Assembly (NCBI GenBank): GCA_001599355.1 | Contig: BCGQ01000007.1 | Span: 66,620-130,619, forward strand | Source: Nakazawaea peltata | Taxonomy: Eukaryota > Ascomycota > Pichiomycetes > Alaninales > Pachysolenaceae | Length of the DNA stretch: 64,000 nucleotides | Direction of reading: 5' to 3' | In this document: one piece after another, positions 1 through 64,000 of the stretch | How positions within the stretch are numbered: position 1 is the first letter of the stretch | Layout of the letters: each line of letters opens with the position of its first letter | Program-made: the position numbers and the translations under genes | Notes under the pieces: generated by a model | The model's input: only the letters and a program-made list of their open reading frames with translations | The model's database searches: none | What the model was told of the DNA's origin: nothing

Positions 1-59
1 AACAGGCAAGAACAGTTCAGAACACGACACAAGAGATCGGATTAAGAACAGAACCGAAC

Positions 60-103
60 AGAACCCGAATAGAACCCGAATAGACACCGAATAGAGCCCG
101 AAC
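60..103. repeat. 11-bp tandem repeat, four copies
   Basis: The unit AGAACCCGAAT occurs at 60-70 and 71-81 exactly, and with changes at 82-92 and 93-103. Related AGAACCG-like words precede it from about position 10. It is a short, non-coding, slippage-type repeat with no visible gene content. Confidence 0.8.
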
Positions 104-335
104 GAGCTAGATAGGACTAGAATAAGGATAGAAGATGACCACATCCAGACCATACTGAGATCTCACTAATCCCATACTGAACCCTTTTTCTAGGTAGTCT
201 TTTTAATTACGTTCTATTTATGTCAATGGCCCTTAAACCATCTCCTCGTGTTAACCCCTCAAACTAACTCCTTAGATTTGTCCCTTCAGATTTATCCTTA
301 AATTAACCTTCAGGTAACCCCTTAAGTTAACCCCC

Positions 336-380
336 AAGAATCCTAAGAATCCCAAGAATCCCAAGAATCCCAAGAATCTC
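336..380. repeat. 9-bp tandem repeat, five copies
   Basis: The unit AAGAATCCC is repeated head to tail five times (336, 345, 354, 363, 372). The first and last copies each carry one change, and the derived word CAAGGTA(T/C)CCC follows. It lies about 340 bp upstream of the OPT transporter start. Confidence 0.85.
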
Positions 381-718
381 AAGGTACCCCAAGGTATCCC
401 TACACTCTACTCAGTCAATCTTCCGTCTCTATAAATTAATCAGAACATAATCTTAGATTCTAAAATATCCTCCCCTTTAATTAAAGATCATAGGAATATC
501 CCCTCAGAACACTGTCACGACACTCACGCCCCCCATTCCATCCGTTGCCGGGCACCCGCATTTAACTTCCTATTCAGGAAATTTAATATCCCCCGATACC
601 CTCCATTTCCCTAATCAGGTAATTCCTCCCCAGATAAGCTTTAGTAAGCAGATAAAGATCAAATTTATTTTTCAATTAGCCGAGAGTCACTTTGAACCAC
701 CCAAAATATCAGGCAAAA

Positions 719-2878
719 ATGAACGAAGTAATGAGTCTGAAGACGCGGTATAGGCTGTGGAGTCAGAAACCTGCTATTCTGCAGGTGACCGCCCGTTCAA
801 TTATCGCCGGTTTGGCCATCGGGTCCGTCATTTTGGTCTCCAATTTCCAGTTTGGATTGCAGTCGGGTTTCATCTCGATGTTCTCTCTTCCGAGTGCTTT
901 GTTGGGGTTCCTGATCTTCAAGCTGATGCTGCAAAGGCTTGATTTTGCGTTCACGGATGTCGAAAACGTGTTTGTACAGAGTGTCGCCGTTGCCGTCGGG
1001 ACCGGTCCCTTGCTGTATGGATTTGTCGGGATAATTCCGGCAATTGAGAAGTTCTTGACACCTGCCGAGAGCGGATTTAACGCTAAAGTGAGTTTGTCAT
1101 TACCTCAGATGTTCGTCTGGGCAACTGGACTCCTGTTTTTCGGGGTCTTTTTCCTGGTCCCATTAAGAAAACAGGTGATCATCCGTGAAAAATTGCCATT
1201 TCCAAGTGGAAGTGCCACTGCAACGTTGATCAGTGTGTTACATAACACTGAACTTTACGATGATACCGTCGAGGAAGAGGAGGAGATCGAAGTAGAGGTC
1301 CCGGTGAGTGCTTCCAAGCCACTGGCTGCCACAGAATCCCAACCAGACACTTCCCCAACTAATGTCACCATTGTAGAATCACAAGATTTGCAACTGCTCA
1401 CTAGAATGGAGTCTTATCGTGACAATATTCGGTCCCTTGTGAGTACATTCACTGTCTCACTGCTGTACACCATCCTTTCATACTTTGTACCGCTTATTCG
1501 TAACCTTCCAGTCTTTGGATTCTACTTGGCCAAGCATTATCTGTGGACTTTCCAGCCTTCTCCGCTGTATATTGGCCAAGGGATCATCATGGGATTCACC
1601 ACGGTCTCATACATGCTCTTTGGACTGATTCTCGGATGGGGAATCCTCCTGCCACTTGCTCATTACATGCGTTGGCTGCCTGGAGAAATCGACGACTGGA
1701 AAACCGGAGGTCAAGGCTGGATTCTTTGGATCAGTTTGAGTGTCATGGTTGCCGACTCCATTGTGGCCTTCTTAGTAGTCACTCTGAAGTCTGCATGCTC
1801 TTTCTATAGATCTTATAAGAGTAGAAGAGAGCTGGAAATGCAAAGAGAACAAAGTGAAGCTCTTTTGTCTTCATCTCCAGCTTCAAGTGTCTCATTTGAT
1901 GAGAATTCTGCCACTCATGATGGTGTAAGAGGTGTAAGAGAACCTTCGGTCGCTTCTTCTACTACCATTACCCGTAAAAAAGTCAAAATCGATAAAGAAC
2001 AAGACATTGACGAGCAATATTTGGTCCCATTCAAGTTCACAATCATTGGGCTCGTCATTTCTACGATAGTATGTCTCATTTCGATCAGAGTTGTATTTGG
2101 GGAAATAGTCCCGGTATATGCTTCGATGGCTCTGATCACTGTAGCTTTATTACTTAGTGTCTTAGGAGTAAGAGCTCTTGGTGAGACAGATTTAAACCCA
2201 GTAAGTGGGATTGGTAAATTATCTCAGTTATTATTTGCTTTAATTGTTTCCCCTAAACTGCCAGGTGCCGTCTTAATAAATTTGGTAGCTGGTGGATTGG
2301 CCGAAGCTGGAGCTCAACAGCTGGGTGATTTAATGCAAGATTTAAAGACTGGTCATCTCATTGGAGCAAGTCCAAAACTGCAATTCATTCTGCAAATGAT
2401 CGGAACAGTCTACTCGATTTTCTTGTCTTCTATAATTTATAAAGTGTATGACACCGTTTATGAGATCCCAGGCAAGCTTTTCAGAGTTCCAACTCTGGTG
2501 ATTTGGATTGACTGTGCTAGATTAGTCACTGGCCAAGGTTTACCTCCTCATGCCACCAATTTCGCCTTATTCTTTGGAGCTGTGTTTGCCGTGATTTCAT
2601 TCTTGAAAAACTACTATCCAAGGGATCATGAGATCCATAAAAAGCTTATTTATTGCCCTTCGGGTGTCGCCGTTGGGATTGGTATTTATAACACACCTTC
2701 TTTCACGCTTGCACGGTTCATTGGGGGTGCTATTTCTTATATTTGGTTGAAGAAGAGTGGTCATTCTCATTCAGCTAAGATTAGTGTTATCATATTCAGT
2801 AGTGGGTTAGTATTAGGAGAGGGGTTAATGAGTTGTGCTACGATTATTATGACGAGTTTGGGGGTTCCTCATTTATAG
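719..2878 (+). CDS. Oligopeptide transporter (OPT) family membrane protein
   Basis: This is a 719-residue multi-pass membrane protein of the OPT family, proton-coupled carriers of oligopeptides or metal chelates. It resembles the uncharacterised YGL114W branch more than OPT1/OPT2, so substrate and membrane are not known. Hydrophobic segments fill most of the length. They are interrupted by a charged loop near residues 185-225, containing an EEEEEIE run, and a second hydrophilic loop near 370-440. Family signatures visible are NPVSGIGKLSQ near residue 492 and GDLMQDLKTGHLIGASP near residue 535. The frame is open back to a TTG at 692, but the first ATG is at 719, with another at 731. CTG codons inside membrane segments would be Ala in this organism. 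Confidence 0.9.
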   Translation: MNEVMSLKTRYRLWSQKPAILQVTARSIIAGLAIGSVILVSNFQFGLQSGFISMFSLPSALLGFLIFKLMLQRLDFAFTDVENVFVQSVAVAVGTGPLLYGFVGIIPAIEKFLTPAESGFNAKVSLSLPQMFVWATGLLFFGVFFLVPLRKQVIIREKLPFPSGSATATLISVLHNTELYDDTVEEEEEIEVEVPVSASKPLAATESQPDTSPTNVTIVESQDLQLLTRMESYRDNIRSLVSTFTVSLLYTILSYFVPLIRNLPVFGFYLAKHYLWTFQPSPLYIGQGIIMGFTTVSYMLFGLILGWGILLPLAHYMRWLPGEIDDWKTGGQGWILWISLSVMVADSIVAFLVVTLKSACSFYRSYKSRRELEMQREQSEALLSSSPASSVSFDENSATHDGVRGVREPSVASSTTITRKKVKIDKEQDIDEQYLVPFKFTIIGLVISTIVCLISIRVVFGEIVPVYASMALITVALLLSVLGVRALGETDLNPVSGIGKLSQLLFALIVSPKLPGAVLINLVAGGLAEAGAQQLGDLMQDLKTGHLIGASPKLQFILQMIGTVYSIFLSSIIYKVYDTVYEIPGKLFRVPTLVIWIDCARLVTGQGLPPHATNFALFFGAVFAVISFLKNYYPRDHEIHKKLIYCPSGVAVGIGIYNTPSFTLARFIGGAISYIWLKKSGHSHSAKISVIIFSSGLVLGEGLMSCATIIMTSLGVPHL

Positions 2879-3742
2879 ACGAAGGACAGCTGTCAGTATA
2901 GACAAAGTCACTATAGCGTATAGCTTGGGGACTACCTGAACTAGGGTATATAGACTCTACGCAGTAATTTATAAATGATATGGAAAGTAATACAATTAAT
3001 GATATTCGAGAGAGTTAGAGGATGTAGGTGATTGTAATGGAGCTCCAGAACGGATGAGAAGCTGTCAGAGAATGATCCGTATGGTGACGGTACGGTGACA
3101 GGATGGAATGACAGACAGAGCGAATCACGAATTATAATTAGGTGGCAGTGGTATGACAGTGGTGTGGCAGTCATGCTGACAGCTTTGCGTCTATCGAACT
3201 TAACCTCATCTTTTCAGAACGGCAGCGCAAAATCACAACTAATTCCCCCTCCTTTTCTTGGCCATATTGAAAAGGGATGTCAACGAGCGAGTAAAACAAT
3301 CAACTGAATGGTGGGCAATTGAGGAGCCGGGTAGGTGAGTAAGTACCTATCCATCAACCAATCAACCTCCCGATACAAATCGACTCCGTATGGCCTCTCT
3401 CACCGCTCTGTCTCAGTTCCATTGATTAAATCTCCCTCGTTAACTAAGGCAGGTCCTTGACGATCTGCAAATCGTAACACAAAAATTGATGCGCGTCAAT
3501 AAAAAAGATTTTATGCACTTTAATGCAGTTTAAATTTTAGTGCCATTTTGTAATTGATTACGAGAAAGGTGGCCGACCTGCAGATTGTGGACGTTTAACT
3601 TTGGATGCAAAGGATCCGCTGACTGCTGACTGCTGAAATGGTAGAATTTCTATAAGTATGGTCCATGTCCGGATCCACCAATTCAAATCTTCACTGTGGC
3701 ATTGTCCGTTGGTGTCATTGAATTGTGGTGTCCTCGGAGAGT
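2879..3742. other. Intergenic stretch between the OPT transporter and ERG1
   Basis: No convincing gene is present; only short open frames without coding character are found. The right half serves as the ERG1 promoter, with AT-rich sequence around 3480-3560. I looked for a Upc2-type sterol response element (TCGTATA) and saw none. Confidence 0.5.
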
Positions 3743-5242
3743 ATGACACTTGACTACATTAAACCAGAAGGAGCAGATCCTTCTCTTGTTTATGACGCGA
3801 TTGTAGTAGGAGCAGGTATTGTAGGTTGTGCTGCCGCAACACTGTTTCTGCGTCAAGGCCGTAATGTCCTTCTCATCGAAAGAGACTGGAAAGAACCAGA
3901 TCGGATTCTGGGTGAATTACTTCTTCCAGGAGGACTTGTTCTGTTGGACAAGCTCGGAATGGCCAATTGTTTGAATGGCATTGATCTGAAACTTACAGAG
4001 GGATACCATATCAGTTATCGAGATGACCCACCTACCAAATTTCTCTACCCTCATAAAGCCGATTACGAAGGATGGGAGAGATTGAAAAGTCTTCGATTAC
4101 CTAATTCTGAAAAGTATAAATTGGAACTGGATCAAACAATTGATATTGAACAATGGGATTCTAGTGAAACTCATCTTGCCCTGCTGTTCCGACATGGGAA
4201 ATTTGTGACTAGTTTGAGGAAAGCTGCCCGTTTCGAAGAAAATGTCTCTTGGGTCACGGGAACTGTTACCAAATTAGTTAAAGATGACACAGGAAGAGTG
4301 ACAGGAGTAGTCACCGATTCGCGTTCTTATCATGGAAAATTGGTTATTCTGAGTGACGGAGTATACTCCAAAACTCGTAAAGAGATCAAGAATTCCACTC
4401 CTACAATTACAGAATATATGATAACTCTTCAATTACGTGACCTCAAACCGGAAGCTCCTGAAATCCCAATTCACATGTTCAGTGATAAGCACCCCCCAAT
4501 GCTTGTTTGTCCTGTTGCTCCTAATGCTTACCGGTTCTATATTGCTTATAACAGAGCTTCGCAAATGCCAACCAGAAATGAGGTGATCGCACATTTGAAA
4601 AACACAGCATTACCGAACGCCCCAGACTGGATGCGTGATCTGCTCCAGTATCTGATTGACCATCTCGATACAGAGAACTACAAAATGGCCCCTATGCAAT
4701 ACTTACCCCCTCTCAATAACAAGGTACCAGGATTACTTTTAATTGGAGATCTGCTTAATATGAGACATTCTACGACCGGAGGGGGAATGACTTGTGGGTT
4801 GACCGATGTAGTCTCGATTGTTGATTTGCTCAGTTTCGTTGACGATTTCGCTGATTCTGAAGCTGCCGATCTGAAAATATCCCAATTCTATTGGGAAAGG
4901 GGAAAATTCGTCTGTCCTATAAATATTGTCGCGGTGGTCTTCCCCGTATTGTTTGGGACTTTGGATAATAAGTATATTCAATTGTTGCTGGAAGGATTCG
5001 TGAACTACCTTCAGCTGGATCCCAAGAACAATGACATCCCTATCGCTTTAATGACTGGTCTTTATCCGAGTTATCTTCCGTTGCTCTTGCTATTCGGGCA
5101 GGTGCTTTTTTTCACTATCGGTGGCATATTCAAAAGAAATGGGGCGTCACAGTGTCATCAAAGTATTTTCGAGTCGGTAATGATGGTGGTGACTGCTGCT
5201 CAATATTTCTGGAAGGTTTTTTGGGTCGAATACACTTCGTGA
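3743..5242 (+). CDS. ERG1: Squalene epoxidase
   Basis: Squalene monooxygenase converts squalene to 2,3-oxidosqualene in the ER or lipid-droplet membrane, the first oxygen-dependent step of ergosterol synthesis and the allylamine target. The 499-residue length matches the yeast family (about 496). An N-terminal FAD-binding motif (VVGAGIVGCAA, residues 20-30) is followed by LLIERDWKEPDRI and GELLLPGG. The second FAD motif, GDLLNMRHSTTGGGMTCG, lies near residue 340, and a hydrophobic C-terminal membrane anchor follows. The frame extends upstream only to GTG codons, so the ATG at 3743 is chosen. CTG at 3842 and 3848 (residues 34 and 36) align with small residues in homologues (ATGLAR in S. cerevisiae), supporting CTG = Ala. 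It is convergent with SWC5. Confidence 0.97.
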   Translation: MTLDYIKPEGADPSLVYDAIVVGAGIVGCAAATLFLRQGRNVLLIERDWKEPDRILGELLLPGGLVLLDKLGMANCLNGIDLKLTEGYHISYRDDPPTKFLYPHKADYEGWERLKSLRLPNSEKYKLELDQTIDIEQWDSSETHLALLFRHGKFVTSLRKAARFEENVSWVTGTVTKLVKDDTGRVTGVVTDSRSYHGKLVILSDGVYSKTRKEIKNSTPTITEYMITLQLRDLKPEAPEIPIHMFSDKHPPMLVCPVAPNAYRFYIAYNRASQMPTRNEVIAHLKNTALPNAPDWMRDLLQYLIDHLDTENYKMAPMQYLPPLNNKVPGLLLIGDLLNMRHSTTGGGMTCGLTDVVSIVDLLSFVDDFADSEAADLKISQFYWERGKFVCPINIVAVVFPVLFGTLDNKYIQLLLEGFVNYLQLDPKNNDIPIALMTGLYPSYLPLLLLFGQVLFFTIGGIFKRNGASQCHQSIFESVMMVVTAAQYFWKVFWVEYTS

Positions 5243-5582
5243 GAATGTGGGAGGGAGAATTACAGAATAATTATCGGGATACGTATCATTACAGGGTGAT
5301 TGACACACCAAGGTATAATCTGATAATATCTCTAGAGAGACATTAGTGATATTTATTGAATATAATCATATATAATTATAATATTCAGACTGTCATGAAT
5401 AATCTGAGTGTCGTGACACTGCCGCAAATATTAAGACTACACATTAATAATACTATATTCAGATTAATATTACAGAAATATGTAGAGAAAGAAGAATTTT
5501 AAATCAAAATTCAGATCAAAATTCAGATCAAAATTCAGATCAAAATTCGGATCAACCTCAGACCAACCTCCAACGTTCCCAT
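5243..5582. other. Convergent 3' region between ERG1 and SWC5
   Basis: AT-rich 3' flank with no gene. It contains a 12-bp tandem repeat just downstream of the SWC5 stop. Confidence 0.6.
5503..5550. repeat. 12-bp tandem repeat, four copies
   Basis: The unit ATCAAAATTCAG is repeated at 5503, 5515, 5527 and 5539, with one change in the last copy. It sits about 35 bp beyond the SWC5 stop codon, probably within its 3' UTR. Confidence 0.85.
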
Positions 5583-6503
5583 TCATATTCTAGGCAGTTG
5601 TTGCAGTTGCAGTTGCTTCTGTTGCTGCTGAACCTGTTTAACACTCTTATAATTCTCATCCAGCTTCAGTTGAACTCTATTCAAGAAATCTTGTTTCTCC
5701 AAATATCCTCCCTTGTTATTCCTCTTCAATTCATCTTGAATTCCAGTCTTATCCACGTATGTCGACCAGTCCAATCTGGATTTCTCAAGAGTCGACAATT
5801 TCAAAGTCTTCTGTCCACTTATAATCGCATCTAACAATGAAGGTCTCTTACGTTTAGGACGTCTAAGATTAGAATCAGACGAGGACACCAGACTAGCAGC
5901 ATTACCCTCTGAATTAGAACCATTTGAAGTCGAGTTAGAACCACCTTGTGAACCAGAAGTTGACTTCGGTTGCTCCTGCTGCAACTTAACAGACCCCAAA
6001 TACAGTTTCAGCTCCGCACTACTACTGTCAACCCACTTTTCCTTCGTAATAACCTTGCCTGCAAATTCATACGTGGATTTAATCTTGATCTTTTCACTTC
6101 CCATCACTGACAGAGACGTCAGATCACCAGATTTCGACTCTTTCCGTACTATTTCCGGTTTCTTATTCATTTCTTCCCAAAGTGAGTCGATATCAACCGA
6201 TGTTTTCACCAGTTCCGCCCTCTTATATTCCCTCGATTGCGTCTCTTCTTGAGCTCTTTGAGTTCTGGTCTTAATAAGACCACCCTCAGAGCTCTCAATC
6301 TGGTCATATTTCAGTTTTTTGATCTCCTTCTTATCGTCTTCATCATCTTCTACGTCTCCATCATCATCTTCACCTTCATCTGCCCCTTCTTCATCTTTAT
6401 AATCCTCATCTTCTTCTTCGTTATATTCTTCATCGTCCTCCACTTGATCAGGAGGGATCAGATCAGTGGGGGAGTGTTCATTTTTATCGCGGGAAGCCAC
6501 CAT
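5583..6503 (-). CDS. SWC5: SWR1 complex subunit Swc5 (BCNT/Cfdp1 domain)
   Basis: Swc5 is a subunit of the SWR1 chromatin remodeller, which exchanges H2A for H2A.Z. The protein has 306 residues, as usual for yeast (about 303). The N-terminal third is extremely acidic (Asp/Glu runs over residues 15-60), consistent with histone binding. The C-terminal BCNT domain lies near residues 210-285, with RRPKRKRPSLLDAI, KLSTLEKSRLDW and the aromatic/basic GGYLEKQDFLNRV segment. A Gln-rich tail (QQQQKQLQLQQL) ends the protein and is probably lineage-specific. The start is an ATG immediately followed by the acidic region. It is divergent from the KH-domain gene, with about 340 bp between the two starts. 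Confidence 0.93.
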   Translation of the reverse strand: MVASRDKNEHSPTDLIPPDQVEDDEEYNEEEDEDYKDEEGADEGEDDDGDVEDDEDDKKEIKKLKYDQIESSEGGLIKTRTQRAQEETQSREYKRAELVKTSVDIDSLWEEMNKKPEIVRKESKSGDLTSLSVMGSEKIKIKSTYEFAGKVITKEKWVDSSSAELKLYLGSVKLQQEQPKSTSGSQGGSNSTSNGSNSEGNAASLVSSSDSNLRRPKRKRPSLLDAIISGQKTLKLSTLEKSRLDWSTYVDKTGIQDELKRNNKGGYLEKQDFLNRVQLKLDENYKSVKQVQQQQKQLQLQQLPRI

Positions 6504-6842
6504 ATTTCAGTCACAAATCACAACCAGTTCAATACCAAGCACTTTCAAGAACTTCCAAACACACTTCAACCAGTAAATCCACCACCAAATCCACTAAGTA
6601 AAGCACCACTTCAACTAAGTTAGTTCTTTCTGAGTCTACCGCTAAGAATTTGATTTCTCTTTGTAAATTTGGGAACGGAGAAAAATCGCGTGGAGAAGAT
6701 TTAACGGAGAAGATTTGAAGAGAAGAAGTTCACGGAGAAGATTTAAAGTTTACGGAGAATTTGACGGAGAAGATTTCAAGTAACGGAGAACACCCAACGC
6801 TATCCAGAACTCACGGAACCCTCACGGCCACCACACCACACC

Positions 6843-8066
6843 ATGTTGAAACGTAAAAACGACGAAATCGAAGAAAATGACGCCAAAAGAGTCGCCTTAG
6901 ACGCCGATCAGATCGAAAAACCCGACCTCGACCCCAATGGATCCGAAACGGGCGCAACGATAGGCTCCTCTTCTAGTGGAATTCTCCCTCCAGAGCCCAT
7001 CTTACCCGCTGTACCCTCGTCCAATGACCCTGCCAACCCAGTAAGCAGTCACAAGCTCGAGGACCCAACTTATGTCCATTTCCGCATGCTCTGCCCAGTC
7101 AAACAGGCCTCCTTGATCGTAGGAAAAGGTGGAGAAAAGATCTCTCATATTAAAGAAGCCGCCAACTGCCGTATTAACGTGAGTGATAACCTCCGAGATG
7201 TCCCTGAACGTATCGTAAGCGTCCGTGGACCTCTGGAAAACGTAGCCAAACTGTTTGGCTTCATCGTACGAGCTATAGTCGACGAACCAGAAGACCAACC
7301 TTCCGTAGCGACTTCCCAACCTTTCCTGATGAAATTACTCTTCCCTCATTTACTCATGGGGTACATCATTGGTAAGAAGGGGGCTCGGTTCCGTGAGATT
7401 GAAGAAAACTCCGCCGCCAGATTGAAACTGGAGGAAAGAACGTTGCCTCTGTCCACCGATAGAGTCCTCAATGTGACCGGAGTCGCAGACGCAATTCATA
7501 TAGCCACCTATTACATTGCTCAGACCGTTTTAGAGAACAAACAGGCTCTGTCTAAATGTATTTTTTACAATCCTCAAAACCACAGCTTGAAATTCGCCGC
7601 TCCTTCTCCTTACGTTCAACCTCCAATGATCCCTGGAGCTGGAATGCCAGGAATGATCCCGGGAATTCCAATGCCTATGCAAATGCATATTCCTCCACAG
7701 ATGTTCAATATGATGGGAATGGGTCAGTTCCCTCCTCATCCTGATAACTCTCATAATTATGCTAATGGTTATGTAGCTTCTGCTCCACCTGGGATTTCCC
7801 AAGCTGATCGTATCGATATGGATTATGATGTGCCCAAAGAACATATCGGTCTTGTTATCGGGAAAGGTGGTTCCAATGTAAAACATATTAGAGAAGTAAC
7901 TAAATGTTATGTTAAAATCAATCCTGAAATCGAGGGTTCTCCTACTAGAAAATTGACCTTACAGGGGACGTCTTCAGCTATTCAACAAGCTATGCAAATG
8001 ATAAGTAATAAGATTGAGCATGAGAAGAAGAAGAATGAACGGTTGCTGTATCAAAATAAGAATTAG
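6843..8066 (+). CDS. Three-KH-domain RNA-binding protein, Pbp2-like
   Basis: This is a poly(C)-binding-type RNA-binding protein of 407 residues with three KH domains, probably acting in mRNA localisation, stability or telomere-related functions like yeast Pbp2 and Hek2. KH1 is at about 77-145 (GxxG loop VGKGGEK), KH2 at about 160-226 (IGKKGAR) and KH3 at about 325-390 (IGKGGSN). The linker between KH2 and KH3 is Pro/Met-rich. The N-terminus begins with a basic/acidic stretch (MLKRKNDEIEE) that could contain a nuclear signal. Overall order and length fit Pbp2 (about 413 residues) better than Hek2, but I cannot separate the paralogues by eye. The 5' leader (6650-6840) repeats ACGGAGAA words. 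Confidence 0.85.
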   Translation: MLKRKNDEIEENDAKRVALDADQIEKPDLDPNGSETGATIGSSSSGILPPEPILPAVPSSNDPANPVSSHKLEDPTYVHFRMLCPVKQASLIVGKGGEKISHIKEAANCRINVSDNLRDVPERIVSVRGPLENVAKLFGFIVRAIVDEPEDQPSVATSQPFLMKLLFPHLLMGYIIGKKGARFREIEENSAARLKLEERTLPLSTDRVLNVTGVADAIHIATYYIAQTVLENKQALSKCIFYNPQNHSLKFAAPSPYVQPPMIPGAGMPGMIPGIPMPMQMHIPPQMFNMMGMGQFPPHPDNSHNYANGYVASAPPGISQADRIDMDYDVPKEHIGLVIGKGGSNVKHIREVTKCYVKINPEIEGSPTRKLTLQGTSSAIQQAMQMISNKIEHEKKKNERLLYQNKN

Positions 8067-8246
8067 ATAGTCCATATAGGTAAATGCATTCATGTCCTTT
8101 GTATGACCTCCTCGTTCCCCTGCAACGCTTGGCTATGCTACACTCTACTCTGCCATGCTTTACTACCCTGCAAGCTTGACAGTATTTACACTTATCATAA
8201 ATTAATACCTTTATTCACTTAAGACCTACCTTCTCTCTTCGCTATC

Positions 8247-9602
8247 TCACTCATCTCCGCTTCCCCTCATAACATTCCTCACCTTTATACTCCCATCCTC
8301 CATTCTCTTCAAAACTTCCACCCTCGATAAATTCTCCGTCTCACATAATCTCTCAAAAGAATCGCTATCACCTTTCAATTCCGTTGACGTTCGAGTCGAC
8401 TTGAGTTTATTATTGATCACCTTGAGTCCCTCAAAATGACTCACAGTCGGTATAGTTTCATCCCTTCTGTTACTGAAAAGAGCTCGGATCTCTTTTAATG
8501 GAGATACACTTGGCCCAGTCGTATCTGAAGTTCTCTGATGCACCAGTCTCAACGATTCCAATTTAATTTTAAACCTCTCCAATGACCTAGCTGAAGTCTC
8601 CAATTTCAGTCGTGCCTCTTGAAATCTTGACTCTGAGACTTTCTTTCGTGGTTGACCCTCTTTAACAGGTGATCTCCATCTCCTCCAATAATCTCGTAAA
8701 GTCTTCGGCGACAAATTCTCTTTATTCTCTTGACCAGTCGGGGAGATCTTGGAGAAGGTCTCCCATACTTTAGACTCCATGAAACTCTTACGGATCTCAG
8801 AAAAGTCAAGGAACCCACTACTGGTTTCTTTAGGTTGAGTTTCGGAACTGGTGATGATCCCAGACAGAGTCTGTCCCTGTTTAGTTGGAGAACTTGATGG
8901 TGTTCTCCATTTGCCAAACATCTTACGAGGGGACTCAGCTCTCAAGAAGAAATTACCTAAATGAGAAGGTCTGTAATCTTCAGAGACTCTAATATCCATT
9001 GGCTCATTCTCAGTAGCTTCTCTTTGCTCATTATCATCTTCATAAATATGAAAACTCTCAGTTATATCCAGCAATGGAGGTCTACCGCCAATAAGATTCA
9101 AGTCAACATTATTATTGTGACGTTGGGGATGTCGTGAGGGTGAAATTTCATGAAAAATACTAATTTCCGGAGTTTCTTTCTCATTCTTCAAATAAAGATC
9201 ACCCAGAAGTGGAGGGATCATTTTCTCCAGATCCAACTCCTCTTTCACTCCAATCATCTCCATTTCAGGACCATGCTCCATCATAAATGGCATCTTTATA
9301 TCCATATCGATAGAACTTAATTCTGCATGACTGACTTGATCCCTACTATTATCTCCTTCATCTCCTCCATCATTTCCATCATTTCCATCATCTCCATCCT
9401 CTCCATCTCTCATCCAACTCAATCTCCCTACCTCAATCCCAAAACTACTACCAAGAACAGGAGAAATCCGACTAATTCTCTTCAATTTCTCTGTCTCAGA
9501 TCGAGGTTCCGCTGCTTCCTCAAATTCCCTCTCCACCATAAAAATCTCCATAGAACTCTCATTTTCCACTCCATGACCATCTAAATATCCCAATTGACTC
9601 AT
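8247..9602 (-). CDS. Unknown protein, low-complexity with basic C-terminal half
   Basis: I do not recognise this 451-residue protein. The N-terminal half is acidic, with short DGEDGDDGNDGNDGGDEGD-type repeats near residue 75. The middle is Ser/Thr/Pro-rich with several SP/TP sites (SPRKMF, SPTKQG, SPTGQE, SPKTLRDYW), suggestive of CDK or MAPK phosphorylation. A predicted helical, charged segment (RFQEARLKLETSARSLERF, residues 325-350) follows, then PSVSPLKEIRALFSNRRD. Composition suggests a nuclear or cell-cycle-regulated scaffold, which is inference only. It ends in a convergent arrangement with the KH gene, 180 bp away. The frame is long and ATG-initiated, so I take it as real. Confidence 0.65.
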   Translation of the reverse strand: MSQLGYLDGHGVENESSMEIFMVEREFEEAAEPRSETEKLKRISRISPVLGSSFGIEVGRLSWMRDGEDGDDGNDGNDGGDEGDNSRDQVSHAELSSIDMDIKMPFMMEHGPEMEMIGVKEELDLEKMIPPLLGDLYLKNEKETPEISIFHEISPSRHPQRHNNNVDLNLIGGRPPLLDITESFHIYEDDNEQREATENEPMDIRVSEDYRPSHLGNFFLRAESPRKMFGKWRTPSSSPTKQGQTLSGIITSSETQPKETSSGFLDFSEIRKSFMESKVWETFSKISPTGQENKENLSPKTLRDYWRRWRSPVKEGQPRKKVSESRFQEARLKLETSARSLERFKIKLESLRLVHQRTSDTTGPSVSPLKEIRALFSNRRDETIPTVSHFEGLKVINNKLKSTRTSTELKGDSDSFERLCETENLSRVEVLKRMEDGSIKVRNVMRGSGDE

Positions 9603-9930
9603 ATCTGAATTCTTATACCCAGTCTCGTGCCTAAACTAATCGCCCTTTCGATCTCAATCACCCCCTAAGCGCTGGCTCCAGCCGTTTTTTTTGTATCCCC
9701 TTTGGAATTTCCTAATTCGGAATAATGAGGGAAGGTCAGTGGGGGGTGGGCAGAGACTGAGGGGGCAGGAGGAGGGACGGAGAAGGGGGCCTAACGGGGT
9801 GACAACGGGGCGGCGGGAGTAGTCCAGAGAGGAATCTAACCGGTATAGATAGCACTAAATTACACCACTACAATTATTCAAGTACAATATCCATTTCATT
9901 AAATATTTTTTACTCCCCAAATCATCATTC
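9603..9930. other. Promoter stretch of the unknown 451-residue gene
   Basis: About 330 bp between the unknown gene's start and the VPS41 stop. A G-rich tract (about 9725-9830 on this strand) and a T-run near 9687 are visible; no gene or RNA is recognised. Confidence 0.5.
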
Positions 9931-12909
9931 TTAACCCCTCTTGTTCTTTATATAAATAAAATGACGAATCTTATCAGAAATCGAATAAGCAATATGAGCC
10001 CAAACTCCTTCGACTCCCAAATAATCACTCTCCTTGATAAGATCATCACCAGGTTTTGCGATTATGGTTTCTCCTTCGAGAATTACCGGGTGGTCTACGG
10101 GATCAAGTCCGAGTCCTGCCGAACGAGCATCTCGAAGCCCAGAAATCAGCAGGATCAGCTCGTCTTTGATGATTTTAAGCACCATCTCATGGATCATTTG
10201 CTCTGTAGTGTTATTATAAGCGATATGAACAAGAGTATCAGGCAAGTTTTCAATTTCCACATCTGGAGGGATCCTTGTGATGATACGTTTTGGGTCAATC
10301 TTATTCTGTCCTGCCTCGATAATAAGCAGCTTGATAAACTCAGGTTTATCAGTCGAGTACTTGATTAAATGCTCGAATAACTCAGAGTCATTCAAAGAAA
10401 GAGTGAAAACAATTGCATACTGGGGATCTTGCAAATCATTGATAATCAAATCCAAAGCTTTCTTGTTCTCTCCAATTTTAGAGTACAAAAATACCAATTC
10501 TTTGGTAAGACCTTGACCTGAACAAGTTGAGATGGCTCTTTCAATGTCGTAGTTCCTATATTTTTGCAAGAAATGAAGCAATGAAGAAGGATCGTATTTG
10601 CAGAGCAATGTAACCATTTCATCCTCATATTTAACCGAAATAAAGCCCGGTGTCTTGAAAAGATTCCTCAAATAAAGGAAACTCACCACCCCGAGCTCTT
10701 CAGCCTGCTTTCCCATCAACTCAATCACCTCACTAGGTACTATTTCATGTCTATTTTCTACTAAAATACTTATTCTACTCGATAATCTCTCAGACACTTG
10801 CTCAATTGGCAAATATTTGAGCTCATCAACGTTCATATCAATAATAACAGCCTCAGGAATCCTCTCAAAGAACTCTCTCAATAAATGATGATCAGATATG
10901 AACTTCAAAACACCAACACTCTCAAGTTTATAAAGTTGATCAGCTGCTTCAGTAAACAGTGACATATCGATACACATATCTACATAAGTCTCCCGTAAAC
11001 TGGACACAAAAGATGCACTGTATCCGTCTTTATCACCTTCGTCATAATCCTCCAACATTTCTGCGATTTTAGCCCGAATTTCATCGATTTCATACCAATC
11101 GTTGATCAAAACTTTCATCAACTCCACCAGTATCATATCTTTCTTATTGAGATAGTACGTTATAAGGTCGGTATATATAGATTTATGGAGCTGAGTCTCG
11201 GTACCTCGCACAAGGTCGATTATGAGCAGATATTGGTCGTTCTGAGCGAACTTAGGCACCCATTGGTTCAAAATAGCAGCTCTAGCAGAATTATCACACT
11301 TCTTATCAGCAACAAGAGTCTCCAAAAAGGTCTCTGCTGCTGTCCAATTTCCCAGTTCTGTCTCATGTTGCAAGTACGGCTCGCCAATAGAAAGATACCG
11401 GTCAGTGAATGCCATAAATGACTCACCTATCTGCCATGCCTCTACATATTCACCTCTTTCAAGACACCATTTGACTCTATCAGCTACAGAGAACTCTTCT
11501 ACAGTGATTACTTCATTTCCTCCGATCAAAAACCACCTTCTACTATCGATTTTCAACAAATGGAAATCGTTTAACCCTAATGATGAGAAACTCTTCGACT
11601 CGACTTCGTCAACAGATAAGTCCTCATAAGTTGATTTACTGATGATTTTCAACTCTGGAGTCTGCTTATGTTGATAGTTGAGAATCATCAACTCGTTAGC
11701 TCCCATACTCGATAAACCTGCTATCAAAGTATCGGTACCCAACTCAACATGACGGTCGATATGGATTCTTTTCTCGTTCGTAGCGGCGAATTTCGCAGAA
11801 AGAATGGATCTAGTATCGATTTCAGAGCTTTCTACAGAGATAGACCAAATATGGTTGGCCCAGCCAATTACTAAAGATGATTTGTCAGGCGATATTTCAT
11901 AACTTGGCCAGTACAAATCGGGTCTTGGGAAATTCTTTGGGAGTTTTACTTGGTAAAGTTCGGTTCTGGTGCTCAATTGATAGAAATTTATACCAATATC
12001 ACTCAACCAAACAAGTAAATCACCTCCCATAAGACATAATGACAAAATTACTCCTTCAGAACCTCCATTTCCACCGTTACTTTCTGCCAAAACTGTATCG
12101 ACTCGTTGTCCAAGCCAGTTTTTAGCAGAATGGATAACTTTTCCACTAGTACCACCGGTTATAAAACTTTTAGATGTCGAATAAGCATCATCTAGCACTA
12201 CAGAATGTATAGGACGTTTCAAGTCGTAAGCTATTATATCGTCTTGGTCTTTGATAGAGCCAACTACAACAGTTCCGTCCATGGAACCGGTTGCCAAGTA
12301 GTCCCCGTCACAGAAAATCGATAGCACCGAGGCTCTATGGGCTCTAAAGGTCCTCAATGGGGTAAATTTATCTCCCAGAGACATCAAATGGACGAACCCT
12401 GAGTGAGTCCCAAATATTACTAGTTGTTTATAGCAGTAACAAGCGGAAATGGCATCTTTAGTGCGGAGTGATACTGGAAGAGAGGTGAAACGGGAGTATT
12501 TGAAACGGGGAGGTTCATCTTCAGCAATAGAATCTTCATCGGAAGACTCAGAATCACTATCTTCACCGCCACTACTATCATTTTCCCCGGCCTCATTCTC
12601 ATCACTACTATCATCTTCAGTTTCTTTACTCATTTGACTAGACTCATTCTGGTTCAAATCCAGTGATATCACTCCACTAAGCAGTTCATTATCATCTATG
12701 TCCCCACTTTCACTTTTATTATCTTGATTTGCCCCCTCTTTATCCCCTTGAAGTTGCTCAATGGTCCCTTGTTTGTGGTCTTGCTCTTGGTCTTGCTCTT
12801 GGTCGTGCCCTTGGTTTTGCCCTTTCTTGTCTATTTCAGAGCCAATATCCAGCTCAATTCTCGAGTCTGAGGTACTCCCACTCACATTTTCAGCAATATC
12901 TTCACTCAT
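9931..12909 (-). CDS. VPS41: HOPS complex subunit Vps41
   Basis: Vps41 is a membrane-tethering subunit of the HOPS complex at the vacuole/lysosome and AP-3 vesicles. The protein has 992 residues, essentially the S. cerevisiae length. A long acidic N-terminal tail (residues 1-135, with DQEQDQEQDH) precedes a beta-propeller (about 140-480; FGTHSGFVHLMSLG, FRAHRASVLSIFCDGDYLA, GSMDGTVVVGS) that contacts membrane or Ypt7. A helical clathrin-heavy-chain-repeat region follows (about 550-900). I see no Cys-rich RING at the C-terminus, which ends IRHFIYIKNKRG. The ATG start lies just upstream of the acidic tail, and TFB5 diverges 350 bp away. Confidence 0.95.
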   Translation of the reverse strand: MSEDIAENVSGSTSDSRIELDIGSEIDKKGQNQGHDQEQDQEQDHKQGTIEQLQGDKEGANQDNKSESGDIDDNELLSGVISLDLNQNESSQMSKETEDDSSDENEAGENDSSGGEDSDSESSDEDSIAEDEPPRFKYSRFTSLPVSLRTKDAISACYCYKQLVIFGTHSGFVHLMSLGDKFTPLRTFRAHRASVLSIFCDGDYLATGSMDGTVVVGSIKDQDDIIAYDLKRPIHSVVLDDAYSTSKSFITGGTSGKVIHSAKNWLGQRVDTVLAESNGGNGGSEGVILSLCLMGGDLLVWLSDIGINFYQLSTRTELYQVKLPKNFPRPDLYWPSYEISPDKSSLVIGWANHIWSISVESSEIDTRSILSAKFAATNEKRIHIDRHVELGTDTLIAGLSSMGANELMILNYQHKQTPELKIISKSTYEDLSVDEVESKSFSSLGLNDFHLLKIDSRRWFLIGGNEVITVEEFSVADRVKWCLERGEYVEAWQIGESFMAFTDRYLSIGEPYLQHETELGNWTAAETFLETLVADKKCDNSARAAILNQWVPKFAQNDQYLLIIDLVRGTETQLHKSIYTDLITYYLNKKDMILVELMKVLINDWYEIDEIRAKIAEMLEDYDEGDKDGYSASFVSSLRETYVDMCIDMSLFTEAADQLYKLESVGVLKFISDHHLLREFFERIPEAVIIDMNVDELKYLPIEQVSERLSSRISILVENRHEIVPSEVIELMGKQAEELGVVSFLYLRNLFKTPGFISVKYEDEMVTLLCKYDPSSLLHFLQKYRNYDIERAISTCSGQGLTKELVFLYSKIGENKKALDLIINDLQDPQYAIVFTLSLNDSELFEHLIKYSTDKPEFIKLLIIEAGQNKIDPKRIITRIPPDVEIENLPDTLVHIAYNNTTEQMIHEMVLKIIKDELILLISGLRDARSAGLGLDPVDHPVILEGETIIAKPGDDLIKESDYLGVEGVWAHIAYSISDKIRHFIYIKNKRG

Positions 12910-13259
12910 GATGATTACTGAGTGATCAAAATGAAAGAATCCGTCTTAATTCGTCTACTAATCACTCCAATCAACCGAGTCTCCATCCAAATCTCAGGTT
13001 CCATCGAGGAAACAAACATTAAAGAGCAAAGTATCAAAATAATTTAAGAATTTGCCCTGAGTCTTCTCACTGAAAGAAAATCATAAAAAGCAAGAGCAGA
13101 TTTGACTCCGATCAAAAATTTGGCTCTACTCTGACTCTACATTTGACTCTGTTCGATTCAAGTTCAAATATTCCACACTACATTTGACTCTGCTAATTGA
13201 CTCCGATAGACTACTTTTTGACTCTATAACTTCATATACAAATTAATTCGTCAATCACA
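12910..13259. other. Divergent promoter region VPS41 / TFB5
   Basis: About 350 bp shared upstream region, AT-rich, with repeated TTTGACTCTG-like words between 13100 and 13225 (GACTC occurs about seven times). GACTC resembles half of a Gcn4 site, but no full TGACTCA is evident. No gene is seen. Confidence 0.45.
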
Positions 13260-13533
13260 ATGCCAACACTGTTAAGAGGAACTATGATCAAATGGTATGT
13301 CAACTTACACTCCATCACTTACTGACTTCCTCACCCATACTAACATCCCCAGCGACCCTTCAATCAAACTGTTGATAGTACGAATCGATTCCCAATCCCA
13401 CGACATAATAATCGAAGACCTCGATGATACTCATTTACTCATAGATCTGACCAAAGTCACCTACGTCAAAGAAGAGTTAAACAGACTTCTTTCGCAAAAT
13501 ATTTACAATCCTTTAGAAGAGGATCTGAATTGA
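13260..13533 (+). CDS. TFB5: TFIIH subunit Tfb5 (spliced, two exons)
   Basis: Tfb5 (human p8/TTDA) stabilises the TFIIH subunit Tfb2 and supports nucleotide excision repair. Exon 1 is 13260-13294 and exon 2 is 13353-13533; joining gives 71 residues plus stop, against 72 in S. cerevisiae. The joined codon TG|C makes the conserved Cys of the KCDPSIKA motif. Exon 2 continues with LDDTHLLID, then LNRLLSQNIYNPLEED, the family's most conserved stretch. The intron has GTATGT, TACTAAC and CAG signals. CTG at 13369-13371 aligns with Ala of IKALI in the yeast homologue. The downstream frame alone (from 13297) would give a wrong N-terminus. It diverges from VPS41. Confidence 0.95.
13295..13352 (+). other. 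TFB5: Spliceosomal intron of TFB5 (58 nt)
   Basis: The donor GTATGT starts at 13295, the branch point TACTAAC is at 13338-13344 and the acceptor is CCCCAG ending at 13352. Only 8 nt separate the branch-point heptamer from the exon. Splicing restores the conserved KCDPSIKA motif across the junction. Confidence 0.93.
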
Positions 13534-13648
13534 ACACTGCATTGCCATCACTACATCATCACACCATGGCTACACCACTACCCCAGCCTACCCTACAGTC
13601 TACCCCACCACTACATTGTATACTAAATGTCACTACTCGACCAAGTCA

Positions 13649-16024
13649 CTATTTATTCAAATAATAAAATAACGTATCTCCATCAATTAGCACCTCCTTA
13701 TCGATTTTTTCCTTAAGCTCGTCATAAAACTCATCATATTTAATGATAATGTGCTCCTTGATCCCATTGACCAACGAGTAGACGATCTCCAAATCATCGT
13801 TGATGAAAAGCTCGATTTGAGACTGGTATTTCCTCAAATCCTGAGCGATCGAGTTCTTGAACAGTTCCATTTTTTGCTGAATCTCTTCAACAGGTGTCGA
13901 CTCAGTGATCCCAGACGTGATAGGCGAAAGAATATTGCTGGCACACTCATCGATATACAAATGAATGATATTTCTCAACTCCAATTGTAACTCGTATTTA
14001 CCGTCAATGACGTTATTCACGTACCGAGGCACCGAATCAACGATTTTACGGAAGAATGAAGTCTGTTGACGTTGGTTCATCGTAGCCTCCTTCTTATTAA
14101 TGAATCCAAATATCAAATTCTGTAATCCCGAGAGATCCAAGTTGGTTTCTTTACCTACCGATGAGATGTCAAAACTATTCTCGACTGTTCTAGTCAAATA
14201 GATGAAATTCTTGATCAAATACAACTTCAAATCGTTCAAATTCGAGTATTCTCTGATATTGTTCCTCTCAAAGTTCTCTTTGATCGAAAGAATCAACAAA
14301 TGGATGATCGAGTTGGCCAAGTTCGAGAACACTTCGTTGTTCACAAGGAGATAAATCTTGTTCAACAATTTCAACAGTTTCACAATTGGAGGATAATAAT
14401 TCTGCATGATCTGTGCTTGTTCTAATTCATCAATAGTATTGTCATCGATCATGGTCCCGACTGTAGTGGAAATCAAACTCACAGCATCACTGTTATCGTC
14501 ATCCACCATATTGGAAGTAATGGAAGCCACATCTGTCGATGAGGACATCTTGGGTCTCAATCTACGATGTCCAATAGCAAGTTCAGTACCATTGGGTTTA
14601 TAATTGATGATATTCTTGTCGATATAAACGTGAATACGTGTGATCAATTTCTGTTGAGAATCCTCTAAAATCGGCTCAAATAATTCCTTGAATGACAACT
14701 CATTATACTTCGAAACAGCCACTTGAGAGCTAATAATCGTCGTAGAATCAGGCCCAACACTACTATAATCATCGGTCTCCTCCTCCATCTCGTCATATTT
14801 CTGTAATAAGATGATCAACTCACAAATTCGATCGATATTTGTCTCTCTTAATATCCTGTTCTTACTAAGCTGATAGAAAGGATTCAAAATCTCCAACAAC
14901 CACTGAATTACCCTCTCATAATTCAACTGATTATCATCATTCGGCGTATAAAACACCAGCTTGAATAACTTGAATTCTTTATTACAAATATTGGTGAAGA
15001 ATTGGATCTGATCTTGCACATATTGAACAAGAGGTTTCCCACTCCCATTATAATTACTGATATGATCATGTACCATATTGGACAAAAAAGGTTTTCTGAT
15101 CTTGAAGTAAGTACCATAACAGTCCTTCAAAAGACCAAGATACTCGGAATCCCCCCTCAGACGTGAATAAATATCCATTAATAAACCCTTGAAATTACTA
15201 CAATCATTTTCAAATTTATTGTACACCAAAGCATCCAAAGTGACCGAACTCAAATGGGTACTATGCAAATCACTAGAAATCTCCTTGAACGCATTAACTA
15301 CATGATTCCGGATCAACGTCAAGGATCTCACCATACATTGTTTGAACTTGATCTGATAGATCTCAATCTCTTTGTAATCTTTATGAGCAGGGTCCATAAC
15401 AAAGGCCAAGCAGTTGTCTAACTTGGTCAAACATTCCTCAAACGATCGGCTAAAGATATTAAGGTTGACAGAATTGAGATATGACACAATATCGTCCAAC
15501 TGTAAGAAGATCTGAAGCTCAGAATTCAAATCAGAAGACAACTGCTCGTATCTCTCAATTTGGGAGATCAATTGGTTCGATTTGCTCTGGAATTCGTGTG
15601 TTTGTAACGATACCAGCTCATTAGTAGCCAGCAATGTGTCCAAGATCTGCTGGATCTTATTCGAATCCTCAATAAATACCTTATGCTGTTGTAATACATG
15701 CTGGATCCTGTCCTTCTGTTCATAAATCGATCTATTGCCTATCAAATCGTTCAATTGTTCGTCCTCATCGAAACCAATCACACTATCCACTTCGAATTGA
15801 CCTATGAATCGACTCCAAAGCTCCACTTGCTCGTCTTTGGTCAATGGGTACCCATCTTTACATTCGAATTTTGGGTCCTCTTCACTGCCCAAGGACACCA
15901 ATTTGACCATTTCTTCAAGTCGAGAGTCGTCTTCAAGTAAAGGAACTTTGGACGCCACACTCTTCACGGTCGAGTTACGACGTCCATGCCGTCCATTTGT
16001 AATTGTACTAGCACGTCTTCTCAT
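13649..16024 (-). CDS. COG3: Conserved oligomeric Golgi complex subunit 3 (Sec34)
   Basis: Cog3/Sec34 is a lobe-A subunit of the COG tether for retrograde vesicles at the Golgi. The protein has 791 residues (yeast about 801). The Sec34 region lies near residues 100-255: a coiled coil (QTHEFQSKSNQLISQIERYE) is followed by LDDIVSYLNS, then SFEECLTKLDNCLAFV and YQIKFKQCMVRSLTLI, the family signature. The rest is the helical-rod type of C-terminus, with a Ser/Asp-rich insert near residues 500-530. The basic N-terminus (MRRRASTITNGRHGRR) may contain PKA-type sites (RRAS). The ATG start at 16024 fits. Confidence 0.92.
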   Translation of the reverse strand: MRRRASTITNGRHGRRNSTVKSVASKVPLLEDDSRLEEMVKLVSLGSEEDPKFECKDGYPLTKDEQVELWSRFIGQFEVDSVIGFDEDEQLNDLIGNRSIYEQKDRIQHVLQQHKVFIEDSNKIQQILDTLLATNELVSLQTHEFQSKSNQLISQIERYEQLSSDLNSELQIFLQLDDIVSYLNSVNLNIFSRSFEECLTKLDNCLAFVMDPAHKDYKEIEIYQIKFKQCMVRSLTLIRNHVVNAFKEISSDLHSTHLSSVTLDALVYNKFENDCSNFKGLLMDIYSRLRGDSEYLGLLKDCYGTYFKIRKPFLSNMVHDHISNYNGSGKPLVQYVQDQIQFFTNICNKEFKLFKLVFYTPNDDNQLNYERVIQWLLEILNPFYQLSKNRILRETNIDRICELIILLQKYDEMEEETDDYSSVGPDSTTIISSQVAVSKYNELSFKELFEPILEDSQQKLITRIHVYIDKNIINYKPNGTELAIGHRRLRPKMSSSTDVASITSNMVDDDNSDAVSLISTTVGTMIDDNTIDELEQAQIMQNYYPPIVKLLKLLNKIYLLVNNEVFSNLANSIIHLLILSIKENFERNNIREYSNLNDLKLYLIKNFIYLTRTVENSFDISSVGKETNLDLSGLQNLIFGFINKKEATMNQRQQTSFFRKIVDSVPRYVNNVIDGKYELQLELRNIIHLYIDECASNILSPITSGITESTPVEEIQQKMELFKNSIAQDLRKYQSQIELFINDDLEIVYSLVNGIKEHIIIKYDEFYDELKEKIDKEVLIDGDTLFYYLNK

Positions 16025-16215
16025 GCTGTTTGGGGGTAGTTGCCTATCGGCGGTTAAATCTCGACGGCTTTTTGAAACGTCACTAAAAATAAGTGGAGCA
16101 AATTACGAAAATATACACCACCATTTACAATAGAACAACAGCAAATTACGAATATCTACAATCAATCTACCCGAGCAAAATACTAATATTATATATACTT
16201 AGCAAATTACGAATA

Positions 16216-17343
16216 TCATCTTCTCTTGTAAATGCAGGGTTTTAAAAGCCATTGACTCTCATTGGCCTTGTTCCTCTTAGATTCAAACTCTTCCCTGTTG
16301 GATTGTTCCAATTTCAGCAAATTCTCATGTCTTTTCAACTTATTTACCCTTTCCTCCATAATATCTTGAGCTGGCTTGAAAAATTCAAATCTGGTGAACA
16401 TCTTATTCGAATCATCGGTGGTTTTATGGAAGAAACCTAACAATTTCAAAGTCTTGACGAACTCCTCTCCATTTTTATCGGCAAAACGAGACTTAATTTC
16501 ACTTATCCAAAGCTCTCCACGAGGAATTAACAATCTATGCAGTTCTTTAATAAAATCCAAGAAATTAGTACCCATCAACAGAAGACAGAACACCACCACT
16601 GAACATGATTCATCTTCAAGCGGCACATTACGGATATCTGCTACTGTAATACGGTTATTCAGCTTTTTCAAATCGAAACTGTGCACAATAATGTCTTTTT
16701 TCTGTTTTTTAGGCATACTCTTAACATACAGAGCAACATCTTTACTTAACTGCAGCTCTCCACATCCCATATCAGCAATAACAACTTGTCTGGTCTTTTT
16801 CAAACCTGGCAAACCACCTGGAGCGTTGATTTGCTTTACCGATCTCTGCTTGATTTGGTTAACAAAAACATCAACTGGATTTTCAGGCCACGATTGAACT
16901 TGACTCTTGAATCCTTCATGATAAACATCAAATAACGAAGGTTGCTCCTTAATCAACAGAAGCAGCTCCTCAGATGTGATCGTATAAAGCTTCTCATTGA
17001 TATATCTGAATCTTGAGCCCGACAACTTAGCTAACATCTTCTCTTGCAATGGAGTCAATTTTTGTCTCTTTGGTTCCAGTACTTCAGACTTCTCAACTTG
17101 GTCATTTTCAGGAACTTCAGACTCTACTTCCTCATTCTTTCTCTTTCTAGACTCGTTTTGACCCTTATTACTCTTCTTAACCTTCTTTTTCTCATCCCTC
17201 TTGACATCCTTCTTGCCATCCTTCAGCGGCTCAGCGGTTTTATTCTTAGGTTTAGAAGCCTTTTTCAGCTTCTTCCCATCCAAACCACCGAGCTGGATTT
17301 TCTTATTATCCAATCCCCAGCCTTCTACTTCAAATAATGCCAT
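16216..17343 (-). CDS. RRP8: 25S rRNA N1-methyladenosine methyltransferase Rrp8
   Basis: Rrp8 is a nucleolar SAM-dependent enzyme that makes the m1A of helix 25.1 in 25S rRNA. The protein has 375 residues (yeast about 392). The N-terminus MALFEVEGW is a family hallmark, followed by a Lys/Glu-rich nucleolar tail to about residue 90. The conserved LSGSRFRYINEKLYT lies near 105-120, SAM motif I is VIADMGCGE, the acidic motif is PLEDESCSVVVFCL, then MGTNF and ELWISEIKSRF. CTG at 16579-16581 sits in FCLxLMGTN, where homologues have Ala or Ser. An RRPE-like TGAAATTTTTT lies upstream (17448-17458), matching ribosome-biogenesis regulation. Confidence 0.95.
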   Translation of the reverse strand: MALFEVEGWGLDNKKIQLGGLDGKKLKKASKPKNKTAEPLKDGKKDVKRDEKKKVKKSNKGQNESRKRKNEEVESEVPENDQVEKSEVLEPKRQKLTPLQEKMLAKLSGSRFRYINEKLYTITSEELLLLIKEQPSLFDVYHEGFKSQVQSWPENPVDVFVNQIKQRSVKQINAPGGLPGLKKTRQVVIADMGCGELQLSKDVALYVKSMPKKQKKDIIVHSFDLKKLNNRITVADIRNVPLEDESCSVVVFCLLLMGTNFLDFIKELHRLLIPRGELWISEIKSRFADKNGEEFVKTLKLLGFFHKTTDDSNKMFTRFEFFKPAQDIMEERVNKLKRHENLLKLEQSNREEFESKRNKANESQWLLKPCIYKRR

Positions 17344-17603
17344 TTTTCACTGCAATAACCTTCAAAAACCTCTACCGGCACCTTCTAGTCACTTTCTAAC
17401 TCCCTTCCGATGCTCTTCTGCTCTTCCCATAGATAAAATTTTTATAGTGAAATTTTTTAAATTACCCAAACAGGAATAATAAATTTTACTATATATGGAA
17501 ATCGACATCGACTATAAATACCCCTGAAAAAGTTCAATTAGAACCTTTAAAGGGGCTAATTATCTACACTAAAGGTGTTAAAGGAGTCTGATTATGCTAA
17601 TTA

Positions 17604-19100
17604 TTAAATATTTGTATACACCCAGATATGGCCCTCCTGATTCCAGTTGGATGTGTTTTTGTAATGGTGGCTTTGTGGAATACGTGACTTAATAAACCAT
17701 TCCACTAGCCCATGCAGTAGTTGTAGATCGAGCCCCTTTGCGATTCCATCATGTTTCAGGGCAAAACTATCTATATATTTGGCAAGACCAAATTGAATTA
17801 TCTTGTGATTTTTCGATTTCATGATGCGAATTAATGTGCGATAAAGATCTGTAGTGAAAAGAATGAGATTGTGAGTCTTGCAATGAAGATTAGTAGTGCT
17901 CTTGATCAATTTGGGCACGGTCAATGAATGTCTAATTTCATGAAAGAGTTTGACATGGGTCATATTGCGATGATTTTGGAGGTATTCTGAGAGTGCTGGT
18001 CGGAGATAATCAAATGCCAGCTGCAATTTGAATTTACGTTCTCCGAGAGTCACACAGTACTTGATGAATTCCAATTGAAGTTTCTGGAAGGTCATTGTGG
18101 TAGCTGGAGCAAGTTCTTCTTCGTTATCTTCGGTGTCTGAGATGACGATGATTTCGATTTCTTGTTTGAGATCAGCACTTTTGATTTTCTTCTTACCTTT
18201 GGCAGATACATTGCGAGGGGGGAGGACAGTGGAAGGAGGGGATCCGGGGAGGGATTTCAGGTTAGTGGCGAATTCAGTGTCCAGGCCCGCCGTCAAATCA
18301 GTACTTGATTCAGTACCCAGGTCGGTTCCCAGCCCAGAAGCTTTCCCAGAGCCTTGCCTACCACCTGATTCAACACCTAACTCAATTCCTCTACTTCTAT
18401 CTTTCCTTGTGCTTTCACCGTTATTTCTTAATCTCCCCACTTTCCCTGAACCACCAACAGCCGTCACCAGTAACTCCCTCAGCTCCAACAGTCTCACCCT
18501 CAATTCTTCAAGCTCAACATCCCCCTCAATCGCAATCGAAGTGTCAAATTTCCACGGCTCATTCAATGTCTCATCCTCAAAATCAATCAACTTTCTCCAA
18601 CATTGAAGAGGGATATCAATTTGGGATTCAGGTCCCAAAATCTCATACTCAACCACATGAAGTTCCCTCAAATCCCTATACAACTTCAAATAACCTTCAA
18701 ATCTGACAAAAGAACCTCTGAACAGGTCGAATCCGCCCAGCGGAATCGGCTTCAATTTGCATGTTAAAGCCCTCTGACAAGACCCGTCATCAACGAACAA
18801 TAACATGAATTCTTGACCTGTGAACTCCCCAAGACATCGTCCATAAACCTGAATTCTCTGAATTGGATGGTTCCCAAACAAAAACAAGTCCTTATATACC
18901 CCATTCTGCTCCAAATATTGCTCTTCAAACTTCTTCAACTTATAAACAGCGCGTATCAAAAGTGGACAGCCCCCTTCATACTGCATTGACCTAGCAGTAT
19001 GGAACAAATTGGGTCTATAAAACTCGACACCCAGCCTGCTAAAGACTACATTACCATCACCGGGCCTCATCCGTTTCCTGCTTCGCATCTTTCCCTCCAT
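17604..19100 (-). CDS. STN1: Telomere-capping protein Stn1 (CST complex)
   Basis: Stn1 is the RPA2-like subunit of the Cdc13-Stn1-Ten1 (CST) complex that caps telomeres and regulates polymerase alpha. The protein has 498 residues (yeast about 494). The N-terminal OB fold spans about residues 25-190 and contains FYRPNLFHTARSM, HPIQRIQVYGRCLGEFTG, FLLFVDDGSC-like sequence and LRELHVVEYEIL. A low-complexity linker (about 215-300, Gly/Ser/Thr-rich) leads to a C-terminal part expected to be winged-helix (TFQKLQLEFIKYCVTLGERKF). Conservation of Stn1 is weak in yeasts, so assignment rests on the OB-fold pattern and architecture. The start is ATG at 19100; HIU hydrolase diverges on the other side. 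Confidence 0.85.
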   Translation of the reverse strand: MEGKMRSRKRMRPGDGNVVFSRLGVEFYRPNLFHTARSMQYEGGCPLLIRAVYKLKKFEEQYLEQNGVYKDLFLFGNHPIQRIQVYGRCLGEFTGQEFMLLFVDDGSCQRALTCKLKPIPLGGFDLFRGSFVRFEGYLKLYRDLRELHVVEYEILGPESQIDIPLQCWRKLIDFEDETLNEPWKFDTSIAIEGDVELEELRVRLLELRELLVTAVGGSGKVGRLRNNGESTRKDRSRGIELGVESGGRQGSGKASGLGTDLGTESSTDLTAGLDTEFATNLKSLPGSPPSTVLPPRNVSAKGKKKIKSADLKQEIEIIVISDTEDNEEELAPATTMTFQKLQLEFIKYCVTLGERKFKLQLAFDYLRPALSEYLQNHRNMTHVKLFHEIRHSLTVPKLIKSTTNLHCKTHNLILFTTDLYRTLIRIMKSKNHKIIQFGLAKYIDSFALKHDGIAKGLDLQLLHGLVEWFIKSRIPQSHHYKNTSNWNQEGHIWVYTNI

Positions 19101-19284
19101 CTACCAGCCCTTATCCCAGCCCTCAGCCAGCCCTTCATCCCTCTCATCTGCCCCTCCTTCTGCCCTCCCATCTTCCCTGAGCAATATATCAAAACCCCAT
19201 CGGATATATCCGAACTTTTTCACCTTTTCCCTCCCATACTTAAGCGAGCATTTAAGCTCATACTTAAGCAATCTGCTAACAACT

Positions 19285-19290
19285 GATAAG
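19285..19290 (+). promoter_or_regulatory. GATAAG motif before HIU hydrolase
   Basis: A GATAAG lies 15 bp before the ATG of the hydrolase, and a second on the opposite strand (CTTATC) at 19110-19115. GATA factors (Gln3/Gat1 type) bind such sites for nitrogen regulation. Two sites are weak evidence alone; they gain weight from the denser clusters before uricase and the permease. Confidence 0.4.
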
Positions 19291-19305
19291 AACAAGCTGT
19301 GGAAA

Positions 19306-19743
19306 ATGGACAGAAGCCCTGTAACTTGCCACATTTTGGATACCACGTTAGGTAAGCCGGCCGCAGATGTCAAATGTGCCATCTATTACTTCCCAAATTA
19401 TTCTCTGACCAACCAAGGCGCCGATGAGGTCAGATTTGCTTTACTGACCACTAACCAAGATGGAAGAGTGGTCAAATGGGTGGTCGATCCTGCACTTCCA
19501 GGGACTCTGGCGGGTGCTCAGATTGGAATTCGTGAGAATGGTGATTGGGATTTGATCCCAGGTGTATACAAGATCAGATTTCTTACTTCGAAGTACTTTG
19601 CTTCTCTTAGTGGAAGTGCTGAGTCCAAGAGGACTTTCTTCCCTCATGTTGATATCATATTTCAGGTTGAGGATGCTAAGCAACATTATCATGTTCCGCT
19701 TCTTTTGTCTAATTATAGTTATTCTACGTATAGGGGGAGTTAG
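19306..19743 (+). CDS. 5-hydroxyisourate hydrolase (transthyretin-like)
   Basis: This enzyme hydrolyses 5-hydroxyisourate, the product of uricase, to OHCU in the urate-to-allantoin pathway. The protein has 145 residues. Family motifs: the N-terminal PVTCHILDTTLGKPAADV carries the catalytic His in CHILD; FPHVDIIFQ and HYHVPLLLSNYSYSTYRGS carry the second His and the diagnostic C-terminal Tyr-Arg-Gly-Ser. The usual R of the active site is likely in the TNQDGRV segment. No PTS1 is present at the C-terminus (it ends RGS) and I see no clear N-terminal PTS2. S. cerevisiae lacks this gene. Uricase lies 4 kb away, so two consecutive steps are encoded close together. Confidence 0.95.
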   Translation: MDRSPVTCHILDTTLGKPAADVKCAIYYFPNYSLTNQGADEVRFALLTTNQDGRVVKWVVDPALPGTLAGAQIGIRENGDWDLIPGVYKIRFLTSKYFASLSGSAESKRTFFPHVDIIFQVEDAKQHYHVPLLLSNYSYSTYRGS

Positions 19744-20197
19744 GCCGAGTGCCCGCATCTGGTGCCCGGCAACTCAGTGCAACCTTCCCCCAACTGGATC
19801 TCTACTGAAATTACTTTATTTTTAATATATTTCATAGCTTTAAGTGTAATTATGTTAGTTACGTAGCCAATGAGCCGATTGAGACAATCTCAGCTCCACC
19901 TACATCTACAGTCCAACAGTCACCTCCACAGTAATCCACAGCCCTTTCAGTTACCACCTCTATCTTCTTTCCCTCTGTGCTGAAATCTTGTGGTTTTCAA
20001 CTGAAGCACTAAAGTCTTGGGGTAGTTCTGGATCCTGGAGCCCTGGAGTTCTGAAATCCCAAAGTCTTGGGTCCTGAAATCCCAAAGTCTTGTGTCCTGA
20101 AATCTCAAAGTCTTCGGGTCCTGAAATCCTCAAGTCTGCTGCCCCACAGTCCTACAATCCACCACTACTACCTACAATTTCCCGAAAATGCATTTAT
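19744..20197. other. Convergent 3' region with tandem repeat
   Basis: About 450 bp between two convergent genes. It holds a degenerate 23-bp tandem repeat (listed separately) and no recognisable gene. Confidence 0.55.
20051..20137. repeat. 23-bp degenerate tandem repeat, about four copies
   Basis: Units begin with CTGAAATCCCAAAGTCTTG at 20051 and 20074, a diverged 24-bp copy starts at 20097, and a partial copy starts at 20121. More degenerate relatives (AAAGTCTTGG) occur from about 20011. It lies in the 3' flank between convergent genes. Confidence 0.85.
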
Positions 20198-22696
20198 TCA
20201 TACAAAATAATGAGTATTATTCCTAGAAAGTTCATGAACAGTCATACTCTCCTTAAAAGTATTCAATTCATATCGAATATCACGAATAAGTGATGGGTTC
20301 ATAGATAAAATCTGATATCTATGCTTCAAATCAGCATTAAATCTATTATAATCAACAGGAGAATGGGTATTATTCAAATACAATTGGTTTGCAAACGAAA
20401 CACTCTTGGATTCCTTGCCTTTCAAGTCTGATCTCAGTAAAGCTGACTTCACCTTCGAGTTGAATTTCTTAGGCAATTTGATAGTATTGTCACGGACAAT
20501 GGTCAAACGAGGAAGAGGTTCATTCTGCTCATCTTGAGAAGCTCCTTCAACTCCAGCTGCTGCATCTTGGAATTTAGATACCATGCGATCAATATCCTCC
20601 ATATAACTAGAAGAAGTCTTGAAAGTCTTCATTGAAGAATTGGAATTTTGAGAACTTACCGTAGAATTTCTAGTAAGAGTCTTTTGAATTTTCAAAGATC
20701 TACGACGTTGAGTACCAAGGTCCTGCTTGGCCAAATCTGGGAACGTTGTCTCTCCAACTTCGATCAATTTGAGTAAGAAAGACTCATCATTGACGTCAAA
20801 TTGCATCGAATATTCTTCTGAGGGGGTTTCAAGAGCGGATTGTGGTGGAGGAGATTGGGTAGATTCATTTTGAAGGGCAATTGTGTCATCACCATGAGTG
20901 AAACTCAGTAGAGAGTCGTTGTCCAGTAATTCTGAGTCGAAATCTACGTTAAAATCGTCGAAATATTGGGATGGGAGGAGGTCTGGAGCAGCCACATTAT
21001 CAGCCACAGACGACGATGCTTTAGCCACAGGCGAAGACGACGCATTAGCCTCACCGGACGAGTTCTCAGCCACATTTCCAGCCACAGCCGCAGAATTTCC
21101 GCCAATTTTAACAACTCCACTTGCCCGATCTCCAGATTTCACCGTTATTTCGGACACAGATTTCAATACAGGTGTTGGCTTGGTCTTGTTACCGAACAAT
21201 TTTTTGAAGAAAGATCCAATTGAGGATTTCTTTTTGAGGGGTTTTGAGAGAGGTTGGGATTTCTTGATGGGAGGAGCAGCAGAAGGAGGAGCAGCAGTAG
21301 CCGGAGCAGTAGCCGGAGCAGCAGCTGGAGCAGCAGCTGGAGCAGTAGCAGCAGAAGCAGCCGGAGCAGCAACTGGGACTTCAACGGAGTTAGCCGAGAC
21401 TTCGGAGCTAGCCGAAACTTCAGAACTAGCCAAAATTTCAGAACTGGCCAAAACTTCAGACTGAACTGCCGCCTCTGAAACATCTACTGGCTCCAGAACG
21501 TCAATCAGCTTTTCGTTATCAACTTCCTCCTCCTCCGCAACAAACGTAGACGTAACACTCTCCAAAGGTGACTCCACTATCATAGCAGGCTTCGAAGAAA
21601 TATCATCACAATTAATAGATGACAGTGGTGTGTCCTCATTATTATGAGGAGACGGGGTAGGCGACAGAGAAAGATTCAACTGAGCAGACGAAGAAACCGT
21701 CGAAGATGAAGACGTAGAAATTTGTTGTAATCTTGACGACGTAGAGTCCATCGAAGACGATGAAGAGGTATTATTGATAGTATCTTCATGTGTTGGATGC
21801 AAATAAGACAGGCCGATAAGATGAGTGTGGGACAGGAGATGAATCTGCGATTGGATCTGAGGTTGAATTAATGATACTCTGGATCTAGATTGGGTTGAAA
21901 GATTTGGCAGGGAAGGGCTGTGAGTCAAGACACGACGGGAGTTGACAGCCGGGCCAAGAGCCGGGCCGAGAGCTGGAGCTCTGGCAGGAGTCTGGCCAGA
22001 AGCCGGACCCAGAGCCAGAACGTGAGCCTGACCCAGAGTCAGAACCTGACCCAGAACCTGAACAGGAACAACCCTCGCAGGACGATGTCTTTGTTTTCTC
22101 GGATTCAGCCTTGGTGTGAACATCTCTCCATTTGGAAAGTAAAAAATGCCTGTATTTCCTTGCAGTTGATGAGAATGACGAGAAGATGTCTGGTGTGACA
22201 TCTGTGGCAGCACTTGGTATTGCTGAGGGATATTCTGCAGTGACACCGACTGACGCATACGAGCAGAGGTGAATGAATTTGCTCGAGGATCTCTTTGAGG
22301 AACCAGAGACAGGGAAACTGAGTGGGGCATCGAATGAGGGGTAGCAGTCATTGCTTGATGCTGCGGCTGCCCCAGTGACTGGCCCAGTGACTGCATCAGT
22401 GACTGCACCAGTGACCGACTCCCATTATGATAAGAATTTTGTAATGACACCACCGAAGATGATCGAGATGGCTGATACTGCGAATACGTCAGCGTATACG
22501 ACTGTGATCTCGGTAACATCTGTACCTTAGACCGAGATTTCCTCACAAATCGATCCTCAATATTAAACATGCTGCCAGTCAGCAAATCTCGAGGTGTCGC
22601 AGTGGCCACAGAAACCATCGAGCCCGAGGTCCTCATAGAACTGGTCGACTGGTATGACGATATAGAGTTACGTCTCAGATCCATACTGTTCTGCAT
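20198..22696 (-). CDS. Large Ser-rich protein with Glc7-docking C-terminus (Bni4/Afr1-like)
   Basis: This is an 832-residue, mostly disordered Ser/Ala-rich protein whose conserved part is the extreme C-terminus. There, a PP1 (Glc7) docking motif of the RVxF class, KSVSF, is followed by a stretch with YNRFNADL, IRDIRYELNTFKESM, TVHE and NNTHYFV. This layout (KxVxF, then an ELN-x-FK-x-x-M-x-VHE segment, then THxF at the end) is what I recall for Bni4 and Afr1/YER158C, which target Glc7 to septins or the bud neck. A basic patch KKKSSIGSFFKKLFG (near 490) could bind membrane. An Ala/Pro-rich tract lies near 430-465. The frame opens upstream at TTG; the first ATG is 22696. Paralogue identity is uncertain. 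Confidence 0.65.
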   Translation of the reverse strand: MQNSMDLRRNSISSYQSTSSMRTSGSMVSVATATPRDLLTGSMFNIEDRFVRKSRSKVQMLPRSQSYTLTYSQYQPSRSSSVVSLQNSYHNGSRSLVQSLMQSLGQSLGQPQHQAMTATPHSMPHSVSLSLVPQRDPRANSFTSARMRQSVSLQNIPQQYQVLPQMSHQTSSRHSHQLQGNTGIFYFPNGEMFTPRLNPRKQRHRPARVVPVQVLGQVLTLGQAHVLALGPASGQTPARAPALGPALGPAVNSRRVLTHSPSLPNLSTQSRSRVSLIQPQIQSQIHLLSHTHLIGLSYLHPTHEDTINNTSSSSSMDSTSSRLQQISTSSSSTVSSSAQLNLSLSPTPSPHNNEDTPLSSINCDDISSKPAMIVESPLESVTSTFVAEEEEVDNEKLIDVLEPVDVSEAAVQSEVLASSEILASSEVSASSEVSANSVEVPVAAPAASAATAPAAAPAAAPATAPATAAPPSAAPPIKKSQPLSKPLKKKSSIGSFFKKLFGNKTKPTPVLKSVSEITVKSGDRASGVVKIGGNSAAVAGNVAENSSGEANASSSPVAKASSSVADNVAAPDLLPSQYFDDFNVDFDSELLDNDSLLSFTHGDDTIALQNESTQSPPPQSALETPSEEYSMQFDVNDESFLLKLIEVGETTFPDLAKQDLGTQRRRSLKIQKTLTRNSTVSSQNSNSSMKTFKTSSSYMEDIDRMVSKFQDAAAGVEGASQDEQNEPLPRLTIVRDNTIKLPKKFNSKVKSALLRSDLKGKESKSVSFANQLYLNNTHSPVDYNRFNADLKHRYQILSMNPSLIRDIRYELNTFKESMTVHELSRNNTHYFV

Positions 22697-23765
22697 CTCT
22701 TGTATTTCCAATTTTCAGGCACCCTCAACTCTTCTTATATTCAATACCGAACGGGGCTGGTCAAAATTTGCCCTTTTATGTCTTTTTCGCTTTTATTTAC
22801 CTTTCGATTGTTTTTTCCTGCCTTTTCGGGATTCGAATAGGGGCAAGGTGATGATATGAGGGGGGATCGGAATGGGGTGACGAGGAAAGGAGGGGTCGAA
22901 GGTTTAAAGATTGGAGACTCCAGAGATGAGATCGATGTCGATTTCACTCGCAATTTCTTGCCTTAACGTTTATTAATCGTACTACTTTTTATTCCCAAAG
23001 TATCCTTTCGGATCTATATATAAATTTTTGAAATTTCCGCATTTCTATTGTTTTACTCTTTTAGGAGTGCTGCTTCCAAATTAGTTTCGTTTTTAGTGTA
23101 ATGTTTCTATATATAATCGAGGGAGACTTCTTGGAAAAATTGCTGCTCTCAATAGGGGGAAGTTAGAAGGGGCAGCTTGGCAAATTACTATATAAAGGGG
23201 GTCTGATCTTCCTATAATTCCCGCTCACCTCATTTTCCATTCCGCAATCTCCCTCTTTAATCAATTATCTTTATTGCCCCCCCTTCCCGTCTCAGCCCTG
23301 TACTGTGCCTGTCTCATTTGTGTGCTCTTACGTTTTTACTACGATATGCAGCCACTACTAGCGAAAAGCACCTTGCCAGCTCTTCGTCTCTTTTCTTTTT
23401 TTTTCCTTACGGTCTTACATTGCTATACTAAATGGAAAGCTAAGGTTGGTGAACACTATTAGCTAAGGTTCACCATGATGAAAAATTTTCATCACCTTTC
23501 ACACCATGAAACCGTTACACACCCCAAAAAACCCCACCCGTTGTAGTCTCATAACTCCAGGGCATTACTATTGTCTGACTGACCCCAACCTCAAACACCT
23601 GCTCTTTCCCAATCAGGAATCTCGTAAACCGCTAATCAATTCTCTACCGTTTTAGGAACTTACACTTCCATTTTGGGAATTCCGCAGAACATAAGTCTCA
23701 TTTATTGTTAAGAAAAAAGTAGTGTAAAATAATATAAAAAACCGAATAGGGCTAATGCGATGATC
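22697..23765. other. 1.07-kb intergenic stretch
   Basis: This is the upstream region of the Bni4/Afr1-like gene and the 3' flank of uricase. It is AT- and pyrimidine-rich. A plus-strand TATATAAA at 23189-23196 is followed by a CT-rich tract and a 38-codon ATG frame (23346-23462); this could mark a small transcript but is not listed as a gene. Nothing else is recognised. Confidence 0.5.
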
Positions 23766-24668
23766 TCATAACTTCAGCTTTGGTCTGCCAACAGTACATT
23801 TGATCAAACCGTTTGGATGAGGAGATGGATAGAAAATCTCGTTATCGTTGTCCAATCCCTTCCATTTCAAGTCAAGTAAGAAGTAATGCTTGTTTGGTAA
23901 CAGGTAAGTAACACGCTTCAAATCGTCAACTTTGCTCAAGATCTCGGTCAGCATGTTGTACATGGTCAGTTGGACACTGGCCGATTGTTCCAAGGCAAAT
24001 CTGTCCAAAGTAACTGTCAACAGTTGCTTGTAGATGTTGTCAAAGTATGCGGCGGATTTGGTGTGCAACAAAGTTTCGATCTTTGGGTATTTGGTCGAAT
24101 CAAATTCGTAACTTAAATCGACATCGGTACTTAAAATACGATCGGTAGTTGGCTCTAAAGTAGTGTAATCACATTTGTTGTAACCGTAGAACATAGAACC
24201 GGTACTCTTCAATACAGTCAAGTTCTTCAATCCACTGGTCAATGTGTAAGATCCAGATCTGTTGTAGTCCAAATCAACTTGCTTGTAATCTTCTCCATCC
24301 TTGACGAAAGAATGGTCATGCAATTTACCGTTGACATTGTACTTACTCCACTTGTATTGCTTGACCTGTACACTAAGACCAGATACATGAGAGTACTTGT
24401 TAATGAAATGAAGCAGCAAATGAATGGCAAACTTCTCAATTGGCCAAATGTCGAACTTCTTCAGCTCAACAAGGATAGTGTTCTTAACAGTGTCGGTTGG
24501 AATGATGGCATAGTTATCCAGATCGGTATAAGAAGCGTCAAATCCACCTCTCAACAAAATACGACAACTGCACTCCATAACCTCTTGTTTAAGTGGGTTC
24601 GACTTGTCTTTCTTGACCTTCAAGAACTTGACATTGTCCTTACCGTAAGTAGAGCTTTCTAAAACCAT
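23766..24668 (-). CDS. Uricase (urate oxidase)
   Basis: Uricase is a peroxisomal, cofactor-free enzyme oxidising urate to 5-hydroxyisourate. The 300-residue protein matches family length. Motifs: YGKDNVKFLKVKKD (residues 8-21), PTDTVKNTI with the catalytic Thr, FAIHLxLHFINKYSHVSG, LTVLKSTGSMFYGY, DRILSTDVD, LPNKHYFLLDLKWKG and FYPSPHPNGLIKCTVGR, close to the Candida utilis enzyme. CTG codons at residues 50 and 85 align with Ala in that homologue (TEADN, LATHF). The last three codons are CTG-AAG-TTA: AKL, a standard PTS1, if CTG is Ala, but LKL under the standard code. Upstream are several GATAA sites and a TATATATA 75 bp before the ATG. S. cerevisiae lacks it. Confidence 0.98.
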   Translation of the reverse strand: MVLESSTYGKDNVKFLKVKKDKSNPLKQEVMECSCRILLRGGFDASYTDLDNYAIIPTDTVKNTILVELKKFDIWPIEKFAIHLLLHFINKYSHVSGLSVQVKQYKWSKYNVNGKLHDHSFVKDGEDYKQVDLDYNRSGSYTLTSGLKNLTVLKSTGSMFYGYNKCDYTTLEPTTDRILSTDVDLSYEFDSTKYPKIETLLHTKSAAYFDNIYKQLLTVTLDRFALEQSASVQLTMYNMLTEILSKVDDLKRVTYLLPNKHYFLLDLKWKGLDNDNEIFYPSPHPNGLIKCTVGRPKLKL

Positions 24669-24708
24669 GACTGAAATATTATTGATGTTTATGATGTGAT
24701 TTGTTCAC

Positions 24709-25001
24709 GATAAGATAACGAATACTTTGAGAATTCGTTCGATATATATATGAGTATGCGATCAAACCTGAAACTACTTCCAAAATGATCTGATTTTTTC
24801 CACTTCAGGGATCCCGATAACTTATATCCCCTTTCGATTTCACTAAGGTTATCTTTTCGTTATCGTTGCTTGCCATCGCTTTTGTTTCCTTTTTTTCTGT
24901 GTTACGGAGATCTCCGAGCGCTTCGCCTGATTTTAGTTTCGATTCAGGGACGCTGATTGGGTTTGCGCAATGATTACGTAATTGTGTGTTTTGAGGGATA
25001 A
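24709..25001 (-). promoter_or_regulatory. Cluster of GATAA sites upstream of uricase
   Basis: GATAA cores occur at 24709 (GATAAG), 24714, 24816 and 24997 on the plus strand, and as TTATC at 24849 and 24860. All six are within about 335 bp of the ATG at 24668. A TATATATA lies at 24743-24750. This is the pattern expected for nitrogen-catabolite control by GATA factors; binding itself is inferred. Confidence 0.6.
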
Positions 25002-26299
25002 CGTAGGAATAGGTAGAGCGAGAGGCATGGAGGAAGTTGGGGTCGACAATGCCGACAGGAACGGTCTACCGGTTTGACAAAACACAATAGGTAATTCTAT
25101 GCGTTTACCGAGGAGTTGATCTAGGTTAGATGTGTTTATTGGTATTGTCGCTAGTTCTTTCCATTATGCGTAGTGAAATTGGGGGAATTTTTTCGTTAGA
25201 AGCGTGGGAATTCCAAGGGGTTTATTTTTTAGTACTTGGGGTTTGCGTTGAATTTTGTTAGAGTTTAGGCGGATTTTCCTTAGGGATTGCGCTGATTTTC
25301 TTAGAGATTGTGCTGATTTTCTTAGAGTTTGGCTAACTACCACTATAAAGATATATACTCAATCGGCCCTACCCATGAATAGCTACTAAATATGAGAGTG
25401 CATTCTCGGTATGCATCGGTACACACCTTGCTTCCGTGGAGATAAACTCATTGCCCTATTTCTCAGCCTCCCATCTCCGGGCTCTGCACTGCTATGCATC
25501 GGAAATACTGTTTTTTTAAGCTATTTTAATGTGCAGTGAATTATGTGGGTTAATTGTGAGATACATGGTGGAATTTGGAAGAGATGGCAAGGTAATATGA
25601 GGTATGTGGAAGTATCGCACGTTTACTGACTCCAAGATAGAGATGATTCTTTGGAAGTTATAAATGGTTAAGTTCGATACACTTTGTACCGCTCATCAAA
25701 TATTACGAAACTCTTTTAGTTAACAGAGATCTCTACTTGAAATTCATCTTCTTTCAGTATTAAATCTCTAATTTCTATTTCCGGATTTTTTCCCACTCTT
25801 TCTTTCTAGTTTTTCCTCTTGCTTTGTTTCTCTTATTTCTGTCTTCTTTCCTTACTTTTTTGGGTAATAATTTACTCAATCCTTAGAGTGAGCGATCGTT
25901 TACATAGTATCAGCTCACTCTGTAACCTAGATATTGCTCACCATATTAACCTTCAAGAGTCCATCCCATCTCTTCCATATTTCCGACTCCATCTATCTCG
26001 CATATATCCCCATCTAACCTCATCTACCCCCCATATCTCCATCTCCTCCATCTCTCCATATCTCCACTCATGCACAACATCATTCTTTCTTTTACCCCCT
26101 CTACTTACCCAACATGAAATTCCCCAAATTCCTGGTCGTGTACACCCAATTTCCCCAAAAAACCACTCCTAAGCGCTCCCTCTGTTGTCCTTTTCCCTTT
26201 TTCTTCTAAGAACTTTCCGAACACCGCACAGAAATTCTGTCATGCCTTCCGTCACTGAGCGCAGCGTGACTAATTGCGCGCCGCCACAGTGCCAAAATC

Positions 26300-26316
26300 A
26301 CAGCGAAAATCGCTGT
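26300..26316. promoter_or_regulatory. Perfect 7+3+7 inverted repeat upstream of the kinase
   Basis: ACAGCGA, a 3-bp AAA spacer, then TCGCTGT: perfect arms. It lies 206-222 bp before the kinase ATG and 12 bp from a triple GATAAG cluster. The arm and spacer geometry suggests a dimeric regulator site; the regulator is unknown. Confidence 0.45.
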
Positions 26317-26327
26317 CGAAAATCATA

Positions 26328-26357
26328 GATAAGGCGATAAGCACCCCCATTGATAAG
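26328..26357 (+). promoter_or_regulatory. Triple GATAAG cluster upstream of the kinase
   Basis: GATAAG occurs at 26328-26333, 26336-26341 and 26352-26357, all on the same strand within 30 bp and about 165-195 bp before the kinase ATG. Such density is typical of GATA-factor (nitrogen) control. Confidence 0.6.
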
Positions 26358-26521
26358 GTGTGGTTTAAAATTACCAGTTTAATTTATTGAGTTTTTTTAA
26401 GTTCTTTCTTTAAGTATTTGTATTGCTTTATTGGCATCAATCACTGAAGCTACTTTCATTGCATTAGCTTTCATTTGGTTCCCCACCCACCCCTTCCATT
26501 TGCCCCTCTGTCTGCTACAGT

Positions 26522-27793
26522 ATGGAATTACTTAGCGCCCATGACTCGCAGTCTCTGCTGCCACAACATTACCAGTTGATGGACGAATATGACCTGTACG
26601 AAAATGGTTTCGCTCTTCACACCAAATACCAGTTCATCAACGTCTTGCAGCAAGGTTCTTTCGGTAAAGTGTCCCACCTGGTGGACGTCACTACCGGCTA
26701 CCACGTTGCTATCAAGCTGATGGCAAAGAACAGCTCTCAACTGACAAATATGTACAGACATGAGGTTTATATCATGAAGAAGCTTGGCTTACATGACAAT
26801 CATGTCCAGTTATTGGAGTTTTTCGACACTAGAAGTTACCATATCTTGGTTTTGGATTACTGTGAGGGCGGTGATTTATATGACAAAATCCTGCTTGAAA
26901 TTAGTGGCCACAGTGGCCAAGAATGGCCCTTATCACAGAAATACAAATTAATATCTCAAGTCATCGACCTGGTTCAATACATGCATTCTAGAAATATTTA
27001 CCACCGTGACTTGAAGCCTGAAAATTTGTTGTTATTGGATAATGATCGTCATGTCAAGATTTGTGATTACGGCCTTGCCACAGTTCTGCAATATCCTCTC
27101 GATATTGATATTGGTACCGAGAAATATATTGCACCTGAACTGATTTCTCAATCAAATTATGATGCTCTTAAACTGGATCTTTGGTCTTTGGGTATTACTA
27201 TTTGTTTCATGTTATTTGGGAAGTGTCCATTCAGGAAACTGGTTTCTAATGATGGTAACTTTGTCGATTTCAAGAAACATGGCTCTCAGTGGTTGATTTC
27301 TTATTATTCTAACAAATTAACTCCAGCCATGTGGGACCTGTTGAAATATTTATTGGCTATTAATCCACAAGAACGTGATTTGAGTATGTTTGCTTCTAAA
27401 TTCCATGAATATGTCAGTCAAACTGAAACTACAAACACCACCGTCCACAATAACAGCAATGGTATCATCTTTGAACTCGATGGATTCAACTCAAAACCTG
27501 CCTCCATGAGCCATACCGATATCAAAGTCGATGTTCAAGAATTAGATTTCGATCTCGAAGGAATCGACGAAGAAGATGAACCATTAATCTCAGGTATGTC
27601 AATTCCAGGATCCATGTCAGTTCCAATGGCAGTTCCATCGCTCACTGCAAACTCATTCCAACAACCTCCTTCATTAATGCACGAACCATTCTCTTGGGCC
27701 GATGATAATGACGATAACATCGATTGGTTTATCTCAAATTCATTAGCAAAGTATAACATGCATTACATCCCAGAAGAACATCATAAGATCTAG
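26522..27793 (+). CDS. Serine/threonine kinase, Sks1/Vhs1/Ksp1-like
   Basis: A 423-residue protein kinase, probably a nutrient- or stress-signalling kinase of the fungal Sks1/Vhs1 group. The kinase domain covers about residues 35-305: glycine loop QQGSFGKV, AIK lysine, catalytic YHRDLKPENLLL, CDYGLAT in the DFG position, GTEKYIAPE, and WSLGITICFMLFGKCPF. The C-terminal 120 residues are acidic and Met/Pro-rich without a domain. Four CTG codons fall where kinases normally have Ala (residues 53, 150, 218) or a small/variable residue (66); KADLWSLG is the clearest. The DFG Phe is Tyr. Three GATAAG sites lie upstream. The exact orthologue (SKS1 or VHS1) cannot be decided by eye. Confidence 0.88.
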   Translation: MELLSAHDSQSLLPQHYQLMDEYDLYENGFALHTKYQFINVLQQGSFGKVSHLVDVTTGYHVAIKLMAKNSSQLTNMYRHEVYIMKKLGLHDNHVQLLEFFDTRSYHILVLDYCEGGDLYDKILLEISGHSGQEWPLSQKYKLISQVIDLVQYMHSRNIYHRDLKPENLLLLDNDRHVKICDYGLATVLQYPLDIDIGTEKYIAPELISQSNYDALKLDLWSLGITICFMLFGKCPFRKLVSNDGNFVDFKKHGSQWLISYYSNKLTPAMWDLLKYLLAINPQERDLSMFASKFHEYVSQTETTNTTVHNNSNGIIFELDGFNSKPASMSHTDIKVDVQELDFDLEGIDEEDEPLISGMSIPGSMSVPMAVPSLTANSFQQPPSLMHEPFSWADDNDDNIDWFISNSLAKYNMHYIPEEHHKI

Positions 27794-28174
27794 AGATGTT
27801 CCTCTGTCATTTATATATCATACACCTACTGGCTAGGTTTCAATGCACTTACAATTCTCTACAATTTTTCAAACATAAATAACTAAATTAGAATCAAGAA
27901 TTGAAATAACTCAAAAAAAGAACGAAAAGATCAACTAGATGTAGATTGTGTAGGAGGGAGATCAATTGCGCGATTCGGCAAGACTTAGCACGACTAAGTA
28001 CTACCGCGCAGTAGTAGGAACGAGCACAACTATCACCGCGCGACAAAGATCACGGGATCAATTGCGCATGCCACTGCCATTGCGCACGCCGCTAGGCATC
28101 GATTGCGCACGCCACCCATCTCGCTCACCACCATCGCGCTCACCACCATCGCGCTCACCACCACCCCTCAACAC
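27794..28174. other. Convergent 3' region with GC-rich repeats
   Basis: About 380 bp. The right half is unusually GC-rich for this genome, with recurrent GCGC words: ATTGCGCA(T/C)GCC-like units between 28056 and 28113, then a 15-bp tandem repeat (listed separately). An open frame here encodes only repeat and starts without coding character. Confidence 0.55.
28122..28164. repeat. 15-bp tandem repeat, nearly three copies
   Basis: The unit CGCTCACCACCATCG occurs at 28122 and 28137, with a partial copy at 28152-28164. It ends about 10 bp from the permease stop codon. Confidence 0.8.
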
Positions 28175-29911
28175 TTAAGCATCAGACTCAACACGCTTCT
28201 CATTAGTAGTAACAGGACCCTTCTCATCAGAAGTAACAGATTCGGGAAGTTGTCCATTGTTAGATAAGGTCAGCTCAATGATATGCAGCAGGTCCATGTT
28301 ATCAGTGACATAGTCCAAGTTACTCTTTGGACCGGTGAACCATTTTCTGGCATCGATCAGGAACCATAAAATCAGCAAGAATAATGGACCGAAGTAGACG
28401 AGAACAGTGTAGTTCATCATATCCAAAGTCAAATCAGCACCCTTAACAGATGGGAAGTTCAAGAATGGGATCATCATAATGACGAAACAAACAGCAACAG
28501 TACCAGAGATAATGGAGAACTTACCCAAGTTCCATGGTCCCGGCTTGAAAGTGTTTCTCAGGTAGGTGATTCTTAACAAAATTGGAAGGGTGAAGGAGAT
28601 GAAAGAACCAATGGCACCGACAGAGAAGATGGCATCAATCAGAGTTCCTCCGGCAAAGATCAACAACAACAATAATTGACCAATGAACCAGTTAACCCAA
28701 ACGGCGTTGAATGGGATATCCCAACTGTTAGTTCTCTTCCAGTATTTGGAAAGTGGGAAACAACCATCACGGGAGTAAGCGTAGGTGACACGAGACAGGG
28801 CAATTTGACACAGCTGACCCATGAAGTAAGATGAGATAATAGTGAAGGCAGAAGCACAGTAGACCAACTTTGTTGGCATGACTTGCAGGTAGAAGGAGAT
28901 CATTGGTTGACCCAAGTCAGCATTGACGGCAGCGTAAACATCAACAATAGTGTACAGCATCAGCATTTGCAAGACGAATCCAAAGACACCACCAGAAGCC
29001 AGAGTCATGACGATGGATCTTGGGGTCAGAAGTTGCAGGTTTCTACTTTCTTCAGCAATGTGGAAAGAAGAGTCAAATCCACTCATGGTCCAGATGACAG
29101 CCAAGAAACTCATGATGACAGCAACTCCATTTGGCCAGTCGGTTTCATTTTGAATACCCCACAGGTAAGCATTGCTGTTATATTTGGCGATACCTTGTTC
29201 GGAGGCTCTGTTGTTACCCAGCAAAATCATAATGAAGACAATAGCCAAGAAAAGTGTGTTACAGAACATACCAACGGTGTTGAATTTCAGGATCCACAGA
29301 GTTGGCATAGAACTGATCATGGCATTGGTAAAAGTCAAAGCCATAGTCAATAAATATGTTTGACCGTTAGTTGCAACGTAGTCTGGGTCATGGAAAGTTT
29401 TTAACAGTAAAATCATACTGGCTCCTCCGTAATCGACAGATGGAGCACCAGTAATTTGGACAAGCCAGTTAGACCAACCAACAATCCAAGATAACAATGG
29501 GGCCCATTTAGGTGGAGCCAATTGGGAAGTCAGATAATATAAACCACCGGAAGTTGGGAAAGCACTAGACAACTCCAGCAAACTGTTCAGCACACACTGA
29601 ATACCAATCATAGATACAAGCCAACCCCAAGTTAAACCGGCATTACCAGCATAACCCCAGGAGTACCAAGTAGTAGAAGCAATAGATGGCAACAAACCCA
29701 TGACAGAGAAGGAAACAGCAAAAGTGGTAAGAAGAGAAAATTCTCTCTTGAACTCTTGTTTGTAACCCAACAGTAAAATGACTTCCTCATCTTGGTCTAC
29801 CTCATGGTCGACAATAATCTGTTTGTGTTGGTTCGATAACAGACTCTGAAGGTTGTAGTCATCTACCGAGATGATAGTGGCCTTGGTCTTAGTAGATGTG
29901 ATATTCTCCAT
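28175..29911 (-). CDS. Amino-acid/GABA-type permease (APC superfamily, Uga4-like)
   Basis: A 578-residue plasma- or vacuolar-membrane permease of the amino acid/choline transporter (ACT) family, with about 12 membrane segments. Markers: an N-terminal cytosolic tail with LLGYKQEFKREFS, the first membrane helix FSVMGLLPSIAS, SAFPTSGGLYY, MSGFDSSFHIAEE, SRVTYAYSRDGCFPLSKYW and NTFKPGPWNLGKF. These match the GABA/polyamine permease Uga4 group, but substrate cannot be read from sequence; a purine-derived or amine nitrogen source is possible given the neighbourhood. Three GATAA motifs at 30041-30082 and a TATATATAA about 80 bp before the ATG suggest nitrogen regulation. Confidence 0.88.
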   Translation of the reverse strand: MENITSTKTKATIISVDDYNLQSLLSNQHKQIIVDHEVDQDEEVILLLGYKQEFKREFSLLTTFAVSFSVMGLLPSIASTTWYSWGYAGNAGLTWGWLVSMIGIQCVLNSLLELSSAFPTSGGLYYLTSQLAPPKWAPLLSWIVGWSNWLVQITGAPSVDYGGASMILLLKTFHDPDYVATNGQTYLLTMALTFTNAMISSMPTLWILKFNTVGMFCNTLFLAIVFIMILLGNNRASEQGIAKYNSNAYLWGIQNETDWPNGVAVIMSFLAVIWTMSGFDSSFHIAEESRNLQLLTPRSIVMTLASGGVFGFVLQMLMLYTIVDVYAAVNADLGQPMISFYLQVMPTKLVYCASAFTIISSYFMGQLCQIALSRVTYAYSRDGCFPLSKYWKRTNSWDIPFNAVWVNWFIGQLLLLLIFAGGTLIDAIFSVGAIGSFISFTLPILLRITYLRNTFKPGPWNLGKFSIISGTVAVCFVIMMIPFLNFPSVKGADLTLDMMNYTVLVYFGPLFLLILWFLIDARKWFTGPKSNLDYVTDNMDLLHIIELTLSNNGQLPESVTSDEKGPVTTNEKRVESDA

Positions 29912-30856
29912 CGTACTGATAATTATAGATATAGAACCCTATTAATTGCACCAGATATAATTTTTCCATCCGGCGATCATCTCTCCCAATATATATAATT
30001 TACTATTAAAAAATTTTCCTACGACACTTGGGCTGATACCGATAAAGCGATCAAATCCTGAATAGACGACTTATCTGTTATCGGGAGGGGCATGAAAGAA
30101 TGACATGGGGCAAAATACCGGCATTTAGCGAAAAAATAGGTATCGTAAAATTTTTATCGTGGGAAAAAAGGGCACGCAACGGTTGGAAAAAGGGCAAAAC
30201 CGTCTCGTAATATTAGACGCTACGCAAAATTTAGAGTTCCGCTAAGAAGTTTCTTTTTTTTTGCTTCTATTAATTGGACTAAAAAGGAATTTCTATCGGA
30301 TAGAACAGTGATGGGGCAGAGATATGAGATAAGATTAGGGAAATTAAGCAGAGAAGCAGGAATGTGTTGCAACAAGGGCCAGACAGGGGTCCGAACTTAC
30401 CGATGAAGAGCCATTCTTAAGTAAGTGTACCTTTATAGGGTTGTGATATCTACTTACATCTTGGTCTACCACTTGTAAATGCCGCGAGGATCGACTTCTT
30501 CCTGTCAATTTCCCCTCCTCCCGGGCCTTGCTTTATTGTCACTCAATTCCTTTCTATTTTTCTCATCGCTTTGATCACTCGCTCTGATTCGTTTAAAATC
30601 TTTTCCGCGCACATCACTTGCCCTTTTTGGATGCCTCTTTGCCCATGCCCTTGGCTCGCTTCTTGCATCGCGGAATTTTTCTCGAAGGCTTTGCCCTCTG
30701 ATAAGCTGATCTAATCTAGGCGGCTCAACCTAATGGAGTTAATAGGTGAAAGATCCAAGGCTCATCCGCCCTTAGCGGTTACATCATGGCTTTACAAGCT
30801 CCCATTTTACGAATCCAAATATAGTTTGCTCTCCATTTAAATCCCGAACTAGTACT
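29912..30856. other. 945-bp upstream region of the permease
   Basis: It contains the TATATATAA (29990-29998) and GATAA cluster of the permease promoter, and further right CT-rich sequence and the 3' flank of the CorA gene. No RNA or protein gene is recognised. Confidence 0.5.
30041..30082 (-). promoter_or_regulatory. GATAA cluster upstream of the permease
   Basis: GATAA at 30041, CTTATC (GATAAG on the minus strand) at 30070-30075 and TTATC at 30078-30082 fall within 42 bp, 130-170 bp before the permease ATG. This matches GATA-factor promoter architecture. Confidence 0.6.
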
Positions 30857-32812
30857 TTATACAGTTTGCTTGGCAGACGAGGTACTGTGGTAATTCCGGT
30901 GCTGGGGTGACGATTGTCGGACCCCATTGGGGTGATTGTGCGTCTGATTCCGCACCTTTTTCCGCCTTTGAACCTCCCGGTAAAGTTTCCATTCTCGGTT
31001 CCATTTCTTTGCAAATCTATACCACATTTTAAAGAATCTCATGAAATAATTCCAACATACAAATACAATGAACACAACTGTAAATGATATACTGACTTTC
31101 CAGTAATAGCCTACGTCTTTGTTCAAATCTCCGAATTTGGTAAAATTCATTCCGTAGTACGATGACCAAAACATCAACGGTAAGAAGATAACACTAACCA
31201 AACTAAGATAACTCATCGAATTGTTGGATTGCAGCAGGGTCATATTGAACACCATCGAGGTCAAATTGTTCACCATGGTTTCCATAGTTTGAAGTTCTTC
31301 TGTATAACTTTCTGTATGATCAGCCACATCACTAAGATATAATTCGCAAGTTTCTGACATGAATAATTTAGGGGTGTTATTGCTGTGCTGAGATTTGGAA
31401 TCCTTTTGCATCAGTTGTTGCTGCTTCTTCACAGAATGATCTCGCAATTGATAAACCATCGTAGTGATAGGTGAAATGTGCCTTCTAAGTAAAGACAACT
31501 CTCCTAACATAAGATACAATTCACGAATAGTCCCCATCTCCAGCTCATCGGTTAAAATATCCAGCTCGATCTCTTCTAATCTACGACGATACAGGGTCAT
31601 AATTGGGAACAGTAAATCTACAATACTGTCAATAATTGACTGGAACAAGATAGACAGATCACACGAGTCTCGTAATACAGTATCCTCATTCACCATTCGG
31701 CTCAAAATCCCACTCTCCAAATCAATTGCCGACCCCTCACAAAAAGAAACCACCACTCCATTATCTAAAATGAAAAGAGAGACCTGTTCTACACCTACAC
31801 TGAGATTTCTATAACTCAAGGGCCTATGTACTTCCAACATCTTCACTTTCCGTCTGGAGATGGACTTCGTAGCTCCATCATAATCATGGTTCTTACCTTG
31901 CAGAGACCAATCTCCGATTCTTCTCATTGTACGATCCAGAATTTGCTCCGTCACACTCTTCTCCGAGTCATCATGGTGCAGTTTCTTCTTTGTCTTTACT
32001 AATTTCATTAATGGTAAGATGCACATAGTATAATGAGAGAATTGGTCTACTTTGGTCCGTTGAGGAATGTCAATCATATCCTCAATCGAAAGTCTATGTA
32101 ATTGGAAACATTCCAGTACCGTGCGGATCAGATCCCATGAAAGTCCATTCACACTAATCCATCGTACTTTAGACCAATTTGGACGACCATTTTTTAGGAG
32201 ATCTTCTAATTTTTTCGGATCAGCAGGTGTAGCAGAACTAGCAAAGATTTCCTGGTGCTTCGACATCTCTAAATGCTCGACACGATATCTGTTTTCATTG
32301 TAATCCGTAATCGTAATAGCCGATTGTTGAGAATGCAAAGATACTTCACTTGTAGGGGTGACACCGGGCTCCCAATTGGCCCTCAAACGCAGCGAAGAAG
32401 AAGATGTCTTACTGTCATAGTATTTTCTCAGTTTCTTGTGTTTTCCATTACTTGAAGGCTGCGGTCTCATCGGCAGCTGGGACCGTCCTGAAATCGGAAT
32501 CTCCATATCTGCTTCCAGCAGATGCATCAGCTGATTTCTTCTCAGTCTCAAATTCACCATTGAATTATCATGGGGTCCACCAAAATAAGGGACCACTTTT
32601 TGTTTCTGTGGAGTGTTCTTGGTCTTCTTTCGGCTGCTTGAACTGCTGCCATGAAGAGCTGAACTCGAAGATTCAGATGAAAGAGAGAAATCACTATCAT
32701 CATCGGCACTATAATTGTAGTCTTCGTAACTCGAATCGTCAAAAATGTCTAATTCTGGTAAATCTGGGTGGTTGGGATCACCAGAATCGTAGATATTAGT
32801 CACCACTACCAT
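30857..32812 (-). CDS. CorA-family Mg2+ transporter (Alr/Mnr2-like)
   Basis: A 651-residue divalent-cation channel of the CorA superfamily. The large N-terminal cytosolic domain begins acidic (Asp/Ser-rich, residues 5-55). It contains the motif VRWISVNGLSWDLIRTVL near residue 215 and the long stalk helix LFPIMTLYRRRLEEIELDIL near 400. The signature Gly-Met-Asn at residues 554-556 (YYGMNF) follows membrane helix 1, and helix 2 (ISFTVVFIVFVCWNYFM) leads to a basic C-terminal tail. It is shorter than S. cerevisiae Alr1 or Mnr2 (about 860-970 residues), mainly at the N-terminus. Plasma membrane versus vacuole cannot be told. Confidence 0.88.
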   Translation of the reverse strand: MVVVTNIYDSGDPNHPDLPELDIFDDSSYEDYNYSADDDSDFSLSSESSSSALHGSSSSSRKKTKNTPQKQKVVPYFGGPHDNSMVNLRLRRNQLMHLLEADMEIPISGRSQLPMRPQPSSNGKHKKLRKYYDSKTSSSSLRLRANWEPGVTPTSEVSLHSQQSAITITDYNENRYRVEHLEMSKHQEIFASSATPADPKKLEDLLKNGRPNWSKVRWISVNGLSWDLIRTVLECFQLHRLSIEDMIDIPQRTKVDQFSHYTMCILPLMKLVKTKKKLHHDDSEKSVTEQILDRTMRRIGDWSLQGKNHDYDGATKSISRRKVKMLEVHRPLSYRNLSVGVEQVSLFILDNGVVVSFCEGSAIDLESGILSRMVNEDTVLRDSCDLSILFQSIIDSIVDLLFPIMTLYRRRLEEIELDILTDELEMGTIRELYLMLGELSLLRRHISPITTMVYQLRDHSVKKQQQLMQKDSKSQHSNNTPKLFMSETCELYLSDVADHTESYTEELQTMETMVNNLTSMVFNMTLLQSNNSMSYLSLVSVIFLPLMFWSSYYGMNFTKFGDLNKDVGYYWKVSISFTVVFIVFVCWNYFMRFFKMWYRFAKKWNREWKLYREVQRRKKVRNQTHNHPNGVRQSSPQHRNYHSTSSAKQTV

Positions 32813-33031
32813 TTTATGGTGTCGTTATCATCTAAACCACTAGTCAAAGCAATTGAATATGGAGATGATATTACTAAATTAGGAATAAACGATTAATTAC
32901 TTAATTTGGAATTCCAAGCCAGGATGAAAGTATTTTGTAGATTATATTACCTCATTAAGTAATTACCTAATAAAGCATTCCAACCACGCAACTATCCTCA
33001 AATACAATAATTAAGTCAAAATTGCCCCAGA

Positions 33032-33952
33032 ATGATAGTTCAAACGTTTGACCCCTCACTCAGAATGATCAATAACGTCGTTAATATACTGAGAAGGCTA
33101 GGAAGTCGAAATGTCTCACATATGAGACCAATGGGCATTCTTCTAGCCTCGAAATTGGAATCCACAACTATGGCAATTACCCAAGATTCGAAATCTCAAA
33201 GCCCTTCTAGTTCATCATCACTACCACATTCAGTCAATTTCCAATCTCTAAGACCACTTAACGCACCTTCCGACCCAGAAAATAGATTCAACAAAAATGA
33301 TCAGCTCAAAAAACTGAACCTCGGCAAAATATTACAACGTCTACAAGAAGAGATCCCAGACATCTTAAGCACATTGATCTCCTCAGACCTCATCTCATCC
33401 GACATCATCTTCAGAATATGCCCTACAACACATGAAATGATCCCAGTCTTCAAAGGATACGTCCCCTATGTCACTACACTGAAACTGCTTCAATTATGTA
33501 TTACTCAATTCATACTTAATCCCGACGTGAAGGTTCATATCTCAAAGACAAAAGTCATCAATGGAGCTGGAACCGGTGGTGAATTACTCGCCTCATCCTG
33601 TATATACCCGTCATCGACCAAAATCGTAATGAAATGGAAGACTTGCCTGGAAAACTGCCCCCATTTAACTGAGACCGATCTGGATACTGCGCGCGGATCG
33701 ATGGGAAAACACACCTGGTCCAAATTGGACCATGCGTCACTGATCTCCACATCTTCAAGCAGCCAGAACAAGTATGGACTTATCAATTTGCAGCCTACGG
33801 ATGATAAAATCGAAAGAATACTCTGTGGAGTGTTTATTTTTGAGTTAGATGAGACTAATGAGGCCATTGAAGCCATAACTATTGAAGAGATTGAATTAGT
33901 TGAGAATCGTCAGTGGATAGGTAGTGGGACGACTGGGAGTCTGGCATGTTGA
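33032..33952 (+). CDS. Unknown protein, possible mitochondrial presequence
   Basis: I do not firmly recognise this 306-residue protein. The first 35 residues (RMINNVVNILRRLGSRN) are basic, hydroxylated and amphipathic, suggesting mitochondrial import. A Ser-rich linker follows. The globular part (about 90-300) begins LGKILQRLQEEIPDILSTLI and ISSDIIFRICPTTHEMIPV. It then has a region with KIVMKWKTC and a C-terminal part ending IEEIELVENRQWIGSG. The pattern (helical start, then strand-rich part with a WK core) resembles small fungal proteins with an NTF2/SnoaL-like or DUF2358-like fold, which is a tentative guess. ATG at 33032 is the first in frame. Confidence 0.55.
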   Translation: MIVQTFDPSLRMINNVVNILRRLGSRNVSHMRPMGILLASKLESTTMAITQDSKSQSPSSSSSLPHSVNFQSLRPLNAPSDPENRFNKNDQLKKLNLGKILQRLQEEIPDILSTLISSDLISSDIIFRICPTTHEMIPVFKGYVPYVTTLKLLQLCITQFILNPDVKVHISKTKVINGAGTGGELLASSCIYPSSTKIVMKWKTCLENCPHLTETDLDTARGSMGKHTWSKLDHASLISTSSSSQNKYGLINLQPTDDKIERILCGVFIFELDETNEAIEAITIEEIELVENRQWIGSGTTGSLAC

Positions 33953-34041
33953 GCGTGTCTGTCTACTCAAGCGACCTACCAGCATTAACCGGGCCACTAG
34001 CCGGACCATCCTGACCTAACCCAACCCTTCCTGTACATAAT

Positions 34042-36717
34042 CTATACATATTTTTCACTTAATATCCCTCTATCCTCATCCACAACTTTGTTCATAAAAT
34101 CATAATCGAAATCCCCCTTGATTCTACTCTCAACAACCTCTCTGAGTAAATCAATTTCCAGTCGAATCAAATAATTGTTCTCCCTAATAAGATAAATCAC
34201 ATAAATATGAAGACAAAACATGACAATGATGAGGATTCCAAGCCATTTGGGTACACTGGCCATAATTTCTTGACCCATCGACTGAATCAGTGTACTTACT
34301 TCAGATATTTCTGTTTCTACGATCTCGAGAGCTGATTCTGATGGGGTCGCAACATTTTCTTCTTTGATTGACTTCTCGCTACTCTCCATAGCCACACTAT
34401 CACCAAGATCTTGTTTATCCACAATCTCTCCAATCTTCAGTCTTAATTCCTTAAGTAATAAAGCTGCCACCTCATTTTGTCCAGATTCCGTTTGAGACTC
34501 AATCACTTTCGTTATCCAACTGGACCCTATCCAATCAATATAATACGAAAGTTGAAATTTAGTCGAGTTAGAGGGTCCCCACAGTAAAATATACCTAGTA
34601 TTAACTGTGAACAGATTCCCACTAGGAACGTCGGGTGTCGAAGATGTAGTTAATACCGCTAAATAATCATCATCACCTTCTCCAGGCCCCCGAAGAATCC
34701 TCTCTTTCATATTAAGCTTAGTAGATTTAGGTCCAATAGAGTAACCTAACAGCTTTGAATACGAGAAAGTTCGTACAAGCTCACCTGTACTGTCATCTTT
34801 ACTGAATTTGGAGTAGCTAGTGAAATTCGATCCATCACTAAGCTCAATGAGATGCTTATGGAATGCCGTATTTTCTCCAAAAAGTACATTGAAAACCAAT
34901 CCTGGAGGTGCCTCAATCTGCTCAGTGAATAAGATCTTCTCTTTATCATGTCGACCAGAAGTATCGATCTGAGTCTCTGAGTGCTCAGAAGGTCCCTCAA
35001 TTTTATACCCACAGTCAGCTCGGAGAGTATATGTGACTCCCGGAAGTGGACCAGGTGCAAAAGTCGAATCCAGACGAGTTCTACGAGGTGTATCTCCATC
35101 AATTGACATTGTAAGTTTCAGGAAATCTTCTTCATCTTGTTCCAGGGTCAGTTCTCTTCTTAACAGATCCAGCAGCAGTTCCAGATCACCATCAAAATTT
35201 AATAACCCAATTCCATCGGTCTTATATTTCAATTTCAATTTCCGGTCTTTAAAAATAGCTGTAGGTTCACTTGGTAACTTCTCGTTCTGCTCCCATACAC
35301 AATTGAAAAACCGGAAAGTGGCATCTCGAGAGATAAATGTCGCGAAGAAATGTTTGGCCTCTTGTGTCTCGATTGCGATACCATTGTTGAACAATCCAGC
35401 TGTCAGTTTCTTCTCAATACTAATGACGTCACTGAATCCAAGTACCAAATTGGTAACCCAACCCAATATATTCGAATTGAATGCCAAATACTTCTCGGAA
35501 ACGTATAATCTACCTTGGATTAAGATTTCACGGCTTAAAGCACAACTAAAATCGTCCAAAAGTCGTTCTTCAGTGGGAATTGACGGGAATAATGTATGGA
35601 AATCGGCATTTCTCTTGAGTGTAGCGTATCTATATTGAGTATCTTTGTAAAATTCATCGATATAAAGGTTACGGTCGTATGTAGGGGCCAGCAGCAGCAG
35701 CAATTGCTGTTGTAAAAGCAGTTGCAGGTGCTGAGGCTGTCCTGGAGGTGATAATGGTGTGGCCGGAGAGCTTGGAGACGACTTCAGAGTCCCTTCTGTG
35801 AGTGATGATGATATACTAGAGCTTTTAGGTCTTCTCCCACGTCTATATGATATGATTTCTGGCTTTTGGTGCTCATGTTCAAGATGAAATTCTCCATCTT
35901 CTGATACAATTGAGATATTCCGACGATGAGACGGAGTCGACGGAGCACTATCGGTGGTACTGGTGTCTATTAGCAGTTGCTTAGTCTTTCCTCCACTTGG
36001 AGATGTCAACATAGATTGTGCCAGAGTCTTAAATGAAGAAAAGAAGGACTGGTTGGTCTCTGAAGACAGCTCAAGAGTGGAATTGTGGTCGTCAATGGAC
36101 TGATCATCAGATTTGGAAGCCGAAGAAGGTTGAGATTCACTCTCTATTGAATTCACAATCTTCTGTTTGCCCAGATGATCCAAATGTGACGACGATGACG
36201 ATGCTGATGAGATCTGTTTAAGCTGATAAATCGCCTCCTTCTGACGCTCAGAGTCCAATGAACTCCGGGACGAATGATTCGGTTGACTACTTGTATGGAT
36301 AGGCTCTAATGTAGTGAGAGGATTCAGCGGCGAAGATTTCATCATACTCGATCCATAAGATCCCATCGGCGTTGGTCCACCCATCGTCTCCCCAGCCTTT
36401 TTCACCCTTTGAATATTGATAGGATCACTATGAGGAGTACTCAAGAAACGAGTATCTATGCGGAGCCCGCTACCATTGGGTTCAGGAGTCACCTTCCCGG
36501 ACAGTTTCTCCGGTTCTTGTTCCATAATTGAAGGAATCGATTGAGTCTCCACATCATTCTCATCGGCGCTTATTTGATTTGCCCCTCTTAGCAGGGGGGA
36601 ATCTGAGGAGGTCCCAGGCAAGGGAAGAGACTCTAAAGACAGCGGCACAGAGTATGTCCAACCGTCTTCTTCCTCATTCATGATCAATTCACCTTCCTCG
36701 TCTGTGATTCCACTCAT
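34042..36717 (-). CDS. ER-anchored sterol-transfer protein, Lam5/Lam6 (Ltc1)-like
   Basis: An 891-residue lipid-transfer protein at membrane contact sites that carries ergosterol between ER and plasma membrane, mitochondria or vacuole. Order: a disordered Ser-rich N-terminus; a GRAM domain (about 359-470; NADFHTLFPSIPTEERLLDDF, YVSEKYLAFNSNILGW); one VASt/StART-like domain (about 596-760; LFTEQIEAPPGLVFNVLFGE, FSYSKLLGYSIGPKSTK); and a membrane helix (about 820-840, LGILIIVMFCLHIYVIYLI). One VASt domain and no BAR/PH domain fit Lam5/Lam6 rather than Lam4/Ysp2 or Sip3. The upstream frame to 36828 starts at TTG; ATG 36717 (MSGITDEEG) is chosen. Confidence 0.88.
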   Translation of the reverse strand: MSGITDEEGELIMNEEEDGWTYSVPLSLESLPLPGTSSDSPLLRGANQISADENDVETQSIPSIMEQEPEKLSGKVTPEPNGSGLRIDTRFLSTPHSDPINIQRVKKAGETMGGPTPMGSYGSSMMKSSPLNPLTTLEPIHTSSQPNHSSRSSLDSERQKEAIYQLKQISSASSSSSHLDHLGKQKIVNSIESESQPSSASKSDDQSIDDHNSTLELSSETNQSFFSSFKTLAQSMLTSPSGGKTKQLLIDTSTTDSAPSTPSHRRNISIVSEDGEFHLEHEHQKPEIISYRRGRRPKSSSISSSLTEGTLKSSPSSPATPLSPPGQPQHLQLLLQQQLLLLLAPTYDRNLYIDEFYKDTQYRYATLKRNADFHTLFPSIPTEERLLDDFSCALSREILIQGRLYVSEKYLAFNSNILGWVTNLVLGFSDVISIEKKLTAGLFNNGIAIETQEAKHFFATFISRDATFRFFNCVWEQNEKLPSEPTAIFKDRKLKLKYKTDGIGLLNFDGDLELLLDLLRRELTLEQDEEDFLKLTMSIDGDTPRRTRLDSTFAPGPLPGVTYTLRADCGYKIEGPSEHSETQIDTSGRHDKEKILFTEQIEAPPGLVFNVLFGENTAFHKHLIELSDGSNFTSYSKFSKDDSTGELVRTFSYSKLLGYSIGPKSTKLNMKERILRGPGEGDDDYLAVLTTSSTPDVPSGNLFTVNTRYILLWGPSNSTKFQLSYYIDWIGSSWITKVIESQTESGQNEVAALLLKELRLKIGEIVDKQDLGDSVAMESSEKSIKEENVATPSESALEIVETEISEVSTLIQSMGQEIMASVPKWLGILIIVMFCLHIYVIYLIRENNYLIRLEIDLLREVVESRIKGDFDYDFMNKVVDEDRGILSEKYV

Positions 36718-37078
36718 TGTAACACCCCTTCTAGTCTGGTTCTTGCATTCAATAGATGATTTAAATATGCGTTTCCTATTTGGGAATTGTAGTAAATTGC
36801 GATATGAAAAATTGTAAATGGTGAGCAAAAAGGGGGTGATGCGAGTATTCCGGGGGGTATTCTGGCGTAGATCACGGGATTATTCCGAGGGTGTTCGAGG
36901 ATTATCAGGAGATGATTAGGAGACCATGTTGTAGCATTCAGGTACCACTATGGAGGCGAAGTAGTCTAAGGCTACTTCACCTCAGCTGAGACAACTACTC
37001 GAGACCACTCCTTGAGACAACTACTTAATATCTACTCCATCATACTAATCCAATCACATCCACTTAATTATTATATAA
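36718..37078. other. Intergenic stretch, Lam-like gene promoter
   Basis: About 360 bp. An inverted repeat, GAAGTAG (36958-36964) and CTACTTC (36972-36978), and a direct repeat of TGAGACAACTACT (near 36988 and 37014) are seen. No gene. Confidence 0.5.
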
Positions 37079-40000
37079 TTAAAGAGACCCCTCTGCCGCA
37101 AGACGGGCAAAGAATTCTGCAGCAATACTCTTACTAAGTCTTTCACGTTGGTTTGTTCGAGTCAAAACAAAATCTTGTTCTCCACGAAGTAAAAGAAGTC
37201 TTAATAACAAATTTTCCAGTCTCAGTTGAGCCAGATCAGGGTCTGATCTCAGCTCCCGATATTCTTTGTTGGCTAAAGCACGTTGTTGTTTAGATCCTGA
37301 TGCCATAATTGTATTTCTACGCGCCATAGTACGAGTTCTAGAAGGTTGGTTGGCTTTGACATCTGCACCTCTACTGCCAATAGAAAGGAAATGCTTCTCA
37401 CGAATGATTTTTAATGTAGCCAGTGAGAATCTTTCTACTTCTTGTTTGAGTACTGAAGATTCACGGTCATAATAAACAGGAACAAGTAATAACTCTTGAT
37501 ATTTCTCATTCTTCAATTCCTCAAGTGGAGGCCCGGCTCCATTATTATGGAAAAATTCGTAACAGAGTACCTTCAACCAATCAAATACTACTTCCACTTC
37601 AGTGTTAGTCAACGGTTTACCGAATCCTGGGACAGACGAACTCGAAGTCACATTACTGATAGCATTTGTCATTGCATTCTGCCACGAAGACGTAGTCGTA
37701 GCAATTTTCGATAACCTCTTATTAGTGTTGCTGTTGCTGCTGATACTACTATTAGTCTTATGAGATTTAAGAGCATTCAAGGTGATAGACGTCTTCATCG
37801 CACTAATTCTAGGCAACAATAAACTGTCGGCAATATTGAGGACTACGATCCAAGTTTGCAAAATGACCTTCAACAATAATTCATCGGTCAAATTCGTCAG
37901 CAACACTTGGAAATTCAAATTCAAATAATCAAATAATGGTTCTAACAGTGTCTTTGTTAAATTATCAGATGGCTTATTATTCCCCAGTTTCCCACAAATC
38001 AATTTAAGCGTTTGTCTTGAGATCGCAAATTCTACAAACGATTGGAATTTCCCTACAATTAACTTAACTCCACGATCTCTGATACGAGTGATTGTTCTAT
38101 AGGCTCTACCCATACAGAAGATAGCATCGTCTCTTTCACTCTCCATAGAAATCTGCAAAATCAATTTACCTTGAGTATCCAAATCCAATTCTATGTCTTG
38201 AGGTAAACCATCCATATTGAATCTGTTCGGATGTAAATTGATCACAGAACGTCCACATACATTGTGCTGAGTACCCAAAAATGATGAGCTATCCCACACT
38301 GTACATCCCAATATGGCACTAGAACCGCCAGGAACAACAATTTCGAATTCTTCATCCCATTCAGGATTAATACTGTTCTTGACAGCTCTCGTCTTCAGAA
38401 TTCTCGTCTTGTTATTTCCATCGATCAAAGAAACATAACTATCGGGAAGTCTTGAATTTGCAGATGAGAATCGCTTCAAATTCTCGGCTCCTACGACTCT
38501 TATGGAGAACAAATGGGCGGTAGCTCGTTGAGATTTGGAACTGCCAGAGCTAGAAGAATGAGCTCTAATTACCAGTGACACACTCTCAGGACCAATCAAG
38601 TCTTCTAATTTTTGCATATTAGTCAACAATGCTTCTAAATTGTTGAGGGCAACACAAGTACGAGGCTTGAAATCAAAGGTCTTCGGCATTTGAGCCTTAG
38701 AGTTACTACCAGATACTACGTTTTTTATCCAATCGGTGCTTGAGTTGAGCATATTTTGGAATTCTGTGTCAGAACTAGCAGAAGCGTCTTTGGATTCCTC
38801 AGTTTCTGACTGATCGAGATCCAGAATAACTAGCTCCATCATCATGTTGGCATACTCAATCATTCCCAATGAAAGATATTTAGTAAGCTTGGTCATAAGT
38901 TTCAGATTCTGCAACGAATCAGCCCAACCAAGATCTTTCAAGACATTAAAAGACTGATTTACCAAAGCAAATACATCAATAATAGAGGAAGAAAACATCT
39001 TCTCTTCTTCGATGTTGACAGGCTCTAGCTTATCTTCCGATACCAGTTGTCTAATGAACTGGATCATCTTATTACCACTCTCTTCACACCACTCATTTAT
39101 ATAAGGATAAAAGAACAGTTCCAAATCGAATTTGAAAACTTTGTTAGAGGGGGATACCTGACTGAAAATTGACCTAATCTCCAAAAGCATCTTATAAACC
39201 TCAATGGCATCCCCATAGTTAATTACATTCTTAGTATAAGATTTAATATGTAGAAGCATGTTCTTGGCATCAGCAGCGAACATCAGTGTGGACAAAGAAC
39301 AGGACATTTGGGGGATATATAATACGCCAAGAAGGGGGTTAGGATATCTTTTAGTGAGAAGTTTGGCATCTTCAATCACCTTGTTACCTACCTCCATGAC
39401 GTGAGCCAAGCTCAAGGTATTGTCTCGAGGAATTACGTTTAATAAGTGAACATATCTGAGTTCAGCTGTTTTTATAACAGAATTAGACAACTTCTTTTCC
39501 CATTTCTCAGGTAATCCACTTGTCTTGATAATTAATTCGAAAAGAGGCTGCTCTTCTACTCTTGCGAGCATCTCCATCAGTCCTGCAAACTTGGGTTTCG
39601 TCTCTGAGTACACTTGCCTCAACAAATCTCTCAATTCTTTATATATCTGGACATAATTGAAACTCAAATTAGTAACCCATTCCTGTTTGATCTGAGTAGG
39701 CCAAGTTACTTGGGCACTCACCTGTTGACTCTCATAAAAGTTGAAGAAATCAGAGAGCATGGTATGATCGAGATGTACCTGGAGAAGTGACCCATTAAGA
39801 GCTGAATATATATATGCCATTTTAGTGAAGGGGTCAAGACCCCAATGTTTACTACAAGTTTCCAATAAATCTATTGATCCCTTGGACAACAATAAGGTTG
39901 CTGAAGTCTCCCTGTAATCATACTCGAAACATTTGATCAGAAATTTGATAAAAGTTTCTCTTGGGTCGGAAGGAATGATGGAAGTCGATGTTCTGGAATC

Positions 40001-41101
40001 GGAATTGCTTACAAGAGGTTGATATTTACTAATCAAGGCGTTCAATTGCCTCTGATGGGCAGATTTCCAATTCAAGTAGTCTCTGGTTTGATCGAAATCT
40101 TGCAATTGGTAAATCATTTTACTTGACTCGGCCTCATATTCCTTTAAAATATCGCCAAGCTCGGAAATATACGTTATCTCGTTAGTTTCGAGCTTCAATT
40201 GGTCGATGATACCTTGGATTTCAGAAGCATCGGTTATTCCAAAGATCTTTGCTACTATTTGAGCAGAAGAAATGTCTGACTCGTTGAAGTTTGGTTTGAG
40301 ACTACGAGAAGTTGATTTATATGAGCTATCTGAAATGACAGGCGTAGAAGTCGGCGCCGGAGAAGATGGTCTCATTGTGTTCTTTAATTCTTCTAACTTT
40401 TTTATCATCAGATCAGCGTGTTTTTCTCGCTTGATTACCAGGATTAATATGGTGATGAAGGTGTCGGCTTGCAGGAACACAGCATGACTGACCTGAGGTT
40501 GAGGAGTACCTACGTTGTTTAACTCCTTAGTCGCACACGATACAAACCTCATAACTAATTGTTCCGGGTTCTTGGTGTTTGTTTTACTCGAGTCCAAGAG
40601 CTCATTATAATAACTCAAAAGACATCTCTTAGTAATCTCGTCATAACCGCTCTTTTTATCAATAGCAACCTTATGTAATTTCAGCTTAAGCTTTAATAGC
40701 GTGTCAGAAGAGATCTTCTGGTCCGAGGAAGAGTGTAAAAACTTACTAAACCGGTGTGATCTATGCTCCTTTTCAACTGCCACAGTCGATGGAGCCCTTG
40801 GAGCCCTAGCAGATGCCACAGAGGGGGCATTTTTCCGTACAAGAGCGGTCTCTTTGTTGGAACCTACAGAGCCCATTGTGTTTCTGAATCGTGGTTCAGC
40901 CCTATATTCAAGCAAAACCAGCCTCAACACCGCCTTCAATACCTCTCTTTCTTCGCCCAGCTGGCCCATCTCAGCCGACCCATCAGCAGACACGGCTTGG
41001 GATGGATCCCTGGCAGATTCAGTTCCAATTGAAAGTCCAGATACTCCGCTAGTGAGATCCAGTTCCATTTCTGTCCCCACCTGACCCTTTGCCTCGTTCA
41101 T
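37079..41101 (-). CDS. Munc13-like protein with MHD and C2 domains (Git1-like)
   Basis: A 1340-residue protein related to fungal Unc13/Munc13-type proteins such as S. pombe Git1, which acts in glucose/cAMP signalling; animal relatives prime vesicle fusion. A disordered N-terminus contains a DUF810/MUN-type helical rod (about 130-800). A C2 domain lies near 865-985 (SIRVVGAENLKRF, LPDSYVSLIDGNNKTRILKT, NSINPEWDEEFEIVVPGG) and a second Munc-homology region near 1010-1180 (EVVFDWLKVLCYEFFHN). A basic C-terminal tail follows. C2 Asp residues look partly kept, so Ca2+ binding is uncertain. S. cerevisiae has no obvious copy. The start ATG lies directly before an Asp/Glu/Ser-rich segment. Confidence 0.8.
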   Translation of the reverse strand: MNEAKGQVGTEMELDLTSGVSGLSIGTESARDPSQAVSADGSAEMGQLGEEREVLKAVLRLVLLEYRAEPRFRNTMGSVGSNKETALVRKNAPSVASARAPRAPSTVAVEKEHRSHRFSKFLHSSSDQKISSDTLLKLKLKLHKVAIDKKSGYDEITKRCLLSYYNELLDSSKTNTKNPEQLVMRFVSCATKELNNVGTPQPQVSHAVFLQADTFITILILVIKREKHADLMIKKLEELKNTMRPSSPAPTSTPVISDSSYKSTSRSLKPNFNESDISSAQIVAKIFGITDASEIQGIIDQLKLETNEITYISELGDILKEYEAESSKMIYQLQDFDQTRDYLNWKSAHQRQLNALISKYQPLVSNSDSRTSTSIIPSDPRETFIKFLIKCFEYDYRETSATLLLSKGSIDLLETCSKHWGLDPFTKMAYIYSALNGSLLQVHLDHTMLSDFFNFYESQQVSAQVTWPTQIKQEWVTNLSFNYVQIYKELRDLLRQVYSETKPKFAGLMEMLARVEEQPLFELIIKTSGLPEKWEKKLSNSVIKTAELRYVHLLNVIPRDNTLSLAHVMEVGNKVIEDAKLLTKRYPNPLLGVLYIPQMSCSLSTLMFAADAKNMLLHIKSYTKNVINYGDAIEVYKMLLEIRSIFSQVSPSNKVFKFDLELFFYPYINEWCEESGNKMIQFIRQLVSEDKLEPVNIEEEKMFSSSIIDVFALVNQSFNVLKDLGWADSLQNLKLMTKLTKYLSLGMIEYANMMMELVILDLDQSETEESKDASASSDTEFQNMLNSSTDWIKNVVSGSNSKAQMPKTFDFKPRTCVALNNLEALLTNMQKLEDLIGPESVSLVIRAHSSSSGSSKSQRATAHLFSIRVVGAENLKRFSSANSRLPDSYVSLIDGNNKTRILKTRAVKNSINPEWDEEFEIVVPGGSSAILGCTVWDSSSFLGTQHNVCGRSVINLHPNRFNMDGLPQDIELDLDTQGKLILQISMESERDDAIFCMGRAYRTITRIRDRGVKLIVGKFQSFVEFAISRQTLKLICGKLGNNKPSDNLTKTLLEPLFDYLNLNFQVLLTNLTDELLLKVILQTWIVVLNIADSLLLPRISAMKTSITLNALKSHKTNSSISSNSNTNKRLSKIATTTSSWQNAMTNAISNVTSSSSVPGFGKPLTNTEVEVVFDWLKVLCYEFFHNNGAGPPLEELKNEKYQELLLVPVYYDRESSVLKQEVERFSLATLKIIREKHFLSIGSRGADVKANQPSRTRTMARRNTIMASGSKQQRALANKEYRELRSDPDLAQLRLENLLLRLLLLRGEQDFVLTRTNQRERLSKSIAAEFFARLAAEGSL

Positions 41102-41595
41102 TGTTTCTTTCTCCGTCCCCTCTCTATTAATACTCTCTTAACTATGGTACCTGTCAAGATGCAGATCTCTTCGAGTCCTCGGCGTGTCTTTTTCGCTTTG
41201 TTTTTGTTTTTTGCGTGGGATAGAGCGAGATGAGGGCGGGGCAAGAGGGGCAGGGGGCAGGAAAGAGATAAGCGGGAAGTGAAGGGAAGGTGCTGCTGGG
41301 GGGATGAAGAAGGAAGGGGGTAGGGGAACTAAGAGCGATGACTAGTGGATACTGACAAGATATTGAGAGATGGAATGTATATTAGCTCAGTAAGTCGATT
41401 GTTCCCACCCAAAACTCAAGCAAATTACTAGTCAATTTCACCCCCTACTTAGTTTCAAGCAGGAATGGTTAAATCTAGGCACCAAATTGACAAGATTAGG
41501 TACAATTACATAGAATAAAATATACGAGAAGCGATGAAAAGCTATATAAGATACACAAATAGATAATAAAAATACATACATACCTTTGAAAATAC
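41102..41595. other. Intergenic stretch upstream of the Munc13-like gene
   Basis: About 490 bp; a G-rich tract (41230-41330 on this strand) next to the gene and AT-rich 3' flank of the SWIB gene. No gene is seen. Confidence 0.5.
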
Positions 41596-42306
41596 TCATG
41601 TATCAGTATCAGGAACCATATGTTGGTTCATAATCTTAGTCAAGGCAAACATAGTCAATTTCTTACCAAACATAGGCAGCATTTTGTCATCACAGAAGAT
41701 CTCCTTCCTGTTATCAGGGTTCTGAAGGTCGTGCAGCTTGATATAATCCCAGACCATCTTAACAATCTGCCCTCTCGGAAGTTTGGATTCTGGGGGAACA
41801 TCCAAAAACTCCAGCAATTTAGGAGTTAATCCAATAGGACGTTTGAAAGGATGGGAATCACTCAACTTTCTCTTCTTCTTTGGCTCGGTAGACAGTCGAT
41901 GAGCCCGCACCGGAGCTGCCTTCAGCATACGGAGATCGCGCGCATTGATCGAATGTTGAAGTTTAAACAGTAATTCCAGATCACGGCGGGCAATATCATC
42001 AAGTGATCTTTTACTACCTCCGTGACCTTCTGGTTCATCCTCTCGATCCTCTTCACTTACCTCATCGTATTTACTATGGTTTTGACGTTGCAGTTTCCTT
42101 ACAGATTTCTCTTCTGCGCGGCGCTCTGCTACTAATTTCTGATACCTCAGCATAATCATCTCATTCACATCCTTCTTCTCCATCGTAAGGTCAACATCAA
42201 AGAGAGCTTGGAGCGCAAAACGGATCTTCTTTGCTGTGATCTTCTCTAAATCAGACACTCCTAAAATGGCATCCACAGTGGGGATGAACTTCTCAATCTC
42301 GGTCAT
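41596..42306 (-). CDS. SWIB-domain protein, Uaf30/Tri1-like
   Basis: A 236-residue nuclear protein with an N-terminal DEK_C-type helical domain (residues 1-55, IPTVDAILGVSDLEKITAKK) and a C-terminal SWIB/MDM2 fold (about 150-232: PIGLTPKLLEFLDVP, LPRGQIVKMVWDYIKLHDLQ, NRKEIFCDDKMLPMFG). This is the layout of S. cerevisiae Uaf30, an RNA polymerase I upstream-activating-factor subunit, and its paralogue Tri1. If only one copy exists in this genome, it may cover both roles. The middle is basic (KKKRKLSDSHPFKRP, probable nuclear signal). A GTATGT follows the stop codon but no 3' exon is evident. Confidence 0.9.
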   Translation of the reverse strand: MTEIEKFIPTVDAILGVSDLEKITAKKIRFALQALFDVDLTMEKKDVNEMIMLRYQKLVAERRAEEKSVRKLQRQNHSKYDEVSEEDREDEPEGHGGSKRSLDDIARRDLELLFKLQHSINARDLRMLKAAPVRAHRLSTEPKKKRKLSDSHPFKRPIGLTPKLLEFLDVPPESKLPRGQIVKMVWDYIKLHDLQNPDNRKEIFCDDKMLPMFGKKLTMFALTKIMNQHMVPDTDT

Positions 42307-42609
42307 TTATCAACTTGAACGGACAATCTCAAATCTCAAATCTCAAATCCCCAAATTTAAATCAACTGGTGTTCTTCGTCACTTGTCTCCATCCCTCCCT
42401 CTTCCCTCTTTGTTTCCTCGTCTGTGTCTGGCGATCCCTTGTCACTTGCATTATTTGCCCGTGAAATATCCCCTGTTTTTTTTCTCCCCCAAACGCCCCA
42501 TTTGACTCAAATCTGCCATTCCCCTTCCCCCTATGAAAAAATATAAAAATTTTCGTCTCGCCTCTGAGACGACTCACGTCGAAGAGACTCAGATCAAGTT
42601 CTATCAAAC
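42307..42609. other. Divergent promoter region SWIB gene / TIM17
   Basis: About 300 bp. Next to the SWIB gene AAATCTC is repeated (42326-42349), then pyrimidine-rich sequence and an AT-rich TATAAAAATTTT block (42540-42555), which fits a TIM17 TATA element about 65 bp before its ATG. Confidence 0.5.
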
Positions 42610-43074
42610 ATGTCAGCTGATCATTCGAGAGATCCTTGTCCTATTGTTATTTTGAGTGACTTCGGTGGTGCCTACGCCATGGGTGCCATCGGTGGTGCCG
42701 TTTGGCACGGAATAAAAGGGTTCCGTAACTCCCCTTACGGAGACCGTTTCCCTGGAGCTATGCTGCTGATCAAGGCCAGAGCTCCAGTCGTCGGTGGTAA
42801 CTTCAGTGTTTGGGGTGGTTTATTCTCCTTCTACGATTGTGGTGTTAAGGCTGTCAGAAAGAGAGAGGATCCTTTGAACGCCATCATTGCCGGTTTCTTT
42901 GTCGGTGGTTCTTTGGCTATCAGAGGTGGTTACAAACAAATTAGAAACTCCGCTATTAGTTGTGCTTGTATATTAGGTATTTTTGAGGGATGTGGTATGA
43001 TGTTCCAAAGATATATGGCATGGCAGAATAAGCCAGTGGCTCCTATTATTCCAGATCAGCCATTGGGTGCTTAA
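42610..43074 (+). CDS. TIM17: Mitochondrial inner-membrane translocase subunit Tim17
   Basis: Tim17 is an essential core subunit of the TIM23 presequence translocase. The 154-residue protein is collinear with the S. cerevisiae one (158): [75 protein letters not shown] and [11 protein letters not shown]. Four hydrophobic helices and the conserved Cys pair are present. CTG codons at 42763 and 42766 (residues 52 and 53) align with Ser-Ala in GAMSAIKARAP of yeast, so Ala-Ala is the natural reading. It is divergent from the SWIB gene and convergent with YAK1. Confidence 0.98.
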
Positions 43075-43189
43075 ACAACGCTCTAGTCCATCCCCCTACT
43101 TACCCTCTACTCCTTCCTATAATGACTTATCTTTATGATGTACATAGTTTTTATTTCTTAATAAAAAATTTATTATTATTGATGTAGTG

Positions 43190-45532
43190 CTATATCGATC
43201 CCTTGATGAACGGATGTTCTCTCAGCTCTTGTGGTGTCCATCTCGTAAGCGGATTCAACTCCAAACATCGACTCAAAAAGTCAATGAGCAATTTACGATC
43301 ATTCACCTCCCTGTCAAGTAACCTTTTAGTGGACTTCTTCGGCATGGCGTAGTTCATTATAACATCAGTCAATGTTTGGCCTTCGAAATCTTTACGGGAC
43401 TCTTTCTCGGTGACTTTCTGCTCTCTCATATATTGTTCCACCGACTTCATTTGGTAGCGTTGTTTCTCAGCTCCAGTCTCATCGGTCTCGGTGATTTTAT
43501 TGAGGAATTTAAGCGAATTCTTACCCATATAACACATCCAATTAGGTGGAATCTCCAACATATCGACGATCCTCTGTAACTGGTTGAATTCCGAAGTTCC
43601 AGCGAACAACGGTAATCCCAAAAACAATTCCAGAACAATACACCCTAATGACCACATATCGATCGAAGTAGAATACAGAAGCCCTAAAATCACCTCCGGA
43701 GATCTGTAGTATCTCGATTGGACATAAGTATAGAGGGTCTGACGTTCATTGCAAGCAGAACCGAAATCGATCACTTTCAATTCAGGTTTATCAGGGGACA
43801 CCAACAAGATATTCTCGGGTTTCAAATCACTATGAATGATATGAGACTCTTTTAAGATATGAAGTGAGTCCAATAATTGGACAGTGAAGTTCCGAACCAA
43901 CTTCATCTGTAACCCGTTGAAAGAGTTCTGTCTCAATAACTCATACAAGTTCGATGACAACAATTCTAAAACTATACACAAGTGATTCTTATGAACAAAC
44001 TTGTCCTTCAATCTCAAGAAATGATGTATATCTTGAGGATCCACTTTCTTATTCAAGAACTCCAATATACTAACTTCTGTTAATGATTGGTTCAAATGCA
44101 GAGCTTTGCTCTTCACCACCTTGATCAGAACCAACTCCTGAGTCTTCAAATCTTGACATTTCACTACTTGACCGAAAGTACCTTGTCCCAACATGTCCAA
44201 TACTACGTATTTTTTATTCTCTTGTACTCCTAAGACGTCATTCACATATAAGATGTAATCACTATCTTCGTTGTCGTAACCATCATTGAATTTACCCTCA
44301 CTTGGTTTAGTTAACACTCTACGAGGATTACGTGAACTCTTGTAACTGAACTCTGGTCGGCAAATGGCATATGTAGAGCTCAACAGAGTAGTCAAGGCCA
44401 TTAATGGTGACACAACATGAGTCGTCCCCGTTGAAGCACGACGGTATTTCGGTGCTTGGTTGACACGAGGTTTCAAATCACTACTTCTCTGTACTTTACT
44501 CATCTTTGGAGCTGGTTTTGGTTTCTGTTTCTTCAGCTGTTGTTGATAAATCATATTGGTACTGAATAATGATGCCCTACGTGTCATTGCGAACTGATCT
44601 TGTTGGTATTTAGGTACAGCGACCGAAGACCGTCTCAGGAGATCCAAAAGTTGAGATTCATGATCATTATAGTAAGATGAAGGACCTGGAGCCAGCAGTC
44701 TTGGAGGTGGCTGTCTCAGTGGAGGTGCCATATCCTCATATTCATAAGTAGTTGGGAGATTATGACTGAATGAAGCTCTATGTTGCTGTAAGAGCTGCTG
44801 ATGTAATTGATGCAGTTGTTGAGGTGGGTGGTGCAGCTGTTGAGGCGCCTGGCTCTGTTGAAGGCTATAACTTGGATTGAAGAAAGGTGACGATCCAAGG
44901 CTCGGGTTCACACGGCTATTATTTGGAGAAACGCTTATCCCTGATCCACCGGCAGCAGCCAGAGCAGCCAGAGCAGCGGCAACTGCAGCTGAAGCTTGCT
45001 GAGGAGGGGCCAAATTCCGGTTAAATGCACCCCATGGATTCCTGAATCCAGCACTTCCAGGACTCAGTTGCTGTTGATGGAGCAAAGATGCATGATTACT
45101 AGGCGATAGGTCAAAAACTCCTCCACCAGGTGATGAAGCAGACGCGGCGGAATCGAGATTCCGCTGAGATGCAAATGGGGAAGCCGATGAACTGGCCAGC
45201 CAAGGATTATTAGAAGCCGTTTGAGTCAGTATGTGCTGCGGAGGCGAGTATGGGAACTGCTGTGGTTGTTGCGGATGAAGTAAAGTAGCAGGAGATTGAC
45301 CAGCATTGGCACCAGGAGGACCCATTCCCGGTCCAGAAACCGAGCCCGCCGTTGAAAGACGTCTTGTATGTGACCCAATTGCCACTGGACTGTTATTTTG
45401 AGACGTGACATATGCAAGAGGATCCATTTGATCTCCGGGATTCTTTAGTTGTGGTGGTTGTTGGCCTGTCTGCAGAGGGGGCAGCGGCGGTTGTTGCTGA
45501 TGTTCCAGATAATTCTCGTATTGATACGACAT
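43190..45532 (-). CDS. YAK1: DYRK-family protein kinase Yak1
   Basis: Yak1 is a growth-restraining DYRK kinase antagonised by PKA. The 780-residue protein has a Gln/Ser/Pro-rich, disordered N-terminal half (about 1-400) and a kinase domain at about 438-777: LGQGTFGQVVKC, IKVVKSKALHLNQSLTEV, IIHSDLKPENILLV, VIDFGSACN, the YTYVQSRYYRSPEVILG activation loop with the autophosphorylated YxY, and WSLGCIVxELFLGLPLFAG. CTG at 43631-43633 (residue 634) is the x, Ala in yeast Yak1. Two further CTG codons (residues 188 and 191) sit inside a run otherwise made of Ala codons. RRAS and RRLS sites fit PKA control. Confidence 0.96.
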   Translation of the reverse strand: MSYQYENYLEHQQQPPLPPLQTGQQPPQLKNPGDQMDPLAYVTSQNNSPVAIGSHTRRLSTAGSVSGPGMGPPGANAGQSPATLLHPQQPQQFPYSPPQHILTQTASNNPWLASSSASPFASQRNLDSAASASSPGGGVFDLSPSNHASLLHQQQLSPGSAGFRNPWGAFNRNLAPPQQASAAVAAALAALAAAGGSGISVSPNNSRVNPSLGSSPFFNPSYSLQQSQAPQQLHHPPQQLHQLHQQLLQQHRASFSHNLPTTYEYEDMAPPLRQPPPRLLAPGPSSYYNDHESQLLDLLRRSSVAVPKYQQDQFAMTRRASLFSTNMIYQQQLKKQKPKPAPKMSKVQRSSDLKPRVNQAPKYRRASTGTTHVVSPLMALTTLLSSTYAICRPEFSYKSSRNPRRVLTKPSEGKFNDGYDNEDSDYILYVNDVLGVQENKKYVVLDMLGQGTFGQVVKCQDLKTQELVLIKVVKSKALHLNQSLTEVSILEFLNKKVDPQDIHHFLRLKDKFVHKNHLCIVLELLSSNLYELLRQNSFNGLQMKLVRNFTVQLLDSLHILKESHIIHSDLKPENILLVSPDKPELKVIDFGSACNERQTLYTYVQSRYYRSPEVILGLLYSTSIDMWSLGCIVLELFLGLPLFAGTSEFNQLQRIVDMLEIPPNWMCYMGKNSLKFLNKITETDETGAEKQRYQMKSVEQYMREQKVTEKESRKDFEGQTLTDVIMNYAMPKKSTKRLLDREVNDRKLLIDFLSRCLELNPLTRWTPQELREHPFIKGSI

Positions 45533-45904
45533 TTGAGTTGGAAAAGTCTCAATTTAGTGTATCTATCGGGACTATGGGTGTGGATAACAGCAGATGGGCG
45601 TTTTTTTGGATGTAATTCCCCGTATTTTGGGTGCTTGGTGACTCCTGGAATTAGATGTGCCCACTTTGACAGTTCAGCAAGAATCAAGGGCGGGAAAATG
45701 CGTGAGACAACGAGCGAATTACTAAATGTTGGGAAATCCGAAACAGAGCGTTTTACGAATTGGAGACGTGACTTGATTTCGAATCGGTGCTATGGCGAGT
45801 AAATTTTCTTTTTTTGCTTTTTCCTCGTTGAAAAGAAAAATCACCACTTTGAAAGGAGGAGTTTGAAAGCGGCGGTTAGTTGGAGTGAGACACTACGGAG
45901 CATA
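45533..45904. other. Divergent promoter region YAK1 / RPB4
   Basis: About 370 bp between divergent genes. No TATA box is obvious; a T/A-rich block and GAAAAGAAAAATC are near 45810-45840. No gene. Confidence 0.5.
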
Positions 45905-46483
45905 ATGAACCTCTCGACATCAACTTTAGGAGTCAGAAGAAGAAAGGCTACCAAGCTGAATTTGGATAGTGATGAAAATGCTGCTGAGTTGAAGTTTGGG
46001 CCGGAGTTTCAACAGTCCCAATTATCTCATGGAGGAGTTCAAGAAGATTTGGTGGCATTGAATGCCAGTGAACTGAGGTTGTTGATCAGACTGAATTTGA
46101 ATTCCAGACGTAATGATATCCGTAGAGAACAAGGTGAGGAGGTTGATCCTTCTGATTACGAGAGTCCTGATCTGTTAGATGATGAGACATTGGTCAGTGT
46201 GGCTTTACTGCCTCAAGCCAATGAAGTATTAAGAAAGACATTGGATTATTTATCGACTTTCTCCAGATTTGCCGATGATAAGACTGTTGCAGCTGTTGAC
46301 GGGATCTTGAAGTCTTCTGAGAATGCTAATCTTCATCCATTTGAGTTGGCTCAGTTAGGTTCTTTGGATTTAGAGGAGAGTGATGAACTGTTCAGTTTAA
46401 TTCCTTCTTTGGCATCCAAGAAGACCAATAGGGAGATCCAGTCTCTTTTAGATGAGCTCAACAGGTTGGAGAGACCTTACTGA
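45905..46483 (+). CDS. RPB4: RNA polymerase II subunit Rpb4
   Basis: Rpb4 forms the stalk of RNA polymerase II with Rpb7. The ATG at 45905 gives MNLSTSTLGVRRRKATK, matching the yeast start MNVSTST; the frame upstream opens at a TTG and is not used. The protein has 192 residues, shorter than S. cerevisiae (221) because the Lys/Asp-rich internal insert is smaller. Conserved blocks: LKFGPEFQ, LVALNASE, LDYLSTFSRFADDKTVAAV, LHPFELAQLGSLDLEESDE and IQSLLDELNRLERPY. CTG at 46073 and 46388 (residues 57 and 162) align with Ala in yeast SEARLVI and DEAKTLIPSL. Confidence 0.97.
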   Translation: MNLSTSTLGVRRRKATKLNLDSDENAAELKFGPEFQQSQLSHGGVQEDLVALNASELRLLIRLNLNSRRNDIRREQGEEVDPSDYESPDLLDDETLVSVALLPQANEVLRKTLDYLSTFSRFADDKTVAAVDGILKSSENANLHPFELAQLGSLDLEESDELFSLIPSLASKKTNREIQSLLDELNRLERPY

Positions 46484-46535
46484 TTATGTACGTGTACTTT
46501 TAGAATAAAAAAATTTATATATATATATGTTCATG

Positions 46536-47780
46536 CTAATTGTATTCGAGATCGTTAAGAAATTTACGACCCGATCCGTATTTCCACCACCGTGGTAAAC
46601 AACTATATGGGGTATTATCAATAGTCTGAGTATCGGGTTTACATACACATCTCTTACGAATCCTCAAATTTTCACTTGGAGGGCATGTTTGGAAGGGTAC
46701 ATGATAATATCCAATATCATCGAAATGATGAATCTTTTCTTTGTCCATTAATAAACTGACCAGGATGGAATGGACTGGCAGATCACCCCAACGTTCATAG
46801 TAGAACCCTCCTGCATCTTCTAAATGCTTGAAGAACAGCAAATATGCCTCAGAACGGAAGAAATTCAAATTCCCAATCTCAAAGTTTGACCAAAAGTGAC
46901 ACATATTGTACCCTTCTTCTTCTTGGTGTCTTCCTACAGGGCCTATTATATCTGTGGTAGTAATGAAATCGAGAGCATTATTTGGGTGGAGATATTCCGG
47001 GTGCTGGTCCATAAATGACTCTACTGTTCTCCATAACGTCGGGATCGTGTTATTGTACTCATAAAACGTCATCACAAACCCGTAATATTTGTCCTGAGTT
47101 CTCATCAATTCAAATGGATCATATTGGAAATCGCACATATATTCTACGTCTGGTTCGACTCTGAAATAGTAGTCATACTTCAACGTCAATGGCTGACGGA
47201 AGAAGTATCCAGAATTGAATCTACACATATTACGATACGATACAGAATGTGAATATATAACACCTTCTTTCGTCATCTTGTCGATACATTCTTCCATCTT
47301 GGTTTGGTTGATATTTGGGGGTACATTCCAGGTGTCTGCATCGATTAAACCATACTCTGTACGACCACTAGCCAGTTCAGTGGTCAGTCGAATGAATTCT
47401 TCCACAAATGGCTCGTCATTCAAGAATGTCCATGTGTATCTATAGTCTTTATTAAATCTGTCTTCGAGCGACCTCATCGAGCTTAAGACTCCAGGTAATT
47501 CCCAGTTTCTAGTAAGCATCAAGATGGTGGCATTTTCACGTCCCAATTGAGTTCTGTCTTTGATTCGTGGTTTAGGCGAGTTATATTGGTTTGTTCCATA
47601 TTTTTGTCTGCTGTCATCTATATCTTCATAGTACTTTCTGATCAGAGATTGTCTTGAGATGGAGTCGGCGATGATCTGATCTGCGGCGGTGATATTTGTT
47701 TGGTATAAATATGCGAATAATGAGCCCAGAATGAAGGTTAATATGACTACTGGAGTCGAAAATACCCCTAGAACTGCCAT
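46536..47780 (-). CDS. Alpha-1,2-mannosyltransferase, Kre2/Ktr family (GT15)
   Basis: A Golgi type II membrane enzyme adding mannose to O- or N-linked glycans. The 414-residue protein begins MAVLGVFSTPVVILTFILGSL, a signal anchor directly at the N-terminus, as in Kre2; the frame extends upstream only from a TTG (47894). Catalytic-domain motifs: ATILMLTRNWELPGVLSSM, SYRNMCRFNSGYFF, YYFRVEPDVEYMCDFQYDPF, CHFWSNFEIGNLNFFRSEAY and GGFYYERWGD-x-PVHSI. The x is CTG at 46779-46781; the family has an invariant Ala there. Paired Cys in KRCVCKP and YSCLPRWW close the domain. Which KTR member it is remains open. Confidence 0.93.
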   Translation of the reverse strand: MAVLGVFSTPVVILTFILGSLFAYLYQTNITAADQIIADSISRQSLIRKYYEDIDDSRQKYGTNQYNSPKPRIKDRTQLGRENATILMLTRNWELPGVLSSMRSLEDRFNKDYRYTWTFLNDEPFVEEFIRLTTELASGRTEYGLIDADTWNVPPNINQTKMEECIDKMTKEGVIYSHSVSYRNMCRFNSGYFFRQPLTLKYDYYFRVEPDVEYMCDFQYDPFELMRTQDKYYGFVMTFYEYNNTIPTLWRTVESFMDQHPEYLHPNNALDFITTTDIIGPVGRHQEEEGYNMCHFWSNFEIGNLNFFRSEAYLLFFKHLEDAGGFYYERWGDLPVHSILVSLLMDKEKIHHFDDIGYYHVPFQTCPPSENLRIRKRCVCKPDTQTIDNTPYSCLPRWWKYGSGRKFLNDLEYN

Positions 47781-48125
47781 TGTGGTTCTGGTTAGTCCAA
47801 TTCTTGATGTGAAATTTGATGCCAGTCTTCTTTTGATGGGTTCCTGCAAAAGTTTAACCGAGCGCGCCTTGAGCGCCCTACGAGCTCCTACCAATTTTTT
47901 TCATTTCCCCTTAGCACTTAGGCGGAGCCAAGGCTGAGGGGCTTACGACAAGCAGATGGGTGAAGATTAGTCAATTGCACCGTGGTCCAACTGAAACTGA
48001 CAGAAAATACGATTACTACTGATGACAGCTATCGATATCACTCAACTCACCGAAAAATACACCCTACACTTCATATTAAATTATCTCATTAATTATATCA
48101 CCCCCAAATTTCTCCCTCTTTCTCC
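47781..48125. other. Intergenic stretch, mannosyltransferase promoter
   Basis: About 345 bp. The first 114 bp remain in frame with the mannosyltransferase but lack an ATG. The rest is AT-rich. No gene. Confidence 0.5.
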
Positions 48126-48980
48126 CTATTCCTTCTCACTATATACAGGAAGACTTATACTTTCACTGGTCTTGATATGCACATCCTTATACATCTTAAC
48201 GCCCCCTTTGATCAATTTCTCAGTGGTAGTTATACCAATAATCGCATTTCTATTCTTATTATCAATAATATATTTGAGAATACTATCGATATTCTCTATG
48301 AGCTGAGTCACTGTCATATCACTGAATCCACATTTGACATCTAAGACAGCACCATTGGCATGAGGTACAAATTTGGTATTTTTAGCGATCAGTTTCAATT
48401 GTCGTGCCACATATTCATCATCACAATTCTCATCTTTTAATTTTGTGGTCCCTTTTTTACTAGTTATTCTTACTAATTTATTATCAACATGCGGTTTAGA
48501 CATCTGTACTACAAATGGCACTTTACTCTTACTTTTCAAAAACTTGGCACCTAACAAGGCAGGTATGAACTTTTGGATACGCTGATCACACACTATAAAG
48601 TCATAATCAGCATGCATTTTCTCCAAATTCTTGTAGTTTGAAGACATTTTTTTCAACTTTCTCAATGTGATGATATCAGTAATATAATCCTCTGTAGCAG
48701 CCCCTTTCTTCATTAATGTGTCTCTATATGGGGTGGAAGGGTCTTTAGTGATCATGAGAACGGTTTTACCGCTTAATTTCTCCATTCTATGTGGAACTGG
48801 AACGATTCTAGGTACATAATCTGTCGTCTTGACAATCGGATTAGCTAAATGGATGATCAAGTGGATCGCCACTCTATTCAGTTCATTTTGCTCATCAATG
48901 TGCTTCTTTAACAGCTTCAATGATTTTTTAGTCACCTTCTCATACTTCTCCCCGAAAATAAACTCATTCTCTGTACTCAT
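48126..48980 (-). CDS. UTP30: Ribosomal-L1-fold protein Utp30 (pre-rRNA processing)
   Basis: Utp30 is an L1-fold protein of the small-subunit processome region, a relative of Cic1 and of human RSL1D1. The 284-residue length fits Utp30 (274) rather than Cic1 (376). Key segments: VPRIVPVPHRM, KTVLMITKDPSTPYRDTLMK (yeast has LLITKDPSALYRETL), YDFIVCDQRIQKFIPALLGAKF, IAKNTKFVPHANGAVLDVKC and SISLPVY near the end. An N-terminal charged region replaces the usual helix. RRPE- and PAC-like elements lie just upstream, as expected of the ribosome-biogenesis regulon. Confidence 0.9.
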   Translation of the reverse strand: MSTENEFIFGEKYEKVTKKSLKLLKKHIDEQNELNRVAIHLIIHLANPIVKTTDYVPRIVPVPHRMEKLSGKTVLMITKDPSTPYRDTLMKKGAATEDYITDIITLRKLKKMSSNYKNLEKMHADYDFIVCDQRIQKFIPALLGAKFLKSKSKVPFVVQMSKPHVDNKLVRITSKKGTTKLKDENCDDEYVARQLKLIAKNTKFVPHANGAVLDVKCGFSDMTVTQLIENIDSILKYIIDNKNRNAIIGITTTEKLIKGGVKMYKDVHIKTSESISLPVYSEKE

Positions 48981-49015
48981 TTCGTCAGTTATGGGCTTCC
49001 GATGACCTGCCTCTT

Positions 49016-49062
49016 CTCATCTTCCCCTTTTTTAAGAGAGAGTGGAAAATTTTCTAGATGAG
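49016..49062 (-). promoter_or_regulatory. RRPE- and PAC-like elements upstream of UTP30
   Basis: GAAAATTTTC (RRPE-like) at 49045-49054 is followed 3 bp later by GATGAG (PAC core) at 49057-49062, and a second PAC core on the other strand (CTCATC) lies at 49016-49021. They are 36-82 bp before the UTP30 ATG. RRPE plus PAC is the known hallmark of ribosome-biogenesis promoters in yeasts. Confidence 0.55.
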
Positions 49063-49208
49063 AATTTTTAGAATTTCCTAATCGAGATATTTGGATTTGT
49101 TGCACGACTATAATGCATCTGAAATACAGATTTGATAGGGCTTCTAAAAGTGTCACCAAAAGTATGGAGAAGATAAAGCTCAGATAAGGCATCACACCAA
49201 CACTTCAA

Positions 49209-50204
49209 ATGTATATTCCAGGACTCCTTCAAACATTAATTGGCACATCTGGACTATTGAATAGTCTTCATGTCTCCGAAACTATTGTACTGCTCAATGA
49301 ACCTCTGAATAATCATCTCCAATCTAAAGCGATGAGTACCGAAGCAGTGAGACCTGTGGTGATATGGCATGGGATGGGAGATTCCTATAACTCCTCATCG
49401 ATGAATAGTATCCTCAGTCTAATAACAGATACTCGTCCGGATGTCCCTGTGTTCTCTGTATATATTGACTCCAATAATGACAATGATCTGCAACTGGGTT
49501 TAGTGGGTAATTTAACACAGCAAATGGAGCTTGTTTGTGACGAGTTAGAGAGTAATGGGATATCCCATTTCGATGCCATTGGGTTTTCTCAAGGTGGATT
49601 ATTTTTAAGATCATTATTACAGACTTGTGATCAGATCACTTACAACAATTTGATCACTTTTGGATCTCCCCACAATGGAGTCACCGATCTTCCTCTCTGT
49701 GATGAATACAATTGGGTATGCAAACAGAGGAATCTGCTTTTAAAAGCTCAAGTTTACAAACCAAGTATCCAAAGCAAGAGCATTCAAGCTCAATATTTCA
49801 GAGATATCGACAGATATGATGAGTATTTGGAGAAATCTCAATTCTTGGTGCATGTGAATAATGATAATTTTGTCAAAGGGGGTGTTAATGAGCAGTACAA
49901 ACAAAGATTGGTGGATCATTTGAAAGGAGCCTTTGTGATGGTTAAGTTCGATAAAGATACTACGTTAGTACCTAAAGAAAGTGCATGGTTCTTCGATATG
50001 GACACCCAATCGAGACAACCTATCCCCTTTCAATCCACCACTTCATACACTCATAATCTCATTGGGTTAAAAGATCTCCATACAAGAGGGCAAATAGTGT
50101 TTAAGAGTATTGACGGGGAGCATATGCGGATCGATGATGACTTTTTTGTTGAGATTGTGAAGAATTATACTGGGGGAGTGAATGAACCGAGCGGCACGAA
50201 GTGA
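49209..50204 (+). CDS. Palmitoyl-protein thioesterase (PPT1/CLN1 type)
   Basis: A lysosomal/vacuolar-type hydrolase that removes palmitate from S-acylated proteins during degradation. The 331-residue protein is an alpha/beta hydrolase: VRPVVIWHGMGDSYNS, the nucleophile motif GFSQGGLFLRSLL (Ser in GFSQG), LITFGSPHNGV, CNWVC-like EYNWVCKQRN, and IDGEHMRIDDDFF with the probable catalytic His. A moderately hydrophobic N-terminus (MYIPGLLQTLIG) may be a signal sequence but is weak. S. cerevisiae lacks the gene; S. pombe has it fused (Pdf1). An internal ATG before VRPVV (residue 42) would remove the signal region and is less likely. Confidence 0.93.
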   Translation: MYIPGLLQTLIGTSGLLNSLHVSETIVLLNEPLNNHLQSKAMSTEAVRPVVIWHGMGDSYNSSSMNSILSLITDTRPDVPVFSVYIDSNNDNDLQLGLVGNLTQQMELVCDELESNGISHFDAIGFSQGGLFLRSLLQTCDQITYNNLITFGSPHNGVTDLPLCDEYNWVCKQRNLLLKAQVYKPSIQSKSIQAQYFRDIDRYDEYLEKSQFLVHVNNDNFVKGGVNEQYKQRLVDHLKGAFVMVKFDKDTTLVPKESAWFFDMDTQSRQPIPFQSTTSYTHNLIGLKDLHTRGQIVFKSIDGEHMRIDDDFFVEIVKNYTGGVNEPSGTK

Positions 50205-50678
50205 ACGGAACTGAAAGTGATAATTAAATTTCCGATCGAATTGAATTATTATTTAATTGAAATTTAAAATATATTAAATATATGAGAAGGGTAGGTTAAT
50301 TATGGGGGTAATTAGAGATGAATAATGTAGATGAGCAGGGATATGGCAGGGGAAGTAGCTTCGCAGTTCGGTTGAGTAGCCCGATCGAGGCATTCAATGT
50401 ATTATGGATCGTGGGTATATTTCCAATTTTGTCTACCTACCACATGCCACCGTACCACCCACCTGCTCCCCCCTAACGCCTCTTCGTGATCTGCTTCGAG
50501 CCCCTTTTCCTTCACCTTCTCTTTCCTTTCCCTCGCCCTTAGACCATGCACCGCCCCTAACTTACCCCATTAAGCTTCACATTTTCCTAATTTAAACATC
50601 TTAAAGGGGCGGGATACAGAACAAAATAGGGGTAACTTAACGTGTTAAGCGCCGTGGACAGGGGTACAAGGTAAGTAA
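50205..50678. other. Intergenic stretch between thioesterase and acidic-protein genes
   Basis: About 470 bp. An AT-rich ATATTAAATATAT block near 50268-50284 probably serves 3' processing; a pyrimidine-rich tract (50440-50560) and GGGGCGGG near 50606 precede the acidic-protein gene. No gene. Confidence 0.5.
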
Positions 50679-52454
50679 ATGATGAGCGCTCTAACGATGG
50701 AAGAGTCTGAGAATGATATGATGATAGATGAGACTGTAGGTGATCACGTGAATGAGCATGAGAATGAGAACGAGAACGATGTCATGATGGAAAGTGGGTC
50801 TGAAGACGTGGAAGTGGAACAAGAGGATGATATTTTGGAGATTTATGAAGATGATGAGGAATTGGTGGATGTGGGGGATGGATTGGAGGAGACGAGGGGA
50901 AGTGGAGTGGAAGAGGAAGTGGAGGGAGTGATAGAGGAAGAGGGGGAAACAAAGGAGGGAGAGAAGGAGGGAGCAGAGGCGGAAGCTGAAGCTGAGGTCG
51001 AGGTAGTTCAAGAAATGGGGGCTCAAGAACCGGAAGAAGTAGAGGAAGAAGAAGTTCAAGAAGTTCAGGCAGAAGAACCTGAAGAAGAATTGTTGGATTT
51101 TGAAGAGGATGACGTGAGAAATTCATCAACAGTTGAAGAAAATGAGAATCAAATTGAAGAGGAAGACGAAGAGGACGCACAAAATGAAGAATTCGTAACA
51201 ACTGTAGAAGAAACAGGAAATGAGAATTTGTCTGGATTAGAGCCCCAGCAATTAGAAGTGATTGGAGTTGAGGATGAGAATGAAGAAGGGCCAGATTCCG
51301 CTAAAGAAGTAGATATAAATGAAGAATTACTTGAAGGAGTGGATGAATTGGATGAAGTGAATGAGCTGGAAGATCAGGAAGAACTCAATGAGGTGGACAG
51401 TGTACAAGAAACGGAAGTTTTTGAAGGGCCCTCTGGCCTGAATGAAGATAAAGATCAACTTCTAGATGAAATAGACTCAACTAAATTCGAAGATTCTATA
51501 ATTGAGCCACTTGATGAACATGAAGGTGAGTTGCTGGATGAGCCTGGAGTTGAAGCTGAAGCTGAAGCTGAACCTGAACCTGAGCCTGAAGCTGAACCTC
51601 TTGATGAGCCTGAAGCTGAGCCTCTGATCCAACCTGAGACCGTACTCAACGAGCCGGCCCAACCTCTTAATGAATATATAACCGAAGTCATCGAAGACCA
51701 TGATGATCTGGAAGAAATACTCGATGTCGATGAAACAAATAATGACACTATTGGAGAAGTGGGTTTTGTAACTGTCATGAATCTGGATGACGTTGCCGAA
51801 GATGGAAGTGAAGGAGATGAAGTAGATGATTCACATGCAGGATTTGTCACTATGATTGAAGCACCAGAAGAAGAAGAAGAAGAAGAAGAAGAAGAAACTG
51901 TCACCGTCAGTAATGGAAATCAAGACACCAAACTCATTCCTATCATATTAGAGACCAGTTCAAGCAGATGCTTTTTAGTTCCACCTCCGCAAATTATCGA
52001 TTCAGAACAACATATTGTTAGTGATGAAGAATTACTTCCAGTATTATTCAGAGATCGGGGCGAAACTTTTGTAAAAGATAGTTTAGACTCGTTCTTCCAT
52101 CTGATTCGTGAGAGTGAATTGCTCAGAGATGACTTCGATACCGATAATGAACTAGTTTTAACGGTAGAATCTTTGGATTTGAGTATATCTGAAGATAACT
52201 ACTATGCTAGTCAGATCACTTTACATGATTTAGTGGATTTGAAGAAGAAACATAACATTGGACTAGGGCTTAATACAGAGACAATCTTGGTATCTCAAAT
52301 AGATGAGCTTTCCTTAACTTTGAAGGTGTCGTGTCAGAAGAGATTCATCACTCAGTTCAATAAACTTAGCTCAATGGAACCTGAACGTGGATCATTAAAA
52401 AGAAGATTGGAAGAGGAGGATGATAAAGTGGTGAAAAAGATCAAGACCCCATAA
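50679..52454 (+). CDS. Highly acidic unknown protein with small C-terminal domain
   Basis: I do not recognise this 591-residue protein. Residues 1-415 are almost entirely Glu/Asp-rich low complexity, including EAEAEAEPEPEPEAEPLDEP and an unbroken Glu run from a GAA/GAAGAA repeat near 51870. The C-terminal part (about 420-570) is ordered-looking: CFLVPPPQIIDSEQHIVSDE, LDSFFHLIRESELLRDD, LTVESLDLSISEDNYYASQ, TLHDLVDLKKKHNIGLGL. It resembles small fungal domains of unknown function that follow acidic tails. A bipartite basic signal (LKRRLEEEDDKVVKKIK) at the end suggests nuclear entry, perhaps with histone-binding. Function is not claimed. Confidence 0.6.
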   Translation: MMSALTMEESENDMMIDETVGDHVNEHENENENDVMMESGSEDVEVEQEDDILEIYEDDEELVDVGDGLEETRGSGVEEEVEGVIEEEGETKEGEKEGAEAEAEAEVEVVQEMGAQEPEEVEEEEVQEVQAEEPEEELLDFEEDDVRNSSTVEENENQIEEEDEEDAQNEEFVTTVEETGNENLSGLEPQQLEVIGVEDENEEGPDSAKEVDINEELLEGVDELDEVNELEDQEELNEVDSVQETEVFEGPSGLNEDKDQLLDEIDSTKFEDSIIEPLDEHEGELLDEPGVEAEAEAEPEPEPEAEPLDEPEAEPLIQPETVLNEPAQPLNEYITEVIEDHDDLEEILDVDETNNDTIGEVGFVTVMNLDDVAEDGSEGDEVDDSHAGFVTMIEAPEEEEEEEEEETVTVSNGNQDTKLIPIILETSSSRCFLVPPPQIIDSEQHIVSDEELLPVLFRDRGETFVKDSLDSFFHLIRESELLRDDFDTDNELVLTVESLDLSISEDNYYASQITLHDLVDLKKKHNIGLGLNTETILVSQIDELSLTLKVSCQKRFITQFNKLSSMEPERGSLKRRLEEEDDKVVKKIKTP

Positions 52455-52619
52455 TAAATAGCATTGTATAATCAATAAATGAGACATCATTACCGAGATC
52501 ACAACATCGTTACACCACTAGAATTTTACAGTAGATCATTACACTAGATCTCTACTAACTACAAACCATCTAAACCGTATATGTATGGATTTTTGTTATT
52601 TATTAAATGGTGGAAGTAT

Positions 52620-53282
52620 TTAGGCAGTAGTGGCAACAGCATCTTCAGAAGCCTTCTCGATTTCTTCACCGGTCTCGGTCAAGATCAATTCGATGTGACA
52701 TGGAGAAGATTGGTAAGCGTTAATTCTACCGTGAGCTCTGTAAGTTCTTCTTCTTTGCTTTGGAGCTTGGTTAACTTGGATGTGAGAAACTACCAACTTG
52801 GAGGTGTCTAATCCCTTAGCCTATAAAATAGTTAGTATCAAAGTAATGAGAGTGGGGATGAAAAATGAGTGACAAGAATATTAAAGCCCACATCTGAAGG
52901 GATTGGAATTTCCAGGACCAATAAAACATGAAAACTATAACTTCTATCACACTTTGAATATAATAATACTTACGTCAGCGTTAGCCTCAGCATTCTTCAA
53001 CAAGTCTTGGATGAACTTGACAGACTTAGCTGGCCATCTAGCCTTGGTGACACCGAATTCTTTACCTTGAGCGGTTCTACCAATAGAACTGTTGAAACGT
53101 CTGAATGGAATAGCTCTCTCGTGCTTGGAAACTTGGGTCAAGTATTGTTGAGCCTTCTTCAAGTTCCAGCCGTTGATGGCTTGAGCGGTTTCTCTGGTGT
53201 TCTTGAAGGAAACACGCAAGTAGGAGCCTCTGGCGGAAGCTGATCTAGCTGGGTTGGATGGAGTAGCAGCGTATCTAGCCAT
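52620..53282 (-). CDS. RPL17: 60S ribosomal protein L17 (uL22), spliced
   Basis: uL22 lines the polypeptide exit tunnel of the 60S subunit. Exon 1 is 53282-52974 (103 codons) and exon 2 is 52820-52620. Joining NAEANAD to [13 protein letters not shown] restores the family sequence exactly at the junction. Conserved parts: [73 protein letters not shown] and [12 protein letters not shown]. The spliced protein has 169 residues against 184 in S. cerevisiae: the usual basic C-terminal tail is missing and the protein ends [15 protein letters not shown]. Codon use is strongly biased, as for a highly expressed gene, with no CTG seen. Confidence 0.96.
52821..52973 (-). other. RPL17: Spliceosomal intron of RPL17 (153 nt)
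   Basis: On the minus strand the donor is GTAAGT (52973-52968), the branch point TACTAAC (52837-52831) and the acceptor TATAG ending at 52821. Ten nucleotides separate branch-point heptamer and exon. Confidence 0.95.
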
Positions 53283-53679
53283 TTCTAATTCAATATACTT
53301 AGTCTATATTAAACTATTAAACAATTAGATTAATATAAAAATAAAGTATCTGGAAAATTTTTTGCAAAAAGTCAAAGGTGAAGAAAGGGAAAAAAATTTT
53401 TCGCCCACAGTAATTAGGAGGAAGGGTCGTGTGGTTGAGGAGAAGATTCTGGTGAGCAAGTTACGAGGATTTGTGGGTTTGGTGCGCGGATCCTAATTGG
53501 GAAAGACGGGGATGAAATTTAGCCCTATGTGTGATCACGTGAATTGTTGCGAATCTGTAACCCTAAAAAGTGGCTTCGATTTCCGATCTCTTTTGGTGTC
53601 ATGATGTCTGTCCGCAATTATTTAGGGACGTCTGCGTTATAGTTCAGATGGCGTCCTATCTTAGTGGTATAGATAAGCA
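53283..53679. other. Divergent promoter region RPL17 / ATG27
   Basis: About 400 bp. Next to RPL17 the sequence is AT-rich with an AAAAATTTTT block (53393-53401). A TCACGTGA and an AACCCTAA (listed separately) lie toward ATG27. No gene. Confidence 0.55.
53535..53566. promoter_or_regulatory. Cbf1-like and Tbf1-like sites in the RPL17 promoter
   Basis: TCACGTGA (53535-53542), a palindromic E-box as bound by Cbf1, is followed 16 bp later by AACCCTAA (53559-53566), the Tbf1 core. They lie about 255-285 bp upstream of RPL17 and 115-145 bp before ATG27. In Candida albicans ribosomal-protein genes use Tbf1 with Cbf1; binding here is inferred. Confidence 0.5.
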
Positions 53680-54495
53680 ATGCGGTTGAATACGTTACTC
53701 GGTGCCGCAGCCCTGTTGGCTAGCGGTGTTTATGGTATTGATGTTGGCAATTCGGTATTGAGCGGGTATAAATTAGGCGATCTTGTGGGATTGCATACGG
53801 TTTCTCTCTACAAGGAGACACCGCCTTCGGTGTCAAATCTTACGTTTTATTTGAACATAAACAAGGACAAGAAACCAAATAAGGATGTGGGTGTTGAACA
53901 TTGTCCTGAGAATTCTCAAATCTGTGGATTGAACCGTCTTTCGTTGCCGGGAAAGGAAGACCTTGTCACTGAGATAATATCGTTCCCTAATTCCATGAAG
54001 ATGAAAGTGGAGGAAGATGATGAAAAGAAGAGTGTTAGTGTAGTATTGAGAGGGGCCAATTGGGGTCAGAAATCCATTGACCTGAAGGTCACATTTGTTT
54101 GTGAGTCTGAAGATTCAGGTTTAGAGTTGGGCAGTTGGGATGAGCAGACTTTGGAATTGAAATGGCTGACTCCTCTGCTGTGCAAAGGTGAATCAAAAGG
54201 TGGTGATAAGAAGAAAGAAAAAGAACCAAAAGAACCTGAAAAGGGTGGAGATAATGGAGAAGATACATCTCATTGGGGCTGGTTCACATGGCTTTTCATT
54301 TTCATGGTGATTATCTTTGCGGCTCATATCATCTTCAACCTGTGGATGAACGCTAATAACGGAGGTGGAGGAGAATTCATGACCGAATTAACAGACTCAC
54401 TCATCGATGTACTTCATAGACTCCCAAGTTTCTTAAAAGAGATCTGGGGTAAGATCTTCGGTGTCGCTGACAGAGGTGGCTACAGTGCAGTTTAA
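53680..54495 (+). CDS. ATG27: Autophagy membrane protein Atg27
   Basis: Atg27 is a type I membrane protein that cycles between Golgi, endosomes, vacuole and Atg9 reservoirs. The 271 residues equal the S. cerevisiae length. A signal peptide (residues 1-19) precedes a luminal mannose-6-phosphate-receptor-like domain containing the Cys pairs HCPENSQICG and VTFVCESED/LLCKGE. A Lys/Glu-rich linker leads to the membrane helix (about 203-225, GWFTWLFIFMVIIFAAHIIF). The cytosolic tail ends GGYSAV; the terminal YSAV is the known vacuole-sorting tyrosine motif. It is divergent from RPL17 and convergent with PFD1 (26 bp apart). Confidence 0.95.
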   Translation: MRLNTLLGAAALLASGVYGIDVGNSVLSGYKLGDLVGLHTVSLYKETPPSVSNLTFYLNINKDKKPNKDVGVEHCPENSQICGLNRLSLPGKEDLVTEIISFPNSMKMKVEEDDEKKSVSVVLRGANWGQKSIDLKVTFVCESEDSGLELGSWDEQTLELKWLTPLLCKGESKGGDKKKEKEPKEPEKGGDNGEDTSHWGWFTWLFIFMVIIFAAHIIFNLWMNANNGGGGEFMTELTDSLIDVLHRLPSFLKEIWGKIFGVADRGGYSAV

Positions 54496-54521
54496 CGGAT
54501 ATATACATATAAATTTCAAAG

Positions 54522-55009
54522 CTATTTCATGTACTTCTTCATATTGTCGAAAGTGACATTCAAAGATGTTTCCAAGTAATCTTTTTTCTTTTTCAAACCT
54601 GAGATTTGTTCTTGACTTGTTTGGTTCTCTTGTTCCAATTGGCTTATGTAATCTTTAGTAGAAGTTTTCAAGAACAGTTTACCACAACCTTGATAAATGT
54701 TAGAGCCTTGATTCAGTTCGATTTCTTTGGATATCAGTTCGTTAATTTTGAGATTTGTTAATGAACGTTGTAATTGGATGTCGGTCATTGACAATTCGGC
54801 TTTCTGGCGCTGTAATTGGCCGTCCATTTCGAGTAATGTCTGTAGGTTAGTATTGCTGAGGGATGAGGGGTTGGGGTGAAGGATCGAGGGCGAAGCTCAA
54901 CGCGTTAAATTTGGGTTACAGCGGTAGCGAGACAAGCTACTTCTGTCTATCGTATCGTCCAAGTTCATGCCACACTTACTTTCCTCAAAGCTTCTTCTGG
55001 GATCGACAT
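54522..55009 (-). CDS. PFD1: Prefoldin subunit 1 (spliced, two exons)
   Basis: Pfd1 is a beta-type subunit of hexameric prefoldin, which passes actin and tubulin to the CCT chaperonin. Exon 1 is 55009-54980 (ten codons, MSIPEEALRK) and exon 2 is 54839-54522, giving 115 residues. Exon 2 contains a coiled coil (EMDGQLQRQKAELSMTDIQL), the beta-hairpin core NIYQGCGKLFLKTSTKDYI (family: MYEGVGRMFIL) and a second coiled coil ending KKKKDYLETSLNVTFDNMKK. An ATG at 54827 inside exon 2 would truncate the first helix; the spliced form is preferred. Confidence 0.93.
54840..54979 (-). other. PFD1: Spliceosomal intron of PFD1 (140 nt)
   Basis: Minus-strand donor GTAAGTG begins at 54979, the branch point TACTAAC is at 54852-54846 and the acceptor CTACAG ends at 54840. 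Only 6 nt lie between the heptamer and the exon. Confidence 0.93.
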
Positions 55010-55774
55010 GATGGGATTAGATGGTGATATTAGTGATGCTTTCTATCTTCGGTGGGTGTGTTAGTTATAGATTTGATCGTTGAGATGTAAGGAGATTGAG
55101 AGTATTTGTAGACTGCTCTTTTTGTTAGGTGCGCGGTGAGGTTAGGCAGCTTAGAGGAAGAAGAGGAGGGCAGAATAGTAGCGAAGAGAAGCCTAAGGGC
55201 ACAGCGCAGAAGGGCAGCGCAGCAGGAAAGCGCAGTAAGTGTTTTCTCTTCTAAGCATAGGGATAGGGGTTAAGAAGGGGAGAGAAGAAGTAGTGTAGAG
55301 GTATCTTAGTAGCACGTTAGTAGCAGATCATGGCACCTCAGTACTCAAGCTTAGATTATGTGAAATCTCTCAGGAAGTGTTGTAGCTAGCCAATAGATCA
55401 CTAGTCACTTAAATAACAACCCCTCACTAGCACCCCCCCTCCTTCACTACCTCCCTTCCTCTCTTTCTGCCTTCCTCTCCCTCCTCCTCTGCCCCTCTAA
55501 CTCTATAAAACTCTTCCCATTTCCCCTGTAACCACGCACTACACTAAGTTTTTCCTCTCCAGTTCCCTGCCCACACACTAAAATTATGCCAACTCTTTCC
55601 TAACTCTTTTCTTCCTCTCTCACTCTTTCTCTCTCCTAACTCTTTTCTTAAGTTTCGCTCACTCTTTACAACCGCGCTCTATTTCTGTCCAACCGCGCTC
55701 TATTTTTGTCCAGCCCAAAATCTATTTAAAACTACTCCAAACACCTGGCACCCTTTGATCACAACACCCCAACA
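55010..55774. other. 765-bp divergent promoter region PFD1 / mannosyltransferase
   Basis: The left part (55130-55260) is purine-rich with GCAG/GCGCAG repeats; the right part (55430-55720) is strongly pyrimidine-rich, with repeated TCCTAACTCTTTTCTT and a 21-bp tandem repeat. No gene is recognised. Confidence 0.5.
55670..55711. repeat. 21-bp tandem repeat, two copies
   Basis: AACCGCGCTCTATTT(C/T)TGTCC occurs twice head to tail at 55670-55690 and 55691-55711, with one difference, 60-100 bp before the mannosyltransferase ATG. It could be a duplicated regulatory site. Confidence 0.8.
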
Positions 55775-57064
55775 ATGGACTCCAAAAGATTGAGACCACG
55801 AACCTCATCAACCTTACCTGTCCCAGTCAACTTCAAAGAGTTACGTGGCACAAGTAGGCGTTCCATCTTACTTGTCATCGTCTCCCTCTTAATATTAAAC
55901 GTGTTTACTTCCAAATACCTTTCATTCCAGGTGGTACCATTTTTAGATCATGGAGTTCATCAGTCATCGGTGTCGAAGCTCCTTTCGAGTGATATGAAAT
56001 ACCCACTGCCAGAACATGGATTGTATCGTAACGAGATCGGCGTCTCGTCTCCATTGATCTTCCCAAGTGTCGATCATGCTCCTTTGTTAAGAGAGTTAGG
56101 AGTCGATAATTTATTCAAGGTGAAGATTGATCCGAAGACTCTGACTAAATTCTTGGCCTTCGATGACGATGAAGAGACTATGGCTGGAAATGAAATCAAA
56201 GAATCATCTCTTCAAGAAGACACTAACCCATTGAACAAACTGAAGAAGAATTTCCAAACCCATAGTAAAAAAGTATTCAAAGGTTCACGTAGTCCCGAGT
56301 TAATTATTGTCACAGGATTAGATTTCGAGAAATATGAGTCCAGTTATTTACTGAAAGTGGCGCAAAATAGAGTAGATTACCTGCAAAAGCAAGGTTTCGG
56401 TGTGTATATCCGTTGGATTCAAGAATTTGCCCCATTATTGGAAGACTACCAAAAGCTGGACCAAGATAAGAAATGGATTAAATTGTTTTTGATGAGACTG
56501 GCTATTCATCTGTTCCCAGATCTGAAATATTTCTGGTATTTAGATCAAGATGCCTTGATTATGAATCATGATATCGATATTATCACTTATATGTTGACCC
56601 CAGATCTGTTGGATCCAATTATCATTAAAGAACAGTCGATTATTCCACCAAATGGGTTGATTAAAACTTATAAAACTACAACTTCCGAAGATGTTCGTTT
56701 AATCATTACACAATCTGACACTAAACTTGAGACTTCTTCATTTGTTTTAATTAATGATATTTATGGTAAAAGTTTACTTGAGTTTTGGCTGAATCCATTG
56801 TTCAGAAAGTATCCAAACTTCCCCAACAAGGATGAAAATGCCATCACTCACATTTTACAATGGCATCCAGTCTTGCTTAGTAAGACTCTGATCGTTCCTA
56901 TTAGAACAATGAACTCTATTCATTCTGCTCTTGAAGTTGCTAATAAGAACGATAAGTTGCATTACCAACCGGGTGATTTGGTGTCGAGTTTCAAAGGTTG
57001 TGATGAACAGAAGAACTGTGACGAGATTCTTAACGGCTACTGGACTCTTTTAAAGAAGAATTAA
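55775..57064 (+). CDS. Alpha-1,6-mannosyltransferase, Mnn10/Mnn11-like (GT34)
   Basis: A Golgi mannan-polymerase (M-Pol II) type subunit that elongates the alpha-1,6 mannan backbone. The 429-residue protein is nearest in length to Mnn11 (422). It has a short cytosolic N-terminus, a signal anchor near residues 29-47 (RSILLVIVSLLILNVF) and a luminal GT34 domain: ELIIVTGLDFEKY, IKLFLMR-x-AIH-x-FPD-x-KYFWYLDQDALIMN containing the DxD metal site, TSSFVLINDIYGKSLLEFW and FKGCDEQKNC. Three CTG codons (residues 242, 246 and 250) fill the x positions; residue 250 is Ala in the family's PxAx-W-LD motif. Confidence 0.9.
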   Translation: MDSKRLRPRTSSTLPVPVNFKELRGTSRRSILLVIVSLLILNVFTSKYLSFQVVPFLDHGVHQSSVSKLLSSDMKYPLPEHGLYRNEIGVSSPLIFPSVDHAPLLRELGVDNLFKVKIDPKTLTKFLAFDDDEETMAGNEIKESSLQEDTNPLNKLKKNFQTHSKKVFKGSRSPELIIVTGLDFEKYESSYLLKVAQNRVDYLQKQGFGVYIRWIQEFAPLLEDYQKLDQDKKWIKLFLMRLAIHLFPDLKYFWYLDQDALIMNHDIDIITYMLTPDLLDPIIIKEQSIIPPNGLIKTYKTTTSEDVRLIITQSDTKLETSSFVLINDIYGKSLLEFWLNPLFRKYPNFPNKDENAITHILQWHPVLLSKTLIVPIRTMNSIHSALEVANKNDKLHYQPGDLVSSFKGCDEQKNCDEILNGYWTLLKKN

Positions 57065-57095
57065 TAAATTTTACATAGCTTTGTCTGTCTGTAAT

Positions 57096-58004
57096 TCATT
57101 CTCCAATCCTCTCCTCTAATACTTTCAATGCCACTTGTCTTCTTCTTTCCAGTACGTCACTTGTATGAGAAGTTGGTAAGATGGAATTACTCAGAGATGA
57201 AGTCTCAGGGACCAAATTGAGAATCTTCAGTACTAATCCGAGCGCATTGAACACTGGAGCCAATGCTGGTTTAAGTAAATCTGGGAAGAATGATAAAAAT
57301 TCAAACGTTGGTGACAAATCGGCCTGTTGAATAAAACGAAGATAATACCAACTTACTAACCATGAATTGGAGATAGGTAAGAATGGTGTCAAAGATCTGG
57401 TGATCAACGAGAGCAAGATACTGGCAATATATACGATGAAGGGTAAATGTTTCAGACGAATACTTGTATATTTGACTTCCAGCTCTGGTTTTAATTGTTT
57501 CAATACCACCAAGAAAGGCATCAGAAGTGATAATAATCCATGATCAATTGGGCTTTGTAAAACGGCTTTGTCATGGAATATCAGAATGGCAAACACAATG
57601 TAATTCAATACGGTGACAATGTTGGTGGTGACACTAACAAAAAGTAAGAACCGAGTCACCTCATTCCTATACAGTTCATGTTGCAGTTGCATCGAGAAGA
57701 AAGAAGAGCTGTCCCAATTGCGGCTGAGAAAATCCAATCCATAGTAAAATGATATTGTTGAGATGAGGAATTTGAAGATATTGGTCTCGACAAACGTTGA
57801 AGTTAAGAGTGTCCATGGATGATAAAGTGTTTTGTTTGGTATCAATTGAACCAATGGGACTCGAATGAAGTGCCATTCTGACATCGGGACACCAGATACG
57901 AATTTGCTGACCAAGACGGCACCACTCAATAAGATTGTGGCGCCTAAGTAGACTTGGACTAACAAGGAGGTATTGATTTTGTTGAGGGTAAGAATAGCTG
58001 GCAT
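57096..58004 (-). CDS. TMEM115-like Golgi membrane protein (YOL107W family)
   Basis: A 302-residue multi-pass protein of the DUF1751/TMEM115 group, rhomboid-like Golgi proteins linked to retrograde transport and glycosylation. Hydrophobic segments lie near residues 12-32, 70-90, 115-145, 150-170 and 185-205. Characteristic sequence: LIPNKTLYHPWTLLTSTFVE (family: P.....yPWTl.ts.f.e.n) and SWLVSWYYLRFIQ. No rhomboid catalytic Ser/His pair is apparent. The C-terminal tail is cytosolic and ends with a charged helix (LERRRQVALKVLEERIGE). It is convergent with the mannosyltransferase, only 31 bp away. Confidence 0.88.
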   Translation of the reverse strand: MPAILTLNKINTSLLVQVYLGATILLSGAVLVSKFVSGVPMSEWHFIRVPLVQLIPNKTLYHPWTLLTSTFVETNIFKFLISTISFYYGLDFLSRNWDSSSFFSMQLQHELYRNEVTRFLLFVSVTTNIVTVLNYIVFAILIFHDKAVLQSPIDHGLLSLLMPFLVVLKQLKPELEVKYTSIRLKHLPFIVYIASILLSLITRSLTPFLPISNSWLVSWYYLRFIQQADLSPTFEFLSFFPDLLKPALAPVFNALGLVLKILNLVPETSSLSNSILPTSHTSDVLERRRQVALKVLEERIGE

Positions 58005-58589
58005 TTTACCGGTGGATGATTGTTATTCCTTGTCAAGGGATTGAGGGAGAGGTGAAGGGAGGAGGTGTTTTTTATAATCTTAGGGAAATCCTAGGAGGGG
58101 CAGGATAAGACAGAGAAAGGGCAGAATTAGAGAAAACAAAGAAAGGATGGCATAATTAAGGGAGGGAAAGAGAGGGCATAATGAAGGAAAAAGACAGCAA
58201 AAGGAGGGCAGAAGGGAGGGAAAAGTCAGCGAAAGATAGGAAGAAAGGGCACAATCTCATAGAAGGTATCTCAATATCAAACAAATCTTCATCAAAATGA
58301 TTCCTTAAGATCTCATTTTACTCTTTAACCCAAATACACTGAAAATCCAAAACTCGCTCTTCAATGATCTCAATTCCCCATTTTGTAGTACCCTTCTCTC
58401 TCATATGCTGCCCTCTCTCTCCCTCTATGCCCTCCTCTTTCCCTCCCTCTATGCCCCGCGCTTCTCTATTCTGCCCAATTTTCCTCCCTCTCCTATGCCC
58501 TTTCCCTCTACGCCCTCTGCGCTTCCCTCCCATCCAAATAAAATCCCCGCCTTTCTTACCATCACTCCCTCAATCAACTCCATCCCATC
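58005..58589. other. Promoter region with mirrored purine and pyrimidine tracts
   Basis: About 585 bp between divergent genes. From 58090 to 58255 the plus strand is purine-rich (GGGAGGGAAAG type); from 58380 to 58560 it is pyrimidine-rich (CCCTCTATGCCC recurring). AGAGGGCATA (58171-58180) is the reverse complement of the recurring TATGCCCTC. No gene. Confidence 0.55.
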
Positions 58590-58856
58590 ATGACTGATAA
58601 CACCCACGACTCATCCGACCCAGATAGATCAAAACTATCAGAAGAACAAAAGAAACAACACCACAACTTAAGTGAACAAAAAAGACGTGAACAACTCCGT
58701 CTCACCTACGATAGACTAGTTGAATTAGTACCCGAATTGGAGCCGGATGAAAATCGGTCCGAATTGCTGATTATGAATAAAAGTGTCCTGCATATCGAAA
58801 GGTTACGAAGAGAAAACGATCAATTGATGCAGAAATGCAGGGAAAATGGCGTGTGA
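58590..58856 (+). CDS. INO4: Minimal bHLH transcription factor, Ino4-like
   Basis: A tiny 88-residue basic helix-loop-helix protein. Basic region and helix 1: HHNLSEQKRREQLRLTYDRL; loop: VPELEPDENRSE; helix 2: LLIMNKSVLHIERLRREN, running into a short zipper-like end. The loop PELEPDENRSELLI matches Ino4 (PDLQPQESRSELII), the partner of Ino2 at UAS-INO elements of phospholipid genes. S. cerevisiae Ino4 is about 151 residues; here nearly nothing remains outside the bHLH. The His-Glu-Arg of the basic region needed for E-box reading is present as H..E..RR. Another small bHLH identity cannot be excluded. Confidence 0.8.
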   Translation: MTDNTHDSSDPDRSKLSEEQKKQHHNLSEQKRREQLRLTYDRLVELVPELEPDENRSELLIMNKSVLHIERLRRENDQLMQKCRENGV

Positions 58857-58917
58857 CTTTACTCAACTTTCCAAATAATGACATTACGATAAATAATTTT
58901 TAATACTATACAACAGG

Positions 58918-60318
58918 CTAATATTCGTCCAATTCCTCTTCGTCCAATTCTTCAACTACATAGTCTGGCTTGAAGACACGGACCGTATAACCTTCTTCTA
59001 TCTCGAAGTCTTTGTACTCGTCTTCACCTGCCAAGTCAAAGTATTTGAGGTTCATCAAAATGTACCCGTAGTTGTAGGTTATGGAGAGGATTTTCCCCGC
59101 GGTTTGTTTACGACGTTGACGGACAGGAGCATTTCCAAATGGTGATGTGGTTGCTGGTTTGGATTCTTCGACTTCATTAGGTTCAATCTCATATCCTTCT
59201 AAATGACTGCCATCGAAATCCTTATCGATCTCTTCTTCTCTTAATATTTTAAATGGCATAATTCTCTTCCTAATAATACCTTGGTTCTTAGTTCTGATAG
59301 TTAACTCCTGACCTACATAACACCCTTTATCATAACTGATTCCATTCATAAAATCAAGATTATGTTCAAATGGTAAGGTTTCAAGCTGAGGAGGTAATTG
59401 TTGCTTCTCAACTACTCCATTCATATTGAGCCACAAATCATACAATTCAGGATCAGTGATAGGCAGTTCTGTACCCATTAATTCTCTGAAATCATCATTG
59501 AAGATCTGCTCTTCATCACTTATATTAGTCTCGGTAATGAACTTGAGTCCCATTAAATAGCATCTATTGTCCAATGCTAACCCAATTAATGGTAAGTCTT
59601 TCTTGAAAATCAAATCATTCTTGAGGAAGTACTGACTCAGCTGCCATGCCGCCTTGGAAGTCTTGTTATCACGGTTATTGAAATAATTCTCCTCTAATAT
59701 TGACAACAACTGATTAAATTCATCAGATTCATTGTAATAGTACCAACTTTGGTACGCTGGCTTCGATAATTTGATCTTGGATTTCAATTTATGAACGTTC
59801 AACATCATGAAGATTTTGTTCACCAAACTGGCATCCACTTCCAAAAGGAACCGAGGAGCCGACAATTTCTCATGGTGTATCTTACTGAACGGAGTCGGAT
59901 AAATAAATAAATCCGTCAATACCCTCCCCTTACTATTCAACATCATCGAGTAAATTCCATCCCTTCTTATTCCGATTTTATCAGGGTCATCATTTTCTAA
60001 GAAGCTATCCTCATGAATGATCCCCCAGCTGGAATTCTCGAGTTCATTGTCTGATAACTTGATAGCAACCAGGTCTACTGGTGTGTCGGCATCACTGATG
60101 GTGTACTGGTTTTTCTTCACAAATGTCGGTAACAATTTGGAGGTGGTCAATCCGTTGAGGAATTTAGCGCTGTCGGGACCTTCGACTAAGATATATTTCT
60201 TTTGCTCGAGTTTGAATAAACCATGGCTTGGGAGAGTAAAATTCCTCTTGAAAAGAAACCTTCCAACCTGTCTCAACGCACTCATGTCTCCTCTACTCCA
60301 CCACTGATTATTCATCAT
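58918..60318 (-). CDS. IBA57: Mitochondrial Fe-S assembly factor Iba57
   Basis: Iba57 acts with Isa1/Isa2 in mitochondrial [4Fe-4S] cluster maturation for aconitase and radical-SAM enzymes. The 466-residue protein (yeast 497) belongs to the YgfZ/GcvT fold: YILVEGPDSAKFLNGLTTSK near residue 45, GRVLTDLFIYP near 130, and the signature KGCYVGQELTIRTKNQGIIRKRIMPF near 335 with the conserved Cys. An Arg/Phe-rich N-terminus (LRQVGRFLFKRNF) is a probable import signal. The ATG pair at 60318/60315 or the Met at residue 12 could start it. The acidic C-terminal tail (EELDEEELDEY) is unusual but probably disordered. Confidence 0.94.
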   Translation of the reverse strand: MMNNQWWSRGDMSALRQVGRFLFKRNFTLPSHGLFKLEQKKYILVEGPDSAKFLNGLTTSKLLPTFVKKNQYTISDADTPVDLVAIKLSDNELENSSWGIIHEDSFLENDDPDKIGIRRDGIYSMMLNSKGRVLTDLFIYPTPFSKIHHEKLSAPRFLLEVDASLVNKIFMMLNVHKLKSKIKLSKPAYQSWYYYNESDEFNQLLSILEENYFNNRDNKTSKAAWQLSQYFLKNDLIFKKDLPLIGLALDNRCYLMGLKFITETNISDEEQIFNDDFRELMGTELPITDPELYDLWLNMNGVVEKQQLPPQLETLPFEHNLDFMNGISYDKGCYVGQELTIRTKNQGIIRKRIMPFKILREEEIDKDFDGSHLEGYEIEPNEVEESKPATTSPFGNAPVRQRRKQTAGKILSITYNYGYILMNLKYFDLAGEDEYKDFEIEEGYTVRVFKPDYVVEELDEEELDEY

Positions 60319-60502
60319 CTCATCAGACTTCGTTTCTTCAAGGTGTTATTTCATAGTAGACCAGAAAATGGCAATTTGGTATTGTGTACACTACTTTATT
60401 CTTCTCTTGATTCCGCATTAGGAAGGTTTAATTAGTGTTTGTAGTTTTCAGCTCGGTTACGCGCGTAGGGGGTTTAAACGGGATATTAAGAGATGATTAG
60501 GA

Positions 60503-60550
60503 ATTACTTGGAAAATTACTTGGAAAATTACTTGGAAAATTACTTGAAGA
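60503..60550. repeat. 12-bp tandem repeat, four copies
   Basis: The unit ATTACTTGGAAA occurs at 60503, 60515, 60527 and, with changes, 60539. Degenerate relatives continue to about 60610. Confidence 0.85.
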
Positions 60551-61570
60551 AAGTGGTTGGAGAAATCATTTGGGGAAATTACTCGGAGTAATTACTTGAA
60601 CGCATTACTTAGAAAAGGCGACTTCCAAACACATAGTTAAAGACGACGTTCACATCTTGTTGTCTCTTTATATCTCATCTCCTCTAAACTCACAATCCCA
60701 ATTAATACCCTTACAGTTTTATTGTTAAAAGAAGTTCTATAAATTCTCAGCCTTTCCTTGACTTGTATCTGCATATGAAATCGATATATGTCCTCACATA
60801 TTTGTTCGGCATTGTAATACATAAGGAATGCGCAGTGTTCGGAATGTAAGTTCGAGCAGTTACCAAAAACCGAACATATGCTTTGTGCTTTGTATACAAA
60901 CTTTTTTCCTTTCTGTTCCCCTATGATTTTGTATATGTCATTTCTAAACACCGATATCCCAGAAGAGAGTTCTGCCAGTTGAATTTTTTTGTGGGGGAGA
61001 CTTTTGCTCCTCCATTGGTTCCCAAAGGTTGGGGAAGGTTGGGGAAGATTGGATAAAATAGTTCCTCAAAGATAGAGCTTCGAATTATACACTTGTATCC
61101 TGTCATAGAAATGATTTACTCCAGATTTGAATCATCTTAGTTTTTTGTATGATATTCGCAGACACCTACTAGGCCCACGGCCAGATCAAATTTAGTACGT
61201 CTTAGGATAAGTTTAGCTGTATTTGGGGAGTGCTTGTCATCATCGAATCGTCTTGAGGTGCTGATCACCGTTCAATTGAACCTCCGAATTTCCAGCAAAT
61301 GGCAATTTTATCAAACGCTTAGCCGAGGGCATTACCTGTTTCTTTTGTAGAATTTTTCATAACTTCGGGTATTCTCACTATCATATGATCAGTTACTAGC
61401 AAGTTATTCCAAATGCGGCGATCGTAATGCCATATCTTTTGAAGGCTTGGAGAGTGCTCCATAATATGCGCAGTAGGCCAACGCTCTGATATGTAAGAGC
61501 TCTTACTTTCCACAGGCTAAATGTAAATGCATATGACCTCTGTTCTTCTCGCTCCGTCCTTGTGCTCCCC

Positions 61571-61582
61571 CTCCCGCGGGAG
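61571..61582. other. Perfect 12-bp GC palindrome
   Basis: CTCCCGCGGGAG reads the same on both strands and stands out in an otherwise AT-rich region. It may be a dimeric protein site or a hairpin stem; function unknown. Confidence 0.5.
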
Positions 61583-62181
61583 CCAAGACCCATTTGGAAG
61601 GTATTCCCCTAAACGTTCTGAACAGTCATTGAAGCCTCTTTTTAAGCTGAAGTGATGTTTTTTTTCTCTACTATTAGAGTGTATCCCTTTGTAGTTAGTA
61701 CATCTTCCTAATCAAGCCCAAGGGCTTTGGCATTAAGATCTGTCTGGCAACTGAGATATGGGTGGCTAGGGTATTGAATCAGGTCGATTGCATCTACCCA
61801 AACTACCCAAGTTTATCTACAAGGACGTCTCGGGCTTCTTCGGCTTCGGCCCGGCTTCTTAAATAGGTCGTTTACATCCGAAAGAGTTGCTGCAGCCCTG
61901 AGCTTCAGAACACCAAAACAATAGCACTTTCAGAACAAACTTAGAATTTTATCAATTCGATCTTCTTCTTGCTTTCAAAGCCAAGACATTTCCATCGCTC
62001 CATTGAAATACAATCAAGTCAGAGATCCGAATTATTATTATGCTTGGTTAATGTGCCTTCATATAAATACTTCTTTGAGTATCTAATTAGGTTTCGTCAT
62101 CTTTTTTTTTCAATCCTGAGACTATTTGAACTAAAATTAGGGGATCGAAAAACACTTGGAATTCAATACTATAGTTTAAGA

Positions 62182-63258
62182 ATGTTTTCAATCTGTGTGA
62201 GCAGTAATATGTCTTACCCTTATTCTCAGCAAGACCAACATCAAACCCCTGATCAATCGCTGCAACTAAATTTCGGTCAGCAGCCTTCGTATCAACATCA
62301 ACAGCTGCTGCAACAAATATTCCAGAATTACAATCACCATGAGTTGGATCATAATGCTCAGTTACATCAGCAACAGTCACATCTGTTACAGTATCTGATA
62401 TCAAATCCCAAGGCCAACCTTGTCTTAGATGATTTTTTTCAGTTCCCCGGATCTGTTCCAGAATTTGGCACCCCCAATTCTCTGATACATCCGGCGTTAC
62501 AGTCATCAAATCTGTTGCAGTTCAACCAAATACTGCACCAACAGGCTATTAAGCCTGAAGTTCAATCACAACAGTCACCTTTGATGCAAGTGCAATCTTC
62601 ACCTAAGATGCTCTCGAAAATAAATTTAAGTGACCTGTTGCTCAAACAACAAGAGAAATATGAAAACCTTCAAAATGAATTAGACCAGCCCTTGAATGAT
62701 CAGGAATTCGAACATGAAGGAGTACCTCCTGAAGTTACAGTGTTCGATACACTTGAAGATGGAAAAGAATACTTGAAAGAGTATATGAGAAGTGCCAGAA
62801 TAGGTCTAGTGATATGCGATTCTAGAAAAAATAGTTATACAGCCTATCGTTGTGATCGAGGCGGATGTTATAGAGATCGTCGTAACCTTGACTGCTCTCT
62901 GAGGATGAGGAGATTACGTACCAGAAAGTGTAACTGCCAATTTAAATTGGTGATCAAATTTAATAAATTAGATCACAAATGGCATATCATTTTGAAAAAT
63001 ACAAAACATAACCACACCTTGACAAGTTTGGAGAACTTACCAGTTGTGAGGAGACGTGATAGCACCATTAAGAATGCTATTAAAGATTTATTGGAGTCAG
63101 GGGTCCGGAATCCTACTCAAATCCATCAAATTTTAATTAGTAAATTTGAGGGGTTGGTGATCACAAAAAGAGATATCTACAACGAGATAGGGGAATACTC
63201 CAGGAAACATAGAAAATCTAGTACTGCCTCTTCTACAACATCGACAGACAGTTCTTAG
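62182..63258 (+). CDS. WRKY-GCM1 zinc-finger transcription factor (Rbf1/Aft-like)
   Basis: A probable DNA-binding protein of 358 residues (or 349 from the ATG at 62209, MSYPYSQQDQ). The N-terminal 150 residues are Gln/His-rich, as in activators. The zinc-binding WRKY-GCM1 (FAR1-type) domain covers about 200-280: YRCDRGGCYRDRRN, KCNCQFKLVIKF, KWHIILKN, KHNHTL, giving a C-C-H-H set. A helical segment ending VITKRDIYNEI (about 300-340) resembles the stretch after this domain in MULE transposases. No transposase core is present, so it looks like a domesticated factor such as Candida Rbf1 or Aft1. The frame is open upstream to a TTG at 61969 without ATG. Confidence 0.75.
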   Translation: MFSICVSSNMSYPYSQQDQHQTPDQSLQLNFGQQPSYQHQQLLQQIFQNYNHHELDHNAQLHQQQSHLLQYLISNPKANLVLDDFFQFPGSVPEFGTPNSLIHPALQSSNLLQFNQILHQQAIKPEVQSQQSPLMQVQSSPKMLSKINLSDLLLKQQEKYENLQNELDQPLNDQEFEHEGVPPEVTVFDTLEDGKEYLKEYMRSARIGLVICDSRKNSYTAYRCDRGGCYRDRRNLDCSLRMRRLRTRKCNCQFKLVIKFNKLDHKWHIILKNTKHNHTLTSLENLPVVRRRDSTIKNAIKDLLESGVRNPTQIHQILISKFEGLVITKRDIYNEIGEYSRKHRKSSTASSTTSTDSS

Positions 63259-63721
63259 AATATACAAATGACTATTTTTTACTTAATATACTGATGATAA
63301 CGAATAAATTCCACAAGACGATTTTTATGAGAAGCTGCAATACAAAAGATGTAGAAAAAGAAAACAATAACAAAGCACATCCCGTCAAAATAATTTTTTA
63401 AAACCCAGCATCCGCCTGCTTTTAACCCCGAATCTTGCCTTGGGCGTATCCAACCGGAGATGTCCTTCTTTAGGAATATCAACTTTATTTGGAATACTTG
63501 GAAAACGTTAAGGTTAAACAGATCTTCTGGGTGAGGCAACCAAAATTTATGGGAAACTTCGGGAGTGTAAACTGTTCTGAAACTTGGCATGAACACTCTA
63601 AACAAGGTTGGTGGTCACGATATGGGATGGTGTTACGATGTTTGTTTAAGTATGCATCTGGAGTCTATTAGTCAATCATCCTAATATAACCTTAAATGGA
63701 AATATGGGTTAATATACACGA
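63259..63721. other. Convergent 3' region between zinc-finger gene and GON7
   Basis: About 460 bp of AT-rich sequence between two convergent stop codons. No gene or RNA is recognised; small open frames here look random. Confidence 0.5.
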
Positions 63722-64000
63722 CTATTGGTCGTCGTCCTCGTCGTCCTCCTCTTCCTCCTCATCTTCAACAACATCATTCAGGTTACCACCTTCAGCCTTC
63801 ATTTGCTCTGTAAGGAAGATATTCACCTCATCTTGAAGCGTAGTAGTCATCCCACGCAAATTACCCAAATATGTGTCTCGCAGTTCAGATGGTTTATCTT
63901 TATCTATGAAAGCAGTGTTGTCAGTGATACTGGAGCCTGTAGTCAGTCCAACAGTTCCATGTTTCAGTGTAGGGTCAATGTTAAAAGTTTTCAGTTCCTT
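63722..64000 (-). CDS. GON7: EKC/KEOPS complex subunit Gon7 (C-terminal part, cut by window edge)
   Basis: Gon7 is the fungal fifth subunit of the EKC/KEOPS complex that makes t6A in tRNA. Only the last 92 codons are inside the window; the TAG stop is at 63724-63722. The visible protein has TTGSSITDNTAFIDKDKPSE, TYLGNLRGMTTTLQDEVNIF and LTEQMKAEGGN, matching the S. cerevisiae pattern DRDKPSE...TYLGQL...LQDDINEFL, and ends in a Glu/Asp-rich tail. The start lies beyond position 64000. Several CTG codons are present (for example after KPSE). Confidence 0.9.
   Translation of the reverse strand, partial: KELKTFNIDPTLKHGTVGLTTGSSITDNTAFIDKDKPSELRDTYLGNLRGMTTTLQDEVNIFLTEQMKAEGGNLNDVVEDEEEEEDDEDDDQ

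Follow-up and report, generated by a model that had tools for sequence, protein, structure and literature searches.

Gene content of the window

The window, by which we mean the whole stretch of DNA analysed here (positions 1 to 64,000; 64 kb), has a GC content of 41% and carries an ordinary yeast gene set as judged by Pfam matches. These include squalene epoxidase, uricase, HIUase, VPS41, an RRP8-type methyltransferase, COG3, STN1, TFB5, GON7, two protein kinases, RPB4, TIM17, two mannosyltransferase families and ATG27, among others. The 31 open reading frames (ORFs) used for codon counts comprise 15,313 codons, with 369 CTG, 666 GCN and 32 CTA, and every one of them contains at least one CTG. 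A single ribosomal-protein gene was found, RPL17/uL22 (52623-53282, minus strand); its two exons, both matching Pfam Ribosomal_L22, are separated by an intron at 52821-52973 with a GTAAGT donor and a TACTAAC branch site. Neither ARAGORN, with introns allowed, nor Rfam gave a tRNA gene in the 64-kb window.

The HIUase gene (19303-19743, plus strand) and the uricase gene (23766-24668, minus strand) account for two steps of urate breakdown and lie within 6 kb. Between them is one ORF (20198-22696, minus strand) encoding 832 amino acids, rich in serine, glutamine and alanine, with 28 CTG codons and no Pfam family; the protein at 8250-9635 likewise matched no Pfam family. The interval 60318-62182, about 1.9 kb, contains no convincing gene, and the longest ORF tested there (60640-61065, minus strand) is without a Pfam match. 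At the right edge, a GON7 family protein (63725-64000, minus strand; 5 CTG in 92 codons) is truncated by the end of the window.

Residues found at CTG codons in solved homologues

To avoid bias, the genes were translated with CTG as X and then aligned to homologues in the PDB, which gave usable alignments for nine genes. Fourteen of the 29 alignments were used (one each for ERG1, uricase, RRP8 and VPS41; two each for the Ser/Thr kinase, YAK1, RPB4, KRE2 and LAM), the rest being near-duplicates or weaker matches. Tail blocks of ERG1, KRE2 and RRP8, which hold no CTG, were left out, as were the very weak second domains of the kinase (-1.4 bits) and DYRK1A (0.8 bits) alignments, both of which bear CTG. 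Each site was scored against one homologue, the first listed, with likelihoods derived from BLOSUM62; this gave 3048 sites, 68 of them CTG. The PDB listings mostly name no organism, and we take the homologues to include human SQLE and RRP8, A. flavus uricase and yeast Vps41.

Over the nine genes, alanine came first of the 20 amino acids at the 68 CTG sites, with a score of 26.3 bits, followed by serine (-1.6), threonine (-15.4) and valine (-16.2); all others fell below valine, leucine at -34.3 bits. The homologue carries alanine at 21 of the 68 CTG sites, against 32 of 113 GCN sites (Fisher p = 0.74) and 12 of 314 sites with the other five leucine codons (p = 7e-10). Alanine stayed first in 997 of 1000 bootstraps over sites and in 982 of 1000 over genes. 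Without one VPS41 block, whose three additional CTG sites face Lys, Gln and Cys, 65 CTG sites remain, and in 2000 random draws of as many aligned columns at other codons the observed alanine score was never reached; when both homologues are counted, again without that block (90 cells), alanine scores 30.8, serine -9.9 and leucine -44.9. In these alignments CTG behaves as a fifth alanine codon would, and unlike a codon for leucine or serine.

Taken gene by gene, alanine scores above leucine in all nine and above serine in six; the alignments of RPB4, VPS41 and LAM prefer serine to alanine. Alanine ranks first of all residues in ERG1, uricase, YAK1, RRP8 and KRE2, and the other four genes, with 4-11 sites each, have valine (kinase), glutamate (RPB4), lysine (VPS41) or proline (LAM) at the top. 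The squalene epoxidase ORF (ERG1; 3722-5239, plus strand) has 15 CTG codons, 13 of them aligned, and gives 3.4 bits for alanine, -4.1 for serine and -3.3 for leucine. For the nine sites of the kinase ORF (26468-27790, plus strand; 13 CTG), valine scores 5.5, alanine 3.6 and leucine 2.2, and for the six sites of the RPB4 ORF (45803-46480, plus strand; 6 CTG), glutamate scores 3.5, serine 1.7, alanine 0.7 and leucine -7.4. The uricase ORF (23769-24704, minus strand) has eight CTG codons, at which the best PDB uricase has Ala five times and Gly, Ser and Leu once each. In the RRP8-type methyltransferase ORF (16219-17346, minus strand; 11 CTG), the homologue 2zfu has Ala at two of seven aligned sites.

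As a control, all 61 sense codons were scored, and the standard residue was the best for 57 of them. The four misses were CTG, CTC (n = 26), AGC (n = 8) and CGC (n = 1); CTC scored 14.6 for Phe, 13.7 for Ile and 13.0 for Leu with the first homologue, and Leu came first with both. Given this control and the return of CTC to leucine, a second reassignment is not indicated, and no other codon appears to depart convincingly from the standard code.

An earlier note on this DNA had proposed the alanine reading from 18 coordinates, all of which are in-frame CTG codons (11 on the plus strand, 7 on the minus strand). Ten of these, ERG1 apart, are covered by solved-structure alignments, and at seven the first-listed homologue has Ala, as the note had claimed: RPB4 46388 (Ala in both homologues), YAK1 43631, uricase 24519, GT15 46779 and the kinase sites 26678, 26969 and 27173, where the homologue is CIPK24. 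RPB4 46073 is divided, the first homologue having Ser and the second the expected Ala. Two motifs proposed as alanine sites were not upheld because the aligned homologues have Gly (uricase 24414, LATHF) and Ser (RRP8 16579, FCLALMGTN). At ERG1 3842 and 3848 the solved squalene monooxygenase has Val and Ser. The GT15 motif GDAPVHS belongs to a mannosyltransferase ORF of the KRE2/KTR type (46539-47900, minus strand; 8 CTG in the stop-to-stop frame), with its CTG at 46779-46781; both 1s4n, which we take to be yeast Kre2, and Ktr4 have Ala at 46781 and at 46763.

The gene called YAK1, a name we keep from the earlier note, has HIPK and DYRK kinases as its best PDB matches. The alanine of its VAIK motif is encoded by CTG (44126-44128, minus strand) and is Ala in both HIPK3 and DYRK1A, an especially clear site and one absent from the earlier note. 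The two CTG codons reported within a poly-alanine run of the same gene (44960-44971, minus strand) are present, in the order GCT GCT CTG GCT GCT CTG GCT GCT.

Pfam profiles under three genetic codes

Whole-protein Pfam scores were obtained for 30 proteins translated under NCBI tables 26 (CTG as Ala), 1 (Leu) and 12 (Ser). Keeping one row per domain and dropping overlapping sister families left 36 rows from 29 of the 30 proteins, among which the SE and DAO families of ERG1 still share about 50 residues, and FAR1 overlaps AFT. An amino-acid permease with 25 CTG codons has no PDB match and is therefore counted through Pfam only.

Alanine scores above leucine in 32 of the 36 rows, by 211.3 bits in sum, and above serine in 21, by 72.1 bits in sum. 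The mannosyltransferase and methyltransferase described above follow this order, with 369.8 (Ala), 366.1 (Ser) and 361.4 (Leu) for GT15 and 225.7, 223.7 and 217.3 for the RRP8-type domain. The sites of three genes from the earlier note are tested by whole-domain profiles alone; here GT34 gives 201.3 for Ala, 193.5 for Ser and 185.1 for Leu, TFB5 gives 73.4, 72.5 and 67.4, and the domain with the TIM17 sites gives 91.0, 92.1 and 88.7. VASt is an example of a row that favours serine (130.0 against 127.2 for Ala). In a second batch of 11 rows alanine and serine were not separated (sum 3.3 bits, p = 0.46). Judged by these profiles, leucine is firmly excluded as the main meaning of CTG; serine is clearly worse on totals, both in the Pfam sum and in the residue test, though not in every gene.

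Reading of CUG in this genome

We propose that the window comes from the nuclear genome of a yeast in which CUG stands for alanine and which most likely belongs to the known CUG-Ala clade (Alaninales: Pachysolen, Nakazawaea and Peterozyma; NCBI table 26), and put the probability of this at about 0.96. The alanine interpretation made in the earlier note is supported by two methods, residue-level alignment and Pfam profiles, and the predominance of Leu or Ser at CTG sites that it had named as a refutation is not seen, the aligned homologues having Leu at 4 and Ser at 6 of the 68.

Three other readings of the codon need to be weighed. If the standard code applied and the sites of the earlier note had merely been well chosen, CUG would be leucine; a few sites and rows do lean this way, namely the four CTG sites with Leu in the homologue and the four of 36 Pfam rows in which leucine outscores alanine. 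Leucine is found as rarely at GCN codons (4 of 113) and fills 145 of 314 sites of the other leucine codons (Fisher p = 2e-11 for CTG against these), and with its negative residue score, its 211-bit Pfam deficit and its place below alanine in nine genes of nine, the standard-code reading is already contradicted and we give it next to no credence. A serine reading, as in yeasts of the CUG-Ser1 or CUG-Ser2 type, has more in its favour, since serine is second best at the aligned sites and overtakes alanine in 14 of 36 Pfam rows and in three of nine genes by alignment. Yet it lies 28 bits below alanine at the 68 sites and 72 bits below over the Pfam rows, Ala occurs in the homologue at 24 of 237 serine codons as against 21 of 68 CTG (Fisher p = 7e-5), and Ser occurs at 69 of 237 serine codons as against 6 of 68 CTG; we regard this reading as very improbable.

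Decoding could also be ambiguous, with CUG mostly alanine and a substantial leucine or serine fraction inserted by a competing tRNA. Two-way mixtures are compatible with a minor share of up to 0.18 leucine or 0.20 serine (upper 95% bounds), but the best estimates are 0.04 and 0 (95% intervals 0-0.18 and 0-0.20). In addition, CTG makes up an equal share of alanine codons inside (0.363) and outside (0.369) Pfam domains in 27 proteins, an equality that sustained ambiguity should disfavour and which thus argues against it. This count took the best stretch per family only, so that further KH, uricase, CorA, MUN and DUF1751 stretches fall outside. We consider such ambiguity improbable, less so than a plain serine code.

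The preferred reading, CUG as alanine, is already known as a reassignment from Pachysolen, Nakazawaea and Peterozyma (NCBI table 26), and what we describe is therefore its recognition in this window, not its discovery. The window resembles the CUG-Ala clade in that CUG is apparently read as alanine with no other convincing departure from the standard code. The best PDB match of RPB4, at 165 bits, is 5x4z, which we take to be the Komagataella protein, of the sister Leu2 clade; S. cerevisiae chains reach 123 bits at best. Membership of the clade is inferred because passages of PMC5951914 and PMC8629427 describe no other nuclear lineage in which CUG is alanine. Ascoidea rubescens, listed as CUG-Ala in a 2017 review (PMC5499181), is corrected to serine in a passage of PMC5951914, and Codetta, applied to 462 yeast species, matched the known distribution of CUG codes in 453 according to part of PMC8629427. 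The CUG-Ser1 (Candida) and CUG-Ser2 (Ascoidea, Saccharomycopsis) clades, which use code 12, are alike in that the same codon was taken from leucine and differ in the residue, which here would be alanine.

In the Ala clade, as described in part of PMC5951914, CUG is read by a tRNA-Ala with its anticodon mutated to CAG, and alanyl-tRNA synthetase requires no particular anticodon base. By analogy with that clade, CUG would be read here by a tRNA-Ala with the anticodon changed to CAG, a change that would be tolerated because the synthetase is indifferent to the anticodon, and the tRNA-Leu(CAG) of the ancestor would have been lost. Translating the proteins of this genome would require code 26; since each of the 31 ORFs contains CTG, a standard-code annotation would place leucine for alanine at about 2.4% of their residues.

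Level of CTG use and scarcity of CTA

CTG is the commonest single alanine codon in the 31 ORFs, at 369 of 1035 alanine codons (36%), ahead of GCT (314), GCC (174), GCA (127) and GCG (51). Its frequency per 1000 codons is 23.2 inside Pfam domains and 27.3 outside in the same 27 proteins (Fisher p = 0.15), and 24.1 both at PDB-aligned sites and elsewhere. By comparison, passages of PMC5951914 that pool three clades, and so do not describe Ala-clade species as such, describe reassigned CUG as fairly infrequent and preferentially located in poorly aligned regions. Part of PMC8084343, again pooling clades, calls CUG rare and gives 0.003-0.006 for three GAL genes of reassigned species, and part of PMC6701816 leaves out the five Ala-clade genomes. 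The Alaninales passages of PMC11540330 give no CTG level, and the literature searched, supplements apart, yielded none for any Ala-clade genome; such a figure may well be in print.

RPL17 has no CTG among its 24 alanine codons (20 GCT, 4 GCC), which has a probability of 2.5e-5 at the window-wide CTG share. Over the 31 genes, the CTG share of alanine did not correlate with the use of preferred codons as defined from RPL17 alone (Spearman -0.11, p = 0.55). RPL17 thus stands alone, with no trend over the ORFs, so that selection against CTG is no more than suggested; a single gene sets no rule.

The codon counts suggest that the system is old, and settled to the point where CUG has become the commonest single alanine codon, while RPL17, presumably highly expressed, would still avoid it. 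It is conceivable, although we think it rather unlikely, that CUG has here moved past the stage so far described. It would then be the leading alanine codon, would have entered conserved alanine sites as fully as GCN, with CUA nearly purged and RPL17 free of CUG, as a completed and heavily used reassignment; the loss of CUA would come from pressure to eliminate a tRNA-Leu(UAG) that can wobble onto CUG, and the yeast could even represent a second CUG-Ala lineage that has gone unrecognised. What is less expected, and deserves follow-up, is how heavily CUG is used. Such use at conserved sites would inform two questions: the extent to which a captured codon can spread once it has been reassigned, and whether CUA is avoided as a side effect of eliminating leucine tRNAs able to misread CUG.

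CTA is under-used about 6.5-fold, with 32 seen in the 31 ORFs where the base composition at each codon position predicts 208. We rejected the idea that it is unassigned: the 32 codons are in frame, the three that are aligned meet Leu, Leu and Phe, and CTA is merely rare. This scarcity may reflect the reduction or loss of a tRNA-Leu(UAG) that could pair with CUG by wobble. It is not peculiar to the alanine code, because CUA is also under-used in the CUG-Ser clades (part of PMC6701816) and generally unpreferred across the subphylum (part of PMC11540330). ATA is under-used about 2.4-fold in the same ORFs, with 146 seen and 353 expected.
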